This document shows positions 1 to 64,000 of a stretch of 64,000 bases of DNA, in pieces. The stretch covers positions 62,001 through 126,000 of the forward strand of contig JAOTOM010003973.1 of assembly GCA_034440615.1 (NCBI GenBank), read 5' to 3'. The first letter of the stretch is position 1, and each line of letters begins with the position of its first letter. A program made the position numbers and the translations under genes. The DNA comes from Ashinkailepas kermadecensis (taxonomy: Eukaryota > Arthropoda > Thecostraca > Neolepadidae). The notes under the pieces were generated by a model. The model was given only the letters and a program-made list of their open reading frames with translations. It did not search any database and was not told the DNA's origin.

Positions 1-1072
1 AGCATGCAGGTCAACGTTCTGCACTATGTACAGCGCAATGGCCTCTCAGCGGCATCGATCGGAAACGTGCGGTACATGGGATGCGGACCTTGGGTGGTTT
101 GTGTCGACGGTTACCTTCATGTGGAGCGCCGCCGTGGATGTGGTATTTCCCCGACTTCCATTTGCGACCTTCATGGATCTGGTCAACACCAGGGTATTGT
201 TAGCATGTTAAATGTGTGGAAATTCCCACCAATTGGGGTTTCCCTTCAGTCGTTCGCAATTCCCACCCAGTTTTTTTGGTTTTCCTTTTAGTCGTTTGCC
301 CAAAACTGGGTGAGAAATGTCTTGCTATTTTGTGCATTACTATTTCTCCCACCATCTGTTGAACCTTAGGTACAAATCACAAGCCCACCTGAGATGTCTG
401 TCATTCGACTCCTCTGTCCCTCCCAATTGTCTCATCGTTCTTGGTAATGACACCATTGGTATTTTTATGATGATGATCTGTTAGCTTCCGCTATCGCCAT
501 TTCGCTTCAGAGACAGCAGCACCCGGATCATTCTAATGTTCTCGCGCACCAAACCCGCACATTAGTGACCTGAGCTACGGTCTTACGGTGCCCCGTGACA
601 TGGCACGTGTCATAACGTCCAGCTGACGTTGCTCACGTGTCTCGAGGCTCCGATCAATACCCGTCCAGACATCAGACATCAGATCAGACAACATGCGACG
701 TCAGACATCAGAAACCACCCTCCTGCCTCAGTGGGGCGGCAATCACGAATATTTTTGGCTAGTTCTGACGGTGGCGACCGGGGCTGTTGGATTTGTGATC
801 ACAGTTCGCACTGCGCCGAAACCGCATTTGGAGGGCGCCGTCCCAGCGGTTTGCGTTTCCCTGTTCTCACTACCACCCAAACATGCGTTAGGCCGATTTC
901 GTTCTCTTCTATAGTCTTGCCATCGCTGGCGCTGGACGGTCAATGGTCGGTGTTACCTGGTCTAGGGTTTGACTACACCTGTACCCCTCCCCATTTTAGC
1001 CGTCGTCCATGAGCGGCTGCAACATTTCTCCTTTCCAGTGGGGTAAATGAAGTTCTCAAGTACCACTTCCCC
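1..1072. other. No supported gene
   Basis: Several short open frames occur on both strands, but none has a codon pattern, splice-site set or protein motif I can support. The stretch may be upstream intron of the zinc-finger gene that starts to be readable at 1965. Confidence 0.4.
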
Positions 1073-1132
1073 TTTGGCCCGCACATATCTTTTATATATA
1101 ATCCTATATATAAAAGATATGTGCGGGCCAAA
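1073..1132. repeat. Near-perfect 60-bp inverted repeat (28-bp arms, 4-nt loop)
   Basis: The arm 1073-1100 is the exact reverse complement of 1105-1132, separated only by ATCC. The arms begin TTTGGCCCGCACATATC and run into alternating TA. Beyond the arms a single unpaired A is followed by two more G:C pairs. The sequence could form a hairpin in DNA or RNA. No coding frame uses it. It may be a small palindromic transposon or the remains of one. I see no terminal duplication. Confidence 0.85.
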
Positions 1133-1964
1133 AGGATAAAATGCGGGGCAATTATATATGTCCGGCGAAGTGTTTCGTCACTAGGCGGCATAACATTCAT
1201 CTCGTGAAGAGAAGCGCAATTCGCCAGTTAAGCTCTGGCGCCATGCACACGGTAGTGTGTATGACACTTGCATGTAATTGTATGTGGGCTTTGCGATCCT
1301 CTATGCCTTTCTGCTCCACCTGATATGGATATTAGTTGATTTGTGCCAGTTGCAGGCAAACGCTTTATGTTCTATGATATGCAGTTTTTATCCTTATGCT
1401 GATGATATCAAACAGCCGAATCTCATACATTTGCGCCTCCCGTCATGTTACCTTGGGACCGCAGGCCTGTACCTGTACTGCAAAATGTGTGCTGTACTGC
1501 GGATTACGTCCGTTGTGCCGTGTAGGTAGTCTGTTGAATATATATGTTGAGTCTGTGTGTTAAGATGATGTGTGTAGACGTAGTATATGAAGTAAAGATA
1601 AAATATCGTAGTGTGTGGAGGGAGCTCTGTGGTTAAAATATTTCAGCGTATTTTACGGAAGTGCACTTTAGGTGATGAAATGGACATGGTGCATCGTCAT
1701 TAAGTTTTCGATGCCAGATGGTTTTGTTGATGTTTTCTGTTGTTCTATAGCATAAAGCCTCTGCGACATGTGGAGTGGGATGTGCCGTGTGACGACTGTG
1801 GTATGACGAACTGGTAACTGAGGTGGAAGTGTGCTCGATTCGATGGAATTAAATGTTTTTAGGCAGTTTTGTTCGTCTGCCGTTGTGGAGATGCCCGGAT
1901 CGTTGTTTTGTTTCTTCCTTTACTGGTGTCTTTATCCTTTCTTTCTAATGTGTATATTTTCAAG
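1133..1964. other. Probable intron upstream of the zinc-finger exon; no gene seen
   Basis: The stretch is AT-rich and shows no convincing exon. It ends in a strong 3' splice signal: a T/C-rich run from about 1905, a branch-like TCTAAT at 1943, and TTTTCAAG ending at 1964. Confidence 0.35.
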
Positions 1965-2217
1965 TCATCATGTCCAGACTTCAACCCGTTGTTGTAACCG
2001 CCAGGAGCTTGTAGATATGCCGATTACTTTAGTCCAGTCAACGATGTCTTGCCACGACCAGGCTCTCCCTTGTAATGTTGTGTCGGGCTTGCGCTTGCTT
2101 GCTCACAACGATCTCACCAAAGAAGCATCCGAGCGAGTGAGCCGGGTGGGTCGGCCGTTGGGCGCGGGCGGTGTGACTGACGGCCGTCCGTGTGTCCAGC
2201 CGCTGGGTGGGACAGTC

Positions 2218-2249
<32 letters not shown>

Positions 2250-2500
2250 ACCACCACCGCTGCTGGACACACGACTGGCCGCTAAGCGAGCCGGGTCGGC
2301 CGCCCGAGCCACCCCGCCGCCAGCGCCGCCGCCGCCGCCGCCTAAGCGGCAGCGCGTCCAGTCGCCAGCGGTCGAGCCGTGCATCAAGGAGGAGCCGTCC
2401 AGTCCCGTGTCGGACGAGCCGGCCAGCCCTCCGCCGGCTGCGCCCGCCACGCCGGCCGCCGCGCCGGCCCGCCTGCTGGTCACACACTCGGCCGCCAGTG
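1965..2500 (+). CDS. Zinc-finger gene, proline-rich exon
   Basis: The exon opens after a strong acceptor at 1963-1964 (phase 2) and ends at the donor 2501 GTGAGT. It encodes an N-terminal stretch with MPITLVQSTMSCHDQ, then a GC-rich part with an uninterrupted proline run, the basic motif KRQRV and IKEEPSSPVSDEPAS. Composition jumps from about half GC to very GC-rich at about 2130. The 3' end with NLS and sumoylation motif is the firm part. The 5' boundary is inferred from the acceptor only. Confidence 0.65.
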
Positions 2501-5500
2501 GTGAGTGCTGCCCCCCCCCCCCTGCGCGGCGGTACGTCGACTCGGACACGTGGCCGGGGGCGAGTAGTCTCCCAACCGAAAGGTCGTGAGTTCGGGTCCC
2601 ACCCGTCGCTACTCTTCGCTCGCCATCAAGCGGCATGAGAGATTGGCGACGCTATGCAACCCCACAGTTGGGGCGTCATACAGCCAATAACCACCAGTGT
2701 GTCCGTGGCGGTCAGGCTGGACCCGTCGTCACCGGTTCTGTGTGATGGGTCATCGGCACGGTCGCATGTGATTAACGCCGATGGCATTGTTCTCAGACGT
2801 GCGGGTGAGCTTCCCGTGAACCAGGAATGGTTTGGCGACTCGTTCGTTACCCTGCACGCGCATTTAGGCGCCGGGAAAATTCGCCGGTGACGATTCACAG
2901 TGCGTAGCTGTCGTCTCGTGCCAGGTGTTTGTACAGAGGTACGGGCGAGGACCAGTAGAACCGGCGAGGTTCTGAACTCCAACAGGGCGAGGACTGTTTA
3001 ACCGAACCGAGCCGGGGGCAGCTGTCCTTTTTCTGCGGTTATATTTGCCAGTGTCACGTGTACGTCAGTGGACTGCTGGAGCGCCTGCAACCCATACGCT
3101 ACGGCAGGCGGGTGGACATGTGACGTCTTACGGATGTGTGTTGTCTGTGTCCGCAGTCACAATAGACCCGATTGAAAAGAGCAAGAACCTTGGATCGGCA
3201 TTGCCTCTGTCATCGCAAGGCTCTTCTTCCGACCCCGACTACGTCATCAGTGAGTAGTGGCCTGCTATAGTTGGTGTGCTCAAATTCATTTTCGGCTGTG
3301 CGTCAGATGTAGCTGGACGATCAAATGTTTGATTTCAGAGATGTAGATAACGTTGGTTATGCATGCACAATTTCTATGCTCGTAAGGAACGGTTTTTTTC
3401 GGTGCAGTATCCAACAACACCACACAAACCTGAAGCTAAAGGCAAATAATGCTAGGCGCATTTAGAATATCGTGGATCTTTATCGGAGTTTGATAACAGA
3501 TCCATTCTGGATCTCTCATCAAGATGGCAATAAATTATTCGTGAAATAGGGTGGAATATTCCACTTTCTGAACACTGGATCGACACCCGTTCCAAGGAAG
3601 TATCAACATCGTTTTCTTGATGAGTCTTTATGACGTTTTCATACATAATTTCTAACAGTATCTCGTTGATAGGCACCATGCTTATGCCCACCATTGCGGA
3701 TCATGATGCACGAACATATCTGCGAACATTGCGGATGCACGAACATATCTTTGGGCGCTGTATAACCTAGGCAGTTGATGCGCCCCGAAACCCCAATAAC
3801 AACAACAACGAACATATCTTAGCACAATTCCAGGTAAGAGGTTTGCTTGTGCTGTGGTCTGTCATGCAATATCAGTTGGTAAGCTTAGGTATTTTGTATC
3901 GTTACTGTTATCCCTGAATTAAGTATCTGGCAGCAAGCGAAAAAGTATGAGTACACTGTTGGATCAGGAATATGCTAAAAATCGTGATCAGCGGTATCAT
4001 TTACGTGGCAAATTTCGACATCCTACTATCCTCGTTTCGACATCTCACACCTAACGAAAAGCCATTATTTTAATACTGTATCCAGAACATGATACTCTTC
4101 AGCAAAGTAAGAATTAAAGCAGTTTTTAAAGATATTTTATGTGTGGAAACTGTTTGCACTCTGCAGGGTGGACCAAAAAGGATGTCAGTATTTGAATTGG
4201 AAATAAAACATGTATTGTTGAAAGTAGGCACTTCGCAAGGGCATGATCAAAAAGGCACGTTTCATGGAGCTTATGCTACAACTGGGGACAGCTGGCGTAT
4301 ACATGCGGATGGCTGCTTACACATCACATTTTCTACGTGGGCACCATCACAGCTCGGCCCAGAGAGGCACGGCTCGGCCCGCGTCTGGGCTGACTCGATG
4401 GCTCGGCGGCACGTTCTTCGTTCCACGTTATTGTTGTTCCGTCTGAAAGCTAGTTCCCAATCAGTCGATACGAATTTCAGTGGCGTCATAGATTTTGTGA
4501 CCCAAGTAATCAACCAATAGATTTTAGGACAACACACCGCTGATCATGTGGCATAATCACAAGACCTGAGCTGGCTTCCTACACCCACACCCTTCCCGGA
4601 ACATACCCTTTACAAAAACATACTCCGGCTTCGAGGAAAAAAAAATTCGACTCAGTACCATGAAAGTAAGCTCTTCCCACTTAGCTCTTCAGAAGATGAG
4701 CTTTTACTCTGGAAGATTGAGTGTCGCTGCTTCAGTTCAACGTGCGCTAGATGACGACTAGCAGTTAAGGCGCACTTAAACCCAGATAATCAATCATGCT
4801 TCAGCCCAAGCTGAATTTGCATGAGCTGGAAACTTGAGTTGTTCCACTGTGATGCTTTATGACTGGTATTTCTTGGCAAATCGAAGGTATTTCGTGGCGT
4901 GATGGTTGCAGCGGTAATACCGGTGATGATCGTGATTCATCATCCGCGACGCTTTTAGCTTTTTCATCGGTTACGCTGTTATTCCATGCCTTACCATACT
5001 GATCCCGTTGCGATCATTTTCAGCTTACTCAACCCACTCTGGTCTTTTAACACGCGCCCTGGAGGGCCTCTGAAAATTACGCGCACTGGTGGTGGGAGGG
5101 GGGGCGGATTCCGCCCCCCCCCCTAAGGTCTCGGCTCCCATTAAAGCTGGAGGAACGAAATTCGCAAGGTAGATGGGTACGTTACTGAACTCTATTGTGT
5201 GCAAATTTCATGACCTTAGGTCTTCAAGGTCAAATGAGGTCACGTATATCAAACTTTCCTTATTTTGCGTGGCTTGGCTTGTCATTGTTATGGATCGCTG
5301 TGATTGTGTTTAAATGCTCCAAAATGGGCATCAATGATGTTTTGGACATTACTAATGGTGCAATACAGATGCAAGACTCGGTATTTGACCTCAGGTCACC
5401 TTTATAGCAGCACTTTATCTGGTCAGTTACTGGAACCTGGCCGTCCGCCCGACTGCTCCGTCGGGCAGCTCGGCGCGATCGGCTTCGCGAAGAAAGGAGT

Positions 5501-6674
5501 GAAATACATGAATAAAGTACGGAAACGCTTAGGTACACAATGACAAACAGTAGTTTTCAGAATGCATAGGGAGTAACATGCAAAGCGACATCAATCGCAT
5601 GACAGTCATTTGCATTTATGACAACATTCCAGTTGACCAAGTTTGGTTCCATGGTCACCAAGTTCCATTAACCTGTCATGAACTTGACCTGACTTGACCT
5701 CGGTGACCTAACATGACCTTGAAACTATATAGCATCAATATACATCGAACAATTCGCTAGTGTTGCCAAGAACACTCCTTTTGCCAATTTACGGGAAGCG
5801 CATCAGCGCCGATTTTTGTGGTTTGGCGCCACGAAATGTTTTGACTTTAACGGCTCCTAACTCGAATTTTCTTGGCCGATTTCCGTTTTTCTTGCTTAAA
5901 CGACGCGCCGGACATTTCTAAGCAGGTACGCAAAAATGGCGTATATCGACCGGTAAAATCTGGTTATGTACGAAAAAGCGGAGGGGTGGGCGGATTTCGC
6001 CCCTCCCCCCCCCCTCGAGTGCGCGTGTTAAAATACATTTTACGCCTCCCCATCCGAAAGTTCAGAAGAATTACCCATTAAGCAAGCATATTACCACCAA
6101 AATAATGTTTGTCGAAGATCTGGTGGTGTGTGTGTGTGTGTGTGTGTTTGTATTATGTGCGCGCGTGCATGCATGCGTGTGTACCGAGAATAGTCTTGGA
6201 AGCGTCCGAACTCGCGATTCGGACGTCTCTGCCGTCCGAAGGCGGGTCAGATCATCGGACCGCTCGGCCACACGCACCTCAAGCCTTTGCAGATGCTTCT
6301 CTCTGACCTCGTCATGACTAATTTCAGCACACACAAGCTACCCATTTCCGTGTCCGTTCTGCGAGAAGTCGTACACCTCGTGGGGCTTCCGTCGCCGCCA
6401 CATCAAGGCGTTCCACACGTCTGGGCCGACACTCAAGTGCAAGTGGTGCTGGAAGGTGCTGCCCACGCACGACGAGTGGTGCGCGCACGTGACGCGCGAA
6501 CACCACCTGTCGGCGACGGACGCGCAACACGCCATCCAGATCCTGGACGAGGCCAACATGGTGCTGCAGACGTCCGAGCCGCTGCGACTCGACTCGCTGG
6601 TGGACATGGTGAAGCGGCAGCAGCGGCGCGTCTCCTCGGCCAGTCCGCCAGAGACGGCCGGAGCCACCTCGTGA
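1965..6674 (+). CDS. C2H2 zinc-finger protein, 3' part (exons 1965-2500, 3157-3249, 6328-6674)
   Basis: This is a putative nuclear DNA-binding regulator; the family member is not recognised. Three exons join in one frame: the donor at 2501 (GTGAGT) leaves one base, the acceptor before 3157 supplies two, the donor at 3250 leaves one, and the acceptor before 6328 supplies two. The predicted C-terminal part reads: a Cys-containing stretch, a polyproline block, a basic PPKRQRV nuclear-localisation-like motif, IKEEPSSP (a phosphorylation-dependent sumoylation motif), a Ser-rich linker, then two C2H2 fingers (CPFC-x12-H-x4-H and CKWC-x12-H-x4-H), a helical tail with KRQQRR, and a stop at 6672-6674. 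The first exon(s) lie upstream or outside the window. An additional exon inside the 3-kb second intron cannot be excluded. The stop codon lies inside the first unit of a 51-bp tandem array. Confidence 0.75.
2550..2700 (+). mobile_element. tRNA-derived SINE, degenerate copy in intron
   Basis: A B-box-like GAGTTCGGGTCCCACC lies at 2591. It is followed by a body (GAGAGATTGGCGACGCTATG) that matches the other SINEs at 43255-43412 and 50610-50772, and by the hairpin module ending in CAATAACCACC. The tRNA A-box end is not clear, so the 5' boundary is approximate. It sits about 50 bp inside the intron after the 2501 donor, next to a poly-C run. Confidence 0.6.
3157..3249 (+). CDS. Zinc-finger gene, short linker exon
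   Basis: A 93-bp exon between GTCCGCAG and GTGAGTAG encodes TIDPIEKSKNLGSALPLSS and SSSDPDYVI. Both intron phases agree with the neighbouring exons. It is acidic and Ser-rich with no domain, and is likely a flexible linker before the fingers. Confidence 0.7.
3430..4080 (+). repeat. Dispersed repeat, copy A (unclassified)
   Basis: Blocks at 3530-3590, 3855-3920 and 4010-4075 match, in order and inverted, 33120-33640. Shared words include TTATTCGTGAAATAGGGTGG, CAATATCAGTTG and TTAGGTGTGAGATG (reverse). There is no coding capacity. A tiny SINE has inserted at 3751. The class is unknown; it may be a non-autonomous DNA element or an old LTR fragment. Confidence 0.6.
3751..3809 (+). mobile_element. 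Ultra-short hairpin retroposon (nano-SINE) copy 1
   Basis: It reads TTGGGCGCTGTATAACC, CAGTTGATGCGCCCC, CCCCAATAACAACAAC. It is flanked by the direct repeat ACGAACATATCT, directly left of 3751 and again ending at 3819, which marks it as an independent insertion of about 59 bp inside dispersed repeat A. Confidence 0.8.
4081..5046. other. Intron, no gene seen
   Basis: Open frames at 4089-4537 run on both strands with no recognisable motif and no good splice pairs in the phase of the zinc-finger gene. Confidence 0.4.
5051..6027. mobile_element. TTAA-flanked DNA element (977 bp, piggyBac-like ends)
   Basis: It is flanked by TTAA at 5047-5050 and 6028-6031. The left end CACGCGCCCTGGAGG and the reverse complement of the right end CACGCGCACTCGAGG agree at 13 of 15 bases. 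G/C homopolymer runs sit just inside both ends (about 5090-5123 and 5982-6015). The interior has many AGGTCA/TGACCT hexamers (5208-5720). It contains no transposase, so it is non-autonomous. Confidence 0.7.
6121..6180 (+). repeat. GT-rich microsatellite
   Basis: A (GT)n run grades into GCGCGTGCATGCATGCGTGT about 150 bp upstream of the terminal zinc-finger exon. Confidence 0.9.
6328..6674 (+). CDS. Zinc-finger gene, terminal exon with two C2H2 fingers
   Basis: The acceptor ATTTCAG ends at 6327. The exon reads YPFPCPFCEKSYTSWGF, RRRHIKAFH, then LKCKWCWKVLPTHDEWC and AHVTREH. Both fingers have C-x2-C-x12-H-x4-H spacing. A helical tail (ATDAQHAIQILDEANMVL) and the basic KRQQRR follow. The last dozen codons, SSASPPETAGATS and the TGA, are the first unit of the 51-bp repeat. 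Confidence 0.85.
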
Positions 6675-7131
6675 GGGGTCGTCTCCTCGGCCGGCCCGCC
6701 AGAGACGGCTGGAGCCACCTCGTGAGGGGTCGTCTCCTCGGCCAGTCCGCCAGAGACGGCTGGAGCCACCTCGTGGGGGTCGTCTCCTCGGCCAGTCCGC
6801 CAGAGACGGCTGGAGCCACCTCGTGAGGGGTCGTCTCCTCGGTCGATCCGCCAGAGACGGCTAGACACCTTGTGAGGGGTCGTCTCCTCGACCTGTCCGC
6901 CAGAGACGGCTGGAGCCACCTCGTGAGGGGTCGTCTCCTCGGCCAATCCGCCAGAGACGGCCGGAGCCACCTCGTGAGGGGTCGTCTCCTCGGCCGGCCC
7001 GCCAGACACGGCCGGAGCCACCTCGTGGGGGTCGTCTCCTCGACCTGTCCGCCAGAGACGGCTGGAGCCACCTCGTGAGGGGTCGTCTCCTCGGCCAATC
7101 CGCCAGACAGCTGGAGCTACCTCGTGAGGGA
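6631..7131. repeat. 51-bp minisatellite seeded on the zinc-finger stop codon (about 10 units)
   Basis: Units read GTCTCCTCGGCCAGTCCGCC, AGAGACGGCTGGAGCC, ACCTCGTGAGGG. The first unit is coding and carries the stop TGA of the zinc-finger gene. The later units, including the TGA, fall in the 3'UTR. Unit length 51 is divisible by three, so the antisense strand shows long spurious frames. Some units are 50 bp. Confidence 0.9.
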
Positions 7132-7473
7132 GGAGGCACCACGTGAGGCAGGCCATAGTGTTGTCAGGCACGTTAGGCGACAAGTCGTCTGGTACGAGGT
7201 CGCACCATTGAGCCCAGAAAAGCAGCTGCGTCGAGGATATATACACCTCCGATGACTTGGCTCGCGGGGCAGTTCACTCTCCCATTTCCGTTGAAAATTG
7301 AGTAGGACCTTTTGAAAGCAAGGTGGTGTTAAATGCCACGTCAGAGAACTGGATGGTGAAGGTTCAGCCTGCGACTGACTGGGTGGGAAAGGTTGGTTCT
7401 CTCCGGCCTGCGACTCTTGCCTGAACGCACTCGATCTTCTGCCGCTAGTGAGTCCAAATCATCAGAATCTTGA

Positions 7474-7479
7474 AATAAA
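7474..7479 (+). promoter_or_regulatory. Candidate polyadenylation signal of the zinc-finger gene
   Basis: AATAAA lies 800 bp after the stop codon, just beyond the minisatellite. It is the first AATAAA I see downstream on the + strand. Use is inferred. Confidence 0.4.
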
Positions 7480-7499
7480 TGCGCAAGATACCGCAAGAA

Positions 7500-8360
7500 A
7501 ACATAAGGTTACAAACCGAGATTTATTTTTCATATTCATGTTCTCACGTTTTTCATGGCTTGTGTGACCTTAGCATGTTGTGATGAAGGTGACATGTGGC
7601 GTGTCTGCATTCTGATATGATGGCAGCACGGGTGTTGATTTCCGAAAATTATTGGGGTTGCAAAATGCATGAAGGCAATGGGCAGCCCAAATTGATCGGG
7701 GCATACTCCATAGAGTTCCATGTTAGTAGTTGAAATTATTTGGGGGCAAAGCCAACATTGAGGGGGCGCTTGCCACCTCGAACGTATATAACAATACCCC
7801 TGGATGGCAGGGTTGATTAGAATCTCCTCAAGGGGGATTTAAATCAAATCCACAATCCTCCGGTTCAAAAGTGTTAAATCCAATCCACAATCCAATCATC
7901 GATCCCATGTGTTGAAAAGGAACTCAACCTAACCCCTAATTCTCCTGCCGATCCTTCAGGGAATCTTATAGGCAAGCCGTTCAAAAGGGTACTGAAGTTT
8001 TCGCCGCTCCCTCTCCAATCCGGTGATTACGTTGTGGACAGGCTTAGCTGTCAGTGCTTCTTGGGATATCTGCTGATTAGAACTGTTATGCATTCACGCT
8101 AATTTATACACGAAGATCATCATGATTGTAATGTTCTCGTATTGAAATCGCATATTGTGCGTATGCTTACATTGTTTGGAAATTAAGTGCGTAGAATAGC
8201 ACATGATTATCATCATTGTAGCAGTCACTCGCTCAACACTACTCGCAGAATTAACCACTGTTTCAGTAAAGTGAGATGCAAGTTTTAGTCACGCTGCACG
8301 TAAAGCCCTGTCTGATGTGGAGCTAGCAGCCAGTCTGCCTCCTCCCGCCTTCTCCCCAGC
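7500..8360. other. No gene seen
   Basis: Unique-looking AT-rich sequence without a supported exon, RNA or mobile element. Confidence 0.4.
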
Positions 8361-8364
8361 GGTG

Positions 8365-8490
8365 TCTCACGAGTGTTCTCCCCAGCCGGGTCTCCCGAGT
8401 GTTCTCCCCCACTGGATCTCCCGAGTGTTCTCCCCAGCCGGGTCTCCCGAGTGTTCTCTCCCAGCCGGATATCCGAGTGTTCTCAACCTG
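8365..8490. repeat. Minisatellite, about 26-bp unit, five to six copies
   Basis: The unit is approximately TCTCCCGAGTGTTCTCCCC followed by AGCCGGG. Copies diverge at the 3' side (GATATCCGAGTGTTCTC). Confidence 0.8.
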
Positions 8491-9009
8491 GTGCCTTCTC
8501 CCAGACCGAGGCGCCGCCCATGTGGAGGCGCAGAAGCCGCTGTGAAAAGGCATTGTGAAACGGACTGCACAGAGAAATACAATAAATTCACAATGCAATC
8601 TTTTTTTTAAAGAAAAGGAATGCATTCCTGGTGCAGTCCTCGAAATAGGGATTTAATATACTGCAATTCATATCATAGTCACTTCCTTCTGTCACTGTTA
8701 GGTGACCTATATAGGTCTCTATATAGGTAGCTGTCTCATTCCACCCGCGGTCTTATTCCAGGTCACATTTGGTCAAAGGTAGAATTCGCTTTGTCTTGAA
8801 TATCATGGAGTTTTATTGTCGAGTACCAGTATTGTGTCTTCCTGCAACATATACGACGTGATGCAGTCAAATATTCGTTTAAGTTCCCAATTTCTCCGTT
8901 TTAGTCGAATCCGGAAACTTCGTCTCTTAGCGTGACCAAGCGAAAATCGAAGTTGACCTCGCTGTCCCCGGGTCTGATATGGTCTGAAATAAATATCCCT
9001 TGGTATGAC

Positions 9010-9215
9010 CTGACATGGCCCTGTGGTATGGCCTAGGTTACGTACCCTCGGGTGCAGCCGGAAACCTATGCCCTATGTTATGGCCTGAACTACGTACCGT
9101 TGGGTGCAGCCAGAAATGTATGCCTTGTGTTATGGCCTGAATTACATAGCCTCGGGTGCAGCCAAACATATGTGCTGTGGTATAACCTGGGATATACATA
9201 TACATTGTGGTATTC
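9010..9215. repeat. Degenerate tandem repeat, about 59-bp unit, three to four copies
   Basis: Recurring blocks are TATGGCCTGAATTACATAGC, CTCGGGTGCAGCC and a TATGCC core. Later units decay toward TATAACCTGGGATATAC. Confidence 0.65.
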
Positions 9216-9317
9216 CGTGATTATATATATATATTCCCAGTGGTATGACGTGAGATGTATATCGTGTGGCATGCATCTCGTCAGAATTTGACTGGTTGTG
9301 GCTTTTCGACGCACTCA

Positions 9318-9442
9318 TAAGCTGAGGCCATATGGCATCGCCTGCCTCTCGCCCTGGCAGGAATGACGGGTACCGCCGGGAATCAAACCCCGTACCTCTG
9401 GCATGCCAGATGCTCCGCTACACCACTGAGCTACCGACGCCC
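9318..9442 (-). mobile_element. tRNA-derived SINE fragment
   Basis: On the minus strand GGTAGCTCAGTGG (A box) and GGGTTTGATTCCC (B box) are spaced as in a tRNA. A truncated version of the GCGATGCCATATGGCC module follows at the 3' end. It does not fold as a functional tRNA: the anticodon arm is CTGGCATGCCAG with no normal 7-nt loop. Confidence 0.65.
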
Positions 9443-9647
9443 CTCTCGTCGGAATTTAATCTCACTGACTTCTAATGTGTCCAGAGGTTCATAATCCTGT
9501 TGATGTTAGTCTCATGAGTTGTAACAGCTTCCTCGAAAATGTTCGCAATTTTTCAGGTAATCTGACGTTGTACGTATGTCTGTCGTTCACACTACCCAAC
9601 TGACAGATCATCTCATCAAGAATATCCATTGCATTTTGTATTTTTAG

Positions 9648-9936
9648 ATCGCGCGGGAGGTTTAGAGCATATGCAGGATACCTCCCCCCCCAGACAGTCG
9701 CGGGCGACGATATACCTTCGGCGACTCCGGGCAAGTCCAGCCATGGCAGCAAGACGGGAATTGTCTGCAGTGCGCACTGTTTCGGATGGAGGAGGTCGGC
9801 GACACCGACACGCCACGTCGCCGTGCTCTGGAGACGTGGAGGCGCTGCAGGCGACCTCCGGCTTCACGTCTGTGACTCGCTGGCCGACCTCAACGGCTCC
9901 CGGTTGACGAGTGTGCTCTACCACCAGATCACGTGA
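9648..9936 (+). CDS. Candidate terminal exon, unknown protein
   Basis: A strong acceptor (TTTTGTATTTTTAG) ends at 9647. A frame entered in phase 2 stays open to TGA at 9934-9936 and ends with LHVCDSLADLNGSRLTSVLY. No homology is recognised and no partner exon is found. GC content is higher than the flanks. It could be chance. Confidence 0.22.
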
Positions 9937-9949
9937 CACCAGTCGGCCG

Positions 9950-11560
9950 TGCCGACCGTCGTCTGTGCCATGAAATGGGCAAACTTGGTTCGCCCGCGGA
10001 AGCGTACAAAATGTCGTTTCGAGCTTGTGTGTGCCGTACTTTGCATCATATTGCGAATAGCAGGTCTTTCTTCTCACACGTTGATGAAGGTACGATGTGT
10101 TAGAACAATCGCGAGAGTATTCCTCGGTGTCCTGTTTTCAGTGGTTTTACGACCCAGTGTACATTCGGCTAGTGTAGGTTCGGAGTGACGTGTTGGTCGG
10201 TACATTTTGCAGTACTACCGATGCGTTGGCCTCCAGTGTTGTGTGATTGTTTCTGTTTGCAGTACTATTGCCATTGTCGTTATTCCAAAATATAATATGC
10301 AATACAAATGGTCATCAGGAACATACCAGCGGCCAATTGTCGCACAACGGCCAGGGGGATCCAGTGACCGGGGGGGGGAAATGGACCATGATCCCATCTC
10401 CAAGCCTGGCTTCTGGATCTGCCCCTGGCAATGGGTACCCAGCCTTGAAAGTAACCACCAGACAACGGACTCCATTGCAGGTACAACAAAAGGGTATTAT
10501 ATGCCCCGGTTCATATTGCCGTCGGGAAAGTCTTAGGCATTTCGACAGATTTAAGATCATATATGGAATTAAGTCCAACATCGATGGCGCGGTAGGTTTT
10601 ATGAGCGATTACAATCAGAGCAGAGAAAGTAGAATGGTGGCGGAGGCAACCATGCTGGGCAAAGGAATATAAGTATTTTTCGTAAGTCAGTCGTTTAGTT
10701 GCGCGTGAACAATGCACTCGATAATTTCGGCAATAGCAGGTCGTTCGATGTCTCTGAAATGAATTATCTCTCTCCCTCTCTCGTGGTCAGACAATATACA
10801 GCACCAATAGCCGTTACGTAGTGGGAGATTTGCAACTACAGACCGGTGGGTACTACAAAATGCTAAAACTACTAAGGTCACTGCTGAGCTGCCGGGAATG
10901 AAGCCAGCGGAGATGTTTGAACGAGCGTCTGGCTTCGCGAATATTAACGTTTGCAGGGGGTTCGCGCATAGAAAAACATCCGACTAATTTAGTTCTTTCT
11001 ACCCCTAGCATAATCGCTAACCATAGGGTTTGAAATATGTTCCAATGACCGATATGGGTCCCATTGGAATGGAACGTGTCGCTTCCGGAGGCGCTTCTTT
11101 AACTTAATTAAGTAACTTAGGGATTTACAAAAATAATGAATGCCACCATCGTCTTTCAAATTAAAAATCACTAGTGAAACATGAAAAAATACGTTTTGCC
11201 CTGATATGAAACTTGTACATTGTGTCCCGAGTTCCATCATTATATTGACGTACTCGATTTTTGTCATAGTTTGATATATTTTCGTACTTATGACCAACAT
11301 TCTGACGAGTCTTGTGTGCAGGATTGTTCAATGCTAGCTCGCGCAACCACCATTGCCGAATATAGAATAATGCTGATTTAAGAGGCTGTAAAACTGCAGA
11401 ATAAATTGACGTTTCTTTTCCACTTGCTATATTTTGTCATTGTTGGGCCCGGCATTCTACCGGTTTCATAAGAAATCTACCGATCAATCAGTGTATCGGT
11501 ATGAATGCTCCTCTTGAACCCGCTGGGTCACGCAGTCACATCCCAAGTGAAGAAAAAATC
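9950..11560. other. No supported gene
   Basis: Short frames on both strands, a short poly-G run near 10370, and no splice-consistent exons or mobile-element motifs that I recognise. Confidence 0.35.
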
Positions 11561-11580
11561 CCATGGGATTGGCATTATTC

Positions 11581-11616
11581 TCCATGGGACATATGGGATC
11601 CCATATGTCCCATGGA
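11581..11616. repeat. Perfect 36-bp palindrome with no loop
   Basis: The sequence TCCATGGGACATATGGGA followed by its exact reverse complement equals its own complement over 36 bp. It lies in a region where TCCCATNG-like words recur (11560-11690). Confidence 0.9.
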
Positions 11617-12079
11617 GGAAAACCTGGATTGTCCCATTATCAAAATCAAATCCCATTGAAATACACAGAATCCATGGAAAAACCAGAACAATCTTATCGT
11701 AGAATTGGGGCAGTTTCGTATAGCGTACCAGAACCCCGTCAAGACTGTTAGGTTCCCGATCCCTCAGGCATCCACGAGGCTTCCCCTTTTTGGAAACCGT
11801 ACCTAACATGCCCACAGACTGGTCTAAGAGATTTCAAGTGCGGCATGGCGACCTGCGCCAAGACCAACGAATAATTAATTAAGAGCATAATAGGTCATGC
11901 AGACATTCAATATGTCAGGTAAAATACGTGGCTCTGAAACAGCCAGAACAGCGGCTCGAACGGCATTGCCACTCTTCACAATGGAGGATCAGTCTTCAGA
12001 TCAATCATCAGCTGACGCTACTTCGATCATCACTGTGTGGTTGGCAGTTGGGCGGCGGCCGGCCTGTTTGAATCTTTTT

Positions 12080-12774
12080 GTGCCATAAAGACATAAAGAC
12101 ATACAAGATCAGTGCAACTATGAGCCACAAGGGCCCTTCTTGGTTGCACTCTGGACACTGAACCAGTTGCCCACCAAATCCGTCGATCAGCCCTCCCTGG
12201 AATACCGAACAGCAAGCCCTCTTTTCTTATGTGTGACTATGCTGTTTTTAAAGATGTTCAGTGTGCTGCTACTGACAATGGTTTCTGGAAGCTGGTTCCA
12301 ATGTTCTACTACCCTGTTGGTGAAGAAAGACTGTCTTAACCTTGTCCTGCTGTGATTAACTTTAATGTCGAATTGATGACTTCTACTTGCATCACTTACG
12401 TTAAATTCAAACATTTCCCTGAGATATCCTTGTTCCTGACCATGAACAAATGTAAAGACCTCGATGAGATCTCCTCTCAGCCTTCTATATCTAAGTGAAA
12501 ACATATTCAATTTCTTCAATCTTCCCTCATATGCCAGGTTGCTTATACCGTTAACCATTTTTGTTGCCCTCTTTTGTACTCTCTCTAAAAGCCAACAATC
12601 TTTTTCATAACTAGGGGACCAAGCTTGGACACAGTATTCCAAATGTGGCCTAACATACGCACAGTAAAGCTTCCTGATGACTTCCTCACTTTTGTATGAT
12701 ACGTTCCTATTTATTGCCCCAAGCATTCTTAGTGCCTTCTTCCTGGCTTCTTTTGTCTGTTCTGATGCCCCCAT
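12080..12774 (-). mobile_element. 5'-truncated L2/CR1-like LINE, C-terminal reverse transcriptase part
   Basis: The minus frame 12187-12774 encodes the end of a non-LTR retrotransposon ORF2, with YCAYVRPHLEYCVQAWSP, KRATKMVNGISNL, YRRLRGDLIEVF and EHWNQLPETIV. The 3'UTR contains AGGGCCCTTGTGGCTC, a motif shared with the copies near 27.1, 27.4 and 30.1 kb. It is truncated at an A-rich stretch (12775-12787). The catalytic RT domain itself is missing, so it cannot move by itself. Confidence 0.85.
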
Positions 12775-13376
12775 TTTTTTTTTTTTTAAATTTAATTTTG
12801 TGTCAGGTCCACACGGGCTAGCCTTCTATCTTACGAACTATTGACGATGGCAACGGTTGTGCGTTTGAGGGCAAGGCAAGAACCTGAAAAGGAATCGCAA
12901 AAAGCATGGACCATACTACCTACCTGTATGAATATGTGAGTCCGAAGCATTTGAACTAATGGCAAGTGGACAATCATTAAGTACACACAATTGTGATAAA
13001 CTGATGTGGGGTGATGTGATAGGCTTATAGCGACATATTGCAGGATTATTAGTAGTGCTACCATCATCTGGTTCGGTAGTTAATGTCTAAATGAAATGCT
13101 ACTGCAAGCTGGAAATGGTGATTTGGAGAGCTGATCATGATTGTGATCAGACTTGTGCTCGACTCACATTTTTTAGTTGACTCACATGTGACTCATAGAC
13201 CTTGAGATCTGATTCGACTCATGATTCAGAGCAGGTCAAAATTATTTGATTCGACTCAATTCAAACTCAGAACTCACAAAGCATGATTTGACTCATGACT
13301 CAAGCAGACTGGCATAAATTTTAATCGATTCAGATCAGACTCATGAGCCATATGATTCAGTGTGCACTGTCCTCAC

Positions 13377-13378
<2 letters not shown>

Positions 13379-13446
<68 letters not shown>
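13379..13446. repeat. (TA)n microsatellite
   Basis: A pure TA run abuts the left end of the MITE at 13447. A similar run abuts another copy of that MITE at 22152. Confidence 0.95.
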
Positions 13447-13449
<3 letters not shown>

Positions 13450-13730
13450 GGGCGTAGGAACGTTTTGAAAAGTGGTGGGGCCAGCCTCATGTGGCAAAAA
13501 CGCATGTTCGCGGAAAAGTGGTGGGGCCAAGAAAACTTTGGCCCCGTATTATCAAAAATCCAGACCCTCTTGATAAAATTTCACAACGGATTTGAGCTCC
13601 TTGTGCTTTGGTCTTCCTCTCCAGATATAAAACTTCCAAATATTAATTTATTTGGCAAATTTAGGAATTATTTAGAATGAAAAGTGGTGGGGCCATGACC
13701 CCAGTGGCCCCACCGGTTCCTGCGCCTATG
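13447..13730 (+). mobile_element. MITE, CATRGGCGYAGGAAC family, copy 1 (284 bp)
   Basis: The left end is CATGGGCGTAGGAAC and the right end is the inverse CATAGGCGCAGGAAC. Each is followed inward by a GTGGGGCCA-type block. The interior has the same order of words as the copy at 20295-20539 (TTGATAAAATTT, CCAGATATAAAACTTCC). There is no coding capacity. Confidence 0.75.
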
Positions 13731-14410
13731 CAAAAACGGATACATTTGCATAGGTATAATTATTAGGAACATGCACCTTATCCTTAGGAGCCCTGCAGGT
13801 AAATAGAATGTAAGTAAATAGTCGACTATCTAGAATATACGAAGGAAGCGAGGGAATCGCAATGCTATGTACCGTTTTATTTGCCGAGGATTAACCAAAA
13901 TATAACCGATGTCCGGAGTCCCAAAATCAATATCTCCAACGTTCAATACCCCATGTAGGAGTCCACCGAGGAAGTGTGGTCGGCGACCACCTTATTTTTT
14001 TACCCCTGTACCTCCACCTCAATAACTCCGTCTCTGGCTTTAACCACAAAATCAAATGGAGCAGTACCATTACACATTTATTACTTCATCCCAATTTCCT
14101 TTCAAAATTACAGGCATGTACTTTTTTAGTTGTCAATCATGCCATTTTCATTAAGATTGATATTTCCATCGCAACTAAAGAGTATCTATCCCTGGCGATT
14201 CGAGGCCCCAAACACGAAGATTGAGTGCCGGGGCACCAGGGATTTTACGAATAAACGAGCCACGACCACGGAAACAAGCAGTACAGGACTTAAGCTCCAT
14301 CCTAGCACAACATACACTCCGTACCTGGTTTAGCAAGCATTGCTTAGCATTTCGGAATAGTCGCAGGGTATATCTCACAGACAGAGTGCCACAGTGATGT
14401 CCAACCTGGA

Positions 14411-16540
14411 TTACACGCCGAAGAACGAGCGACGCCGATCATTTGCTGCGAAGAACTCCGAGGCAATGGCATCCACATCCAGCTCGTCGACGCGCTGACG
14501 GTGCACAGTGCACACCATCGCAGCGTTAAGTCGGGCCTGACCCATGGTAGAGCGGAGATACGACTTGATGCGTCGGAGACAGGAGAAAGAGCGCTCTGCC
14601 GTGGCCGTTGTTACTGGTACAGTAAGGTACAGCCTTACCAGCGTCAGCACTTCGCTCATCATGTTACTGAACACTGTACCACCCGACTGCTTTGCCCCCC
14701 ACGAGAGCCTGAATCACTTGGTGCACGCTCTTTCCTCCGTCTCCAACCACATCAGGTAGCATTTGCAGCTGCACTTCCAATCGTGCAAGGTCCAGATCGC
14801 CGCCATACAGATCCTTTACGGCGACGGGGACGGTGAAGTGCCTTCCCGCACTCGCATCCTCCAACAGTCGCTCCACCTCGCGCACTTTCTGGAACGTCGG
14901 TTGCAGGAACCTTTCCTTGAGCTGAGTGGTCAGTGTGTCCAATATCTCGAAGAATTGGCGTCGATGTAGGTCTTTCACGGTGGAGTCGTGGTACTGTCCA
15001 CCGCCGTCCAGTCGCATGGGAACTTTCCGCTTTCGAGGCAGTTTGGGACCATCCACACCTGCTGCCGCTGCCAACCTTTCAGCTCTCTCGAACATCCTGT
15101 CGAAAGACTCAGTTGAGCGCATCCCCTCATAGCGCTCGCACACACGTTTCACCGCCTCCTGTGTGTTTCCCACTGTCGCTGTCGCTGACTGGAGGCCACG
15201 CGACAGGTCCTCTGCTAGAGAGAATACCTCGATCGCAATGAGCAGCCCGATAAACGTATCGAACTGCTCCATGAGCGCCAGCATTCCTCCTGCTTTTCGA
15301 CCGTGATCGTCACTTGCCTCAGCACTGACTTCCTCCAGGGTGCTCATCACGTGCTCGTAGTTATCCACTACGCTTCGCAGCGACGCGGTACGGCAGGTCC
15401 ATCGCGTGGGGCACAACGGCCGCAGAGTGCCGCCAGCTGACTCTGCGGACAGCGTCACGCGTCGGAGTGCTGCGGCCGTCTTCGGCGAGTTTCTGACAAA
15501 GGATGTCAGCTCGTTGGTAATATCCAGGGCATTTCGAATCATCTTGTTTTTCCTGGCTGCCTCCTGCAACGCCAGATTTGTACAGTGTGCCAGACAATGG
15601 ACATGCAGGGCTGATGGACACTCTTCGCTGATCCTCGCCGCCACTCCTTTCACTCGCCCCTGCATATTTGCAGCCCCATCGTAGGCTTGTCCGCGACAGC
15701 GACTCAGCGGCAGCTCCATACGCACCAGTGCGTCCTTAAGCGTGTCCGCAAGTACTTCACCGGTGGTTACCTCGGTGTGAATCAGTTCCACGGGATCCTC
15801 GTTGATCTGCAGATTGGCGTCCACCCAACGTATGGAGAGGCTGACCTGCTGTTTGAGTGACAAGTCAGTGGCCTCGTCTGCTAGAATAGCAAAGAACTTT
15901 GCCTCTCGGATGTCTTTCAGCATGTTGCGCAGAAGTGTCGTGCCGATCGAACGAATCAGCTCGTTCTGGATCACGGGAGACAGGTAGTGATTCCAGTTGT
16001 TGAGCTCTGGCACGTCCTTCTTTCTGACGAGGAGGAGTTGGCTGAGGTTCCCGTCCATTTCGTGTTTCCCCCTTATGGGAATGTTTTGTCGCAACAAGTA
16101 TACCAGAGTCTCGATGACCTTTTTCAGGCATTTTCTGCGCCGGGACTGCTCCTCGCTGGTCTGCTGAGACAGAAGCGCAGAGATGGTCTGCTGTTTCTCT
16201 TTCAGTTCTTTCGTGCATGCCTCATGGTGACACATTGAGTTTTCATGCGTTTTGAAACTCTCTTGCGCCTTCTTCCAATTGTTGAAGCCATCTTCCACAT
16301 ACGCAGCCTCTTTGTTTTTGCTCATCGTTAGCTTTCCGAGCTTGTGCTGCCTCCGGCATACATGACAGAAAACTTTTCCAGACTCTAAGCAGAGGCTTAG
16401 CCACGCATAATTATTGTACCATTCGGGACAAAATGATCGCGTTCGTCCGCCCTGATCACGCGCAGTCTTTGAGAGCGTGGCAGTGTCGGTCGGTTGGTGG
16501 GGATGGACCGTGGAACAGCAAGGCGATGAGCATGGTGGAA
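14411..16540 (-). pseudogene. hAT transposase, main exon with frameshift
   Basis: The acceptor TATTTCCTGTTTTCAG ends at 16541 on the minus strand. The frame runs from VPPCSSPCC through the zinc finger, the catalytic Asp residues and DUF4371 to a premature stop at 14664. The dimerisation domain continues in a different frame to a stop at 14411. One ATG at 16325 lies downstream of the zinc finger, so starting there would lose that domain. Confidence 0.75.
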
Positions 16541-19077
16541 CTGAAAACAGGAAATACGACTAATTACCAATTATTTATCTCGTTATTTTCACAAAAAAAT
16601 TGCGAGTCTTGGTATTCCAGCAGCTGTGATCATTGACTGTGTGATGGTAACAACAGCAATTATATTTTTATGCACAACATGTTTTTCACTGGGTTGTTCT
16701 GTCGATTGTTTTGCCTGCAATTCATTTATATTGTTTGAAACAGCTGTCTTATTGCACCACTTTGCAGGTGTGAATTACCTTCATTTATAAAAAGGTGCCA
16801 CAAGTAATGCTTCTCGTGTTCATGGAGATATTGACCCAGGGGCGCAGCCAGGACTGTCCTAAGGGGGGGAGCAAGGTAATGCTAAAGGGAGGGGTAGACT
16901 GTTGCTGATGGGCAGTTCCAATGGTAAAAAAAAAGAGAAAAACATCGGTCGTAACGGGGGGGGGAATTGCCCCCTCCCCTGGCTGCGCCCCTGTATTGAC
17001 CTCAAGTCCTCAACACAACCAAAAATCAGTTAGCTATACCACCTGTGCAGATACACTACTTCCATTATAAGGCCATTGCTTCTTTGCTTCACTGGCTGAT
17101 TAGATAACTTTAAGCAGAATAGGTTATGAACTTAATGTCATTTCTAGGATCTTACACAAGTCAATCAGATGCAAACCCCATTATTTCATTTATGTACGTT
17201 TAAACCCCTAAGGAACGATAAATGTACACTACTACAGACCTCTCTTAATCGCAATGTGTGACATTTGTGTTGGTACTTGGTACGAATAACATATAAGTGG
17301 GGTATGTGCAGTAAAATAAGCAATATCGGATTTGACCAAATTAATTAACTGCCTCACTTTGGATGATATAGCACATTAGACATTTACATTCGGTGTAATG
17401 GAATTCAGAAACACATTAAGCCTATTACTGCTGGCGGGGGGCCTTTAAGGCCTCCCTCAGGTTTTTTGCTAGTTTCTCCGGAACGGCTGGCGATAAAGAC
17501 CTGAAACCTTCTGACTTTCTTTATTGGTCCTTTTGACAGGTTGTGTCAAAATTTTAACCCCGGGTCACGTCAGGTCAGGTCACCAGATCAGGCCAACTGA
17601 GGTCACCTCATTTCAACTTTGGAGCCCCATCGCACCCACACTTTTACACCGGTCAATTTAAAAATTACCACACTTCATGGCCCTACAGAGATGTATAACA
17701 TATAGTTCGGTTTTTTTCTCTAGCGTTGACCTGACGTCAGGTGACGAGGTGACCTCTCCAATTGGAATAACATGGGAAAAATAAAAAATTTGGACCACTG
17801 CTCTCCGCCACATTGAGCTAGAGCGTCAAACTCAACGCCATTGTGTTTGTTTTATCACCAGCTTTCATACGATATGCAGCTTGACCCCTTTCGGTGACTT
17901 TAGGTCATCGTAGGTCACGTGACCTAAGCTCAACAGTCAAAATTGACCTGGCTAGGGCAGACTATATATCATTCGAACCGTCTTAACAAGGCGAACACGA
18001 TGACGTTGAGTTTAAGTCTCTATCTGAATTAGGTGAAAAGTTATTGGCGCAAAACTTTGCGTAACCTCTATATGGTCGATGACCTCTGGAGGTCAAACCA
18101 TTGACCTGAGGTACAAAATTACCGAAATACTTTCTAGAGTTCACGGTACGAGCTATCCAACGCCATTTTCGGATTTGCGCTAGGAAGCATAGATCGCCAG
18201 ATCTTAGGGGGGGCCGAATAGGCCCGCCGCCAGAAACTGAACCTCGTAAGGCCTGCCAGTAATAGGGTTAAGTCACCAAAACAGAAATTAAAGGTAGGTA
18301 TGCATATCAAACCGGCAAGGAGTTGTTCACATTACCTGCAGTTGCCGGCGATATCCCACTGTTTGCCGATTTGCCGAAGACAAGCTCTATCTTTCCCTCA
18401 GCATCAGTATGCAGGTCAGAGGGGCTGCTTGAAGAAGCGGATGCTGGCGCAGGAGACGTGGGTTCTGGCACAGGATGCGTTGGCGTAGGCAAACACGCAG
18501 GAGCAGACGGTGCAGGTGTAGGCGCAGGAGCGGATGGATTATCCAGGGTGGACTGTGAATAGCAGCATGTGATAAATATCCATCAATGAAGGGACTTCTA
18601 TGAAGCAACTGCAGTTGACAATATTATGATAATTCAATTAAAATTAGGACATCACCACTGAGTGAATCCGTACCAAGTGTTGCCGATGACGATTCGTAAT
18701 ACGGATCGAAAGCGCTCCAACCAACATGTTCACATAGTGGTGATGTCCTAATTTTAATTCAATCTACGATGCCACTAATTATGAATTTGGAGAAATTATG
18801 CTAATTATTATTATTGCTATTATTATTAGTATTATTCGAAGTGACGAAACAGGTAACAGGTATATCGGTATACACCTACATCGCTACAGGTATATACAGG
18901 CATATCGTTCAGCATAGCAACAGTGAAGAGTGAATGTTGGCATGGCATAAAGTGCCTAATGGAAAAACGTAGTTTTTCATTTAGCTGCATAGGTAAGTAG
19001 CGCGATCAACTGTTTGTTGATGCATAATTACATCCACCCTTACTTACCTTTTTCGCGAAGAAACTTCGTATGTCCAT
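14411..19077 (-). CDS. hAT transposase gene (TTF-type zinc finger, DUF4371, hAT dimerisation), frameshifted
   Basis: Three exons join in phase: 19077-19048 (MDIRSFFAKK), 18552-18336 (Pro/Ser-rich linker), 16540-14411. The main exon begins with a BED/TTF-like zinc finger (SFCPEWYNNYAW, FCHVC, then HENSMCHHEA). The RNase-H-like catalytic core follows, with Asp in FFAILADEATDLSL and Asp in GQAYDGAANMQG, and a DUF4371-type LHVHCLAHCTNLALQEA motif. The C-terminal dimerisation segment (TVPVTTATAERSFSCLRRIK) is in another frame. The switch lies at a G6 run (14692-14697 region), where the first frame soon stops at 14664. Function would be cut-and-paste transposition in the nucleus. As read it is inactive, unless the homopolymer is a sequencing error. 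A ZMYM1-like domesticated gene is the alternative. Confidence 0.75.
16837..16993. mobile_element. hAT-type MITE, 157 bp, exact 8-bp duplication
   Basis: Ends CAGGGGCGCAGCCAG and CTGGCTGCGCCCCTG are inverted. TATTGACC occurs exactly on both sides (16829-16836 and 16994-17001). There is no coding capacity. Confidence 0.92.
17420..18267. mobile_element. TTAA-flanked DNA element, 848 bp
   Basis: TTAA at 17416-17419 and 18268-18271 brackets inverted ends GCCTATTACTGCTGGC and CCCTATTACTGGC. G-runs lie just inside both ends. The interior carries many AGGTCA/TGACCT hexamers (17565-18115), as in the TTAA element at 5051-6027. It is non-autonomous and lies in the intron between hAT exons 2 and 3. Confidence 0.7.
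18336..18552 (-). CDS. hAT transposase, linker exon 2
   Basis: It enters after TATTCACAG in phase 0 and leaves at GCAG/GTAATG with one base. It is Pro/Ser/Ala-rich (PTPTHPVPEPTSPAPASAS), then DAEGKIELVFGKSAN. The remaining base combines with the two bases that open exon 3. Confidence 0.55.
18636..18759. mobile_element. Small MITE, 124 bp, 23-24-bp inverted ends
   Basis: ATTAAAATTAGGACATCACC followed by ACT (18637-18659) is exactly inverted at 18736-18758. The interior is 76 bp with no frame. The target duplication is unclear. Confidence 0.8.
19048..19077 (-). CDS. hAT transposase, exon 1
   Basis: ATG at 19077-19075 reads MDIRSFFAKK and ends at the donor GTAAGTAAG in phase 0. A short MDIRSFF-type start is common in this hAT group. 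Confidence 0.6.
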
Positions 19078-19099
19078 CTTCAGAGCCTCTAGCACAACC

Positions 19100-20290
19100 A
19101 GAGGTACAGGATGGTGAAGCAGTTGGTCATGGAATAGTTTTTTTTTTTTTTTTGTAAAACACGATTTCTGAAAATGAAGAGGAACCCTTAGGATATCTGC
19201 CAGCATCCGCCACCTTATGTTATTATTACATTTATACAACACAAATAAAAATGGCATTGGGTGGGGTAGACAGTTGCTCAATGGTGAGTAAAACTGTATG
19301 TATAAAACAAATATCTGAAGCTAGAATAGTCAAATTGCTTGATGCTCCCTCATGTGTTAAGAAAGTGGTGACTGGTGCAGTGGCGACGCCACGGATTTTG
19401 CCCAAGAGGGGCAAATTGCCCGGACGAGTGTCGTCAACCGGGGGAGGGCGCGGTAGGAGAAAAAGCCAAACTAGTGACTGGGGCCGCACATATATCGTTA
19501 TGTGCGGTTTTTTGTTTGTTATTATCGCCTTCCGGTTAGGCCGTGTGAGTGTAAAACACCTTCTGGTAGCCGAAATTTTGCCTTCCGGTAGCCGGAAATT
19601 ACCCTTCCGGCTAGAGTTTTTTTCGCTTTTTTTCATACCATGTGGGAGGGGGATGGTAGATGCGATTTCCAGCTAAGTATTACGTAGCTGATGGGATTTC
19701 AGGTTTCAAGAGAGATGACATGACCTCCCCGGTTAAAATTGACATGTGTGTTGTTTTTTTTTAATGAAACGACTGAAATTCGGTGAAAAGCAACGTGAAC
19801 TTGCCTCAAATATGGAACCCGCATTACACACAAAAGTTGTGGAATGTAGGTGTTGTGAAAGGAATCATCACCCAAATGAGTACAAAATGCATACCAGCAC
19901 CAGGACATAACAACTTAGTCACCCATTTGTCAGAGGTGGCCCCTCATGTCCGAGGAAGTTCATCCTCTCATGGCATTGGAAGAAGGATGTTAGCTAGATA
20001 CACCTATTGGTAAACTCATCATTTATCAAGTTTAGAACAGGGTCCATATTCATCCATAGATTGTTGATAAAGCAGAACTTTTCTACTTCACCAACAAAAG
20101 ATGTCTGGTGGTCTAGCATGTGCCATTCTATAGACCAAAGTTAAAAGTGGAAAGTAGGCAGTGGCACATTGGTGCACATGTCTGAGGAATATCTAAGGTC
20201 CCAATTCACATTTCCTGGATCTGCAACTAGACGTATTTATTGCTAAGATCACAATAGTACAAATATGAACAATCCTCATTCACACAGACC
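19100..20290. other. Interior of the hAT element, no further gene seen
   Basis: This stretch lies upstream of hAT exon 1. It contains a hairpin (CCGCACATATA...TATGTGCGG, 19483-19508) and a CAGTGGCGACGCCACGG word at 19379 that resembles a MITE end without a partner. No further exon is supported. Confidence 0.4.
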
Positions 20291-20294
20291 ATGG

Positions 20295-20539
20295 CATAGG
20301 CGTAGGAACAGGGGGGGGCAGGGGGCCATGTCCCCCACTTTTCAGTCGAAACAATTCCTTAATTTTGCCAAATATTTTGCTACATAGAAGTTTTATATCT
20401 GAGGAGAAAGACCAAATCATAAGGAGCCCAAATCCGTTGATAAATTTTATCAGGATGGTGTGGATTTCTATTTTTATATAATACAGGACCAAAGTTTTCT
20501 TCGCCCTCCCCCACTTTTCGGCACATTGCTACGCCCATG
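20295..20539 (-). mobile_element. MITE, CATRGGCGYAGGAAC family, copy 2 (245 bp)
   Basis: Left end CATAGGCGTAGGAAC and right end GCTACGCCCATG. The interior is the reverse of copy 1: TTTTATATCTGAGGAGAAAG corresponds to CTTCCTCTCCAGATATAAAA in copy 1. It lies upstream of the hAT transposase exon 1. Confidence 0.75.
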
Positions 20540-20655
20540 GTCACCAAGGGAGTAAGTGGCAGATGGGTCGTGACCCCACCACTCGTCCCAATCATGACAA
20601 TAACCATGTCTTCTCCCGGCCTGAAACGCGAGGCAAGGTAAAAGATACTCTTTCA

Positions 20656-21085
20656 CAGTGCTGGGCATCGCGGAATTATACTTCGCGATTCCGCGATCGC
20701 AGACTACCAAAAATCGATCGCAGAAATTTATTAAATTTGAATAAATTCCGCGATCGCGATCGCGGATTTTTTTCCTCCTTAAATTCCGCGATTTTTAGTC
20801 CGCGATCCAAAATGTAAAGCTAGAAAAGACAAAAATTGTCCCGCGCTACCGCTTTACCGCTTATTGGCTTCATTTCTTTGAAGAAATGCGCGAATAAGCG
20901 GTAAAACTTCGCTGGGGTGCTTTTGGGTGCTGAAAAACTTCGCTAGCGATTACCGATGGCGGAATTAACGATCGCGGAATTTTAATTGAAAATTAAATCA
21001 ATATTCCGCGATCGCGGAACGCCAAATTTTCGATAGCGGAATACCAATCGCGGACCACCTATTTTCGATCGCGTGCCCAGCACTG
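20656..21085. mobile_element. hAT-type MITE, 430 bp, GCGATCGC-rich
   Basis: Ends CAGTGCTGGGCA and TGCCCAGCACTG. Flanks CTCTTTCA and ATCTTTCA form an 8-bp duplication with one mismatch. The interior is dense in CGCGATCGCGGAATT-type words in both orientations. Confidence 0.85.
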
Positions 21086-21203
21086 ATCTTTCATGACAAA
21101 TGGCAAATATGGTATCAAGGGTCATCGTTAGAATTAGCATTCATATTATCTTATCATTGACAACTTCAAATAGCCATGCATACATTAATTACCAGTTGTT
21201 TCC

Positions 21204-21351
21204 CACTGGCGGATCCAGGACGGATATTTTTATCGGTTTGGGGGAGGGGGGGCATTTCCGGAAAAATCGCGAAAAACATGGTTTTTACGAAATATCGGCC
21301 ATTTTGGTTTTGGGGGGCATTTGCCCCTAATGCCCCCTGGATCCGCCAGTG
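21204..21351. mobile_element. hAT-type MITE, 148 bp
   Basis: Ends CACTGGCGGATCCAGG and CCTGGATCCGCCAGTG are 16-bp inverted repeats. Flanks TTGTTTCC and TTGCTTCC form an 8-bp duplication with one mismatch. Confidence 0.88.
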
Positions 21352-21530
21352 TTGCTTCCACTATTGAGTCAAGAAACCTGCATCCAGCATCAGTTTGGGG
21401 CGGGCGGCTTGGGCCAAGGTGCCTTCATACACATTTATAAATCGGGTTTGGGCTAGTTGTCAGAAATGTCTCTTGTGCGCCAAATCAAGCTAGCAATAGA
21501 CGTAAGTGACTAAACTGCTACAGTCTGTAA

Positions 21531-21931
21531 CAGGGCTGCGGAGTCGATGGGTTTCTGGGTGACTCCGACTCCGACCCCCCGGAGTCGACTCCGACTCCGG
21601 GATCGACTCCGACTTGGCCAGTAAAAGCCAGTATCACAAACTCATAAATATAACAGATCGAACTTCATTTTCTGCATCAATAATTGAATGCAATGCCGGC
21701 GACGGATAAATGCTCTGCCGGCTTTTTCTCGCGCAGGAAGACGCGTGAAAACGTGCTTATAGCAACGGTTGATCCTCCGTTTCTGGAGATGTTGCTAGTA
21801 CGCTCGAATTAACATAGGTTTGCACCGGAAAACGGCGAACATTGGTTAGCAAGCTAATGTCACCAGCCCGTGTCAGGCGGAGTCGGAGTCGGCATAATTT
21901 TGTCGACTCCGACTCCGACTCCGCAGCCCCG
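21531..21931. mobile_element. hAT-type MITE, 401 bp, GACTCC-rich ends
   Basis: Ends are CAGGGCTGCGGAGTCG and the inverse CGGGGCTGCGGAGTCGGAG. GTCTGTAA is repeated exactly on both sides (21523-21530 and 21932-21939). Subterminal GACTCC repeats occur at both ends, a layout seen in hAT MITEs of many animals. Confidence 0.92.
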
Positions 21932-22057
21932 GTCTGTAAATAAAAGGCACGCCATGTGTACCAGTCATCTATATGATTGTTTTAATGGTTTCTCTCATGG
22001 TTCTAATAATTACTTTACATCACGTTGTTTTCTTATTTATCTTTGGTAGTTATTGCT

Positions 22058-22148
22058 CAAAAAGTGGTGGGGCCAGTTAACATTGCTGGCCCCACCAGGT
22101 CAAAAGTGGTGGGGCCATGGCCCCAGCGGCCCCACCGGTTCCTACGCC

Positions 22149-22152
<4 letters not shown>
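22058..22152. mobile_element. MITE, CATRGGCGYAGGAAC family, truncated copy 3
   Basis: Only the right-end part is present: GTGGTGGGGCC blocks, then CCGGTTCCTACGCCTATG, immediately followed by (TA)n. It could be the far end of a larger element whose left end is at 13447. Confidence 0.6.

Positions 22153-22233
<81 letters not shown>
22153..22233. repeat. (TA)n microsatellite
   Basis: A pure TA run of about 80 bp directly after a MITE end. Confidence 0.95.
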
Positions 22234-22237
<4 letters not shown>

Positions 22238-23039
22238 CCCTTATTTAATTAGAAACAGATAAACATGCCTTGACATAAAATGTCTGTTTAATAAATTATT
22301 TTTGCTATAATTTTGCTTCAACTCATATATATAATGTGAGGTAAAAACAAAGCTATAGCAAAAATAATTTATTTCACAGATGCTTTGATGTCAAAGCATC
22401 ATTTGTTCATAACTTGAATTTGAGTCATAAGACTCAAATGACTCATTGTGATTTGAATGATTGACTCATGATTCAACTCATTTTTTTTTAAAGATGTGAT
22501 TCAACTCTCACGACTCTATATATATTTTGGGGAAACGAATCGATTCAACTCGCGACTCATTCAAAAACGATTGATTCATGAGTCGATTCTCGATTCAACT
22601 CGAGTCGAGCACAAGTCTGATTATGATAGGTAGATAGGTTTTTGCGGACAAAAACAATTTACATTTGAGCTGTCCTCATTGCTTTCTCAGTATAAGTGCT
22701 ACCAACTTTCTTGATGAAAATGCACCTTTCCAAGGAAAACAATCACTTCCGCTACCGGAACTATACGAAGGTTTCTTTTTGGTTGCTTCCTCCATTGAAT
22801 CTCTTTTGTCTAGGTGGGATTTTTCACTCCACTAGGTGGGACGCATCCCACATAGTTAACATGTTAGAGGCCCGGAGGCCCTGATTTGCGGTCTTTTCTT
22901 CGATGTTGCTAAAATGAAGAGACAGATGAAGCTAGTTGCCTTTGTACAAAAAGGCAAGGTGTGCTAAGTGGTGGAATGTTCAACGGTTTTTCCTCCCCAG
23001 GCGATAGGTACTACTCACTTTCCCCGGGAAAATGCTTTG

Positions 23040-24720
23040 GTCCCCCCCCCACTGAGAGGTTGTGGGGCCGCCAAGAACCGCGCCAGGCTTCGGAAAAATT
23101 GCGCCGGATCCCCTAAAAATATCGCTGGGGGCACCATAATTCGCTCCGGGGTCCTGAAAATACGTCCAGGGTCCAACAAGTCTGGCCCGACGGGGCCCTC
23201 AAAATGTCGCCGGGGCACCAAAATCGCACTGAAGCCCACGAAAATAACATTAGGCCCCCTCCAAAAAAACGTTCAATGACCACTAAGAAGGACGTTGGAT
23301 CTCCAATTGTGGGACCGGGCCCCGAAGGAGTCGCACCGGGGCCCTTGAAAATAACGTTGGGAGCCTCAAAAGGTTGGGTCTCGAAATAGCGCACAGAACC
23401 CCAAATGTCTGACCGTGGCACCTAGAAATAACGTTGGGTGTCGATTCGAGGCCACTAAAACTTGCGCTAGGGACATGGGTGTAGCCACATGGGGGGGGGA
23501 CATGTCCCCCAAGTGACTTGGGATCCCAACAAATGACTTTAAAGATGGACCTCTACCATCAAAAATTACACCGCGGCACCATCGAATTGACTCGAGCACC
23601 GGAATATTAGGAGCAGGTCCCGAAAGTATATTATCCGCAGGAGCTTTCTACTCTGAAGGGTGCCATCGGCTGAAAAACGTTGAACAGCCGCAGTGGCGTA
23701 CCAAGGGAAAAATGCCCTCTTCCATCCTGAGAGGGATAGGCTGCCAGAATCGTGCTGGGATCCCACAAAAGTCGTGCTTGGGCCCCAAGAAATCGCATCG
23801 GGCCCTCGAAATTCACGTAGGGGGCTCAAAATAAATGAAGCGGGCACCGGAAAACACGCACAGGGGTCGAAAAGAATATGCACTGGGGCTCGCCAAAATC
23901 ATGTTGGGACCCCAGCTAAGTACAATGCGCTCAGCGAACTTCCAGTTAGTTAGTTATTAGGGCTTTAGGGCGCATCGACTACATCGGTCATGTAGTGCCC
24001 AGAACCAGCGAACTTCCAGCGACCCTCCCCCCACAAATATCGCGCTCGGGACCCAACATTTTCGTCGGTAGTACCAAAAATGTGTGTCGGGCATCAAATA
24101 CTGCTGCCGGGGATCCCAAAAATTGGCGTTGAGGGCACCAAATAAGCACAACTTGGCCTCCAAAAAAATCGCATCGGGACCCGAAAAGATAAATCTGGAG
24201 CTCTCCAAAATAAGGCAGGGTTATTTTTTAAAAAATGTTCGGGCCAGGAAAATAGCTCTGGAGCTCCAATCATAGCAGCAGGTGCCTTCAAAAATCGCGT
24301 ACGGCCGCGAAGAAACGCATCGGAGCTCGAAAAAACGCGGCGGGACACAAATATGGCGCCGGGTGTGCGAAAAAATCAGGCTGAGATTTTGACTTGAAGG
24401 AAATTTAGAAGAGGTCCCCAAAAATCGTGTCGAGCGCAGATAACTGGCGTCAGGTACCCAGAACCACGCGCCGGGGCACGAAAAGTTGCACCGGAACCCC
24501 CAAAGTCGTGCTGGAGCCACAGATAAACACAGCAGGGCTCTAAGAGCACGAGAGGCGAAAAGGCAACTGGCCCTCCAAAGCGCACCGAGTCTCGCAAAAA
24601 GCGCGAGAGCCTTCAATGCATCGGTGCACAAAAAGCAACAAACCCTGGCAAGAGCCGGGGTCTGGAAAAATGTGCCGGGCCCCTAAACAAAATTTGCTGG
24701 AGCCCGGAAACACATATGTG
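23040..24720. repeat. Old, highly degenerate tandem array, about 31-bp period
   Basis: For 1.7 kb, words like GGGCCCCTGAAAAT, CACCAAAATCGC and GGGACCCGAAAA recur with a spacing near 30 bases. No two neighbouring units are identical. It is interrupted by MITE-like debris at about 23473-23520 and by the retroposon at 23946. No frame is conserved. The period is judged by eye. Confidence 0.55.
23946..24005 (-). mobile_element. Nano-SINE copy 2
   Basis: It reads, on the plus strand, GTTAGTTATTAGGG, TTTAGGGCGCATCGAC, CATGTAGTGCCCAG. CAGCGAACTTCCAG is repeated exactly on both sides (14 bp; 23932-23945 and 24006-24019). Confidence 0.88.
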
Positions 24721-24799
24721 AACAAAGAAAGCCCCAAAGGGTTAACAAAAGAACACAGAGCCAATAACTCGGTACGGTAGCCAATCTGGGAACATATTT

Positions 24800-25430
24800 A
24801 GCCAAACAGAAGTCCATCAGAGCTCAGCGGGTATCCGGATTTCTGAACCACGAAAAAATGTGGGAAGAGGAGAAGTAATACTCGAATTGAATAAATCGAA
24901 TTTTCCGAGCCAACCCCCATACGAAGCATACCATCACGTCAAATATGGCGCAAGACTATCATTGGTAGCAATTAGCAAAACATAGGAGGCCTAGCCGAAA
25001 CCGTAGAATCGCACGAAAGGTGGCGAATGCGCCTAGTCCGCAAGGCCGGTGAACACATCCACGAACGTTGGCCTGGTGGCGACCGGGCTTTATGAACTGA
25101 AATGCCTCAAATTTGACAAGTTGAAATTTTAAAGTGATTTGTACATGCGTAATTTCAGTAGTCTGAGGTGACATCACGGTATACCAAAAGAAAACCTTCG
25201 AACAGGATGGGGGAATTAGGGTTGAAATCCGGTGACTCAGAAACGATTGGTGATAAATTGAGCCCGCTCCACAGGAGGATTAAGTTGGTCACTAATTGTT
25301 TTTATCTAACAAAATAATAAAAAGACCCCCTTGAAAAATAGTGGTCGAAATCCGGCGTCTTTAAACCAAAAATACTAGTAGGTTCGGCACCCTTCAAAAC
25401 CGTTTGCGCCTCCCACGACGCAAACCCTAG
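24800..25430. other. No gene seen
   Basis: AT-rich with no supported exon. It ends at GGTACGCCACTG (about 25430-25440), the inverse of CAGTGGCGTACC at 23692. The two may be ends of one old hAT-like element. Confidence 0.35.
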
Positions 25431-25564
25431 GTACGCCACTGGGGGGGGGGGGGGGTGGCGATAGTTCCCCCTTCCCCAACCGGTGGGCTAGATCCACCTG
25501 TGACGCCATATTGTACTGATTAGGTATGAGCAAGAAATCCCACCTAGTGAGAATTCCTTAGAGG

Positions 25565-25805
25565 AGGCCTTGCACCGAACAGTACGCCACTGACGGCACC
25601 CCACCGAACAGTACGCCATTGACGGCACACCACCGAACAGTACGCCACTGACGCACGCCACCGAACAGTACGCCACTGACACAGCAGTCAGCACCCCGCC
25701 GAACAGTACGCCACTGACGCACGCCACCGAACAGTACGCCACTGACGCACCCCGCGGAACAGTACGTCATTGATGGCACTCCGCCGAACAGTACGCCATT
25801 GACAG
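25565..25805. repeat. 28-bp minisatellite, eight to nine copies
   Basis: The unit is approximately CACCGAACAGTACGCCACTG followed by ACGCACGC. On the minus strand each unit contains CAGTGGCGTAC, the same word as the MITE-like ends at 23692 and 25436. Confidence 0.85.
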
Positions 25806-26857
25806 CACCCCACTGCAGCAATTTGGTAGCAATCCTCCACTCCTCTCCATACTCATTGACATAGACGACAGAACGGCGGCGGGGGGGGGGGGGCACTGAG
25901 ACCCTGATGAATCCTAAAATGTAGCATTGACGCTATGTCGTAGACTGAAAATAAACCACACAAAAAACTTTTTAAAACCATACCCGACACCACCATCTGC
26001 GTTCGGCGTTTCGCCACCTATGTCCGTTGATGCATCTTCTGAGTACACCACAGGGTCCTAACTTGGTGCGTGATCCAACAACTGCCAGCAAAAAAAAAAC
26101 TAATGGGAGCTGAACGTGGAGCTGAACGTGGGGAACGTGGGGCACAACATTTTATGAATGCGGAAAGTGTATTTTGATATAAATTCCGAGCGTGCCTTTC
26201 GTAATCAAGATTAAAAAATGGCTGCGAAAATTCATTTGCAAAATTATTTGCGCACGTAAAGTCTATCGTGCTCACGCACAATATTCAAACTAGTCTGTGT
26301 CATATATCGCCTTGGTCTCAGCTTTTCATCTTCAAGAAGTTCCACGGCGTGCGACCCAAACTGTAAAAATGATGGACAGTAAAAAAATTGTCCATGATAT
26401 TTTAGTTTTTGTTGTAACACGCTTTTGACACACTCTTTTACGCCACGCCAGGTCAGCTTTCGAACGTACTCGGTTTCGAACGCAAATTCTGTTCAAGGAA
26501 AGAGGAAAATAGGTGGGCATCAGCACACCGATATTGTATCAATAGAAAGGTTCAAAAGGGCATATTTAACCATTTTTCGTTTTCGTGTTTCTGTCGTTCA
26601 TTGAAATATTACGGCATGGTGTACAGGAAATACTTACCATACATATTGTTCTTGATAATCATGTCGGATGTATACATTTACGGTGGAGTGAGTACGAAAG
26701 ACGATATCGATTTTGCGCCATTATCAGCTTAACGGACGTGATGCCGAAGAGGCTAAGGACTCGGCTGTTTCAATACGAAATCTGACATCCCATTATAACT
26801 GCTCCGTAGTTGTGCTAGATGCGATAATTGCCAGGCGGATACTTGCAAGAAACAAGG

Positions 26858-26946
26858 ATGGTGCGTAACATTTATCCGAAGTTGGTTGCACGCACAGTCC
26901 TTGTAAAGAATGGTCAGGTTGATGAAGCATTCAAAGTTATAAACAG
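26858..26946 (+). CDS. MRPS21: MRPS21 exon 1
   Basis: Starts MVRNIYPKLVARTVLVKNGQ and ends at AAACAG/GTATGAG, leaving two bases that complete Arg with exon 2. Confidence 0.93.
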
Positions 26947-29900
26947 GTATGAGTATTTTCTTGATTCTTGAATGAGTCGATGATTTTCTTTCCTGCAATC
27001 TGGCACCAAATATATAAAGTAACTCATCTAGAGTGTACAAAATCATAACTTGGTAAAATGTGCAAAGGAACTGAACCATAAAATCAAAGTCATAGTCAAA
27101 GTGTTACGGCTTAATAAGAGCCACAGGGGCCCATCTGGGTTAAGCCTATCTAGAAAATGTACTAGAAATGTACATACGCTTACCCCAATCAATCCCTTAT
27201 CTCAAGTTCCTAGGGAGCTTTATATCCCAGCCTATCTAGCACCATTCACTTGCTATTGCATAACACACTCAACAATTACAAACTCCTCCCATCATACCCA
27301 ATGTGCTACCATAGATAATCTCATCAGTATCACATCCCGAAGGAAGGTGCTGAATCCACTGCTAGGTACACCCTATATAAGTTATAAATCGTTTGGACTT
27401 AATAAGAGACCCAAAGGCCCATCCAGTTAAGTCTGTATATGGAAGATACCATAAGCCTGGTAAAAAGACCCACCCCAACCATCCCACATCCTGAAGAAAC
27501 CAGTCCACCAATATCCCACACACCTATCAATGCCTATCTACCCTTGCTATCTAACCCTATTCCCCTGATTCCTCTTGGCACATGTGGATTGAATGCCTAT
27601 CAATAATTTTCAAACTGCATCCATGCCCTAAAGGTGTCTGTGCCATGCACAACATAAATGTCACCCATTTCCATCACAAGTTAGAACTCAAAAACAAGAT
27701 TTTCCTGTCTAAAAATTTTGTCCACCCTACTTTTAAATACATTCAATGAGGGACTCCCCACATCAGCAGGCATCCCATTCCACTGATCAACAACCCTTTG
27801 ACTGAAGACCTGTTGTCACTTAACTGTCCTACACCTCAACTTGTCTAACCTGAATTGATGACCCCTATGTGATACTCTAAACTGAAGAGTGCCATTTAAA
27901 TTGACCTGATCTAGTCCTTTAACAATTTTGTACATATCAATCATGTCCCCCCTTAATCTCCTATACTTGAGTGAGTACATATATAATGCCACAAGCCTTT
28001 CTCCATATTCTAAGTTACCTATTCCACTGATGAGTCTAGCTGCTTTGCGCTGCACTCTTTTTAACATGTCGATATCTTTTTCTAGGTAGGGGCGCCATGC
28101 TTGTACATAATATTCCAAGTTGGGTTGCACATATGCTAAGTACAGTTTTTTTTCATGACTTCCTTACCATGGCAGCAGAATTGGTAATTTTGTGCTTTAA
28201 GGTGTTTTGTGAATTCTTGGAATTTCTAATTCAAATGCAATAGTTATCAATATGACTAAGATGATGGGACCACTCATTTTCTGTGCAATTGCTTACTTTT
28301 CAGGTTGTGAGCAAAATAACACCAAAAAGGGGCTTTGAGTTAGGTAACATGGCATAAAAATAAATGTTAAAAAATAAAATAAAAATGCAACATAGCTAGT
28401 TGCAACATAGCAACATAGCATTTCTCCCTTTGGAGAAAAATATCCCAAAAATAAAATTTGAGAAATGTAGACTTGTAGACTTTCTGAAAATTTTCTAAAT
28501 ATGAAAAACTGAACCTAACCTAAAGAACAAACTGCTTTTGAAGAAAACAATTATCCAAAGAAAAAAAAATTGAACTTAAAAAGACTAAACTAACCTAACC
28601 CAAGCCAAACCTGACACATTTGTTTGCTTTGCTTTGCTTTGCTTTGTGGAGGCAAATGTGTGTAAAAACTTTTCTTGTTACCACCTTAAAGCACAATACT
28701 ACTACAGAATCATGCAGTTTTCACCTCCAATCTAAGTTAAAGGGTATTATTGTGGTTTAAGGCAACCACAAGACAAGTTTTACACACATTTTACCTCCAT
28801 GAATGATACAAAGGGATTAGGTTTGGTTTAGGTAGGCTTTTGTTGTCAGTTTGATAATTTTCGAAATAATATTTGGCAAATATTGTAAAATTGAAAATAT
28901 TTTTTTTTCTCAACAACAGTGAGCCAGGTTAGGTTGTTTTTAAATTTGAAATCTGAAGCTGCTGACAAGATCATGATGTCACAGATGGTGGGGATAAAGT
29001 TTGGTGAAAAGTAAGAGCTACCACAATTGCATGTTGTGCAGCTTGAAGGAAATTAATTCAGTAAGTTGACTGTCTGCAGGGGGTCAAAGCAAGTGCCTGA
29101 CTAATATTATATGTAAATTTTACAACTCTAGGACATTTGGGTTGACTGATTGCATATTTTTGGGTAGGAGTGGCATATATGTACTGCACCATGATCAAAC
29201 CTCTTTGGGAACTGCTTAATCAATGCTGTTTCTCCACTCAGCACACCCAAAACATTAAATGCAGCAAGCTATTAGCTTCATCCTCATCAGTTTTGATGCC
29301 ATTCTATTTAGACAATAGCCCTGTCTTGTTGGACATAAATATTCATGATGGATTAGAAAAGGGCTTGCAGAATACAAAAGCAAAATTTACAAGACAGCAA
29401 AATTTCACATACAGCTTGTGAAGGAAGTAATTTGATTAATTCGATAATGATAGACAATGTTTTGTATCCCATATGGTTGTATCAATGCATGCAGAAATTT
29501 CTCCACTTTTGTATCCCATTCTTGATAGCCTTTTGTAGTAAGTGGACATACTGAGTATGTTGCAAGTTAGATGAGATTATGTTGAGTAATATTATGTTGG
29601 GTATTTGCATTAGCTTTGGTTATGCCATGTTGTATTATTTTAGAATAGGTTGGGTTGATATAACCAGAGTTGGTGAAATGCTGGCAAAAGTGTTTTGCAA
29701 TGCCAGTGGTATTAACAGTTAAAAGCTATTTACAGGCAAATATTGTTAATCCTGCACCAGGCCACAATGGGCTCTAGAATCTTTGGGATCTGGAGATTAC
29801 CCAGAACCATAATCACAAACTTGACATGGTCCCCTGCACAAGGTTAATATGTCTTGACAGAAAATGTTATTGCCAGGTTCCTGGTATTAACCATGTTATT

Positions 29901-31740
29901 TCAGCATCTTGCCAGCCCTGTATAAACCCAACTAAGCATATTCAAACATAATCTGACATAGCTTAACATAGTGCAACCTAAGCTAATACAACATAGCTTA
30001 TATGGGCGCAAAATGACCAATGCAGTCGACGCACCCTAAAGCACAAATCCACCACCACCACAACATAGCTTATCATAAAGTCATGAAGTTCAAACACTTA
30101 AGAAGAGCCACATGGGCCTATATGGGTTCAACCTATAAAGAGGGGATAATATAAGATGAGAAAAAGGGACTGAAACATCCTAACCACAAGACGACAAAAA
30201 GAAACTGATGCACCCCAACCAATGCTATATCCTGGGTTCTGAATACACTGCCATGCACATGTCACGAGCATAATTCCCCATGTATAACATGTAAGACACC
30301 TATCATCAATCCCATTGCACCCACTCCAACCTCAGGGTTAGTTTCCGTTTGCAGGTTTTCAGGTTCCAAACACAATTTGATCTGTATAATAGGGTGGGGG
30401 TGCGGGCGCAACGAGCCCCCTTGGGTGTATAATAGGGTGGGGGTGCGGGCGCAACGAGCCCCCTTGGGTGTATAATAGGGTGGGGGTGCGGGCGCAACGA
30501 GCCCCCTTGGGTGTGCTAGCGATTGCAACCTGCTGAAAAATGGACTCATTGCTGGATGCCGTTGGGGAAAAGATGTTTGAATGTCAGGTATATGGAAATT
30601 GTGCGCACCAACACTAACTACTATGACCTACTACAACACTAACTACTAGCTAATTCATGACCTACAACAACACTAACTACTAGCTAATTCATTGGTGGTG
30701 AATTAGCCCATGCACCACTTTTTATGTGGCGTGGTATGCATCAAAGTCATTTTTGTTCATTTTGGTGAAAGTCACTTGACATTGGTGGTGAATTCTTTTG
30801 GATGTTGGAAAAATTTGGAAAGCTGGAAAAGTTCTGTATTTTCAAGTTCATCCATGCATGTGATATGTTGACAAGTTCATCTGAAATGTGCATCATTTTT
30901 GTATTCGTGTCATTTTCCAGAATTTTGGGGAAGGAAGGGTTCCTGGAGCAGCACAGAAGAACCCGGTTTTACGAGAAGCCCACACAGGTAAGTACTAACC
31001 ATTAACTTAGTGACGGGTCGATTGAAGGCACTAGGAAGTTTTCAGCATTGGATCGTGACCTTTATATTCAATAACATGCATGTCATGATTCGTGTTAGAA
31101 GTTACTGTTGATGGCTATGGTATGGATAATCGATATCACATCCACCTGGAATGCCGTGAAGCCGGTTGTCCTAAAAGCGTATGTGACGAGCTCGAAGTAG
31201 TAGTGGTCTCAAATACGGGTCACGGGTTTTGTTCGGTCTCTCACCAGGATGGACGTAGTTAAGCCAGTGATCAAAATATTTGATGTTCCGACCAATCCGT
31301 TCAATGCCATGCATTTTATATTTGTTCCTTTATGTCCGTTTATGAAAAAATGTCGCACAATATATATGCTTTAAAAAAAAATATATATATATATTTTTGT
31401 TATTTAAATGAATTTAATTCGAGTTCTTGTTGGGGTGGCTTTATGAACTACGGTCCTATTGCTAAGCAGAGCTAGTTGCGTGAACGCTGGCCCCACCACC
31501 CGATCCATGAATTCCAGTTCAACGGCAGAATTTTGATCCAAAGTTTAACGTGCCGTTAATGCACCGACACGGCCGTCCGGTAGCTCGTCCCCGACCTTAT
31601 CGGGCCAGCTGCCAACCGACCCTCCCAGCCGGGGGCCAAATGCGAGCGCGCGAAGCGACTCGAACCCTGCGTTGCCAGGTCAGGGGAGACCAGAGCAGGC
31701 CAGCGCTCTAACCAACTGAGCTACTTGGCAATATATATAT

Positions 31741-31813
<73 letters not shown>

Positions 31814-31989
31814 TGTATGCATACAGCGCGCGTCGAATATCGCCAACCACTCACCGGCACTCACGTCCCCAGTTCCGCCGACGGATCAATTTTGAGAAGT
31901 GCAAGGCGATATACCAGGAGGACATGGACCGGAAGCTCGAGTTCCTCATGCGGAAGAACCGCGTGACGCCGTGGATTGGCTGTGAATGA
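26858..31989 (+). CDS. MRPS21: Mitochondrial ribosomal protein S21 (bS21m)
   Basis: This is a component of the small subunit of the mitochondrial ribosome, imported into the matrix. Three exons, 26858-26946, 30921-30987 and 31873-31989, join in phase (2 then 0) and give a 90-aa protein, close to the usual length of about 87. The N terminus has ARTVLVKNGQVDEAFKVINR, then ILGKEGFLEQHRRTRFYEKP, and the end is EFLMRKNRVTPWIGCE. The R-FYEKP and FLMRKNR-PW signatures are diagnostic of the S21 family. The start ATG sits in AAGGATGG, a good context. Intron 1 (4 kb) holds LINE fragments and a nano-SINE; intron 2 holds a tRNA-headed SINE and a (TA)n run. It is convergent with the OTULIN-like gene, with 880 bp between the stops. 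Confidence 0.95.
27100..28170 (-). mobile_element. L2/CR1-like LINE fragments in MRPS21 intron 1
   Basis: The minus frame 27816-28130 encodes LEYYVQAWRPYLEKDIDMLK and YRRLRGDMIDMY. It then shifts frame, and the sequence to about 27700 still matches the RT C terminus (VDQWNGMPADVGSPSLN in another frame). 3'UTR-like blocks with a GGGCC...TGTGGCTCTTATTAAG motif occur at about 27108-27160 and 27397-27450. All are 5' truncated and dead. Confidence 0.8.
28180..30000. other. MRPS21 intron 1, AT-rich, no gene seen
   Basis: Low GC with several CTTTG and AAAAT runs. No splice-consistent exon in the phase needed by MRPS21. Confidence 0.5.
30002..30059 (+). mobile_element. Nano-SINE copy 3
   Basis: ATGGGCGCAAAATGACC, CAGTCGACGCACCC and a CCACCACC tail, between exact copies of ACAACATAGCTTAT (29988-30001 and 30060-30073). 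Confidence 0.88.
30090..30240 (-). mobile_element. LINE 3'UTR fragment
   Basis: AAGAGCCACATGGGCCTATA and the following AACCTATAAAG block match, on the same strand, the fragments at 27108 and 27397. Only the 3' end of the LINE is present. Confidence 0.5.
30360..30520. repeat. Tandem repeat, three copies of an approximately 48-bp GC-rich unit
   Basis: The unit contains GTATAATAGGGTGGGGGTGC, GGGCGCAACGAGCCCCC and TTGGGT. The three copies are virtually identical, so the duplication is recent. It lies in MRPS21 intron 1. Confidence 0.85.
30921..30987 (+). CDS. MRPS21: MRPS21 exon 2
   Basis: Acceptor GTGTCATTTTCCAG, donor CACACAG/GTAAGTAC. Encodes ILGKEGFLEQHRRTRFYEKP and TQ. Confidence 0.93.
31570..31733 (-). 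mobile_element. tRNA-derived SINE of a second type in MRPS21 intron 2
   Basis: On the minus strand AAGTAGCTCAGTTGGTTAG (A box) and GGTTCGAGTCGC (B box) are followed by a body different from the other SINEs (GGTCGGTTGGCAGCTGG). It ends beside the (TA)n run. Confidence 0.65.
31739..31811. repeat. (TA)n microsatellite
   Basis: A TA run within MRPS21 intron 2, starting about 60 bp before the acceptor of exon 3. Confidence 0.95.
31873..31989 (+). CDS. MRPS21: MRPS21 exon 3
   Basis: Acceptor ACGTCCCCAG. Encodes FRRRINFEKCKAIYQEDMDR and then KLEFLMRKNRVTPWIGCE, with TGA at 31987-31989. Confidence 0.93.
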   Translation, partial: FRRRINFEKCKAIYQEDMDRKLEFLMRKNRVTPWIGCE

Positions 31990-32872
31990 ACGTTGGTCGT
32001 GTGGATCGCAGTGGTGTATTTGTCTTGATATGATGCGGCCCAGCTGGTCTGAACTATCGTGCTGATGCTCGTGTGGGTTCATATGTATGCAGTGTGTGCG
32101 TGCGTATCAAAATGCAACAGGAAGAAAACACGAAATGAAAACAGTCGCCTCTATTCATCTAACCCGTCGAATGGTTAGACATTAGCAGTGTATAACAATG
32201 CAGTTTCACATATAGATTGCATGTACTCTAACACCGGCAGTGACTCAATAGAACTTCATCACATAAGTTATACGAGCTGCATCGAGACAACCGGGAGTTA
32301 AACTAATACGCAACCGTCGTCAGGAAGTCGTGTTTCTGCGCGCTTAACACAAGTTTAAACGATTCATTGTAAACAGTGCAAATGCGCCAACACGCTAAGA
32401 AAAACAAGGCACCGAATGTAAATGGTGACCTGCAGCTCCTGACTGAAACATAAGCGGTGCGATGCGTCAGGTACCTAACAATGTCAACACCTGTCGTACA
32501 ACACCTAGCACACCAGCACGTCATTGCTAGGGATCACAAAACATGGGCCACGCAACGGACACAAGAGGGCACTCGCGCCGGGTCACGGGTCACCGCCGGA
32601 GGATGGACACTTGGCGACTGGCCGAGGCCACCCTGTGTCGGAGCCGACAGGCACTGGGACGGTTGTCCCCCCCGAGATTCACGGCGTCTGCACACCGGGA
32701 GAGCGGTCTGCCGCGGCGGCGCCTCCCGCACTGGAGGTGTCCTGGTGTGGCAGCTCCGAGACTCACGGTGTCTGCACACCAGGAGAGCGGTCTACTGCAA
32801 TCTGTGGTCTACACCAGCACACTGGAGGCGTGCTGGTGCGGTCCGTGCACGCTATGGTGTTTCAGCGAGACA
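31990..32872. other. Convergent intergenic interval / 3'UTRs
   Basis: It holds the 3'UTRs of MRPS21 (+) and the OTULIN-like gene (-). A block of about 70 bp with CACGGTGTCTGCACACC and AGGAGAGCGGTCT is imperfectly duplicated (32683-32720 and 32762-32798). I see no AATAAA close to either stop. Confidence 0.5.
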
Positions 32873-33040
32873 TCAGCTGGCCACGTTGTAGTGTCGGTCG
32901 TCCTCGGCCACCAGCGTCAGCTGCACACGCGCGCCGCTCTCCTCCGGGTAGAACGTGACGAAGTCGGACCGCGCGTGAGCGCCTGGCCTGATGACTCGCA
33001 GAGTCACGCCTAGTGCGTGGCCCAGAAGGCACATCTCGAC
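32873..33040 (-). CDS. OTULIN: OTULIN-like exon 7 (catalytic His/Asn, stop)
   Basis: Acceptor [37 protein letters not shown], then [15 protein letters not shown] and TGA at 32875-32873. Confidence 0.95.
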   Translation of the reverse strand, partial: VEMCLLGHALGVTLRVIRPGAHARSDFVTFYPEESGARVQLTLVAEDDRHYNVAS

Positions 33041-36000
33041 CTGCCGCAGAAGTGTCGGTCAGCGGCTGACTGCGCCTCTCGCGGCGTCCACACGTGCTAC
33101 TCCAGCGGCATCACGGTGCGCCGAGTGTATACTAGTGTTAAAATAATGGTTCTTCGTTAGGTGTGAGATGCCGAAACGAATACAGTAGGATGTCGAAATT
33201 CTCCATTGAAACAATGTCCTTAACATGACTTATAAGTTCTTCAAACACAATTTTGATCCAACAGCGTACACGTACATTAACGTTTTTCCTTTGCTTGAGA
33301 TACCTATATTATGGTTAACTATTTTTGCGATAGTAATACAAAAGAACCATCCTAATCAACTGATATTGTATAACAGACATCATAGATAATATTCTGACCC
33401 GAAATTGTGCTAGGAGATATTCGTTCATCACAATCCACAATGTAAGTATCAGCATGATACTTATCAAGAAGATGCTGTTAGAAATTAGACATGAAAACCT
33501 CATCAACGAATCATCACGAAGCGCGATGTCGATTTTCCGATGGGAGGGATGTCAATTAAGTGTCTAGAAAGTGGTATATTCCACCCTATTTCACGAATAA
33601 TGTATCACTGGTGTGCACACCTCCGTGCTGGGGGTCGACGACACCGCATCAACACGAACAGGCTATCGTTCGGTCACCTTGTTTTCACGAGCCGGTAGGT
33701 TTGTGGGTGTATCTAACCGGCGCGCCCATCTGCCTCACACTCGAGTCCATGCAATATTAATTGAAAGCCAATATTCACGTGTTATTTGTCACTTTTCTGG
33801 CCTTCATTGAGGAAGTGGACTCACATATTGAAGCCAGTCTGGCCCAGCCCTGTGACATCAAACTAGAATAGGCAGAGACCCGTCTCAGGCAACAGGCGAC
33901 CGGATGCTGCGGCAGGGTACTGCATTTTGAACATCCACGCCAGGCATGTGCTTTGAAGAAAAAGAAAACGACGTGAAAATAATCCAAAGTTTATGTTCTT
34001 GATATCAAACTTACTAAATTCCGGTCGCGAAAAAAATGAGCAAGAGCTAGGCTCCGCAATAATTGTGTACTCACACTTTTCTGGTGGGGGGGGAGAGTCC
34101 AATCTAGCCAGAACACATTCGCTTTTTGGGATTTTCGTGTGCATTGAAAGATAAGTTGTTGAACTATAACCAATATTGTGTAATCCTAGTCTACCACGAC
34201 GTAGACATCAATCTTTGTACGAGCTTTAAAACTAACTCGGCGTTAACTGGGTCCCGACACAACGCCATTGACTGGCGGGAGGCATCTAACGACCCTAGCC
34301 ACCTTAGCAAAAATGCACTGATTAAACTGATCCAAACGGCAACCGATAACTTTGTACCGCACGCTCTCCTCGAACGGCATGGGCGCTAAATGACCCTGTG
34401 GTTGGCGCGCCCTTAAATCCAAATAATCAATCTCCCCGAACGGTGACTGATGACTACCGCGCTCTCCCCGAACGGTGATTGATGACTACCGCGCTCTCCC
34501 CGAACGGCGACCGATAACTGTACCGCGCGCGTTCCCGGATATAAAATTGCTACCTTCGGTGTCACGCGTGACGCTACCGGTGGGGCCGAGTGAAAATGGT
34601 AGTTTCACGGCGTTGCAACCTCCCAGCATTTGATCTCAACACATCGCTAATTTTGACCGAGTTAGACGGCAATCAGTGGCCCTGGATCCTGCGGGTATCA
34701 CTGACACACGTCACGCCAGGCCTTTTGGGATCACAACTGACGCCATGGTAACATGAAGTAAAATATAGAAAACCTAAACCTAAAATTGAATTGGAAGTTC
34801 GGCACGCGGATTGAACGCGATGTACATCTTTTCACGCTACGCTTGCGTTCGTGCGGTGTCCGGTTAGCACTGCACGAGCAGACGTGCTCGATAGGCAGCT
34901 TTGGTCGAAAGTGCCAAGTCAAAATCGTGTGCTCGTCAATGCTTTTCGAACGACAGTTCACGTGAATAGAACTGAACAAAGCGGACATAAGGTTTTCATC
35001 GATGCCATCAAATAAAATTGTGGTTAAATGAATACAACACCGGCGCCACTGCCGAACACATGCAGTGCAGGTATTGAGGCTTATAGGTAACCCAGATACT
35101 AAACTGTTCAGGATTTACCCATCCGATGCACAAGCAAGACTATACTAACTAGGCTACTAATATACCTTACTAGTGTGATAATAAGCAAATATAAGATCAG
35201 AATAAAACTGGAAATATGCAACATTTACAAATGCCCATGGTGACCTCGGTAAAAGTTTAAGATTACCTTGGTATAATCTGTCTCGTGTATGGACTTCATG
35301 CTGCTTGTTTCTATAGCATGCATTCATATAGTGTGGATCGGTACCTATGACTTGAACCAAAATCGCTGGCCTATGATGACCTGGAAAAAGTCACGTGCTC
35401 CCACATTTTATCTCTCGCCATGTATAAATCATATTTCTGTCAATTTGTGGCAGCCAATAGTCTAGACCAGAGACAAATTCGGATTCAATACACCACACAG
35501 ATATTCTAATTAACTTGAAGTAATTCCCCGGACCAATCAAACATGTCCGACTGTTCCTTCCTTTTGCCTGTACCGAGAGGGCGGGATTGGAGCGAGCCGG
35601 ACAGCACGTGATACACGCACCGTACCATAGCGTCGAGAGGGTGGTGTCTCGCCACCCTGGCCCAGGCCCACGGGAGGTACCGACCGTACGGTGCCCGCGG
35701 TGGGCTGATTCCAGAATGCATTGCCGACAAAGAGTGCGCGGCGACGGCGACGGCATCGACCCAAGTCCTCCCCCTGAAACGTCTTCCCGTACAGCACACA
35801 ACTACGTCATGCCACAGCTCCGAACATTAGTATGGTCTACTCTTCCCGTACAGCACACAAATACGTCTTGCCGTAGATTTGGACACCAGTGTGTCCTAAT
35901 TCATTCTCATTTGAGCGTCAGATGTAAATAAATGGTTCGCGTCAAAATCTTCGCAATATTACCCCGATACGAGTGTGCTTTAGGGACGCCGTGATAGATG

Positions 36001-39000
36001 AGTCATTCGTGTAGGAACCTTGTGGGTGACACTTGATCGTCACATGTCGTGGGATTCCCATGTAGCTGTTGTGGTCCGCAAGTGCACTGGATTCCTTCTG
36101 GCCCTGAGCCATCTACGTCACCATCTGCCAACCAGTACCCTCTTCACTATAGTCAATAGCCTAGTTATATCCAATATCCGCTACTGCATATCTGTTTACG
36201 GGAACGGGTCGGCAGCAAACATCCAGACTAGACAAGATCATTAACTTCGCCCCTAGAGTCGTGTCAGGTCTACGGAAATTTGATCATATTTCTGATGCCC
36301 GTAACGAGTTGGGTCTCCTCACCGCAGCTGATCTGCATCTATTTCACAGCCTTAGTTTGCTCCACAAGATCATTCTGACGGGTGAGCGAACGCACATTGC
36401 CGGTCAAATCACTGCAAACTCTACCCTGCGAAACCGTCATACGCGTGCAGACGACCACCTGCACCTGCCAGCCATACACAGAGAGGCGGGCCGCAGGAGA
36501 TTTCTCTACTCGTCTGTCTTCCACTATAACAAACTCCCTACTGAAACAAAAACATCGAGGCTGTCTAACTTCAAGAAACATGCACTAGCTTATCTCCACG
36601 AGCAACACTAGTCACACACAAAAAAAACTTACAAAATGGATTTGTGTACACTATCAACTCACCTTTAGGCCATCGCTTTCCTATCACTTCAATAGACTAC
36701 TCGTTTATAGCTCATGTTGCAAGCACGGTGTGTGTAGTGCAGATAGTGATATGGTTGAATGCTTGTTGCGCATCTGCTCCCACTATTGACCACAAATCTA
36801 TCCTTTCTTTGTAAATATCCTGTGAGTTATACCCAGACTGTCCATAACAGCCACTATACGTGGAGAGCATGTATCGTGAAATAAATAAATAAATAAATAA
36901 GTTGCCGTCTCGACAAATCTCGCACACATCAGCCGCCCACGTGCGGTCCTTCCCTGCCGGCCGCCGCCACGTGCCCCAGTATCCACCCACCTGCTCCAGA
37001 CCGGCCGAACCCACCCACCTGCTCCAGACCGGCCGAACCCACCCACCTGCTCCAGACCGATCGAATCCACCCACCTGCTCCAGACCGGCCGAATCGCCCA
37101 CGTGGTTCAGGTGGTTGGTCATCAGCTGTTGCGGCGTGGCAGACGTGTCGCGCGCAAACATCAGCGTGCTGAACAGCGGAGCCGTCTGGCGGGACGGCAC
37201 GGCGCTCTCACACAGCACACAGCACACAGCACACAGCACACAGCGCGCACCGGCCGAACGGCGCCAGTGCCCGCAGCACGACCAGCACGGCACGCCAACT
37301 GTGCCGGCACGGCAAACGCAACAACACGTGCAGACCCTCCAACAGCTAAAATGGATTTTTAGCTGGCTGCTGATGACACAATTACCCTTGATTTGTTTGG
37401 CTTCTGCCAGACCGTACAATAATTGGCGATGACTCCAAACCATCATCGGCCTCGGTTTTCCACTGGCAACACAATCCACGTTCAGGTACGATGTTTTTGT
37501 GCAAGAGATGTTACACCGGTTACAAAAAAAAGTGGCTGTCAGGTGATTCAACATGTGCAACTGGCACCACGACAATCCAAACGAGGGAAATGCATGCACA
37601 CTGCAAGCAGTAAACTTTCGGGGGTCACTGCCCGCACGGCGCTGAGACGCACACACAAGCGTGGCGTCTGCTGTCAACATGATAGGGGACACGGCGCTGA
37701 TACGCACACACAAGCGTGGCGTCTGCTGTCAACATGATAGGGGACATGGCGCTGAGACGCACACACAAGCGTGGCGTCTGCTGTCAACATGATGGGGGAC
37801 ATGGCGCTGATACGCACACACAAGCGTGGCGTCTGCTGTCAACATGATGGGGGACATGGCGCTGAGACGCACACACAAGCGTGGCGTCTGCTGTCAACAT
37901 GATAGGGGACACGGCGCTGAGACGCACACACAAGCGTGGCGTCTGCTGTCAACATGATAGGGGACATGGCGCTGAGACGCACACACAAGCGTGGCGTCTG
38001 CTGTCAACATGATGGGGGACATGGCGCTGAGACGCACACACAAGCGTGGCGTCTGCTGTCAACATGATGGGGGACATGGCGCTGAGACGCACACACAAGC
38101 GTGGCGTCTGCTGTCAACATGATAGGGGACACGGCGCTGAGACGCACACACAAGCGTGGCGTCTGCTGTCAACATGATAGGGGACATGGCGCTGAGACGC
38201 ACACACAAGCGTGGCGTCTGCTGTCAACATGATAGGGGACATGGCGCTGAGACGCACACACAAGCGTGGCGTCTGCTGTCAACATGATAGGGGACATGGC
38301 GCTGAGACGCACACACAAGCGTGGCGTCTGCTGTCAACATGATAGGGGACATGGCGCTGAGACGCACACACAAGCGTGGCGTCTGCTGTCAACATGATAG
38401 GGGACACGGCGCTGAGACGCACACACAAGCGTGGCGTCTGCTGTCAACATGATAGGGGACATGGCGCTGATACGCACACACAAGCGTGGCGTCTGCTGTC
38501 AACATGATGGGGGACATGGCGCTGAGACGCACACACAAGCGTGGCGTCTGCTGTCAACATGATAGGGGACATGGCGCTGAGACGCACACACAAGCGTGGC
38601 GTCTGCTGTCAACATGATAGGGGACACGGCGCTGAGACGCACACACAAGCGTGGCGTCTGCTGTCAACATGATAGGGGACATGGCGCTGAGACGCACACA
38701 CAAGCGTGGCGTCTGCTGTCAACATGATAGGGGACATGGCGCTGAGACGCACACAAGCGTGGCGTCTGCTGTCAACATGATAGGGGACACGGCGCTGAGA
38801 CGCCACACAAGCGTGGCGTCTGCTGTCAACATGATAGGGGACATGGCGCTGAGACGCACACACAAGCGTGGCGTCTGCTGTCAACATGATAGGGGACATG
38901 GCGCTGAGACGCACACACAAGCGTGGCGTCTGCTGTCAACATGATAGGGGACACGGCGCTGATACGCACACACAAGCGTGGCGTCTGCTGTCAACATGAT

Positions 39001-42000
39001 GGGGGACATGGCGCTGAGACGCACACACAAGCGTGGCGTCTGCTGTCAACATGATAGGGGACATGGCGCTGAGACGCACACACAAGCGTGGCGTCTGCTG
39101 TCAACATGATAGGGGACATGGCGCTGAGACGCACACACAAGCGTGGCGTCTGCTGTCAACATGATAGGGGACATGGCGCTGAGACGCACACACAAGCGTG
39201 GCGTCTGCTGTCAACATGATGGGGGACATGGCGCTGAGACGCACACACAAGCGTGGCGTCTGCTGTCAACATGATGGGGGACATGGCGCTGAGACGCACA
39301 CACAAGCGTGGCGTCTGCTGTCAACATGATAGGGGACATGGCGCTCCATCTTGCTGTTAGATCAGCGATCTCTTCAAAGCCGTTCCGCTTCTGCTCCTGT
39401 GCCAGCCGTTTCCTCCCCGTCACATACTTCCGAGTTCGGCCGTGAGGTTCAGTGCCAGCATTTCCCTGGCGGAAGTGGGTCGCCTGCCGCCTTACGTACC
39501 TGGTTGCCGTCCCTGTGCAGCTGGACTGCGGCGGCCAGCATGTGCAGCTTGACGGCCTCCATGCAGCGCAGCTCCAGGTCCGACTCGGAGTTCCAGATCT
39601 GTCGCAGTTCCCGGCCGGCGCTGCGCGACGAGCCGAGATCTTCGCTCTGCGCAGCACAGCACCACAGTCAGCCCGGCCGCGGGGTGGTGCACCGGGGAAG
39701 CGGCCACAGTCAGCCCGGCCGCGGGGTGGTGCACCGGGGAAGCGGCCACAGTCAGCCCGGCCGCGGGGTGGTGCACCGGGGAAGCGGCGGCCCGGGAGGA
39801 ACGACGGCACCATAGCAACATCGACAGGGCATGATCTGGAGAAAAACTGGCCTTTATTCACGATTTGCGAAAAACAAACGATAAGTATGCCACGTCGAAG
39901 ATATGGTTTTGACTCAGGCTCAGATCCTAAGCGATCCAAATCCGCTCAAAGTTTTGATAATTGGTGGTACTCTTGTTCTATCCGCCCTCCCAAAGCCGAC
40001 CCAAAACCAGCCCGTTAGATACGCCGACGCACGCGGGACAGTGCTCATCATAACTAGTGAAGGCTCCCACGAAACAAGCAGATACACGTGAGTGGGTAAT
40101 TACAACATTAATTAAGGATGCTTTTACATATATACCATAACTGAAACGGCAAAAAAAATAACGGCGACACCGACAGCGTCCCATGTTAACTTTGGAGTGC
40201 AGAAACATTGCGGGTGAGAGAAACAAAACTGCAAAAGAATACAATTATGTTCCAAGCACACAGCACAGGTGTGAAATACAACACCGCTGGACTGGCATTA
40301 TCACTGGTCAGTTTGCATCGTTACGGCCAACGGGTTGATTGTGCCCGCCATGTGGCACAGACTGACCCTCGTGAGCCGGTGAGCCCGTGAGCTCCACCAC
40401 TCACCAGCTGCGAGAGCGTGCTCAGACACGTCCTGATGCCGCTCCTGGCCGTGGTGACGTCATACGGAAGCCGTGAGCCGAAACTCCACGACGTCACCCA
40501 GTCGCCGGCCGAGTCCAGAATGCTGCAGCACCTCGTGGTGCTCGGCGGCGGCAGACCTTTGGTCAGCAGCTGATAGAGAGCAGCACGTACGGCGCAGTAG
40601 TTGTCACCTCGCACGCGCTGGATGTACGTCAAGTGGTGCTTGGTCGCCATCTCTTCGTAGCCCTGCACACAACGTGACGTCACTTACAAGGTACGAAGGT
40701 TATTGGGAATAACTGATGTGGTATTAACCCCCATAACACCGTACTTCATCGTATGACGACCTAGGGCACTGATGCAACACGCCCTGATAGTGAAGCTTCA
40801 TATCTGTCCTACCTCTTCTATCATGGAATATACTCAAATTTGAGAGGAAATTAATCCAGATAATACAATTTGCATAAACTGGATACCGTATGGACACATG
40901 CACACGTCAAGTTAGCATGTACTAGGAGAGATCAGTCTCGGCCAGATAAGAGCATGTAATGGAAATTCAGAAGTTCAGGGATTGGGGTGGAATGGACATT
41001 GCACATTGTCTCCTAAACTATTCTTCGTACAAATTTGGCCAGATAGTCATGAACCTGTACGCCTCACAGCACGGTACAGATTTCTCAAGTTAATCGAATT
41101 AAGGCAAAAGCCAAGCGACTCCTGAATCTGAAACACAAGCTTTTTCGTAGGAAGCCAACAAGCTTCATCTGGCCCAACAATCGGCGGCACCTATTAACAC
41201 AAACTTTGTTACACATGCTGGGACATCTTGGCGGGTTCTTGGTGGTGTTAAATTTATTCACTGGTTCATGACCTGCTGACGCTCCAATTATTGGAAATAT
41301 TTTGGGATCCTGACCCTCTGACCAGACGTTCTGGTCGGTCCTTTATACGACTAAAAGATGCCGGTAAAATATCATGCAAATTTAACCCGAACGAAATCTC
41401 CGTTCCCGTTTGAATGCTTCCTCTACGATTCTGGTAAACCAATAATCCAGCAATCACGATCAAGGTCCATCTCAGAGTTGTGGGGCCAGTTGAAACCGCT
41501 TACTTACGTGTAACGTCCATGGTCAAATGTTTAAACGATTGCAAAACTGGGCTGAGGTGCGCCATTCACACACCACTGACTTAGTTCTGACTTAGTTCTG
41601 ACTTAGTTCTGACTTAGTTCACCCTGAAATCTTCAAATTCCCAGAGAACTTCCCTCCCCGAGAAGCCATGTTCTAATACCCCACGCACCCGACCCGACGT
41701 GCACCCATGTGCAGTATTTGATTTTACTTTTTAGCTTTGGGACCGGAGTGTGTTTTTATTCCTGAATTACGGGAGTGTATAATTTTGCACTGCTGCTAAA
41801 TATCTCGTCCAAATTCACTCAGAATGTAAATGTAACAACTGGTATCATTAAGGTAAATGTGATTCCTAGGCTTCCCGACATGAAGTGTGCCTTGTAGATG
41901 AACAAATCTGCCTTCCACAAATGATATTTGTCATTACCGAAGTCATCAGCTGGGTCTGTTACCACATCATCTAGGTTTGCCGGTCACACAGATACTTGAA

Positions 42001-45000
42001 CTAGAATTAAACTTGAACCAATAATGGTACAAATGTATCATATCATGCAGCATACATGACATGCGGCATCCCTTGCATAATAACACATTGGGGACGTTTG
42101 AGGAAATTCACCATGGTTTCCATTTTCCATTCACCACACAAATCCAGGAATGACCAATTTTCCAACCACTACTACAAGACAAAGAGAAACCATTCTGCGA
42201 CCGGCCAGCAGGTGCGAAACATTCTGATCATTATTTTGAACTCGCAGCGCACCCAGCAGCCCCTCCAACACCGCCAGCAGGCGCCACCCGGCTGTCTGCA
42301 GCCCACCTGTCTGATTGTGACGGCGCGAGCTGTGGAGCCGCGCCACTCCTGCTCGGCGTACTGCAGCAGGTCCAGACACTCGCCGACCGACTCGAGTGCG
42401 CGCGCCGCCAGCGTGTCGAGCCCGTCGTCCCAGTAGGCCGAGTCGCGGTTGGCGCGCCGCTCCCGGCGGCTGTCGGCGGCGCTGTCGGCGGCGCTGTCGG
42501 CCGACGGCGAGCACGCAGAGTCTGAGCCGGCCGGAGCCCGGTCACTGCGGCAACAGCCGGCCCACTGGTGAGGGCTACTGGTGAGGAACCCACTGGTGAG
42601 GGATACTGGTGAGGAACCCACTGGTGAGGGCTACTGGTGAGGAACCCACTGGTGAGGGATACTGGTGAGGAACCCACTGGTGAGGGCTACTGGTGAGGAA
42701 CCCACTGGTGATGGCTACTGGTGAGGAACCCACTGGTGATGGCTACTGGTGAGGAACCCACTGGTGAGGGATACTGGTGAGGACCCACTGGTGATGGCTA
42801 CTGGTGAGGAACCCACTGGTGATGGCTACTGGTGAGGAACCCACTGGTGATGGCTACTGGTGAGGAACCCACTGGTGATGGCTACTGGTGAGGAACCCAC
42901 TGGTGATGGCTACTGGTGAGGAACCCACTGGTGATGGCTACTGGTGATGGCTACTGGTGAGGAACCCACTGGTGATGGCTACTGGTGAGGCACACCCGGT
43001 CCACTGGTGAGGAACACCCGGTCCACTGGTGAGGAACACCCGGCTCACTGGTGAAACACAGCTGTTGGCTGGCTGGCTGATAGATGCCCCGGGGCTCGGA
43101 TCACTGAGACTGGGACTGCGACTGGCTCACAAAGGTGAGCGGTATCAGTGACGTACGGTGATTTATCCCTGAGTAATTATCGAAACCACTGCGACAGCGC
43201 TCAAACTTCGAGCACATGACGCATGCTTCTGAATCTTAAGAAGAACCTTGGGTTCTTTTACGACGCATTCAACCGCTAGGTTATATAGCGTCGCCAATCT
43301 CTCACGCCGATTGGTCGCGGGTGGACTCGGTAATTGCCGTCGGTTGTGAGATTCGAACCCACAATCTTGCGATTAAGAGTCCGACGCTCTACCAACTGAG
43401 CTACCGCCCTTCTGAATTTTAAAGAAAGTAAGGTCGGCAAAATGAATGGACAAAGAACACCGTAGTTCACAATGATAGTTTTAACCTGCCCGTAATGACA
43501 ATAGATGAGCATACAGGGCGTAACCGTGGATAAGACACACCTGATATTCGAACACACACATAATGACCAAACTGCTCACACTGTGACCCGAATAACGGAG
43601 ACTGGGGATAGTTATTGTGGCTTAAAGACACATCAGCTGCATTGGCTATATAGCGCCCACATCGGCACAAATCCATATGAATGGATGAAACGGCAGCTTT
43701 CAAGCTGCAAACCCGAGAATGCCAATGCGATCTGCGGTAGCGTTCTGCGCGGTTTGCCACTACTCACGCGGGGGCCTCCATCACGGGCGACAGTGGAGTT
43801 CGGGTGAGCAGGCTGGAGCTGTCCATGCCCTCGTAGCCGGACTCACTCATCGGATCCGGCGCCGGCGACTGGTCTCGACTCAGCGCCAGTCTGCGGTCAG
43901 TTCCCACCAGTTCAGGACAGTCACCATTCGCTCCGGCCACAGTTATTCTCGGTGGCGGTCAACACCCGGCCACACTCCAGCCTCGGCACCAGGTCCGACA
44001 GCCGGCTCGACATCGACCGCTATACGGCACCACCTCGCGTCGCTGGACCAGCGAGAGAATCACCACATCACGGGCCGGTTGTACTGTTCGCGTGCTGAGT
44101 GAACAGGGTCCGGCAACACAACGATGTGGCGGAGACCTGGCACACTGACCGCGACTGTCCACCGTTCTCATCCGGCAGACACAGTTCCGGGTCACTGGCC
44201 GGTGCCGTGCTATTTTTGGGCGCAGTGTAGGTCGGCACAAAATCTATTGTTTAAAAAAACACATTGTGGGTACATTAGATGAAATATTGTCATGGATGTT
44301 GGCATGCCGACTTTTTACAATAGTATGGTATGGTGTGGTAGAATAGAACGGAGGTCGGTAAGTTGTATTTTGACACGATAATTATAATATAGAGCCAGAA
44401 CAATGTAGAACAATGACACCTAACAATGCAGAATGACAGTAATAACAGAATGACAATACAACTTACTTCTGAGTTCAACAAACCTGAAGCGTGGACAAAT
44501 TGACCTCCCGGCACGACGGTCTGGTCACTCGGGGTCGCCTTTGCCAAGGGTTTCTGCATGCTCACTCGTAATCATGTGTTAAATAAAACACACAATGTGA
44601 GGCAGAAGTGGTTCCTCGGGTAGTGGGAAAGCAGCATGAGCAATAGCCCCGAAGACTACTTAGACTCGAGCTGAATGAAGAGACGTCTAGCGGTAATTTG
44701 GCAGGCCCTGGTGGTTCAACTCGTCTGGAGCTAGACTGTGGTCAGGGGTGGGACTGTGGTCGTGAGCGGGACTGTGGTCGTGAGCGGGACTGTGGTCAGG
44801 AGCTAGACTGTGGTCAGGAGCTAGACTGTGGTCAGGAGCTAGACTGTGGTCAGGAGCGGGACTGTGGTCAGGAAGGAGCGGGACTGTGGTCAGGAAGGAG
44901 CGGGACTGTGGTCAGGAAGGAGCGGGACTGTGGTCAGGAGCGTGACTGTGGTCAGGAGCGGGACTGTGGTCAGGAGCGGGACTGTGGTCAGGAAGGAGCG

Positions 45001-48000
45001 GGACTGTGGTCAGGAAGGAGCGGGACTGTGGTCAGGAAGGAGCGGGACTGTGGTCAGGAAGGAGCGGGACTGTGGTCAGGAGCGGGACTGTGGTCAGGAG
45101 CGGGACTGTGGTCAGGAAGGAGCGGGACTGTGGTCAGGAAGGAGCGGGACTGTGGTCAGGAAGGAGCGGGACTGTGGTCAGGAAAGAGCGTGACTGTGGT
45201 CAGGAAGGAGCGGGACTGTGGTCAGGGGCGGGACTGTGGTCAGGAGCTAGACTGTGGTCAGGAGCTAGACTGTGGTCAGGAGCTAGGGCTGTGGTCAGGA
45301 GCTAGACTGTGGTCAGGAGCGGGACTGTGGTCAGGAAAGAGCGTGACTGTGGTCAGGAGCTAGACTGTGGTCAGGAGCTAGACTGTGGTCAGGGGCGGGA
45401 CTGTGGTCAGGAGCGGGGCTGTGGTCAGGAGCTAGACTGTAGTCAGGAACTAGACTGTGGCCAGGGGCGGAACTGTGGTCAGGAGCTAGACTGTGGTCAG
45501 GAAAGAGCGTGACTGAGGTCAGGAAGGAGCGGGACTGTGGTCAGGAGCGTTATTATGGTCAGGAGCGTGACTGTGGTTAGGAAGGAGCGGGACTGTGATC
45601 AGGAAGGAGCGGGACTGTGGTCAGGAGCGTGACTGTGGTCAGGAAAGAGCGTGACTGTGGTCAGGAAGGAGCGGGACTGTGGTCAGGGGCGGGACTGTGG
45701 TCAGGAAGGAGCGTGACTGTGGTCAGGGGCGGGGCTGTGGTCAGGAGCTAGACTGTGGTCAGGAGCGTGACTGGTCAAGAGCTAGACTGCGGTCAGGAGT
45801 TGGACTGTGGTCGTGAGCGGGACTGTGGTCAGGAGCTAAACTGTGGTCAGGAGCGGGACTGTGGTCAGGAAAGAGCGTGACTGTGGTCAGGAGCTAGACT
45901 GTGGTCAGGCTGACTGTGGTCAGGGGCGGGACTGTGGTCAGGAGCGGGGCTGTGGTCAGGAGCTAGACTGTAGTCAGGAACTAGACTGTGGCCAGGGGCG
46001 GAACTGTGGTCAGGAGCTAGACTGTGGTCAGGAAAGAGCGTGACTGAGGTCAGGAAGGAGCGGGACTGTGGTCAGGAGCGTGATTATGGTCAGGAGCGTG
46101 ACTGTGGTTAGGAAGGAGCGGGACTGTGATCAGGAAGGAGCGGGACTGTGGTCAGGAGCGTGACTGTGGTCAGGAAGGAGCGGCACTGTGGTCAGGAGCG
46201 GGACTGTGGCCAGGTCAGGAGTGGGACTGTGGTCAGGAAAGAGCGTGACTGTGGTCAGGAAAAATAGTGACTGTGGTCAGGAGCGGGACTGTGGTCAGGA
46301 AAGAGCGTGACTGTGGTCAGGAGCTAGACTGTGGTCAGGGGCGGGGCTGTGGTCAGGAGCTAGACTGTGGTCAGGAGCGGGACTGTGGTCAGGAAAGAGC
46401 GTGACTGTGGTCAGGAGCTAGACTGTGGTCAGGAGCTAGACTGTGGTCAGGGGCGGGACTGTGGTCAGGAGCGGGGCTGTGGTCAGGAGCTAGACTGTAG
46501 TCAGGAACTAGACTGTGGCCAGGGGCGGAACTGTGGTCAGGAGCTAGACTGTGGTCAGGAAAGAGCGTGACTGAGGTCAGGAAGGAGCGGGACTGTGGTC
46601 AGGAGCGTTATTATGGTCAGGAGCTAGACTGTGGTCAGGAAAGAGCGTGACTGAGGTCAGGAAGGAGCGGGACTGTGGTCAGGAGCGTGATTATGGTCAG
46701 GAGCGTGACTGTGGTTAGGAAGGAGCGGGACTGTGATCAGGAAGGAGCGGGACTGTGGTCAGGAGCGTGACTGTGGTCAGGAAGGAGCGGGACTGTGGTC
46801 AGGAAGGAGCGGGACTGTGGTCAGGAAGGAGCGGGACTGTGGTCAGGAAGGAGCGTGACTGTGGTCAGGAGCTAGACTGTGGTCAGGAGCGGGACTGTGG
46901 TCAGGAAGGAGCGGGACTGTGGTCAGGAGCGTGACTGAGGTCAGGAAGGAGCGGGACTGTGGTCAGGAGCGTGATTATGGTCAGGAGCGTGACTGTGGTC
47001 AGGAAGGAGCGGGACTGTGGTCAGGAAGGAGCGGGACTGTGGTCAGGAGCGTGACTGTGGTCAGGAAGGAGCGGGACTGTAGTCAGGGGCGGGACTGTGG
47101 TCGGGAGCTGGACTCTGGTCTGGAACTGAACCGTGATCCAATTAACTCAGAATTAATCTGCACAGTCAAGTGCCGCGGCGACACTCGAGACCCCGGGAGT
47201 AGGGAGTGTCTGTAGACACGGGTACCGCGGCGACACTCGAGACCCCGGGAGTAGGGAGTGTCTGTAGACGCAGGTGCCGCGGCGACACTCTGCCAGTCAG
47301 GCGGCGTCGGTGCCAGGCGGCAGCGCAGATCGATACTTACCTCGGGTCAGCAACCGACCAGACCATCACGGTCTCTGTGATGGAACAACTCGGTGCCTCT
47401 CCCCAATCATCTGAAGTGCCAACCGACCCCAATTGGCGCGAGCACACGTCACAGAACGGCTGCTGTTTGGTTGGCTAGCCAGTTTGAGCAAGGCCTATTT
47501 CTGGCGGGTCCCGTGTTCGTGTGTTCCTGCTGGCTGGGTTCTAGCGACCTATCTATGACAGCAGACGGTTGTGCCGGCGAGCCGTCGGTACTCACATGAG
47601 CGAGTTATCGGCACTCCGTGAGCGAGCCGTCGGTACTCCATGTGCGAGTCCCTGATACTCACGTGGGGGAGCCGTCGGTTCTCACATGCGGGAGCTGTCC
47701 GTACTCACATGAGGGAGCTGTCCGTACTCACATGAGGGAGCTATCGGTACTCACGTCAGCGAGCCGTCGGTATTCCGCGAGGGAGCCGTCGGTACTCCGT
47801 GGGGCAGCCGTCGATACTCACGTGAGCGAGCCGTCGCGACTGGCGGAGCTGCGCTGGTGCGGCGTGTCGGCCGAGCTGTCGCCACTGCCGTCACGCTCCG
47901 TCAGCTGCGCCGACTCCACGCTGCGCAGACTGGCCGAGTCGCGCGACGAGCCCAGCTCTAGCTCCAGCGGCGCCATCTCGTCGTCCAGGCGGCCGCTGCA

Positions 48001-48477
48001 GGTTCGCAGGGCGGCCGTGAGATGGTGAGTGGCGAGCACCAGCACCAGCGCGGACGGCAGCACGGCCGGCCGCCACAGCGCCACCAGCGGCAGCAGCAGC
48101 GGCGCCACGGGCCTCCGGCCGGCCGTCAGCGCCGACACGGCCAGCTCAAGCGTCACCCACGCCAGTTGGCCGACCACGCGCGCCGCCGCCGCCACCACAC
48201 GCACCGCCACAGGTCGGGCCGGCCATAGCAGCCGACGGGCGGCAGCCAACACGACGCCAGCCGCCCGCAATACGTCCCGGGCACACCGCCACGTCTGACT
48301 GGTCACCTGCACCACCACACGGGCGGCTCGCACCACCACACCGGCGGCCCGCACCACCACACCGGCAGTCCGCACCACCACACGTACCACCACACCGGCG
48401 ACCCGCACCACCACACGGACAGGCCAGCGCAGCACAGGGAGCGGGGCCGGCAGCGCGGGCGGCGCCGTCGGCACCAT
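32873..48477 (-). CDS. OTULIN: OTULIN-like Met1-linkage deubiquitinase with hydrophobic N-terminal extension
   Basis: OTULIN-family peptidase C65/OTU cysteine protease; family members cleave linear (Met1) ubiquitin chains and restrain NF-kB and cell-death signalling. Seven exons (48477-47822, 43890-43768, 42544-42307, 40662-40405, 39646-39500, 37206-37075, 33040-32873) join in phase and give 573 aa. The catalytic domain covers residues of about 330-573: [37 protein letters not shown] (nucleophile Cys362), [25 protein letters not shown], and EDDRHYNV (His568, Asn570). It stops five residues after that His, so the C-terminal PDZ ligand of human OTULIN is absent. Residues 1 to about 160 are Val/Ala/Leu/Arg-rich, with heptads like VVVRAAG and a LLLP..ALVLVLA stretch; this part is not in human OTULIN but recalls the membrane-anchored paralogue OTULINL. 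The start ATG is the first in frame of the open exon; an upstream exon is possible. Confidence 0.92.
33120..33640 (-). repeat. Dispersed repeat, copy B
   Basis: Inverted partner of 3430-4080, with three colinear matching blocks (33125-33205, 33300-33370, 33560-33620). It lies in OTULIN-like intron 6. Confidence 0.6.
33650..36010. other. OTULIN-like intron 6, no exon seen
   Basis: Contains a short array (34434-34530) and a pair of imperfect repeats CTTCCCGTACAGCACACAA (35785, 35842). The GC-rich stretch 35580-35780 has open frames but no splice-consistent exon with family similarity. Confidence 0.4.
34434..34530. repeat. Short tandem repeat, about 32-bp unit, three copies
   Basis: The unit is approximately CTCCCCGAACGGTGATTGAT followed by GACTACCGCG, in OTULIN-like intron 6. 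Confidence 0.75.
36014..36899 (+). mobile_element. 5'-truncated non-LTR retrotransposon with (TAAA)n tail
   Basis: Encodes the C-terminal part of an [40 protein letters not shown], then after a +1 shift near 36225 [20 protein letters not shown] and [20 protein letters not shown]. It ends with ATAAATAAATAAATAAATAA at about 36880-36899. It is inserted in OTULIN-like intron 6, antisense to the gene, close to the exon 6 donors. Confidence 0.85.
36985..37083 (-). repeat. 28-bp tandem repeat copying the exon 6 splice donor
   Basis: Sense units read GGTCTGGAGCAG/GTGGGTGG followed by TTCGGCC. Four donor-like junctions occur at 28-bp steps, the first being the one that keeps the OTULIN frame (37075). 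The fourth, 84 bp on, is also in frame; the second and third are not. Confidence 0.9.
37075..37206 (-). CDS. OTULIN: OTULIN-like exon 6
   Basis: 44 codons: [20 protein letters not shown] then [20 protein letters not shown] and GLEQ. Its acceptor is a TGTGTGC microsatellite ending GTGAG. Its donor GGAGCAG/GTGGGT is repeated three more times downstream at 28-bp spacing. Confidence 0.93.
37210..37250. repeat. (ACACAGC)n microsatellite at exon 6 acceptor
   Basis: The 7-bp unit is repeated about five times. On the minus strand it supplies the TGTGTGC tract directly before GTGAG/AGC. Confidence 0.85.
37635..39345. repeat. 55-bp minisatellite, about 31 copies
   Basis: The unit is GGGGACATGGCGCTGAGACG, CACACACAAGCGTGGCG, TCTGCTGTCAACATGATA. 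Three biallelic-like positions vary among units (GATAG/GATGG, ACATGG/ACACGG, GAGACG/GATACG). Two units are 2-3 bp short (near 38750 and 38802). It lies in intron 5 of the OTULIN-like gene, ending 150 bp from the exon 5 donor. Confidence 0.95.
39500..39646 (-). CDS. OTULIN: OTULIN-like exon 5
   Basis: 49 codons: [20 protein letters not shown] then [20 protein letters not shown]. The MEAVKLHML segment matches the EAVKFLML-type helix of the family. Donor CAACCAG/GTACGTAAG. Confidence 0.93.
39661..39790. repeat. 42-bp minisatellite, three copies, beside the exon 5 acceptor
   Basis: The unit is CACAGTCAGCCCGGCCGCGG, GGTGGTGCACC, GGGGAAGCGGC. It begins about 15 bp upstream (in sense) of the OTULIN-like exon 5 acceptor. 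Confidence 0.9.
40405..40662 (-). CDS. OTULIN: OTULIN-like exon 4 (nucleophile exon)
   Basis: An 86-codon exon, phase 0 at both ends. Contains [20 protein letters not shown] then [13 protein letters not shown] with the catalytic Cys, and [18 protein letters not shown]. Donor CAGCTG/GTGAGT. Confidence 0.95.
40700..42300. other. OTULIN-like intron 3, no exon seen
   Basis: Mostly unique sequence. TTAGTTCTGAC is repeated three times at about 41580-41617. Confidence 0.45.
42307..42544 (-). CDS. OTULIN: OTULIN-like exon 3
   Basis: Acceptor GGCTGTTGCCGCAG, donor AGACAG/GTGGGC. Ser/Ala-rich start, then [20 protein letters not shown] and [18 protein letters not shown], which leads directly into the catalytic fold. 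The acceptor sits 25 bp from the 28-bp array at 42570. Confidence 0.9.
42565..43060. repeat. 28-bp minisatellite, about 17 copies
   Basis: Unit ACTGGTGAGGAACCC followed by ACTGGTGATGGCT. Half-units (14 bp, ACTGGTGA-based) are evident, so it is a 14-bp repeat evolved into a 28-bp dimer. It ends about 20 bp from the exon 3 acceptor of the OTULIN-like gene. Confidence 0.93.
43255..43412 (-). mobile_element. tRNA-derived SINE, full-looking copy
   Basis: Minus strand: GGCGGTAGCTCAGTTGG (A box), anticodon-like ACTCTTAATC as in tRNA-Lys, GGGTTCGAATCTC (B box), body GTGAGAGATTGGCGACGC, and the 3' hairpin module TATATAACC ... ATGCGTCGTAAAAG. Confidence 0.85.
43611..43660 (-). mobile_element. Nano-SINE-like copy, old
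   Basis: GTTATTGTGGCTTAAAGAC, CATCAGCTGCATTGGC, TATATAGCGCCCA. It matches the module at lower identity. No target duplication is visible. Confidence 0.55.
43768..43890 (-). CDS. OTULIN: OTULIN-like exon 2
   Basis: Acceptor GAACTGACCGCAG, donor CCCGC/GTGAGTAG. Encodes [20 protein letters not shown], then [20 protein letters not shown]. Disordered Ser/Pro segment. Phases match exons 1 and 3. Confidence 0.8.
44735..47130. repeat. 2.4-kb minisatellite with 18/22-bp units and a higher-order repeat
   Basis: The basic unit is GACTGTGGTCAGGAGCGG (18 bp) or the GGAAGGAGCGG version (22 bp), plus CTAGAC variants. A mosaic of about 525-535 bp recurs, with starts near 45305, 45840 and 46365; the GACTGTAGTCAGGAACTAGA and ATTATGGTCAGGAGC markers are in the same order each time. 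It fills most of OTULIN-like intron 1. Confidence 0.95.
47575..47835 (-). repeat. 23-bp minisatellite copying the exon 1 splice donor
   Basis: Sense units read GACGGCTCGCTCAC/GTGAGTAC or CTCATGTGAGTAC. The most exon-proximal unit holds the donor used in the gene model (47822/47821). About ten further degenerate units follow in the intron, several keeping a strong GTGAGTAC. Confidence 0.85.
47822..48477 (-). CDS. OTULIN: OTULIN-like exon 1 (N-terminal extension)
   Basis: From ATG 48477 to the donor CTCAC/GTGAGTATC (phase 2). A run of 21-bp repeats (48300-48420) encodes hydrophobic/basic heptads. Then come hydrophobic stretches and an acidic-Ser end ([20 protein letters not shown]). The frame is open 5' of the ATG back to a TGA near 48678, so splicing from an upstream exon is an alternative. 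The donor lies in the last unit of a 23-bp minisatellite. Confidence 0.65.
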
Positions 48478-48689
48478 TGGCCGCACCGCTGTCGACTGGG
48501 CCACCGACGGCCGGTCGGCGCCGCTTGAGAATTTGGCCGCCGGCCAGCCGCCTCTGTTTGGGGCACGCAGTAGCGGCCGGCCGCACAGACTCCGGACATT
48601 GATCGCGGCATCTGTGTGTGCGGTGCGGGGCAACCATCGCGGCACCAGCGTGCCGCCGTACAACGGCACACGTGCTCAACTCAGAATGC

Positions 48690-48905
48690 CTGGAGATATT
48701 CCGCTCCATTGGACAGGTCAAACCAACTATCAGGGAAAGAACTCGTTCCATTGGACAGGTCAAACCAACCATCAGGGAAAGATTTCGCTCCATTTGACAG
48801 GTTAAACCAACTATCAGGGAGGAATTTCGCTCCATTCGACAGGCCAAACCAACCATCAAGGAGATATTTCGCTCCATTGGACAGGTCGAATCAACTATCA
48901 GCGGA
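48690..48905 (-). repeat. 42-bp tandem repeat with CCAAT boxes, 5' of the OTULIN-like exon 1
   Basis: Five units. In gene sense each has ACCTGTCCAATGGAGCG and TTGATAGTTGGTTTG. Each carries a CCAAT motif overlapping an ATG. It lies just upstream of the open part of exon 1, so it may be promoter or 5'UTR. Function is inferred from position only. Confidence 0.75.
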
Positions 48906-49196
48906 GCTATGGTGTTTTTGTTTGCAGTACGCGTTTGCTTCGGGGGAGGGGGCGCAGGAATAGTCTTCCAAAGGTCGGTAGCAAGTCAGTCATTGGTCTG
49001 ATACAGCCTCCCCCCCTACTCATCACGTCCTTGGCCAGCAGGGTTGGACACATGGTCTTGTCCTGGATGCTTATCATCCAGAACATTATCATCTCCGGAA
49101 AATTATCCGCTCTTTTTTTGCAAAAACATTGAATGGAGCTATTCGAAAATTATTGCAAACCTATTGCTGTTTGATAAACATGCTCGAAACTGACTG

Positions 49197-49302
49197 GTTG
49201 GTTGGTTGGTTGGTTGGTTGGTTATTTGGACCTAAGGGGCGCATCGACTGCAATGGTCATACAGCGACCAGATGTGACTGCGATCCTCCTGAGGGACGAC
49301 CC
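49197..49302 (-). mobile_element. Nano-SINE copy 4 (5'-extended, 106 bp)
   Basis: (GGTT)n, then GGGGCGCATCGACTGC and TCATACAGCGACCAG, plus about 35 bp more. CGAAACTGACTG is exactly repeated at 49185-49196 and 49303-49314. Confidence 0.85.
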
Positions 49303-49319
49303 CGAAACTGACTGAGAAG

Positions 49320-50600
49320 TACAAAACGGAGTGATGCAAAACAAAACAGAGTACAAAATTATCCTCTCCGAATTGAAATTCTTCAAAAATGTTTCTCTCC
49401 AAATCAAGGATTCAAACACAGAAGTAAAACCCTGCGTTGATGCTTCACTTAATTTTTGACACAGTGAACAAGAGCTACGGAATGCGAAGACCAGGCCGGT
49501 ACACCGTTCGAAAAATGGCCAGTTCGTGCAGTTGGGTTTCTCCAAATAATTACACACTCCAAAAAACATACCCATTGTGATGTCACATGAAGACCACTTT
49601 GTATGAGTGCACACTCATACATTTGCTTGCTTGCACACTAGCAATTAATGTTTGCCATATCATCATCCAATGGTTATATTTCGGACAAAGGATGGAGCAG
49701 CATGCCTTGTGCCTGTGGGTATACTGCCCTACTCGTGCCCTATGGTGACCTGTTGATGAAAATGGAGCAGCATGCCCGGTACCTGTAGGTTTGCTGCCCG
49801 CACCCGTGCCCTATGGTGGCTTCTGGCTGATACTGGGGTTCACGTTTGGTACTCTTGTCTTGCAATATTGAGTCATTGGCACAAAATCCTGGTGACGTCA
49901 TTGGAAGTAATTGCACATCTGCCACCTCACGTGATGTCATGAGCTCCAGGGATATTCCAAGACCTGCTAGGAGCTGCACAGATAAAGCAACACGATTGGA
50001 AGGCCGGCCTGCCGGCATACACAACGGAAGCTGAACTCCGAACCACTCTGATTGCGCTCTTAATAATACTGAAGATGTCCCCTATGATCGCGAAGTGCGC
50101 TATGGTTTCGTACAGGTGAAATTATAAACGACCATAACATCATGTGCACGTTTTTCTCCAATCCATAAAAATGTTCCGAGCATAACCATTCAAGGTCAAA
50201 GAGCCGGGCAACAAAATACAGGAGGCCCTGCGGCACTGGCAAATCCAGGCACCAAATTTCGCCATCACCCGTCCCACCATACAGCGTCAAGCAGTGGTGG
50301 AGATTTTCAGTCGTCGGAAAATTTCAGGCGGTGCTTTTGCACCACCTTGTGGTTTTTAGGTGTTGCTTTTCCAAAGGCACTCATGTTCAATCTATACAAG
50401 TTGGTGGTTCTCAGCCACACTGTGAGCTCTCCATTCACCAAGGCGCCCAGAACGCGCACGACCGCTACCTTCTCGACGCGCCCAGATGGCACACCGCTAC
50501 CCTCTCGATGCGCCCAGACCGCGCACGACTGCTACCCTCCTCTCAACGCGCCTGACGGGTACGGTGTAGTCGCCTGGCAGAGGCGAGCGGCGGAACAACA
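49320..50600. other. No gene seen
   Basis: No supported exon. A diverged local repeat GGAGCAGCATGCC (49692, 49761) occurs with nearby GTGCCCTATGGTG. Short frames lack motifs. Confidence 0.4.
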
Positions 50601-50609
50601 ACTTGAGCT

Positions 50610-50772
50610 ATCTTACGGCGCATTCTACTGCAAGGCCATATGGCGTCGCCAACCTTAGGATTTGTCACGATTGGTCACGAGTGGACTCAATATTCCTGCC
50701 GGGTGCGGGATTCGAACCCGCGATCCTACCACCGAGAGTCGAACGCCCTACCAATCGAGCTACCACAACCCG
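50610..50772 (-). mobile_element. tRNA-derived SINE
   Basis: Minus strand: GTGGTAGCTCGATTGGTAG (A box), GGGTTCGAATCCC (B box), a CCAATCGTGAC body, and GGCGACGCCATATGG ... ATGCGCCGTAAG module. Same family as 43255-43412. Confidence 0.85.
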
Positions 50773-50829
50773 TGTGGGAGGGTCAGCTCCCTACATTCCT
50801 CAGCGTTCAGCTTCAGTTCCCGGTGAGCT

Positions 50830-51106
50830 AATCACTGGCAGAGTCGGTCCAGGTTGCTTCGCAGTGCTCTTACATCTGCCTGGGTGTCCACTGTCTCATA
50901 AGCCTTGACTTCCTTTGCGGACATAAGGAACCTGATGCGGACGATAGCAGGCAAGTCGTTGACAAAACAGGCAAACAGCAAAGGAGAGAGCAGACCACCC
51001 TCAGGCCACTCAGACATAGCATGCACGCACGCTGAACACTGGCCATTCACAACCACCCGCTGCCGCCTCCTAGACAGACATGATTCTAGTCAAGATAGAG
51101 CCGCAC
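50830..51106 (-). mobile_element. Non-LTR reverse transcriptase fragment
   Basis: RRRQRVVVNGQCSA, GLLSPLLFACFVNDLPAIV and VKAYETVDTQADV correspond to the RT palm region of Jockey/R1-like elements. The catalytic FADD-type box is changed to SAKEV, so the fragment is dead. Confidence 0.75.
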
Positions 51107-51119
51107 CTGAAACACAATA

Positions 51120-52800
51120 GGCAGACTTGAGTTTGTGAATCAGTAATTTATGGCAAACACTCTGAAAACCCGGACTGCAGCATGTGTAGACGGCATTCGT
51201 CTGGGAGCCAGCAGCGGAGTTTCCCCAGCAATCACCAGCCTTGCACAGCGAGTCAGCATTGCATGTTCGGTTTGATTACCACAGCTCAAAGTTGTATACC
51301 AACACACTGAACGCATGGCAACTGGCTAGCACCAAAATGGTCGAGGTTCCGACCCAGCAGGCATTCGGTTTCGCAACGAACGAAATTGTGCGTTGGGAAC
51401 CACCATCCCAGGTGTTGCCTTCGACAATTACATGCCATGGCACCCTCACGAGTGTTCCTAACTAATAGAAAGATGGAACGTCGTCCTCCACAGCCACGCG
51501 CATTCAGGCCATTACGTGTATTCCCAGCCCATATCTCTATTCCAGGTCGGAACATCGGATACATGTCTTCTCGAGATTACTCAATCATATTCCTTACTCG
51601 AATCGTATTCCTTACTCGACTCGAATACCTCCTACCGACCCTGATGCCATGACTATACGGCCAGTTCTTAGCAAGACCTCACAGACACGCATTAGTCACC
51701 TGCACACATTTTATTGCAAGTCTTGCTTTCCGTATAGGTTCTGGTCGCCAATTTCGTCACATTCCGCCTCACGTCACGAGTTCAACTGGGATGCCCTACC
51801 ACCCATCAGTTACGTCAGCATTATTCTCTCCTCGAGTCCAGCTGGGATGACATATCACCCATCAGCGACATCAGCATTTTTGCTCCCGAACCAACTCGAC
51901 TAGCGTGAGGAGACACATAATATCTCGTTTCACTGCACGTCCTCTATGACATTGGCCTACGCACTGGCCATTAATGACGCCCATCTGACACTATTGTGCG
52001 CAAGCAAAGGCCGGCCATTACCTTTCTATTATGGCATTGCTCGGCATTAAGGCGTTCTTCCTGTGGCGTTTCTGTATATTTTTTTGCGCTTTAGGCAACA
52101 TCTTAACATTTTACCCACATCTTTACTTCCGCAGGCGTTTCTGTTTTAGTTGTCTCGCCTCAGGTCAGGTGACGTTTTACTGACACCTGACTTCCTTGCG
52201 AGCGCTTGTGTCTACGATTGATTGCTATTTTGATTGTGATTTGCAGTGCATCTATAAACACGTGACGTTTTACAACACTTTTCCCATCTCTTCGGACAAA
52301 GTAAGACATATGAACTTTTTAAGATAACCTATCTTTAAATGTCACGCGACTGTTCTCATGGACTCATGAATGTTCGGCACATACATGTACTCATCCTTCA
52401 TTTTGAGAGCGTATCCAGCCACCCCTCTAGCAAAAATACATGAGGGCGCCAAATCAGCCAAACCTCTTACTTCGATGTGGCTTGTAACATCGGAGGTCGC
52501 GCTTAGATTACGCAACCTTACGTCATCCAGGGATATCACTTGCTATTTTCCCCATTGCCCAGGAACTTTAAGCTGCGAGACTGAAGAGTTCCGCATGACC
52601 GTGAAGGAAATCAAAGGAAACGGAATGCCCGCAACGCCGGGGACGGGGGTGAAGTTGCGGAAAAACATCCAATAATGGAGTATTTAGAGATGGAGCAAAG
52701 AACGAATGGAAGAAAAGAAAATAGAGAGAAAGAGAATGGACCAAGGAATTCAGAAAAAATAAAATTCTTCATGTTCGGCGGATGGACGAAACATCATTTT
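51120..52800. other. No gene seen
   Basis: Short frames on both strands without motif or splice support. CTGGGATGCCCTACCACCCA-like text at 51788 recurs diverged at 51842 (CTGGGATGACATATCACCCA), with the nearby word TCGAGTCCAGCTGGG. Confidence 0.4.
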
Positions 52801-52822
52801 CACATTGGCCATTTCCCGTGAC

Positions 52823-53019
52823 GTCGGGACCATTGCGGTACAGTGGTGCCACCATCCGCACCGCGTCATCAGCCGCGTCTCCACCCGGCACAGCCTTCAG
52901 TCGGCTACTGGTCTGACACGTCGGGACCACTGCGGTACAGTGGTGCCACCATCCGCACCGCGTCATCAGCCGCGTCTCCACCCGGCACAGCCTGCAGTCG
53001 GCTATTGGTCTGACGACAC
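52823..53019 (-). repeat. 97-bp tandem duplication
   Basis: Two nearly identical units, CGTCGGGACCACTGCGGTAC through TCGGCTACTGGTCTGACA. The duplication includes a candidate terminal exon with its acceptor. Confidence 0.85.
52905..52991 (-). CDS. Possible terminal exon, tandem-duplicated
   Basis: GACTGCAG/GCTGTG opens AVPGGDAADDAVRMVAPLYR and SGPDVSDQ, then TAG. The same 97-bp block is repeated directly downstream (52823-52919) with KAVPGGD... still readable. Confidence 0.35.
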   Translation of the reverse strand, partial: AVPGGDAADDAVRMVAPLYRSGPDVSDQ

Positions 53020-56000
53020 GTCGGGCTGCTTTGGTCAGACGGAGCCGCCAGATGTCAACCGCCCCGTATACTGGGCGGGGAGCAGTGCCGCGTCCGCCTC
53101 ACCTGGGCGGAGAGCACCTCCGGTCCGGCCTCCACCGGCGGACGCTAACTCAACAGTGTAATTGTCACATACCAAGCGGCCTGAAGGCGCAGAGCATACA
53201 ACACATGGATACTGTACATGGGGGGACTACGGGGTGGCGGTGGGGGCTTTAGGACGCATCGACTACATCGGCCATGTAGCGCTACGGGGTGGGAGAGAGG
53301 AATGAACGCACCGTTGGAAACAAATTTAACCTTGGCCTTATGCAGTGCACGACGTATTTTGGACCGGACTGACTGATTATCCGGTTGGTTGGTTGGTTGG
53401 TTATTTGGGCTCAGGGGCGCATCGACTGCGATGGTCATACAGCGCCCAGACTGATTATCCGGGCTTTCCGGCCCGTCAACTGCTTGGTCATTTAGCGCCC
53501 AAATATTTTGTAATATTTTATGATGCCCAAAATAAGATGTGAGTTCCAGACCGGGGAGGGGGTTATGGAGGAAGATGTCCACCAGTGTCATGCCAATCGG
53601 ACAATTAGCGGTCGACGCCCATCCCAAGCCACGGCCGGCGAGAGGCGGTGGGGGTGGGGGTGGGGGTGGGAGCGACACTCACCCGGCGGGCGCGTCTCCG
53701 TCCTCCTGCCACAGCTCCGGGTACTGCTGCACGCCCGTGTGGTCCCACTCGAGGCTGGGCAGGTCCTCGGCGCGCAGCTCCAGACTGGGCGACCGGTGCA
53801 GGCTGGAGCTGGCCGACTGGCTGCGGCTGAGCGGCGGAGGCGGCGGCCGCAGCGCGCCTGGCGGCCGGCCGCTGCTGCCGCCGCCGCTGCCGCGCGGCAC
53901 CGCCGACCAGCCGTGCTCCGGCGAGTCCCACTCGAACGACGCGTCCGTGGCGGGCGAGTCGAGCGGCCAGACGGCGGCGGCGGCGGGCGTGGACGGCTCT
54001 CCGGCCGTTTCGGCCAGCAGGCCGTACTCGGAGGCCGAGTGGCCCAGCCGGCGGGCGGCGGCGCCGGTGGCGCCGGCCGCCGGGTGCGGGAAGTGCAGCG
54101 TCACCAGATTGCTGTCCATCGCCGTCACGTCCAGCTTCAGCACGTCCAGCTGGCCCTCCAGCTGGTCCAGCAGGTCCACGGTGCCGGCGCCGAGCGCGCC
54201 GGCCCAGGACAGGTCGAGGCTCAGCTCGTCGGCGGACGAGTCGAGCGAGCCGGCGCGGCAGAGCCGACTCAGCTCGGACGCGCGCACGTCCACGGCGCCG
54301 CCGCGCTCGGCCGCCTCCAGCAGACGGCGCCGCAGCGCGCCCAGCTCGCCCGGCAGGCTGTGCGCGCGCGGCGATGCCGACGCCGACTGGCTGCTGTCTC
54401 CCGATGTGACGGCCGCCCGGCCGGCCGGCAGGATGGTGCGCCGCCTCAGCTGGCGCGGCTCCGGCGCCCGCACCGACCGGCCGCCCCGCTGCCGACAAAC
54501 AGACCACGGTCAGACTCGTGAGTACGGCAAGCGCCAGCTGCCGACACACAGACCACGGTCAGGCTCGTGAGTACGGCAAGCGCCAGCTGCCGACACACAG
54601 ACCACGGTCAGACTCGTCAATACGGCAGGCGCCAGCTGCCGACACACAGACCACGGTCAGACTCGTCAGTACGGCAGGCGCCAGCTGCCGACACACAGAC
54701 CACGGTCAGACTCGTCAGTACGGCAGGCGGCCCCGCTGCCGACACACAGACCACGGTCAGACTCGTCAGTACGGCAAGCGCCAGCTGCCGACACACAGAC
54801 CACGGTCAGACTCGTCAGTACGGAAGGCGCCAGCTGCCGACACACAGACCACGGTCAGACTCGTCAGTACGGCAGGCCGCCCCGCTGCCGACACACAGAC
54901 CACGGTCAGACTCGTCAGTACGGCAGGCCGCCCCGCTGCCGACACACAGACCACGGTCAGACTCGTCAGTACGGCAGGCCGCCCCACTGCCGACACACAG
55001 ACCACGGTCAGACTCGTCAGTACGGCAGGCGCCAGCTGCCGGACCACGGTCAGACTCGTCAGTACGGCAGGCGCCAGCTGCCGAACAGACCACGGTCAGA
55101 CTCGTCAGTACGGCAGGCGGCCCCGCTGCCGACACACAGACCACGGTCAGACTCGTCAGTACGGCAGGCCGCCCCGCTGCCGACACACAGACCACGGTCA
55201 GACTCGTCAGTACGGCAGGCCGCCCCGCTGCCGACACACAGACCACGGTCAGACTCGTCAGTACGGCAGGCGCCAGCTGCCGACACACAGACCACGGTCA
55301 GACTCGTCAGTACGGCAGGCGCCAGCTGCCGACACACAGACCACGGTCAGACTCGTCAGTACGGCAGGCCGCCCCGCTGCCGACACACAGACCACGGTTA
55401 GACTCGTCAGTACGGCAGGCCGCCCCGCTGCCGACACACAGACCACGGTCAGACTCGTCAGTACGGCAAGCGCCAGCTGCCGACACACAGACCACGGTCA
55501 GACTCGTCAATACGGCAGGCGCCAGCTGCCGACACACAGACCACGGTCAGACTCGTCAATACGGCAGGCCGCCCCGCTGCCGACACACAGACCACGGTCA
55601 GACTCGTCAGTACGGCAAGCGCCAGCTGCCGACACACAGACCACGGTCAGACTCGTCAGTACGGCAGGCGCCAGCTGCGTCTCCGTCAGACCCAATGGCG
55701 CTGTGCTGTGTTTGTACTGGGCGGCTGGGCTCCGCATAGCCACGGCAGTCGATTCGCCCCTAAACCACGGAAACTATCCTGAGTTTTGGGCCAGTTCTGT
55801 GCACAAATACAGACTTGCATAGTTTCCCCAGGGCGTATAAAGCACGGCACCAAGCGCCAGCGCCCATCGGCGGGCGGCATTGGTAGAACTGCAAATCCAC
55901 TAATGCCAGTGAGGTCCTCAAGTAAGTTGTCTCAGCAAATGTATGTCGTGTCACACCATTGAGTTACACAGACGTATTCGGAGCTGAAACAATTCGCTAT

Positions 56001-56787
56001 CACTAATGCCCTAGCAATTATATATTCAAGTACTTAATCGATTGCTTAAGCTTCTGATAGTGTTGACTGCGGAACAAATTTCACATTGCTACCAACCAGC
56101 AAATATCGGAGTCACATTGGACTACATCTTCCCAGTTAGAAGGGAAGATCCCTCCCTCGCCTTTACATCGCCCTGTAGCGTGCTCATCCCAACCCTCGGC
56201 CCTCCGGTGTTCCGCCCGCAGGCGGTCCATGACAAATGCCGCCCAACCACCGCACAACGAGTAACCATAGATTCGGACACAGTCGCATACCAATGACCTT
56301 CCCGAAAATGTTACAGGCGACCAAACCTCAAGCTACAGAGGTGAATTCCAGTTGGGTCGACACGTCTATACTGGCCAACTAAGATAAAGGCATAATCAGA
56401 AACCGAAGCGGGCCTGAGCCCATCCACACCCCGAGTCACTCTGCCCAATGATGACCTTATCCCAGTTCCCCTCTTCCCCACAGTCTGAACCAGTCACCGG
56501 CCTACCTTTATGTTGCCCCGCCCTGTTGGAAGCCGTGACGTATCCACCCCTGATCTGCCCCGCCCTGCCTGGAGCCGGGACGCCCCCCCCCGCCGCCGCC
56601 CCACCTGGAGCCGCGGTGAGCCGGCGGACGAGCCGCCGCTGCCGGCCGCCGTCAGCTGCTCAGCCTGCAGCCGGTTGAAGATGACGCCGGCATCTTTGTT
56701 GTAGAAGACCGGCTCGTAGCTCTTACTCGCCTTGCTGCCCATATCCGGCTCTAGGCTGGAGCAGTCACCCTCATCGTCCGACCGGTA
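52905..56787 (-). CDS. Unrecognised Ser/Pro-rich protein with two W-acidic (kinesin light chain-binding type) motifs, partial
   Basis: Firm exons are 56787-56605 and 54488-53683 (both phase 0 at their junction: SAGSPRLQ then RGGRSVRAPEP). Likely coding 3' pieces are 53144-53103 and 52991-52905. The protein has DDEGDCSSLEPDMGSKASKS, then YEPVFYNKDAGVIFNRLQAE, a helical stretch (LLDQLEGQLDVLKLDV), and DASFEWDSPEHG and PSLEWDHTGVQQ. FEWD/LEWD with acidic or Ser surroundings is the pattern of kinesin-1 light chain TPR ligands, known from SKIP, calsyntenin and nesprin. I infer a motor-linked cargo adaptor; a nesprin-like protein is possible but no KASH segment is seen. The donor at 53682 leaves two bases, and I could not find the exon that continues in that phase. 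5' exons are also missing. It lies 5' of the OTULIN-like gene on the same strand. Confidence 0.6.
53103..53144 (-). CDS. Possible 42-bp exon
   Basis: GAGTTAG/CGTCC to CCCAG/GTGAGG encodes RPPVEAGPEVLSAQ in phase 0, which would join the next candidate (AVPGG...) in frame. Upstream phase does not match the 53683 exon. Confidence 0.3.
53238..53281 (-). mobile_element. Nano-SINE copy 5 (44 bp)
   Basis: GGGGGCTTTAGGACGC, ATCGACTACATCGGCC, ATGTAGCG. CTACGGGGTGG is repeated on both sides (53227-53237 and 53282-53292). Confidence 0.8.
53385..53448 (-). mobile_element. Nano-SINE copy 6
   Basis: (GGTT)n, ATTTGGGCTCAGGGGCGC, ATCGACTGCGATGGTC, ATACAGCGCCCA. GACTGATTATCCGG is exactly repeated (53371-53384 and 53449-53462). 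Confidence 0.9.
53455..53503 (-). mobile_element. Nano-SINE copy 7, older, interrupted by copy 6
   Basis: GGGCTTTCCGGCCCGTC, AACTGCTTGGTC, ATTTAGCGCCCA matches the module. Copy 6 inserted at its simple-repeat side, so the older duplication cannot be read. Confidence 0.6.
53683..54488 (-). CDS. W-acidic protein, large exon
   Basis: 806 bp from CTGTTTGTCGGCAG to GCCGG/GTGAGTG. GC-rich with strong coding bias in one minus frame. Contains TVDLLDQLEGQLDVLKLDVT, ASEYGLLAETAGEPSTP, SFEWDSPEHGW, a proline run, SRSQSASSSLHRSPSLELRA and LPSLEWDHTGVQQYPELWQE. Antisense frames are also open because of GC bias; the splice sites and Ser/Glu content favour the minus strand. Confidence 0.8.
54489..55677 (-). 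repeat. 49/51-bp minisatellite built on a splice acceptor, about 24 copies
   Basis: In gene sense each unit has CCGTGGTCTGTGTGTCGGCAG-type text ending at an AG, followed by CGGGGCGGCC (51-bp units) or CTGGCGCC (49-bp units), then TGCCGTACTGACGAGTCTG. The true exon at 54488 begins CGGGGCGGCC after GTGGTCTGTTTGTCGGCAG, so the array repeats the acceptor plus the first ten exon bases. Confidence 0.95.
56605..56787 (-). CDS. W-acidic protein, upstream exon
   Basis: 61 codons between CCCTCCGGCAG and CTCCAG/GTGGGG. Begins YRSDDEGDCSSLEPDMGSKA. The acceptor and first bases (CGGCAG/TACCG) recur in the 53-bp repeats upstream. Confidence 0.75.
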
Positions 56788-56945
56788 CTGCCGGAGGGTT
56801 CATCAGGGTCACGTGACAGCAGGTGGCGGGACACGACGGTACTGCCGAATGGTTCATCAGGGTCACGTGACAACAGGTGACAGGGCACGACGGTACTGCC
56901 GGAGGGTTCACCAGGGTCACGTGACAGCACGGCTCGAAGCGGCAT
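56788..56945 (-). repeat. 53/54-bp repeat copying a splice acceptor, three copies
   Basis: In gene sense units contain TCACGTGACCCTGATGAACC, CTCCGGCAG and TACCG. The exon 56787 starts TACCG after the same CTCCGGCAG. Confidence 0.9.
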
Positions 56946-57087
56946 GACACGTCACGGCGCAGCTTCAGTCCGGCAGGCGGATATCACACACACAAAATGC
57001 ATCACCGTCTGGGGGACATGTCGCTGCTGCAAAGGCAGCAGGCATCTGCAAAGACATCATATTTGATGAGACATTTACCCCGCCTCC

Positions 57088-57258
57088 ATGCAGCCAAATA
57101 TGAAGCCAAATACGCATCGACCACCAACATCATCGACAATCATCGACATACAATCATACAACCATCGATCACCAACCACTTCCTCCGGGCAGTCGGAATT
57201 CCTGCGACCATCCGGCTGTGAGAATACTGACACTATACGGAGACCCCCGGCTAAACAG
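57088..57258 (+). CDS. Candidate first exon, unknown protein
   Basis: ATG 57088, then MQPNMKPNTHRPPTSSTIID, ending DTIRRPPAKQ at the donor CAG/GTAAGGG (phase 0). No family recognised and no partner exon. Confidence 0.2.
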
Positions 57259-57614
57259 GTAAGGGAGTCGAATGCTCTCCTTCTTCCTGACAAAGGCAGT
57301 GTGTGGTGCGTGCGCCGGCCAGACGAACCGTGCGCACGCTGTGCAACCATCATCAGAAAAGCAAACAAAGCGTCACGCTTCACCGCCCGGCGGCCGGTTG
57401 GTATAAACAGTCGATCGCGACGGCGCCGGCGTCCAACGCGTGCGTTGTCTTTCATCATTTGGGAGGAAATAGACGAGCTACGGCGCTGAGCGCACATGCG
57501 CCCATTCTCTCGGTGCCGCAAAGAAGCTGACGAGTCTCGGTGCCGCAAATGTCCTCTGGTGCCGCAAAGAAGGCACCGATACAGGGCGAGTCGGCGGACG
57601 TCTTTGTCGGCTGT

Positions 57615-57930
57615 CGTTCCGTGGTGAGAAGTGGCGGGTGCCCATGACGTGCCGGGTGAGACACGGCAGGTGCCCATGACGTGCCGGGTGACATGATAGG
57701 TGCCCACGACGTGCCGGGTGAGACACGGTGAGTGCCCACGACGTGCCGGGTGAGACACGATGGGTGCCCATGACGCGCCGGGTGAGACACGGGAGGTGCC
57801 CACGACGTGCCGGGTGAGACACGGTGGTGCCCATGACGCGCCGGGTGAGACACGGTGGGTGCCCATGACGCGCCGGGTGAGATACGGTGGGTGCCCATGA
57901 CGCGCCGGGTGAGACACGGTGGGTGCCCAG
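57615..57930. repeat. 32-bp minisatellite, nine to ten copies
   Basis: Unit GTGCCCATGACGCGCCGGGT followed by GAGACACGGTGG. CACGACGTGCC and CATGACGCGCC variants alternate. Confidence 0.92.
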
Positions 57931-58224
57931 CACGGCGTGTCAGAGAGTTTACATGAGCAGCAATACTTCCCAATACGATGCGATTGTGAAAACTGACGAA
58001 AATATTGCTTCTGTGAACCGGCTTCTGGCATACCAACGCACCCGAAAAGCTTAACAATATTTCCATACGTTTTTTTTGTCTAACCCCATCATAATGGGAA
58101 GTTTCGCTGTGCATGTAGACGTGTGAGACGCTGGCAATACCGTCGCAATGAACCAGAGACACTACCAAACACAACACCCACAGAAACCCTCGCAAGCGAG
58201 CACACTGATATAATCACATCATTA

Positions 58225-58385
58225 CAAGTGTGTCACACTCACGGACTGTGTCCATGTGTCGTAGCCACAGACCGGGTCCATGTGTCGTACCCGCAGACTG
58301 AGCCAGTGTGTCGAACCCAGATGCTGTGTCCATGTGCGCCGTACCCGCGGACTGTGTCAATGTGTATCGTGCCCAGAGACGGTGG
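58225..58385. repeat. Diverged tandem repeat, about 30-39 bp, four copies
   Basis: Recurring GACTGTGTCCATGTGTCGTA and CCCGCAGACTG words. Confidence 0.55.
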
Positions 58386-58499
58386 TAAGCTCGACAAGTT
58401 TCCCAGCTCATGGCGGACAGCAACGTCGGCAGAACGTTCAGCACGTTCCGACACGATAACAGGGTCTCCCTGTTCTAACTGGTGCCGTGGGTTGGTTCA

Positions 58500-59093
58500 T
58501 TATGTGCGAGAACAGTCTCCCTGTTGTTCTCTGTCGCTTTCTATTCGCTAATCTTGTTTTCTGGCTGAACCAACTGCTGTGGGACGGGCACATGCTTTTC
58601 TGTGGAGTCATTGTGAACTGCTTCAGCCGGCACCCTGAAGCTCGGCGACTTCTCTTCACGATCATATTTGTATTGTACACAACCTGCCAAAAGCGAGGAG
58701 TGCTAGTCGTACCAAGGGTGACTCCAGGGAGAAATTTGAAGAAGCATGCTAGTTCACATTTGTTGATTTTGTCAAGTCACGTATCGAATTTATATATCTG
58801 CGTTTTGTTGTACGGGAAAGGATTCTGGACATAATGTCCCTCAACCCAACTAAGTAACTGCAAAGGTGCAGCTTTACATTCTTGGGGGGGGGTCCCATAA
58901 AGGTGCCGTTAACCCCCCCAACAATTTCAGGTTTCGGCATGAAACCCCATGGAAAGGGTTTAAACCGATTTGGGCCCTCAATCTTCCTTCATGCATTGCC
59001 CCTCCCCCAATAATCTTGGTGAAGTTCTGCCCTGGGTGGTCCTATGAAGAGATGATGTGACGAGAAATTGATGTTTATTCCGTGCTTAGCCGC

Positions 59094-59154
<61 letters not shown>

Positions 59155-60380
59155 CTACTCGAGAAGGAGCTAAAATTTGGAAGGTTTCAGAAGGTATCAG
59201 CCAAAACAAAATCGCATGATATTACCTCTTGTATTACCGGAGTTCTGGGGAACGTTGTTCAGGGAAAAGGAGGGGGTTGAGCTGAACCCCTGGTCTTACG
59301 GCGGAGAGGGAAACATTCCATCGACATTACCAAGCCCCTTCAATTTGGAGTTAGACAAAGCTTTACGGACACTGGTAGATTACATGAATGATCCGCCAAG
59401 TCATGTCAAATGAACAATTTTTTCCTCGATTTTAGCAACGACTTGGATGGCGTTCACGCTTGAACTGTGAAAGAATCAAGACGAATTAAAAACCGTCTAA
59501 AAGGAGTCAAGGTGCCCAAGAGTGTGCATGTACATGCTTTCGACCAGGTGGCAGGGCAGGCCAGGTCGCTTGCTTCCCAGGGAAAGGCTGTGAGATCAGC
59601 ACCGGCAGACGCTTGGGTTTTGGTGATGATACCCGGAGTCAATGTTGCGATGTGGGTACGGGCATTTTGGTAATGGACTCGAACACTTTCATTTATAAAT
59701 TGAAGCACATACAGAAAAATGGGAAGGGTTATGTATCGCCTGGGTTGTGGGTTCATAACCTGGTAGACGTTCTTTTTTCACGCTTAGTCACGCCAACTAT
59801 TACGCAAGTGATACCCAGAGGTCACTCTATATATCTTAGGAACGTCATCATATGCATGCTGCCCATGAGGTACGTCTCGACGCCATTTGCGCAATATTAA
59901 TCAAACCTAGCAAAAGAGATAACATTAACGATCAAAGTCACACTGAGGCCATGCCAACTTGGGTGTCAAATTTTAGCCACGGTATTTCTTAATCGAATGG
60001 GGGACTGTCTATGGTCGTGCTGGAACACTTAATCTGGAATTCGCACTAATTACTGTCTTGAAGGATCGCGCCAGAATGGAATTTTGGGGCATTTATTCGA
60101 GTTTCCTTTCTTGTTGCTGTCGAAGTTTACACCTGGATGGTTTTAACGGTGGCGTGTGCGTTTGATGGAAAATGGACCAATGGAACCCTCTTTTAAATTG
60201 AATCAATATGTCACCTTTAAGGTAAAGATGGATTGGTCTTGTATCAATCAGGAAGTATCGAAACCGACTCTGGAAATATCGAGACACCGAGTTCGATCCC
60301 ACACAGAAGTCGAGTCTACGCAACCGTTCCAAAACAAAGCTACCCCCCCCCCCCCCCCGCCTGCCCGACTATTTGTGACA
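58500..60380. other. No gene seen
   Basis: Contains a (TA)n run at 59097-59150, poly-G/C patches near 58885 and 60345, and frames with no motif. Confidence 0.4.
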
Positions 60381-60399
60381 GCCGGCGTTAATGGCACCG

Positions 60400-60519
60400 G
60401 CATGTGTGACATTCCGCACTCATGACACCGATGTGTGACATTCCGCACTCATGACACCGATGTGTGACATTCCGCACTCATGACACCGATGTGTGACATT
60501 CCGCACTCATGACACCGAT
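60400..60519. repeat. 29-bp minisatellite, four copies
   Basis: Unit GATGTGTGACATTCCGCACT followed by CATGACACC. Diverged flanking words (GTGACAGCCGGCG) suggest older units. Confidence 0.9.
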
Positions 60520-60875
60520 GTTAGTGGCAGCCGGTATTTGTGGCGGCTGGTATTTGCGCCTCCAGCCCCTCGGATAGTCGGCGTGTGCGACACACCGGCA
60601 AATGTGGCACTTCCTGCTTATGACAGCCTGTATTTGTGGCCGGCGGTAACCATGCCGACTGATGGCAGCTATATTCTAAATGCAAATCCCTTTAGAACCG
60701 CACCATTTGAACCACCACCAAAACTCAGGGGTTAAAAGTATGAAAGCTGTATTTAAGACGCTCGACATACAAAGCTGTATTTAAAAAAAAACTATATTTG
60801 AAATCCACTCCACTCACTCATTTCAGGTGCAAGTCACGCATGTGGGGTAACCGTAAATAAGGAATAAATAATGGG

Positions 60876-60932
60876 TTGGTTGGTTATTAGGGTTTTAGGG
60901 CGCATCAACTGCATTGGTTATACAGCGCCCAT
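60876..60932 (-). mobile_element. Nano-SINE copy 8
   Basis: GTTGGTTATTAGGG, TTTTAGGGCGCATCAACTG, GGTTATACAGCGCCCA. GAATAAATAATGGG is exactly repeated (60862-60875 and 60933-60946). Confidence 0.9.
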
Positions 60933-60949
60933 GAATAAATAATGGGCAC

Positions 60950-62260
60950 ATCACGGCATATAATAAGGGAAAAATCACTAGATGCAATAACGCACGACCT
61001 ATTATCAGCAGCGAGGTCTACGCTCACGTGTCGTGGCTGCCCCGACCACATAGACAACACGCCTGTATCAACATTTTGACAAGAGCAGCGATGAATGGCC
61101 TGTAAATGTCCCACATGTGTTCCAAACACCGCGCCGGACCTAATTTAGTTCCATCACTTCGCAGCAGGTGATGGAGAGTGTTCTCTTCCTGCCGCTGCGA
61201 TAACAAGTTTTACGTGTTTTATGAAGAAGAATTTAATAATAAATAATTCATAATAATAATATAAGATAATAATTTTTATAAGAATTCATGTTTTATACTC
61301 AAATAGGCGCCCTGAACAAGTGACCTAAAGTGTACGAGAAAAGAAATTGTCGCAGCACTCCCTAAGGAGGAACTTAAGGAGAGACAGCAAGGAATTGTGC
61401 CAAATAGAGAGCAACATAGCTAACTAAGTACATAAACTAACAATCACAACCGAGCCAAGAGAAGTTCAACAGCCCAAGCACCCCCCCCCCCAAGGGTAGC
61501 AGACGTACTTCAGCAATCATAGGAGCTCAGGTAGCATACACGACCTTTCCTCATATGGGAAATAACAATAGTGTTCGTGCAACGCAGAAGACGGAGAAAA
61601 CGGCCGCACACACAAAATAGCAGCCACCTTCACTGGTACACATGCGGAGACACATCCAGAGAAGCCTTCTCAAATACAAATGGGTCGAGTAAAAGGTTAC
61701 CTAAAAATGTTGCCTATTATGCATCAACGTATGCATTAACGACTTATAAATTACTCGCGAATTCAGTTTGGTATTCACGTAGGGCAATTTGTGCCGTTGT
61801 GTAGGAGGGTGGGGCACCCCTGATCGCCTGATCATGTGTGATGGGATTATTAAACACACAAAAAAACACACACACACAATGAACACAACTTTTCAGCTGA
61901 TAGTCACATGACGTTCGTGTGACCATAAGAATTGATTTTGATTCACCGAGATGAATGCCCGACACAAAAAGTTATGCTTTCATTTTAAACTTTCACCAAT
62001 ATCGTTTGAAAAGGAGCGAGCGTTGGCTATAACCATTCTTTTTCACGGCCTAGTACAACCACTAATAAATAAATCTCCAAATTGTGGCATCAAATGCATG
62101 ACATATGGTACCGGTCCCTGCCCTGGTACTGCGTCCCCCCCCCCCCAATGTGCAACATCTTGAGAATTTAATTTGACGAACTTGTGCATTAGTACTAACA
62201 TTCGTAATTTATCTGAGTTATACAATTTCAGAACATTCCTATTGAAAAATAGACATGCAG
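60950..62260. other. No gene seen
   Basis: AT-rich. Poly-C runs at about 61481 and 62136 and a short CA run at about 61865. No supported exon. Confidence 0.4.
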
Positions 62261-62269
62261 CGAGACAGA

Positions 62270-62465
62270 GCAAAGTCTGATACTCGCGCCGGATGCACTG
62301 TCGAGGTCCACTGTAGCCTTGCGAAATATGGCCTGATGAAGCCTGCTACTCGTGTCGGATGCACTGTCGAGGTCCACTATAGCCTGGAGGAATATTGCCT
62401 GATAGTCTGATAATAGTGTCGGATGCACTGTCGAGGTCCACTGTAGCCTGGCGAAATATTGGCCC
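62270..62465. repeat. 67-bp tandem repeat, three copies
   Basis: Unit contains GGATGCACTGTCGAGGTCCA, CTGTAGCCTGGCGAAATAT and TGATGAAGCCTGATACTCG. Confidence 0.85.
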
Positions 62466-62529
62466 AAATTTGGCGAACGCTCGGCCCGCGTAAAACCTCG
62501 ACAGGGAGCCAAATCGCGCACATCACATC

Positions 62530-62620
62530 TTTGGGCTCCTTTACGACGTATTCAACTGCTGGGTCATATAGCGTCGCCAACCTCTCAATCTCGTCCTAAA
62601 TCTCAGTCGTGCCTCCACAT
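62530..62620 (-). mobile_element. tRNA-SINE 3' fragment
   Basis: CTTTACGACGTATTCAACTG, GGGTCATATAGCGTCGCC, AACCTCTCA matches the 3' module and body of the SINEs at 43255 and 50610. The tRNA head is missing. Confidence 0.7.
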
Positions 62621-62749
62621 CACGAACTCAGCCGGTGTAGGGTGGATTAACTGACTGCAGTGGCCCGGCTGGAGACGAATATATCACTGACTGGAGTGGA
62701 ATAGATCGCCGGCTGGAATGGAGTGGATCATCGGCTGGGGTGGAATAGA

Positions 62750-63175
62750 TAACCGGCTGGAGTGGAGTGGACCATCGGCTGAAGTAGAATATATACCCGG
62801 CTAGAGTGGAGTGGGTCACCAGTTGGCTGTGTAGTGCAACGGCTGGAGTGGAGTGGGTCACCAGTTGGCTGTGTAGTGCAACGGCTGGAGTGGAGTGGGT
62901 CACCAGTTGACTGTGCAGTGTATCGGCTGGAGTGGAGTGGGTAACCAGTTGGCTGTGCAGTGTATCGGCTGGAGTGGAGTGGGTCAACAGTTGGCTGTGT
63001 AGTGAAGGGGGTGGGGTATTGTGGTTCGGCTGGAGTGGGGTGGGTAAGTTGGCTTGTGTGGCTGGGGGTGGGGTAGTGCAACGGCTGGAGTGGAGTGGGT
63101 CAACAGTTGGCTGTGTAGTGTATCGGCTGGAGTGGAGTGGGTTACCAGTTGGCTGTTTAGTGTATCGGCTGCCGA
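62750..63175. repeat. 42-bp minisatellite, about eight copies
   Basis: Unit CGGCTGGAGTGGAGTGGGTC followed by ACCAGTTGGCTGTGTAGTG. Units to the left (62660-62800) are shorter and more diverged. Confidence 0.88.
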
Positions 63176-63186
63176 GTTATGACAAG

Positions 63187-63317
63187 ATGGCAGAGTGTAC
63201 CGACGCGATCCTGGTGGGCCAATGCACCACCGCATTGGCACGCTGGCACGGACCGGCGTTGGCACGCTGGCACGGGCAGGCGTTGGCACGCTGGCACGGG
63301 CAGGCGTTGGCACGCTG
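63187..63317 (+). CDS. Candidate first exon with in-frame 24-bp repeats
   Basis: ATG in AAGATGG, MAECTDAILVGQCTTALARW, then three further ALARWHGQ-type 8-aa units, ending at CGCTG/GTGAGTAT. The last repeat ends in the donor. No family is recognised; a pure minisatellite origin is the alternative. Confidence 0.25.
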
Positions 63318-63320
63318 GTG
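63235..63320 (+). repeat. 24-bp repeat ending at a donor-like site
   Basis: Unit GCGTTGGCACGCTGGCACGG followed by GCAG, about 3.5 copies. The truncated last copy runs into GTGAGTAT. Confidence 0.85.
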
Positions 63321-63329
63321 AGTATCCCA

Positions 63330-64000
63330 AGGTCACGGCAGTCGCGACACAGGTACAATTACAACACGCCACCCGGACCCAAGGCAACACCTTGGCAGTT
63401 GGTGACACGTCCGCCCCACCGGTTCGGTCTCAGTGCAGCGCACGCCGGCGACAGAACCGCGTAATAATGCCCCGACTCGGACGCCGCAGTCAGAAACACG
63501 CATCGCACAGCGGGGGCACTACAAAGGCTGGGGGTGACCTTCAGTCACAAGTGCGTCAACGTGGCCCCTGATGCTACCGCTGACACCATGCAGACTGGCT
63601 CGATGTTGCCTCCATACAACCCAGATATTGGGAGACCAGTCGGTGTCGGGCAGAATGGTCGCTGAGCGGCTGCATAGAGCAAGGCCGACCATAAATTCGT
63701 GTGGAGCGCGATAATGCGGCTGCTGAAGAATACAGGCGACCTTTAACTAGCGGCGACTGGCCACCGACACCGGGTCACACGAGGCCGGCGGTCGGCCCGC
63801 CCACAGCCCAGTCACCACAGCCACCAGTCACCAGCCACCACAGCCGCCACACCACCGACCACCGACACCGGGTCACACGAGGCCGACGGCCGGCCGCCAC
63901 ACCGGGCGGCCACCGTCCAGCTCTCAGTCACCACAGTCACACCGCCCCAGTCACCGCAGTCGCCCCAGTCTGAGGTCGGCCCTTCCCTGATCCTGAGGTC
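63330..64000. other. GC-rich end of window, no firm gene
   Basis: CCACCGACACCGGGTCACAC with GAGGCCG is duplicated (63761 and 63857), and CACCACAGCCACC-type runs follow. Open frames here reflect composition. Confidence 0.4.

Follow-up and report, generated by a model that had tools for sequence, protein, structure and literature searches.

How can a unit of little more than a hairpin and a tail be moved as a retroposon? The question is raised by very short insertions between direct repeats in a 64-kb window (the whole stretch of DNA analysed) of the genome of the barnacle Ashinkailepas kermadecensis, which the preliminary description read as a very short SINE mobilised by a LINE. The results described below indicate that the 3′ end of a LINE was inserted alone by target-primed reverse transcription, a conclusion in which we have high confidence. 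As to the template, an RNA already shortened to hairpin and tail, with its 5′ end at the hairpin base and inserted by the LINE machinery, is the explanation that we moderately favor.

Hairpin-only copies in the window

The window contains 12 hairpin-only copies, nine of which have readable target duplications (TSDs) of 8–14 bp (Table 1). All nine copies first reported were recovered in place, and those at 34380(+), 4742(+) and 55726(+) had been missed, which brings the count to 12. TSDs of 10–14 bp were measured for all seven copies said to be bracketed by direct repeats of that length, and none was readable at the two older copies (43611 and 53455) for which none had been claimed. Among 5,000 random frames without tandem repeats, TSD scores of at least 13, 10 and 8 occurred at frequencies of 0.0052, 0.0172 and 0.069, respectively. 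Inserts with a TSD measure 45–64 bp, plus one of 107, and their offsets relative to TGGGCGC are −3, 0, 0, 1, 1, 2, 4, 6 and 33. Of the four copies earlier said to share a TGGGCGC start, strictly two have nothing extra and two have one extra A. The 33 nt upstream of the hairpin in copy 49197..49303 are, by eye, unlike the LINE ends examined. Copy 53385..53448 is an insertion within the tail of copy 53501. A profile built from ten window copies recovered its own ten at E ≤ 4e-11, a match by construction, and gave weaker matches (E of 1e-4 to 2e-3) at 43290(−) and 62573(−), both SINE tails, and at 55726(+) and 4744(+). Concerning the target sites, a local duplication was present at that of copy 3752 before insertion, and copy 34380 adjoins a 32-bp tandem array, each a caveat on the respective TSD.

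Table 1. Hairpin-only copies and hairpin-tailed SINEs in the window
Feature	Position	Strand	Flanking repeats and remarks
Hairpin-only copy, offset 0	3752..3807	+	TSD 13 bp, 3739-3751 / 3808-3820
Diverged hairpin-only copy, hairpin from 4742	4736..4796	+	TSD TGCTTCAG, 8 bp, weak
Hairpin-only copy, 4 extra 5′ nt GTTC, hairpin 24001	23946..24005	-	TSD 14 bp
Hairpin-only copy, 1 extra A, hairpin 30003	30002..30059	+	TSD 14 bp
Hairpin-only copy, hairpin 34380	34378..34430	+	Flanking repeat 13 bp, one mismatch
Older hairpin-only copy	43613..43659	-	No readable TSD
Copy with 33 nt upstream of hairpin (hairpin 49270), long (CCAA)n tail	49197..49303	-	TSD 11 bp
Copy starting 3 nt inside hairpin 5′ end	53238..53282	-	TSD 10 bp
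Hairpin-only copy, offset 0	53385..53448	-	TSD 14 bp
Older hairpin-only copy, tail split by copy 53448	53455..53501	-	No readable TSD
Old hairpin-only copy	55726..55766	+	No readable TSD
Hairpin-only copy, 1 extra A, hairpin 60931	60876..60932	-	TSD 14 bp
tRNA-headed SINE, stem GACGC/GCGTC	43240..43410	-	Flanking repeats TAAAATTCAGAAG / TAAGATTCAGAAG
Second SINE with hairpin tail	50593..50771	-	tRNA-like head by eye
Third SINE, partial, with hairpin tail	2556..2697	+	
5′-truncated SINE with hairpin tail	62529..62615	-	
Old SINE, tRNA-like head, worn hairpin	9292..9443	-	Head, limits and repeat AAATTCCGACGAGA / AAATTCTGACGAGA by eye

Fold of the hairpin

An outer stem of 6 bp and an inner stem of 4 bp, separated by an internal loop, make up the hairpin. 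The pairing of GGGCGC with GCGCCC and the possible inner stem, both proposed earlier, are backed by compensatory changes, with 92.6% of 136 cells paired and 4 of 10 pairs changed on both sides; in 500 shuffles, the observed covariation was never reached for four of five measures and was reached 6 times for the fifth. An alternative inner stem (columns 8–12 with 18–23) was rejected, having 65.2% of cells paired versus 98.2% for the chosen stem. Single-strand folding of 8 sequences was mixed, with z-scores of −0.22 to −3.64 and two sequences favoring the alternative stem. In an Rfam search of the whole window, nothing at the hairpin reached the gathering level; loosening the cut-off added no more than sub-threshold matches that overlap the hairpin. 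The same fold with a different stem terminates tRNA-headed SINEs in the window (Table 1). These SINEs were set aside as donors of the short copies, because the stem GACGC/GCGTC is absent from all 12 of them.

A LINE ending in the hairpin

The preliminary description had predicted a LINE sharing the 3′ hairpin and CCAA tail, and such an element was found. This LINE, which has endonuclease, reverse transcriptase (RT) and RNase H domains (matches to Exo_endo_phos, RVT_1 and RNase_H), terminates 3′ in the hairpin and (CCAA)n tail, the hairpin directly following its 3′UTR. Four LINE copies end in the hairpin (L018, L017, L028 and L029); the assignment of APE-type endonuclease, RT and RNase H to one element rests on L018, whose frame is broken and whose Pfam matches fall in different ORF pieces. 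On this domain set, the donor may belong to the I/Nimb-like group (APE-type endonuclease, RT and RNase H). One exact 33-mer is common to hairpin-only copies and three LINE-joined copies. Since the LINE itself ends in the hairpin, what moves is a solitary LINE tail and not an independent, promoter-bearing SINE, which refines the earlier reading: its link to a LINE stands, whereas the supposed SINE is the end of the LINE itself. A conserved stem-loop common to LINE and SINE and maintained by compensatory change, as at the 3′ end of stringent-type LINEs, is present. Within the window, the endonuclease, RT and C-terminal pieces of the donor gave no tblastn match at E 1e-4. An RT fragment at 12187-12825 could not be linked to the short copies as their donor, with no hairpin joined to it, and a search for this fragment in plasmids found nothing.

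GGGCGC/GCGCCC could also be read as the short inverted repeats of a MITE-like DNA hairpin. However, the length of the TSD varies, the inverted repeat does not include the tail, and both the LINE and tRNA-headed SINEs carry this end. The MITE hallmarks of a fixed TSD length and inverted repeats at the two termini were not found, and we give this origin almost no credence.

A mostly fixed 5′ boundary

For the genome as a whole, 40 copies of one hairpin variant (the exact 33-mer) were picked without regard to their flanks. A TSD ends at most 12 nt from TGGGCGC in 37 of them, while the remaining three run on into the LINE 3′UTR. Mismatched flank pairs passed the same threshold in 88 of 1,560 cases, a level that the observed duplications greatly surpass, and chance flanking repeats were rejected. 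Among the 37, 18 TSDs abut TGGGCGC and 12 leave one extra base, so that 30 copies begin at 0 or +1 and the sharp boundary predicted at this motif is borne out. Neither a longer SINE truncated 5′ at random points nor chance-level repeats, the outcomes named beforehand as speaking against the earlier reading, were found. The extra base is A in 7 of the 12 copies, the base preceding the hairpin in the LINE, and longer LINE-like 5′ extensions were seen by eye in three copies (L096, 10 nt; L076, 6 nt; L051, 31 nt). Insert length is 53–64 bp in all but one of 19 genome TSD clusters, the other being 98; L085 and L086, from the GTTA list, were excluded from this tally. Among the first 100 exact matches listed, 78 were taken, omitting 21 of the family A form and C289:42762; in the 80-copy set, the 25 copies of the family A form were set apart.

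Ordinary LINE truncation at random points should scatter 5′ ends along the LINE, and such scatter was not observed. BLAST of L018:1-5050 gave 31 alignments beginning at query 4995–4999, which by eye amount to about 12 independent insertions because two larger repeats account for 19 and a single site for 3; three further alignments begin 603, 776 and 1,160 nt upstream, with none in between. Under exponential truncation with fitted mean, the nine window copies alone give p = 0.007, which is not overwhelming and is the point in favor of this account, but the 30 of 37 genome copies at 0 or +1, together with BLAST starts either at one place or at least 603 nt upstream, make random truncation highly improbable. 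No window profile match of at least 14 bits begins past model position 5, and hairpins lacking 20 nt were still detected in 9 of 12 trials, a test favored by the presence of 10 of these 12 copies in the profile. Upstream of the hairpin, 25 columns of the 12 window copies show 20–38% identity.

Abundance in the genome

A genome-wide search with the module, as suggested earlier, placed the hairpin arm far above its control: the 16-base 5′ arm with at most 2 mismatches has 15,603 matches in the 908-Mb genome and its reversed control 433. Six matches fall in the window against a genome average of about 1.1 per 64 kb, a roughly sixfold enrichment. Also speaking against an even distribution, no hairpin-only copy and only one SINE tail (L033) were present in 20 kb from four large contigs, chosen regardless of hairpins. 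In viral contigs, three patterns gave 0 matches and a fourth gave 2, model R1 being negative at those two loci.

Such numbers could reflect an independent micro-SINE, derived from the LINE and expressed from its own transcribed source loci without further dependence on LINE RNA. Its support lies in the single exact 33-mer variant of copy 53385..53448, with 188 genome matches, and in hairpin matches that exceed LINE ORF-end matches roughly 16:1 after controls. On the other hand, three copies in the 40-copy sample of this variant are joined to the LINE 3′UTR, and therefore the LINE carries it too; no pol III promoter was seen by eye. Of the features of a SINE, the LINE-shared 3′ end and TSDs are present, whereas a 5′ head from a pol III RNA (tRNA, 7SL or 5S) was not found. 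Independent source loci appear improbable to us.

A shortened template or a stop of reverse transcription

On the explanation that we favor, the insertions would correspond to the last ~40 nt plus tail of the LINE RNA, and the stems with their internal loop would act as the LINE 3′ recognition hairpin. We infer that the LINE protein binds this hairpin; it would then nick the target, and reverse transcription would start at the (CCAA)n tail, about two tail bases pairing with the target. The usual template would be a shortened RNA ending 5′ at the hairpin base, not the whole LINE RNA, produced either by a nuclease that trims the LINE RNA as far as the protein-bound hairpin or by a cut at the hairpin base. 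A precedent exists in work on R2 insertion, which proposes 5′ truncation of the template RNA before cDNA synthesis (PMC11331408).

Alternatively, the enzyme may start on full-length LINE RNA, copy tail and hairpin, and fall off at the hairpin base, either because the upstream RNA impedes it or because its own state changes at that point. A halt within one base is consistent with offsets of 0 to +1 and with A as the commonest extra base, and the minority of copies that read through into the LINE (3 of 40) agrees with such a stop; the extra A and the LINE-like 5′ bases, which count against a pre-cut template, are also explained by a stop shortly past the hairpin. Extra 5′ bases are in any case described for about 40% of ZfL2-2 elements (PMC2666801). 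However, the enzyme would already be past the stable hairpin when halting, and one-base precision would be required in 30 of 37 copies. We consider a pre-cut template moderately probable and an RT stop rather unlikely.

Relation to known retroposons and significance

Short internally deleted R2 elements, remnants that are likewise non-autonomous, retain a 5′ part in addition to the 3′ recognition end; hairpin-only copies have no such 5′ part. tRNA-derived SINEs with a LINE tail are likewise non-autonomous, with TSDs and a LINE 3′ end, whereas hairpin-only copies have no tRNA head or body. 5′-truncated LINE copies also contain only the LINE 3′ end, but their truncation point normally varies, while here 30 of 37 lie within one base. 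The stringent-type LINEs UnaL2, ZfL2-1 and ZfL2-2 have a 3′ hairpin and short repeat tail that are shared with SINEs and recognised by the LINE protein (PMC4176376, PMC3747384). Hairpin and repeat tail are likewise common to LINE and SINE in Ashinkailepas; compared with those descriptions, its LINE differs in having RNase H and a CCAA-type tail, and the commonest product in the samples examined is the hairpin alone. Therian tailless retropseudogenes are also partial RNAs inserted with preferred breakpoints, the 3′ end being lost there and remaining here (PMC5322556). Among the papers listed by a literature search, with subscription journals mostly outside its reach, none presented a hairpin-only retroposon or a study of barnacle SINEs.

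In the hairpin-only copies, what a LINE RNA requires for insertion is separated, naturally and many times over, from all the rest; they also offer a natural test of 5′ truncation on the RNA before reverse transcription versus RT stopping, a question relevant to LINEs and to LINE-based gene insertion tools. Repeat annotation that skips very short elements could overlook such insertions. Whether a discrete ~55-nt RNA of hairpin and tail only is the natural, preferred template of the LINE, inserted more often than the LINE itself, we judge to be evenly balanced; if so, it would be a minimal retroposon, a mobile recognition element lacking promoter, head and body.

Hairpin copies in the window and their fold

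All nine modules claimed in the preliminary description lie at their positions, and a profile from ten copies combined with a covariance model gives 12 hairpin-only copies in the 64-kb window, with the hairpin tails of SINEs counted separately. The covariance model search recovered its 14 training rows plus 50613-50651(-) (E = 0.033), the next window match having E = 1.2. Readable target-site duplications (TSDs) are present at 9 of the 12 copies; among 5,000 random frames without tandem repeats, scores of ≥13 and ≥10 occurred at frequencies of 0.0052 and 0.0172, respectively. Copy 34380 adjoins a tandem array and copy 3752 lies in a locally duplicated target, so both of these TSDs are weaker. 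At 53238-53501, three hairpin copies are packed into 264 bp, one sitting within the tail of another. Tandem repeats occupy ~18% of the window, with large minisatellite arrays at 37638-39345, 44723-47124 and 54488-55678.

In the 14 sequences, standard pairs fill 92.6% of 136 cells of an outer 6-bp and an inner 4-bp stem, changes on both sides are found at four of the ten stem pairs, and pairing falls to 30-44% in a control with slid stem partners; the hairpin fold thus looks to have been kept by compensatory change. An alternative inner stem was worse than the chosen one across the alignment, but was nonetheless preferred by two of eight sequences folded individually.

Abundance in the genome and larger repeats

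One genome of 907,663,968 bases was searched with a 16-base hairpin arm, TGGGCGCTGTATGACC, using the reversed sequence as a control. This arm matched 15,603 sites at ≤2 mismatches (control, 433) and 3,062 sites exactly (control, 0). Among the exact matches, 954 have the form of family A, a larger repeat with a hairpin at a single position, whose spread has multiplied that hairpin. The window holds six matches at ≤2 mismatches, about six times the genome average, and no hairpin-only copies were found in 20 kb from four large contigs. In four loci of family B, a second larger repeat with a hairpin insertion (L006, L008, L013 and L016), another hairpin lies ~110 bp away on the opposite strand, on what appears by eye to be a tRNA-like SINE.

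Loci and coordinates of hairpin-bearing elements (L numbers, loci fetched from the genome)
Feature	Location	Strand	Remark
SINE with hairpin tail	43240-43410	-	head = tRNA match in Rfam
SINE with hairpin tail	50593-50771	-	head judged by eye
SINE with hairpin tail	about 2556-2697	+	head judged by eye
SINE with hairpin tail	62529-62615	-	head judged by eye
LINE-joined hairpin	L018, hairpin at 4999		
LINE-joined hairpin	L017, hairpin at 2354		
LINE-joined hairpin	L029, hairpin at 4996		
LINE-joined hairpin	L028, hairpin at 5013	-	
Family A	L003, L009, L010, L012, L019-L027, L030		
Family B	L006, L008, L013, L016, L035, L077 and others		second larger repeat with hairpin insertion

SINEs and the donor LINE

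The SINE tails share the fold of the short copies; their stem differs (GACGC/GCGTC), while the TAAA and CCCAA motifs that follow it are similar. Directly upstream of the hairpin, TTGGCGACGC is common to the four window SINEs of the table, whereas column identity in the 12 short copies is only 0.20-0.38 over 25 upstream columns and 0.55-0.83 in the first eight hairpin columns; this contrast within one window is an initial indication that the 5′ end is fixed. A further SINE, with a tRNA-like head and a hairpin tail (L033:4180-4450, minus strand), has on both sides, by eye, a perfect repeat of 15 bp, AGCAACCGCATGCAG, and is apparently a recent insertion.

Four fetched hairpin copies extend upstream into one LINE family. 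In L018, Exo_endo_phos_2, RVT_1 and RNase_H are matched on separate ORF pieces, and the last ORF ends ...RAIYTPH, with the hairpin 120 nt further on. L017 carries the same LINE with unlike downstream flanks, so the two are separate insertions. Among named relatives, the LINE C-terminus is closest to Amphibalanus amphitrite (56%), with weaker matches in decapods, an amphipod, a tick and some insects. In the window, a hAT/ZMYM1-like ORF with DUF4371 (14664-16559(-)) shows 77% identity to a protein of Amphibalanus amphitrite. Going by these two proteins, both from transposons, the host is probably a barnacle or a close relative. A C-terminal reverse transcriptase fragment of another LINE (12187-12825(-)) has matches with identities as high as 88%; those with names, bird LINE proteins, are at about 45-50%. 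A 16-mer from the LINE ORF end gave 1,703 genome matches (control, 773), so that hairpin matches outnumber ORF-end matches roughly 16 to 1 after control subtraction, a ratio from two 16-mers possibly unequal in conservation and with a hairpin count inflated by family A. GTTA, the final four bases of the donor LINE 3′UTR, stands just before 331 of the 3,062 exact arm matches.

The 5′ boundary

When L018:1-5050 was compared by BLAST with the fetched sequences and the window, 31 alignments started at 4995-4999 and three started 603, 776 and 1,160 nt upstream, with none in between; three further alignments, in L027, cover the 5′ half only. By eye, 15 of the 31 are in family A, four in family B and three at one common site, so that the 31 stem from ~12 independent insertions.

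Two samples of flanks were analyzed, with the offset defined as the extra nucleotides between the TSD end and TGGGCGC. The first came from the first 100 listed exact matches, which are on small contigs and therefore repeat-rich and biased; the 78 fetched comprise all but one of the matches not of the family A form and part of those of that form, and make up 28 flank clusters. Nineteen clusters reached a TSD score of ≥10, at offsets 0 (13), 1 (4), 6 (1) and 31 (1), as did 5 of 756 mismatched flank pairs; L005/L007 and L012/L082 are each one insertion by eye, leaving 17. The nine other clusters are L042 (score 9, offset 2), L016 (score 8, offset 0), L065 (score 8, offset 1), L003 (score 6, family A), one made up of six LINE-joined copies, the LINE-joined L028, and three of no clear class, L057, L075 and L081.

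The second sample represents one hairpin variant, the exact 33-mer of window copy 53448 (188 genome matches; control, 0), from which 40 matches consecutive in the list (C676 to C3064) were chosen blind to their flanks. A TSD ends ≤12 nt from TGGGCGC in 37 of the 40, at offsets 0 (18), 1 (12), 2 (1), 3 (1), 6 (1), 7 (1), 10 (2) and 12 (1), and the remaining three (L102, L105 and L120) have LINE 3′UTR upstream. As 88 of 1,560 mismatched flank pairs also reached the threshold, chance may account for about two of the 37; L100 (offset 12), L119 (offset 3) and L124 (offset 10) have locally repetitive flanks, and L091 and L101 are one insertion. By eye, the TACATTGTTA carried by L096 (offset 10) agrees with the end of the LINE. 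In the 33-mer list up to C2710, 4 of 35 copies are shared with the GTTA list, and in one of them, L071, GTTA is the end of its own TSD.

Both samples are blind to copies cut inside the 5′ arm, which the window profile can see: with 20 nt removed, 9 of 12 trial copies still scored ≥14 bits, ten of the 12 being in the profile itself. No window profile match of ≥14 bits starts past model position 5. Within the limits of 64 kb, the hairpin 5′ boundary thus seems sharp on its inner as well as its outer side.

Insertion mechanism and donor variants

The anatomy of the insertions, together with analogy to published systems (PMC4176376, PMC3747384), supports a stringent LINE that acts through target-primed reverse transcription. 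In seven of the eight window copies having a periodic tail, two target bases extend the tail in phase, a proportion reached in 0 of 20,000 trials of a corrected null (summed length, 0.7%); the result is in line with the 3′ microhomology of ~80% reported for ZfL2-2 (PMC2666801). Tail units (AACC, AACT, AATC, AAC and ACC) also show a tendency to match the target of their own copy (permutation 0.006; window 3752-60932).

The fixed 5′ end needs one extra step beyond target-primed reverse transcription. Shortening of the template RNA before reverse transcription is favoured, because the enzyme is already beyond the hairpin when it stops and most ends agree within one base; truncation of the template RNA 5′ end ahead of cDNA synthesis is proposed for R2 (PMC11331408). 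Full-length and truncated Alu elements were reported to have extra 5′ bases at the same frequency (PMC2912911), so such bases are not diagnostic. Template jumping by the R2 reverse transcriptase needs non-templated addition (PMC8857657), and such addition could be the source of +1 bases other than A. The TSD pairs of nine window copies differ at only 1 of 111 positions, while the average difference among six window hairpins that have clean TSDs is 17%; we infer that the hairpin variants predate insertion and that several donor lineages were active.
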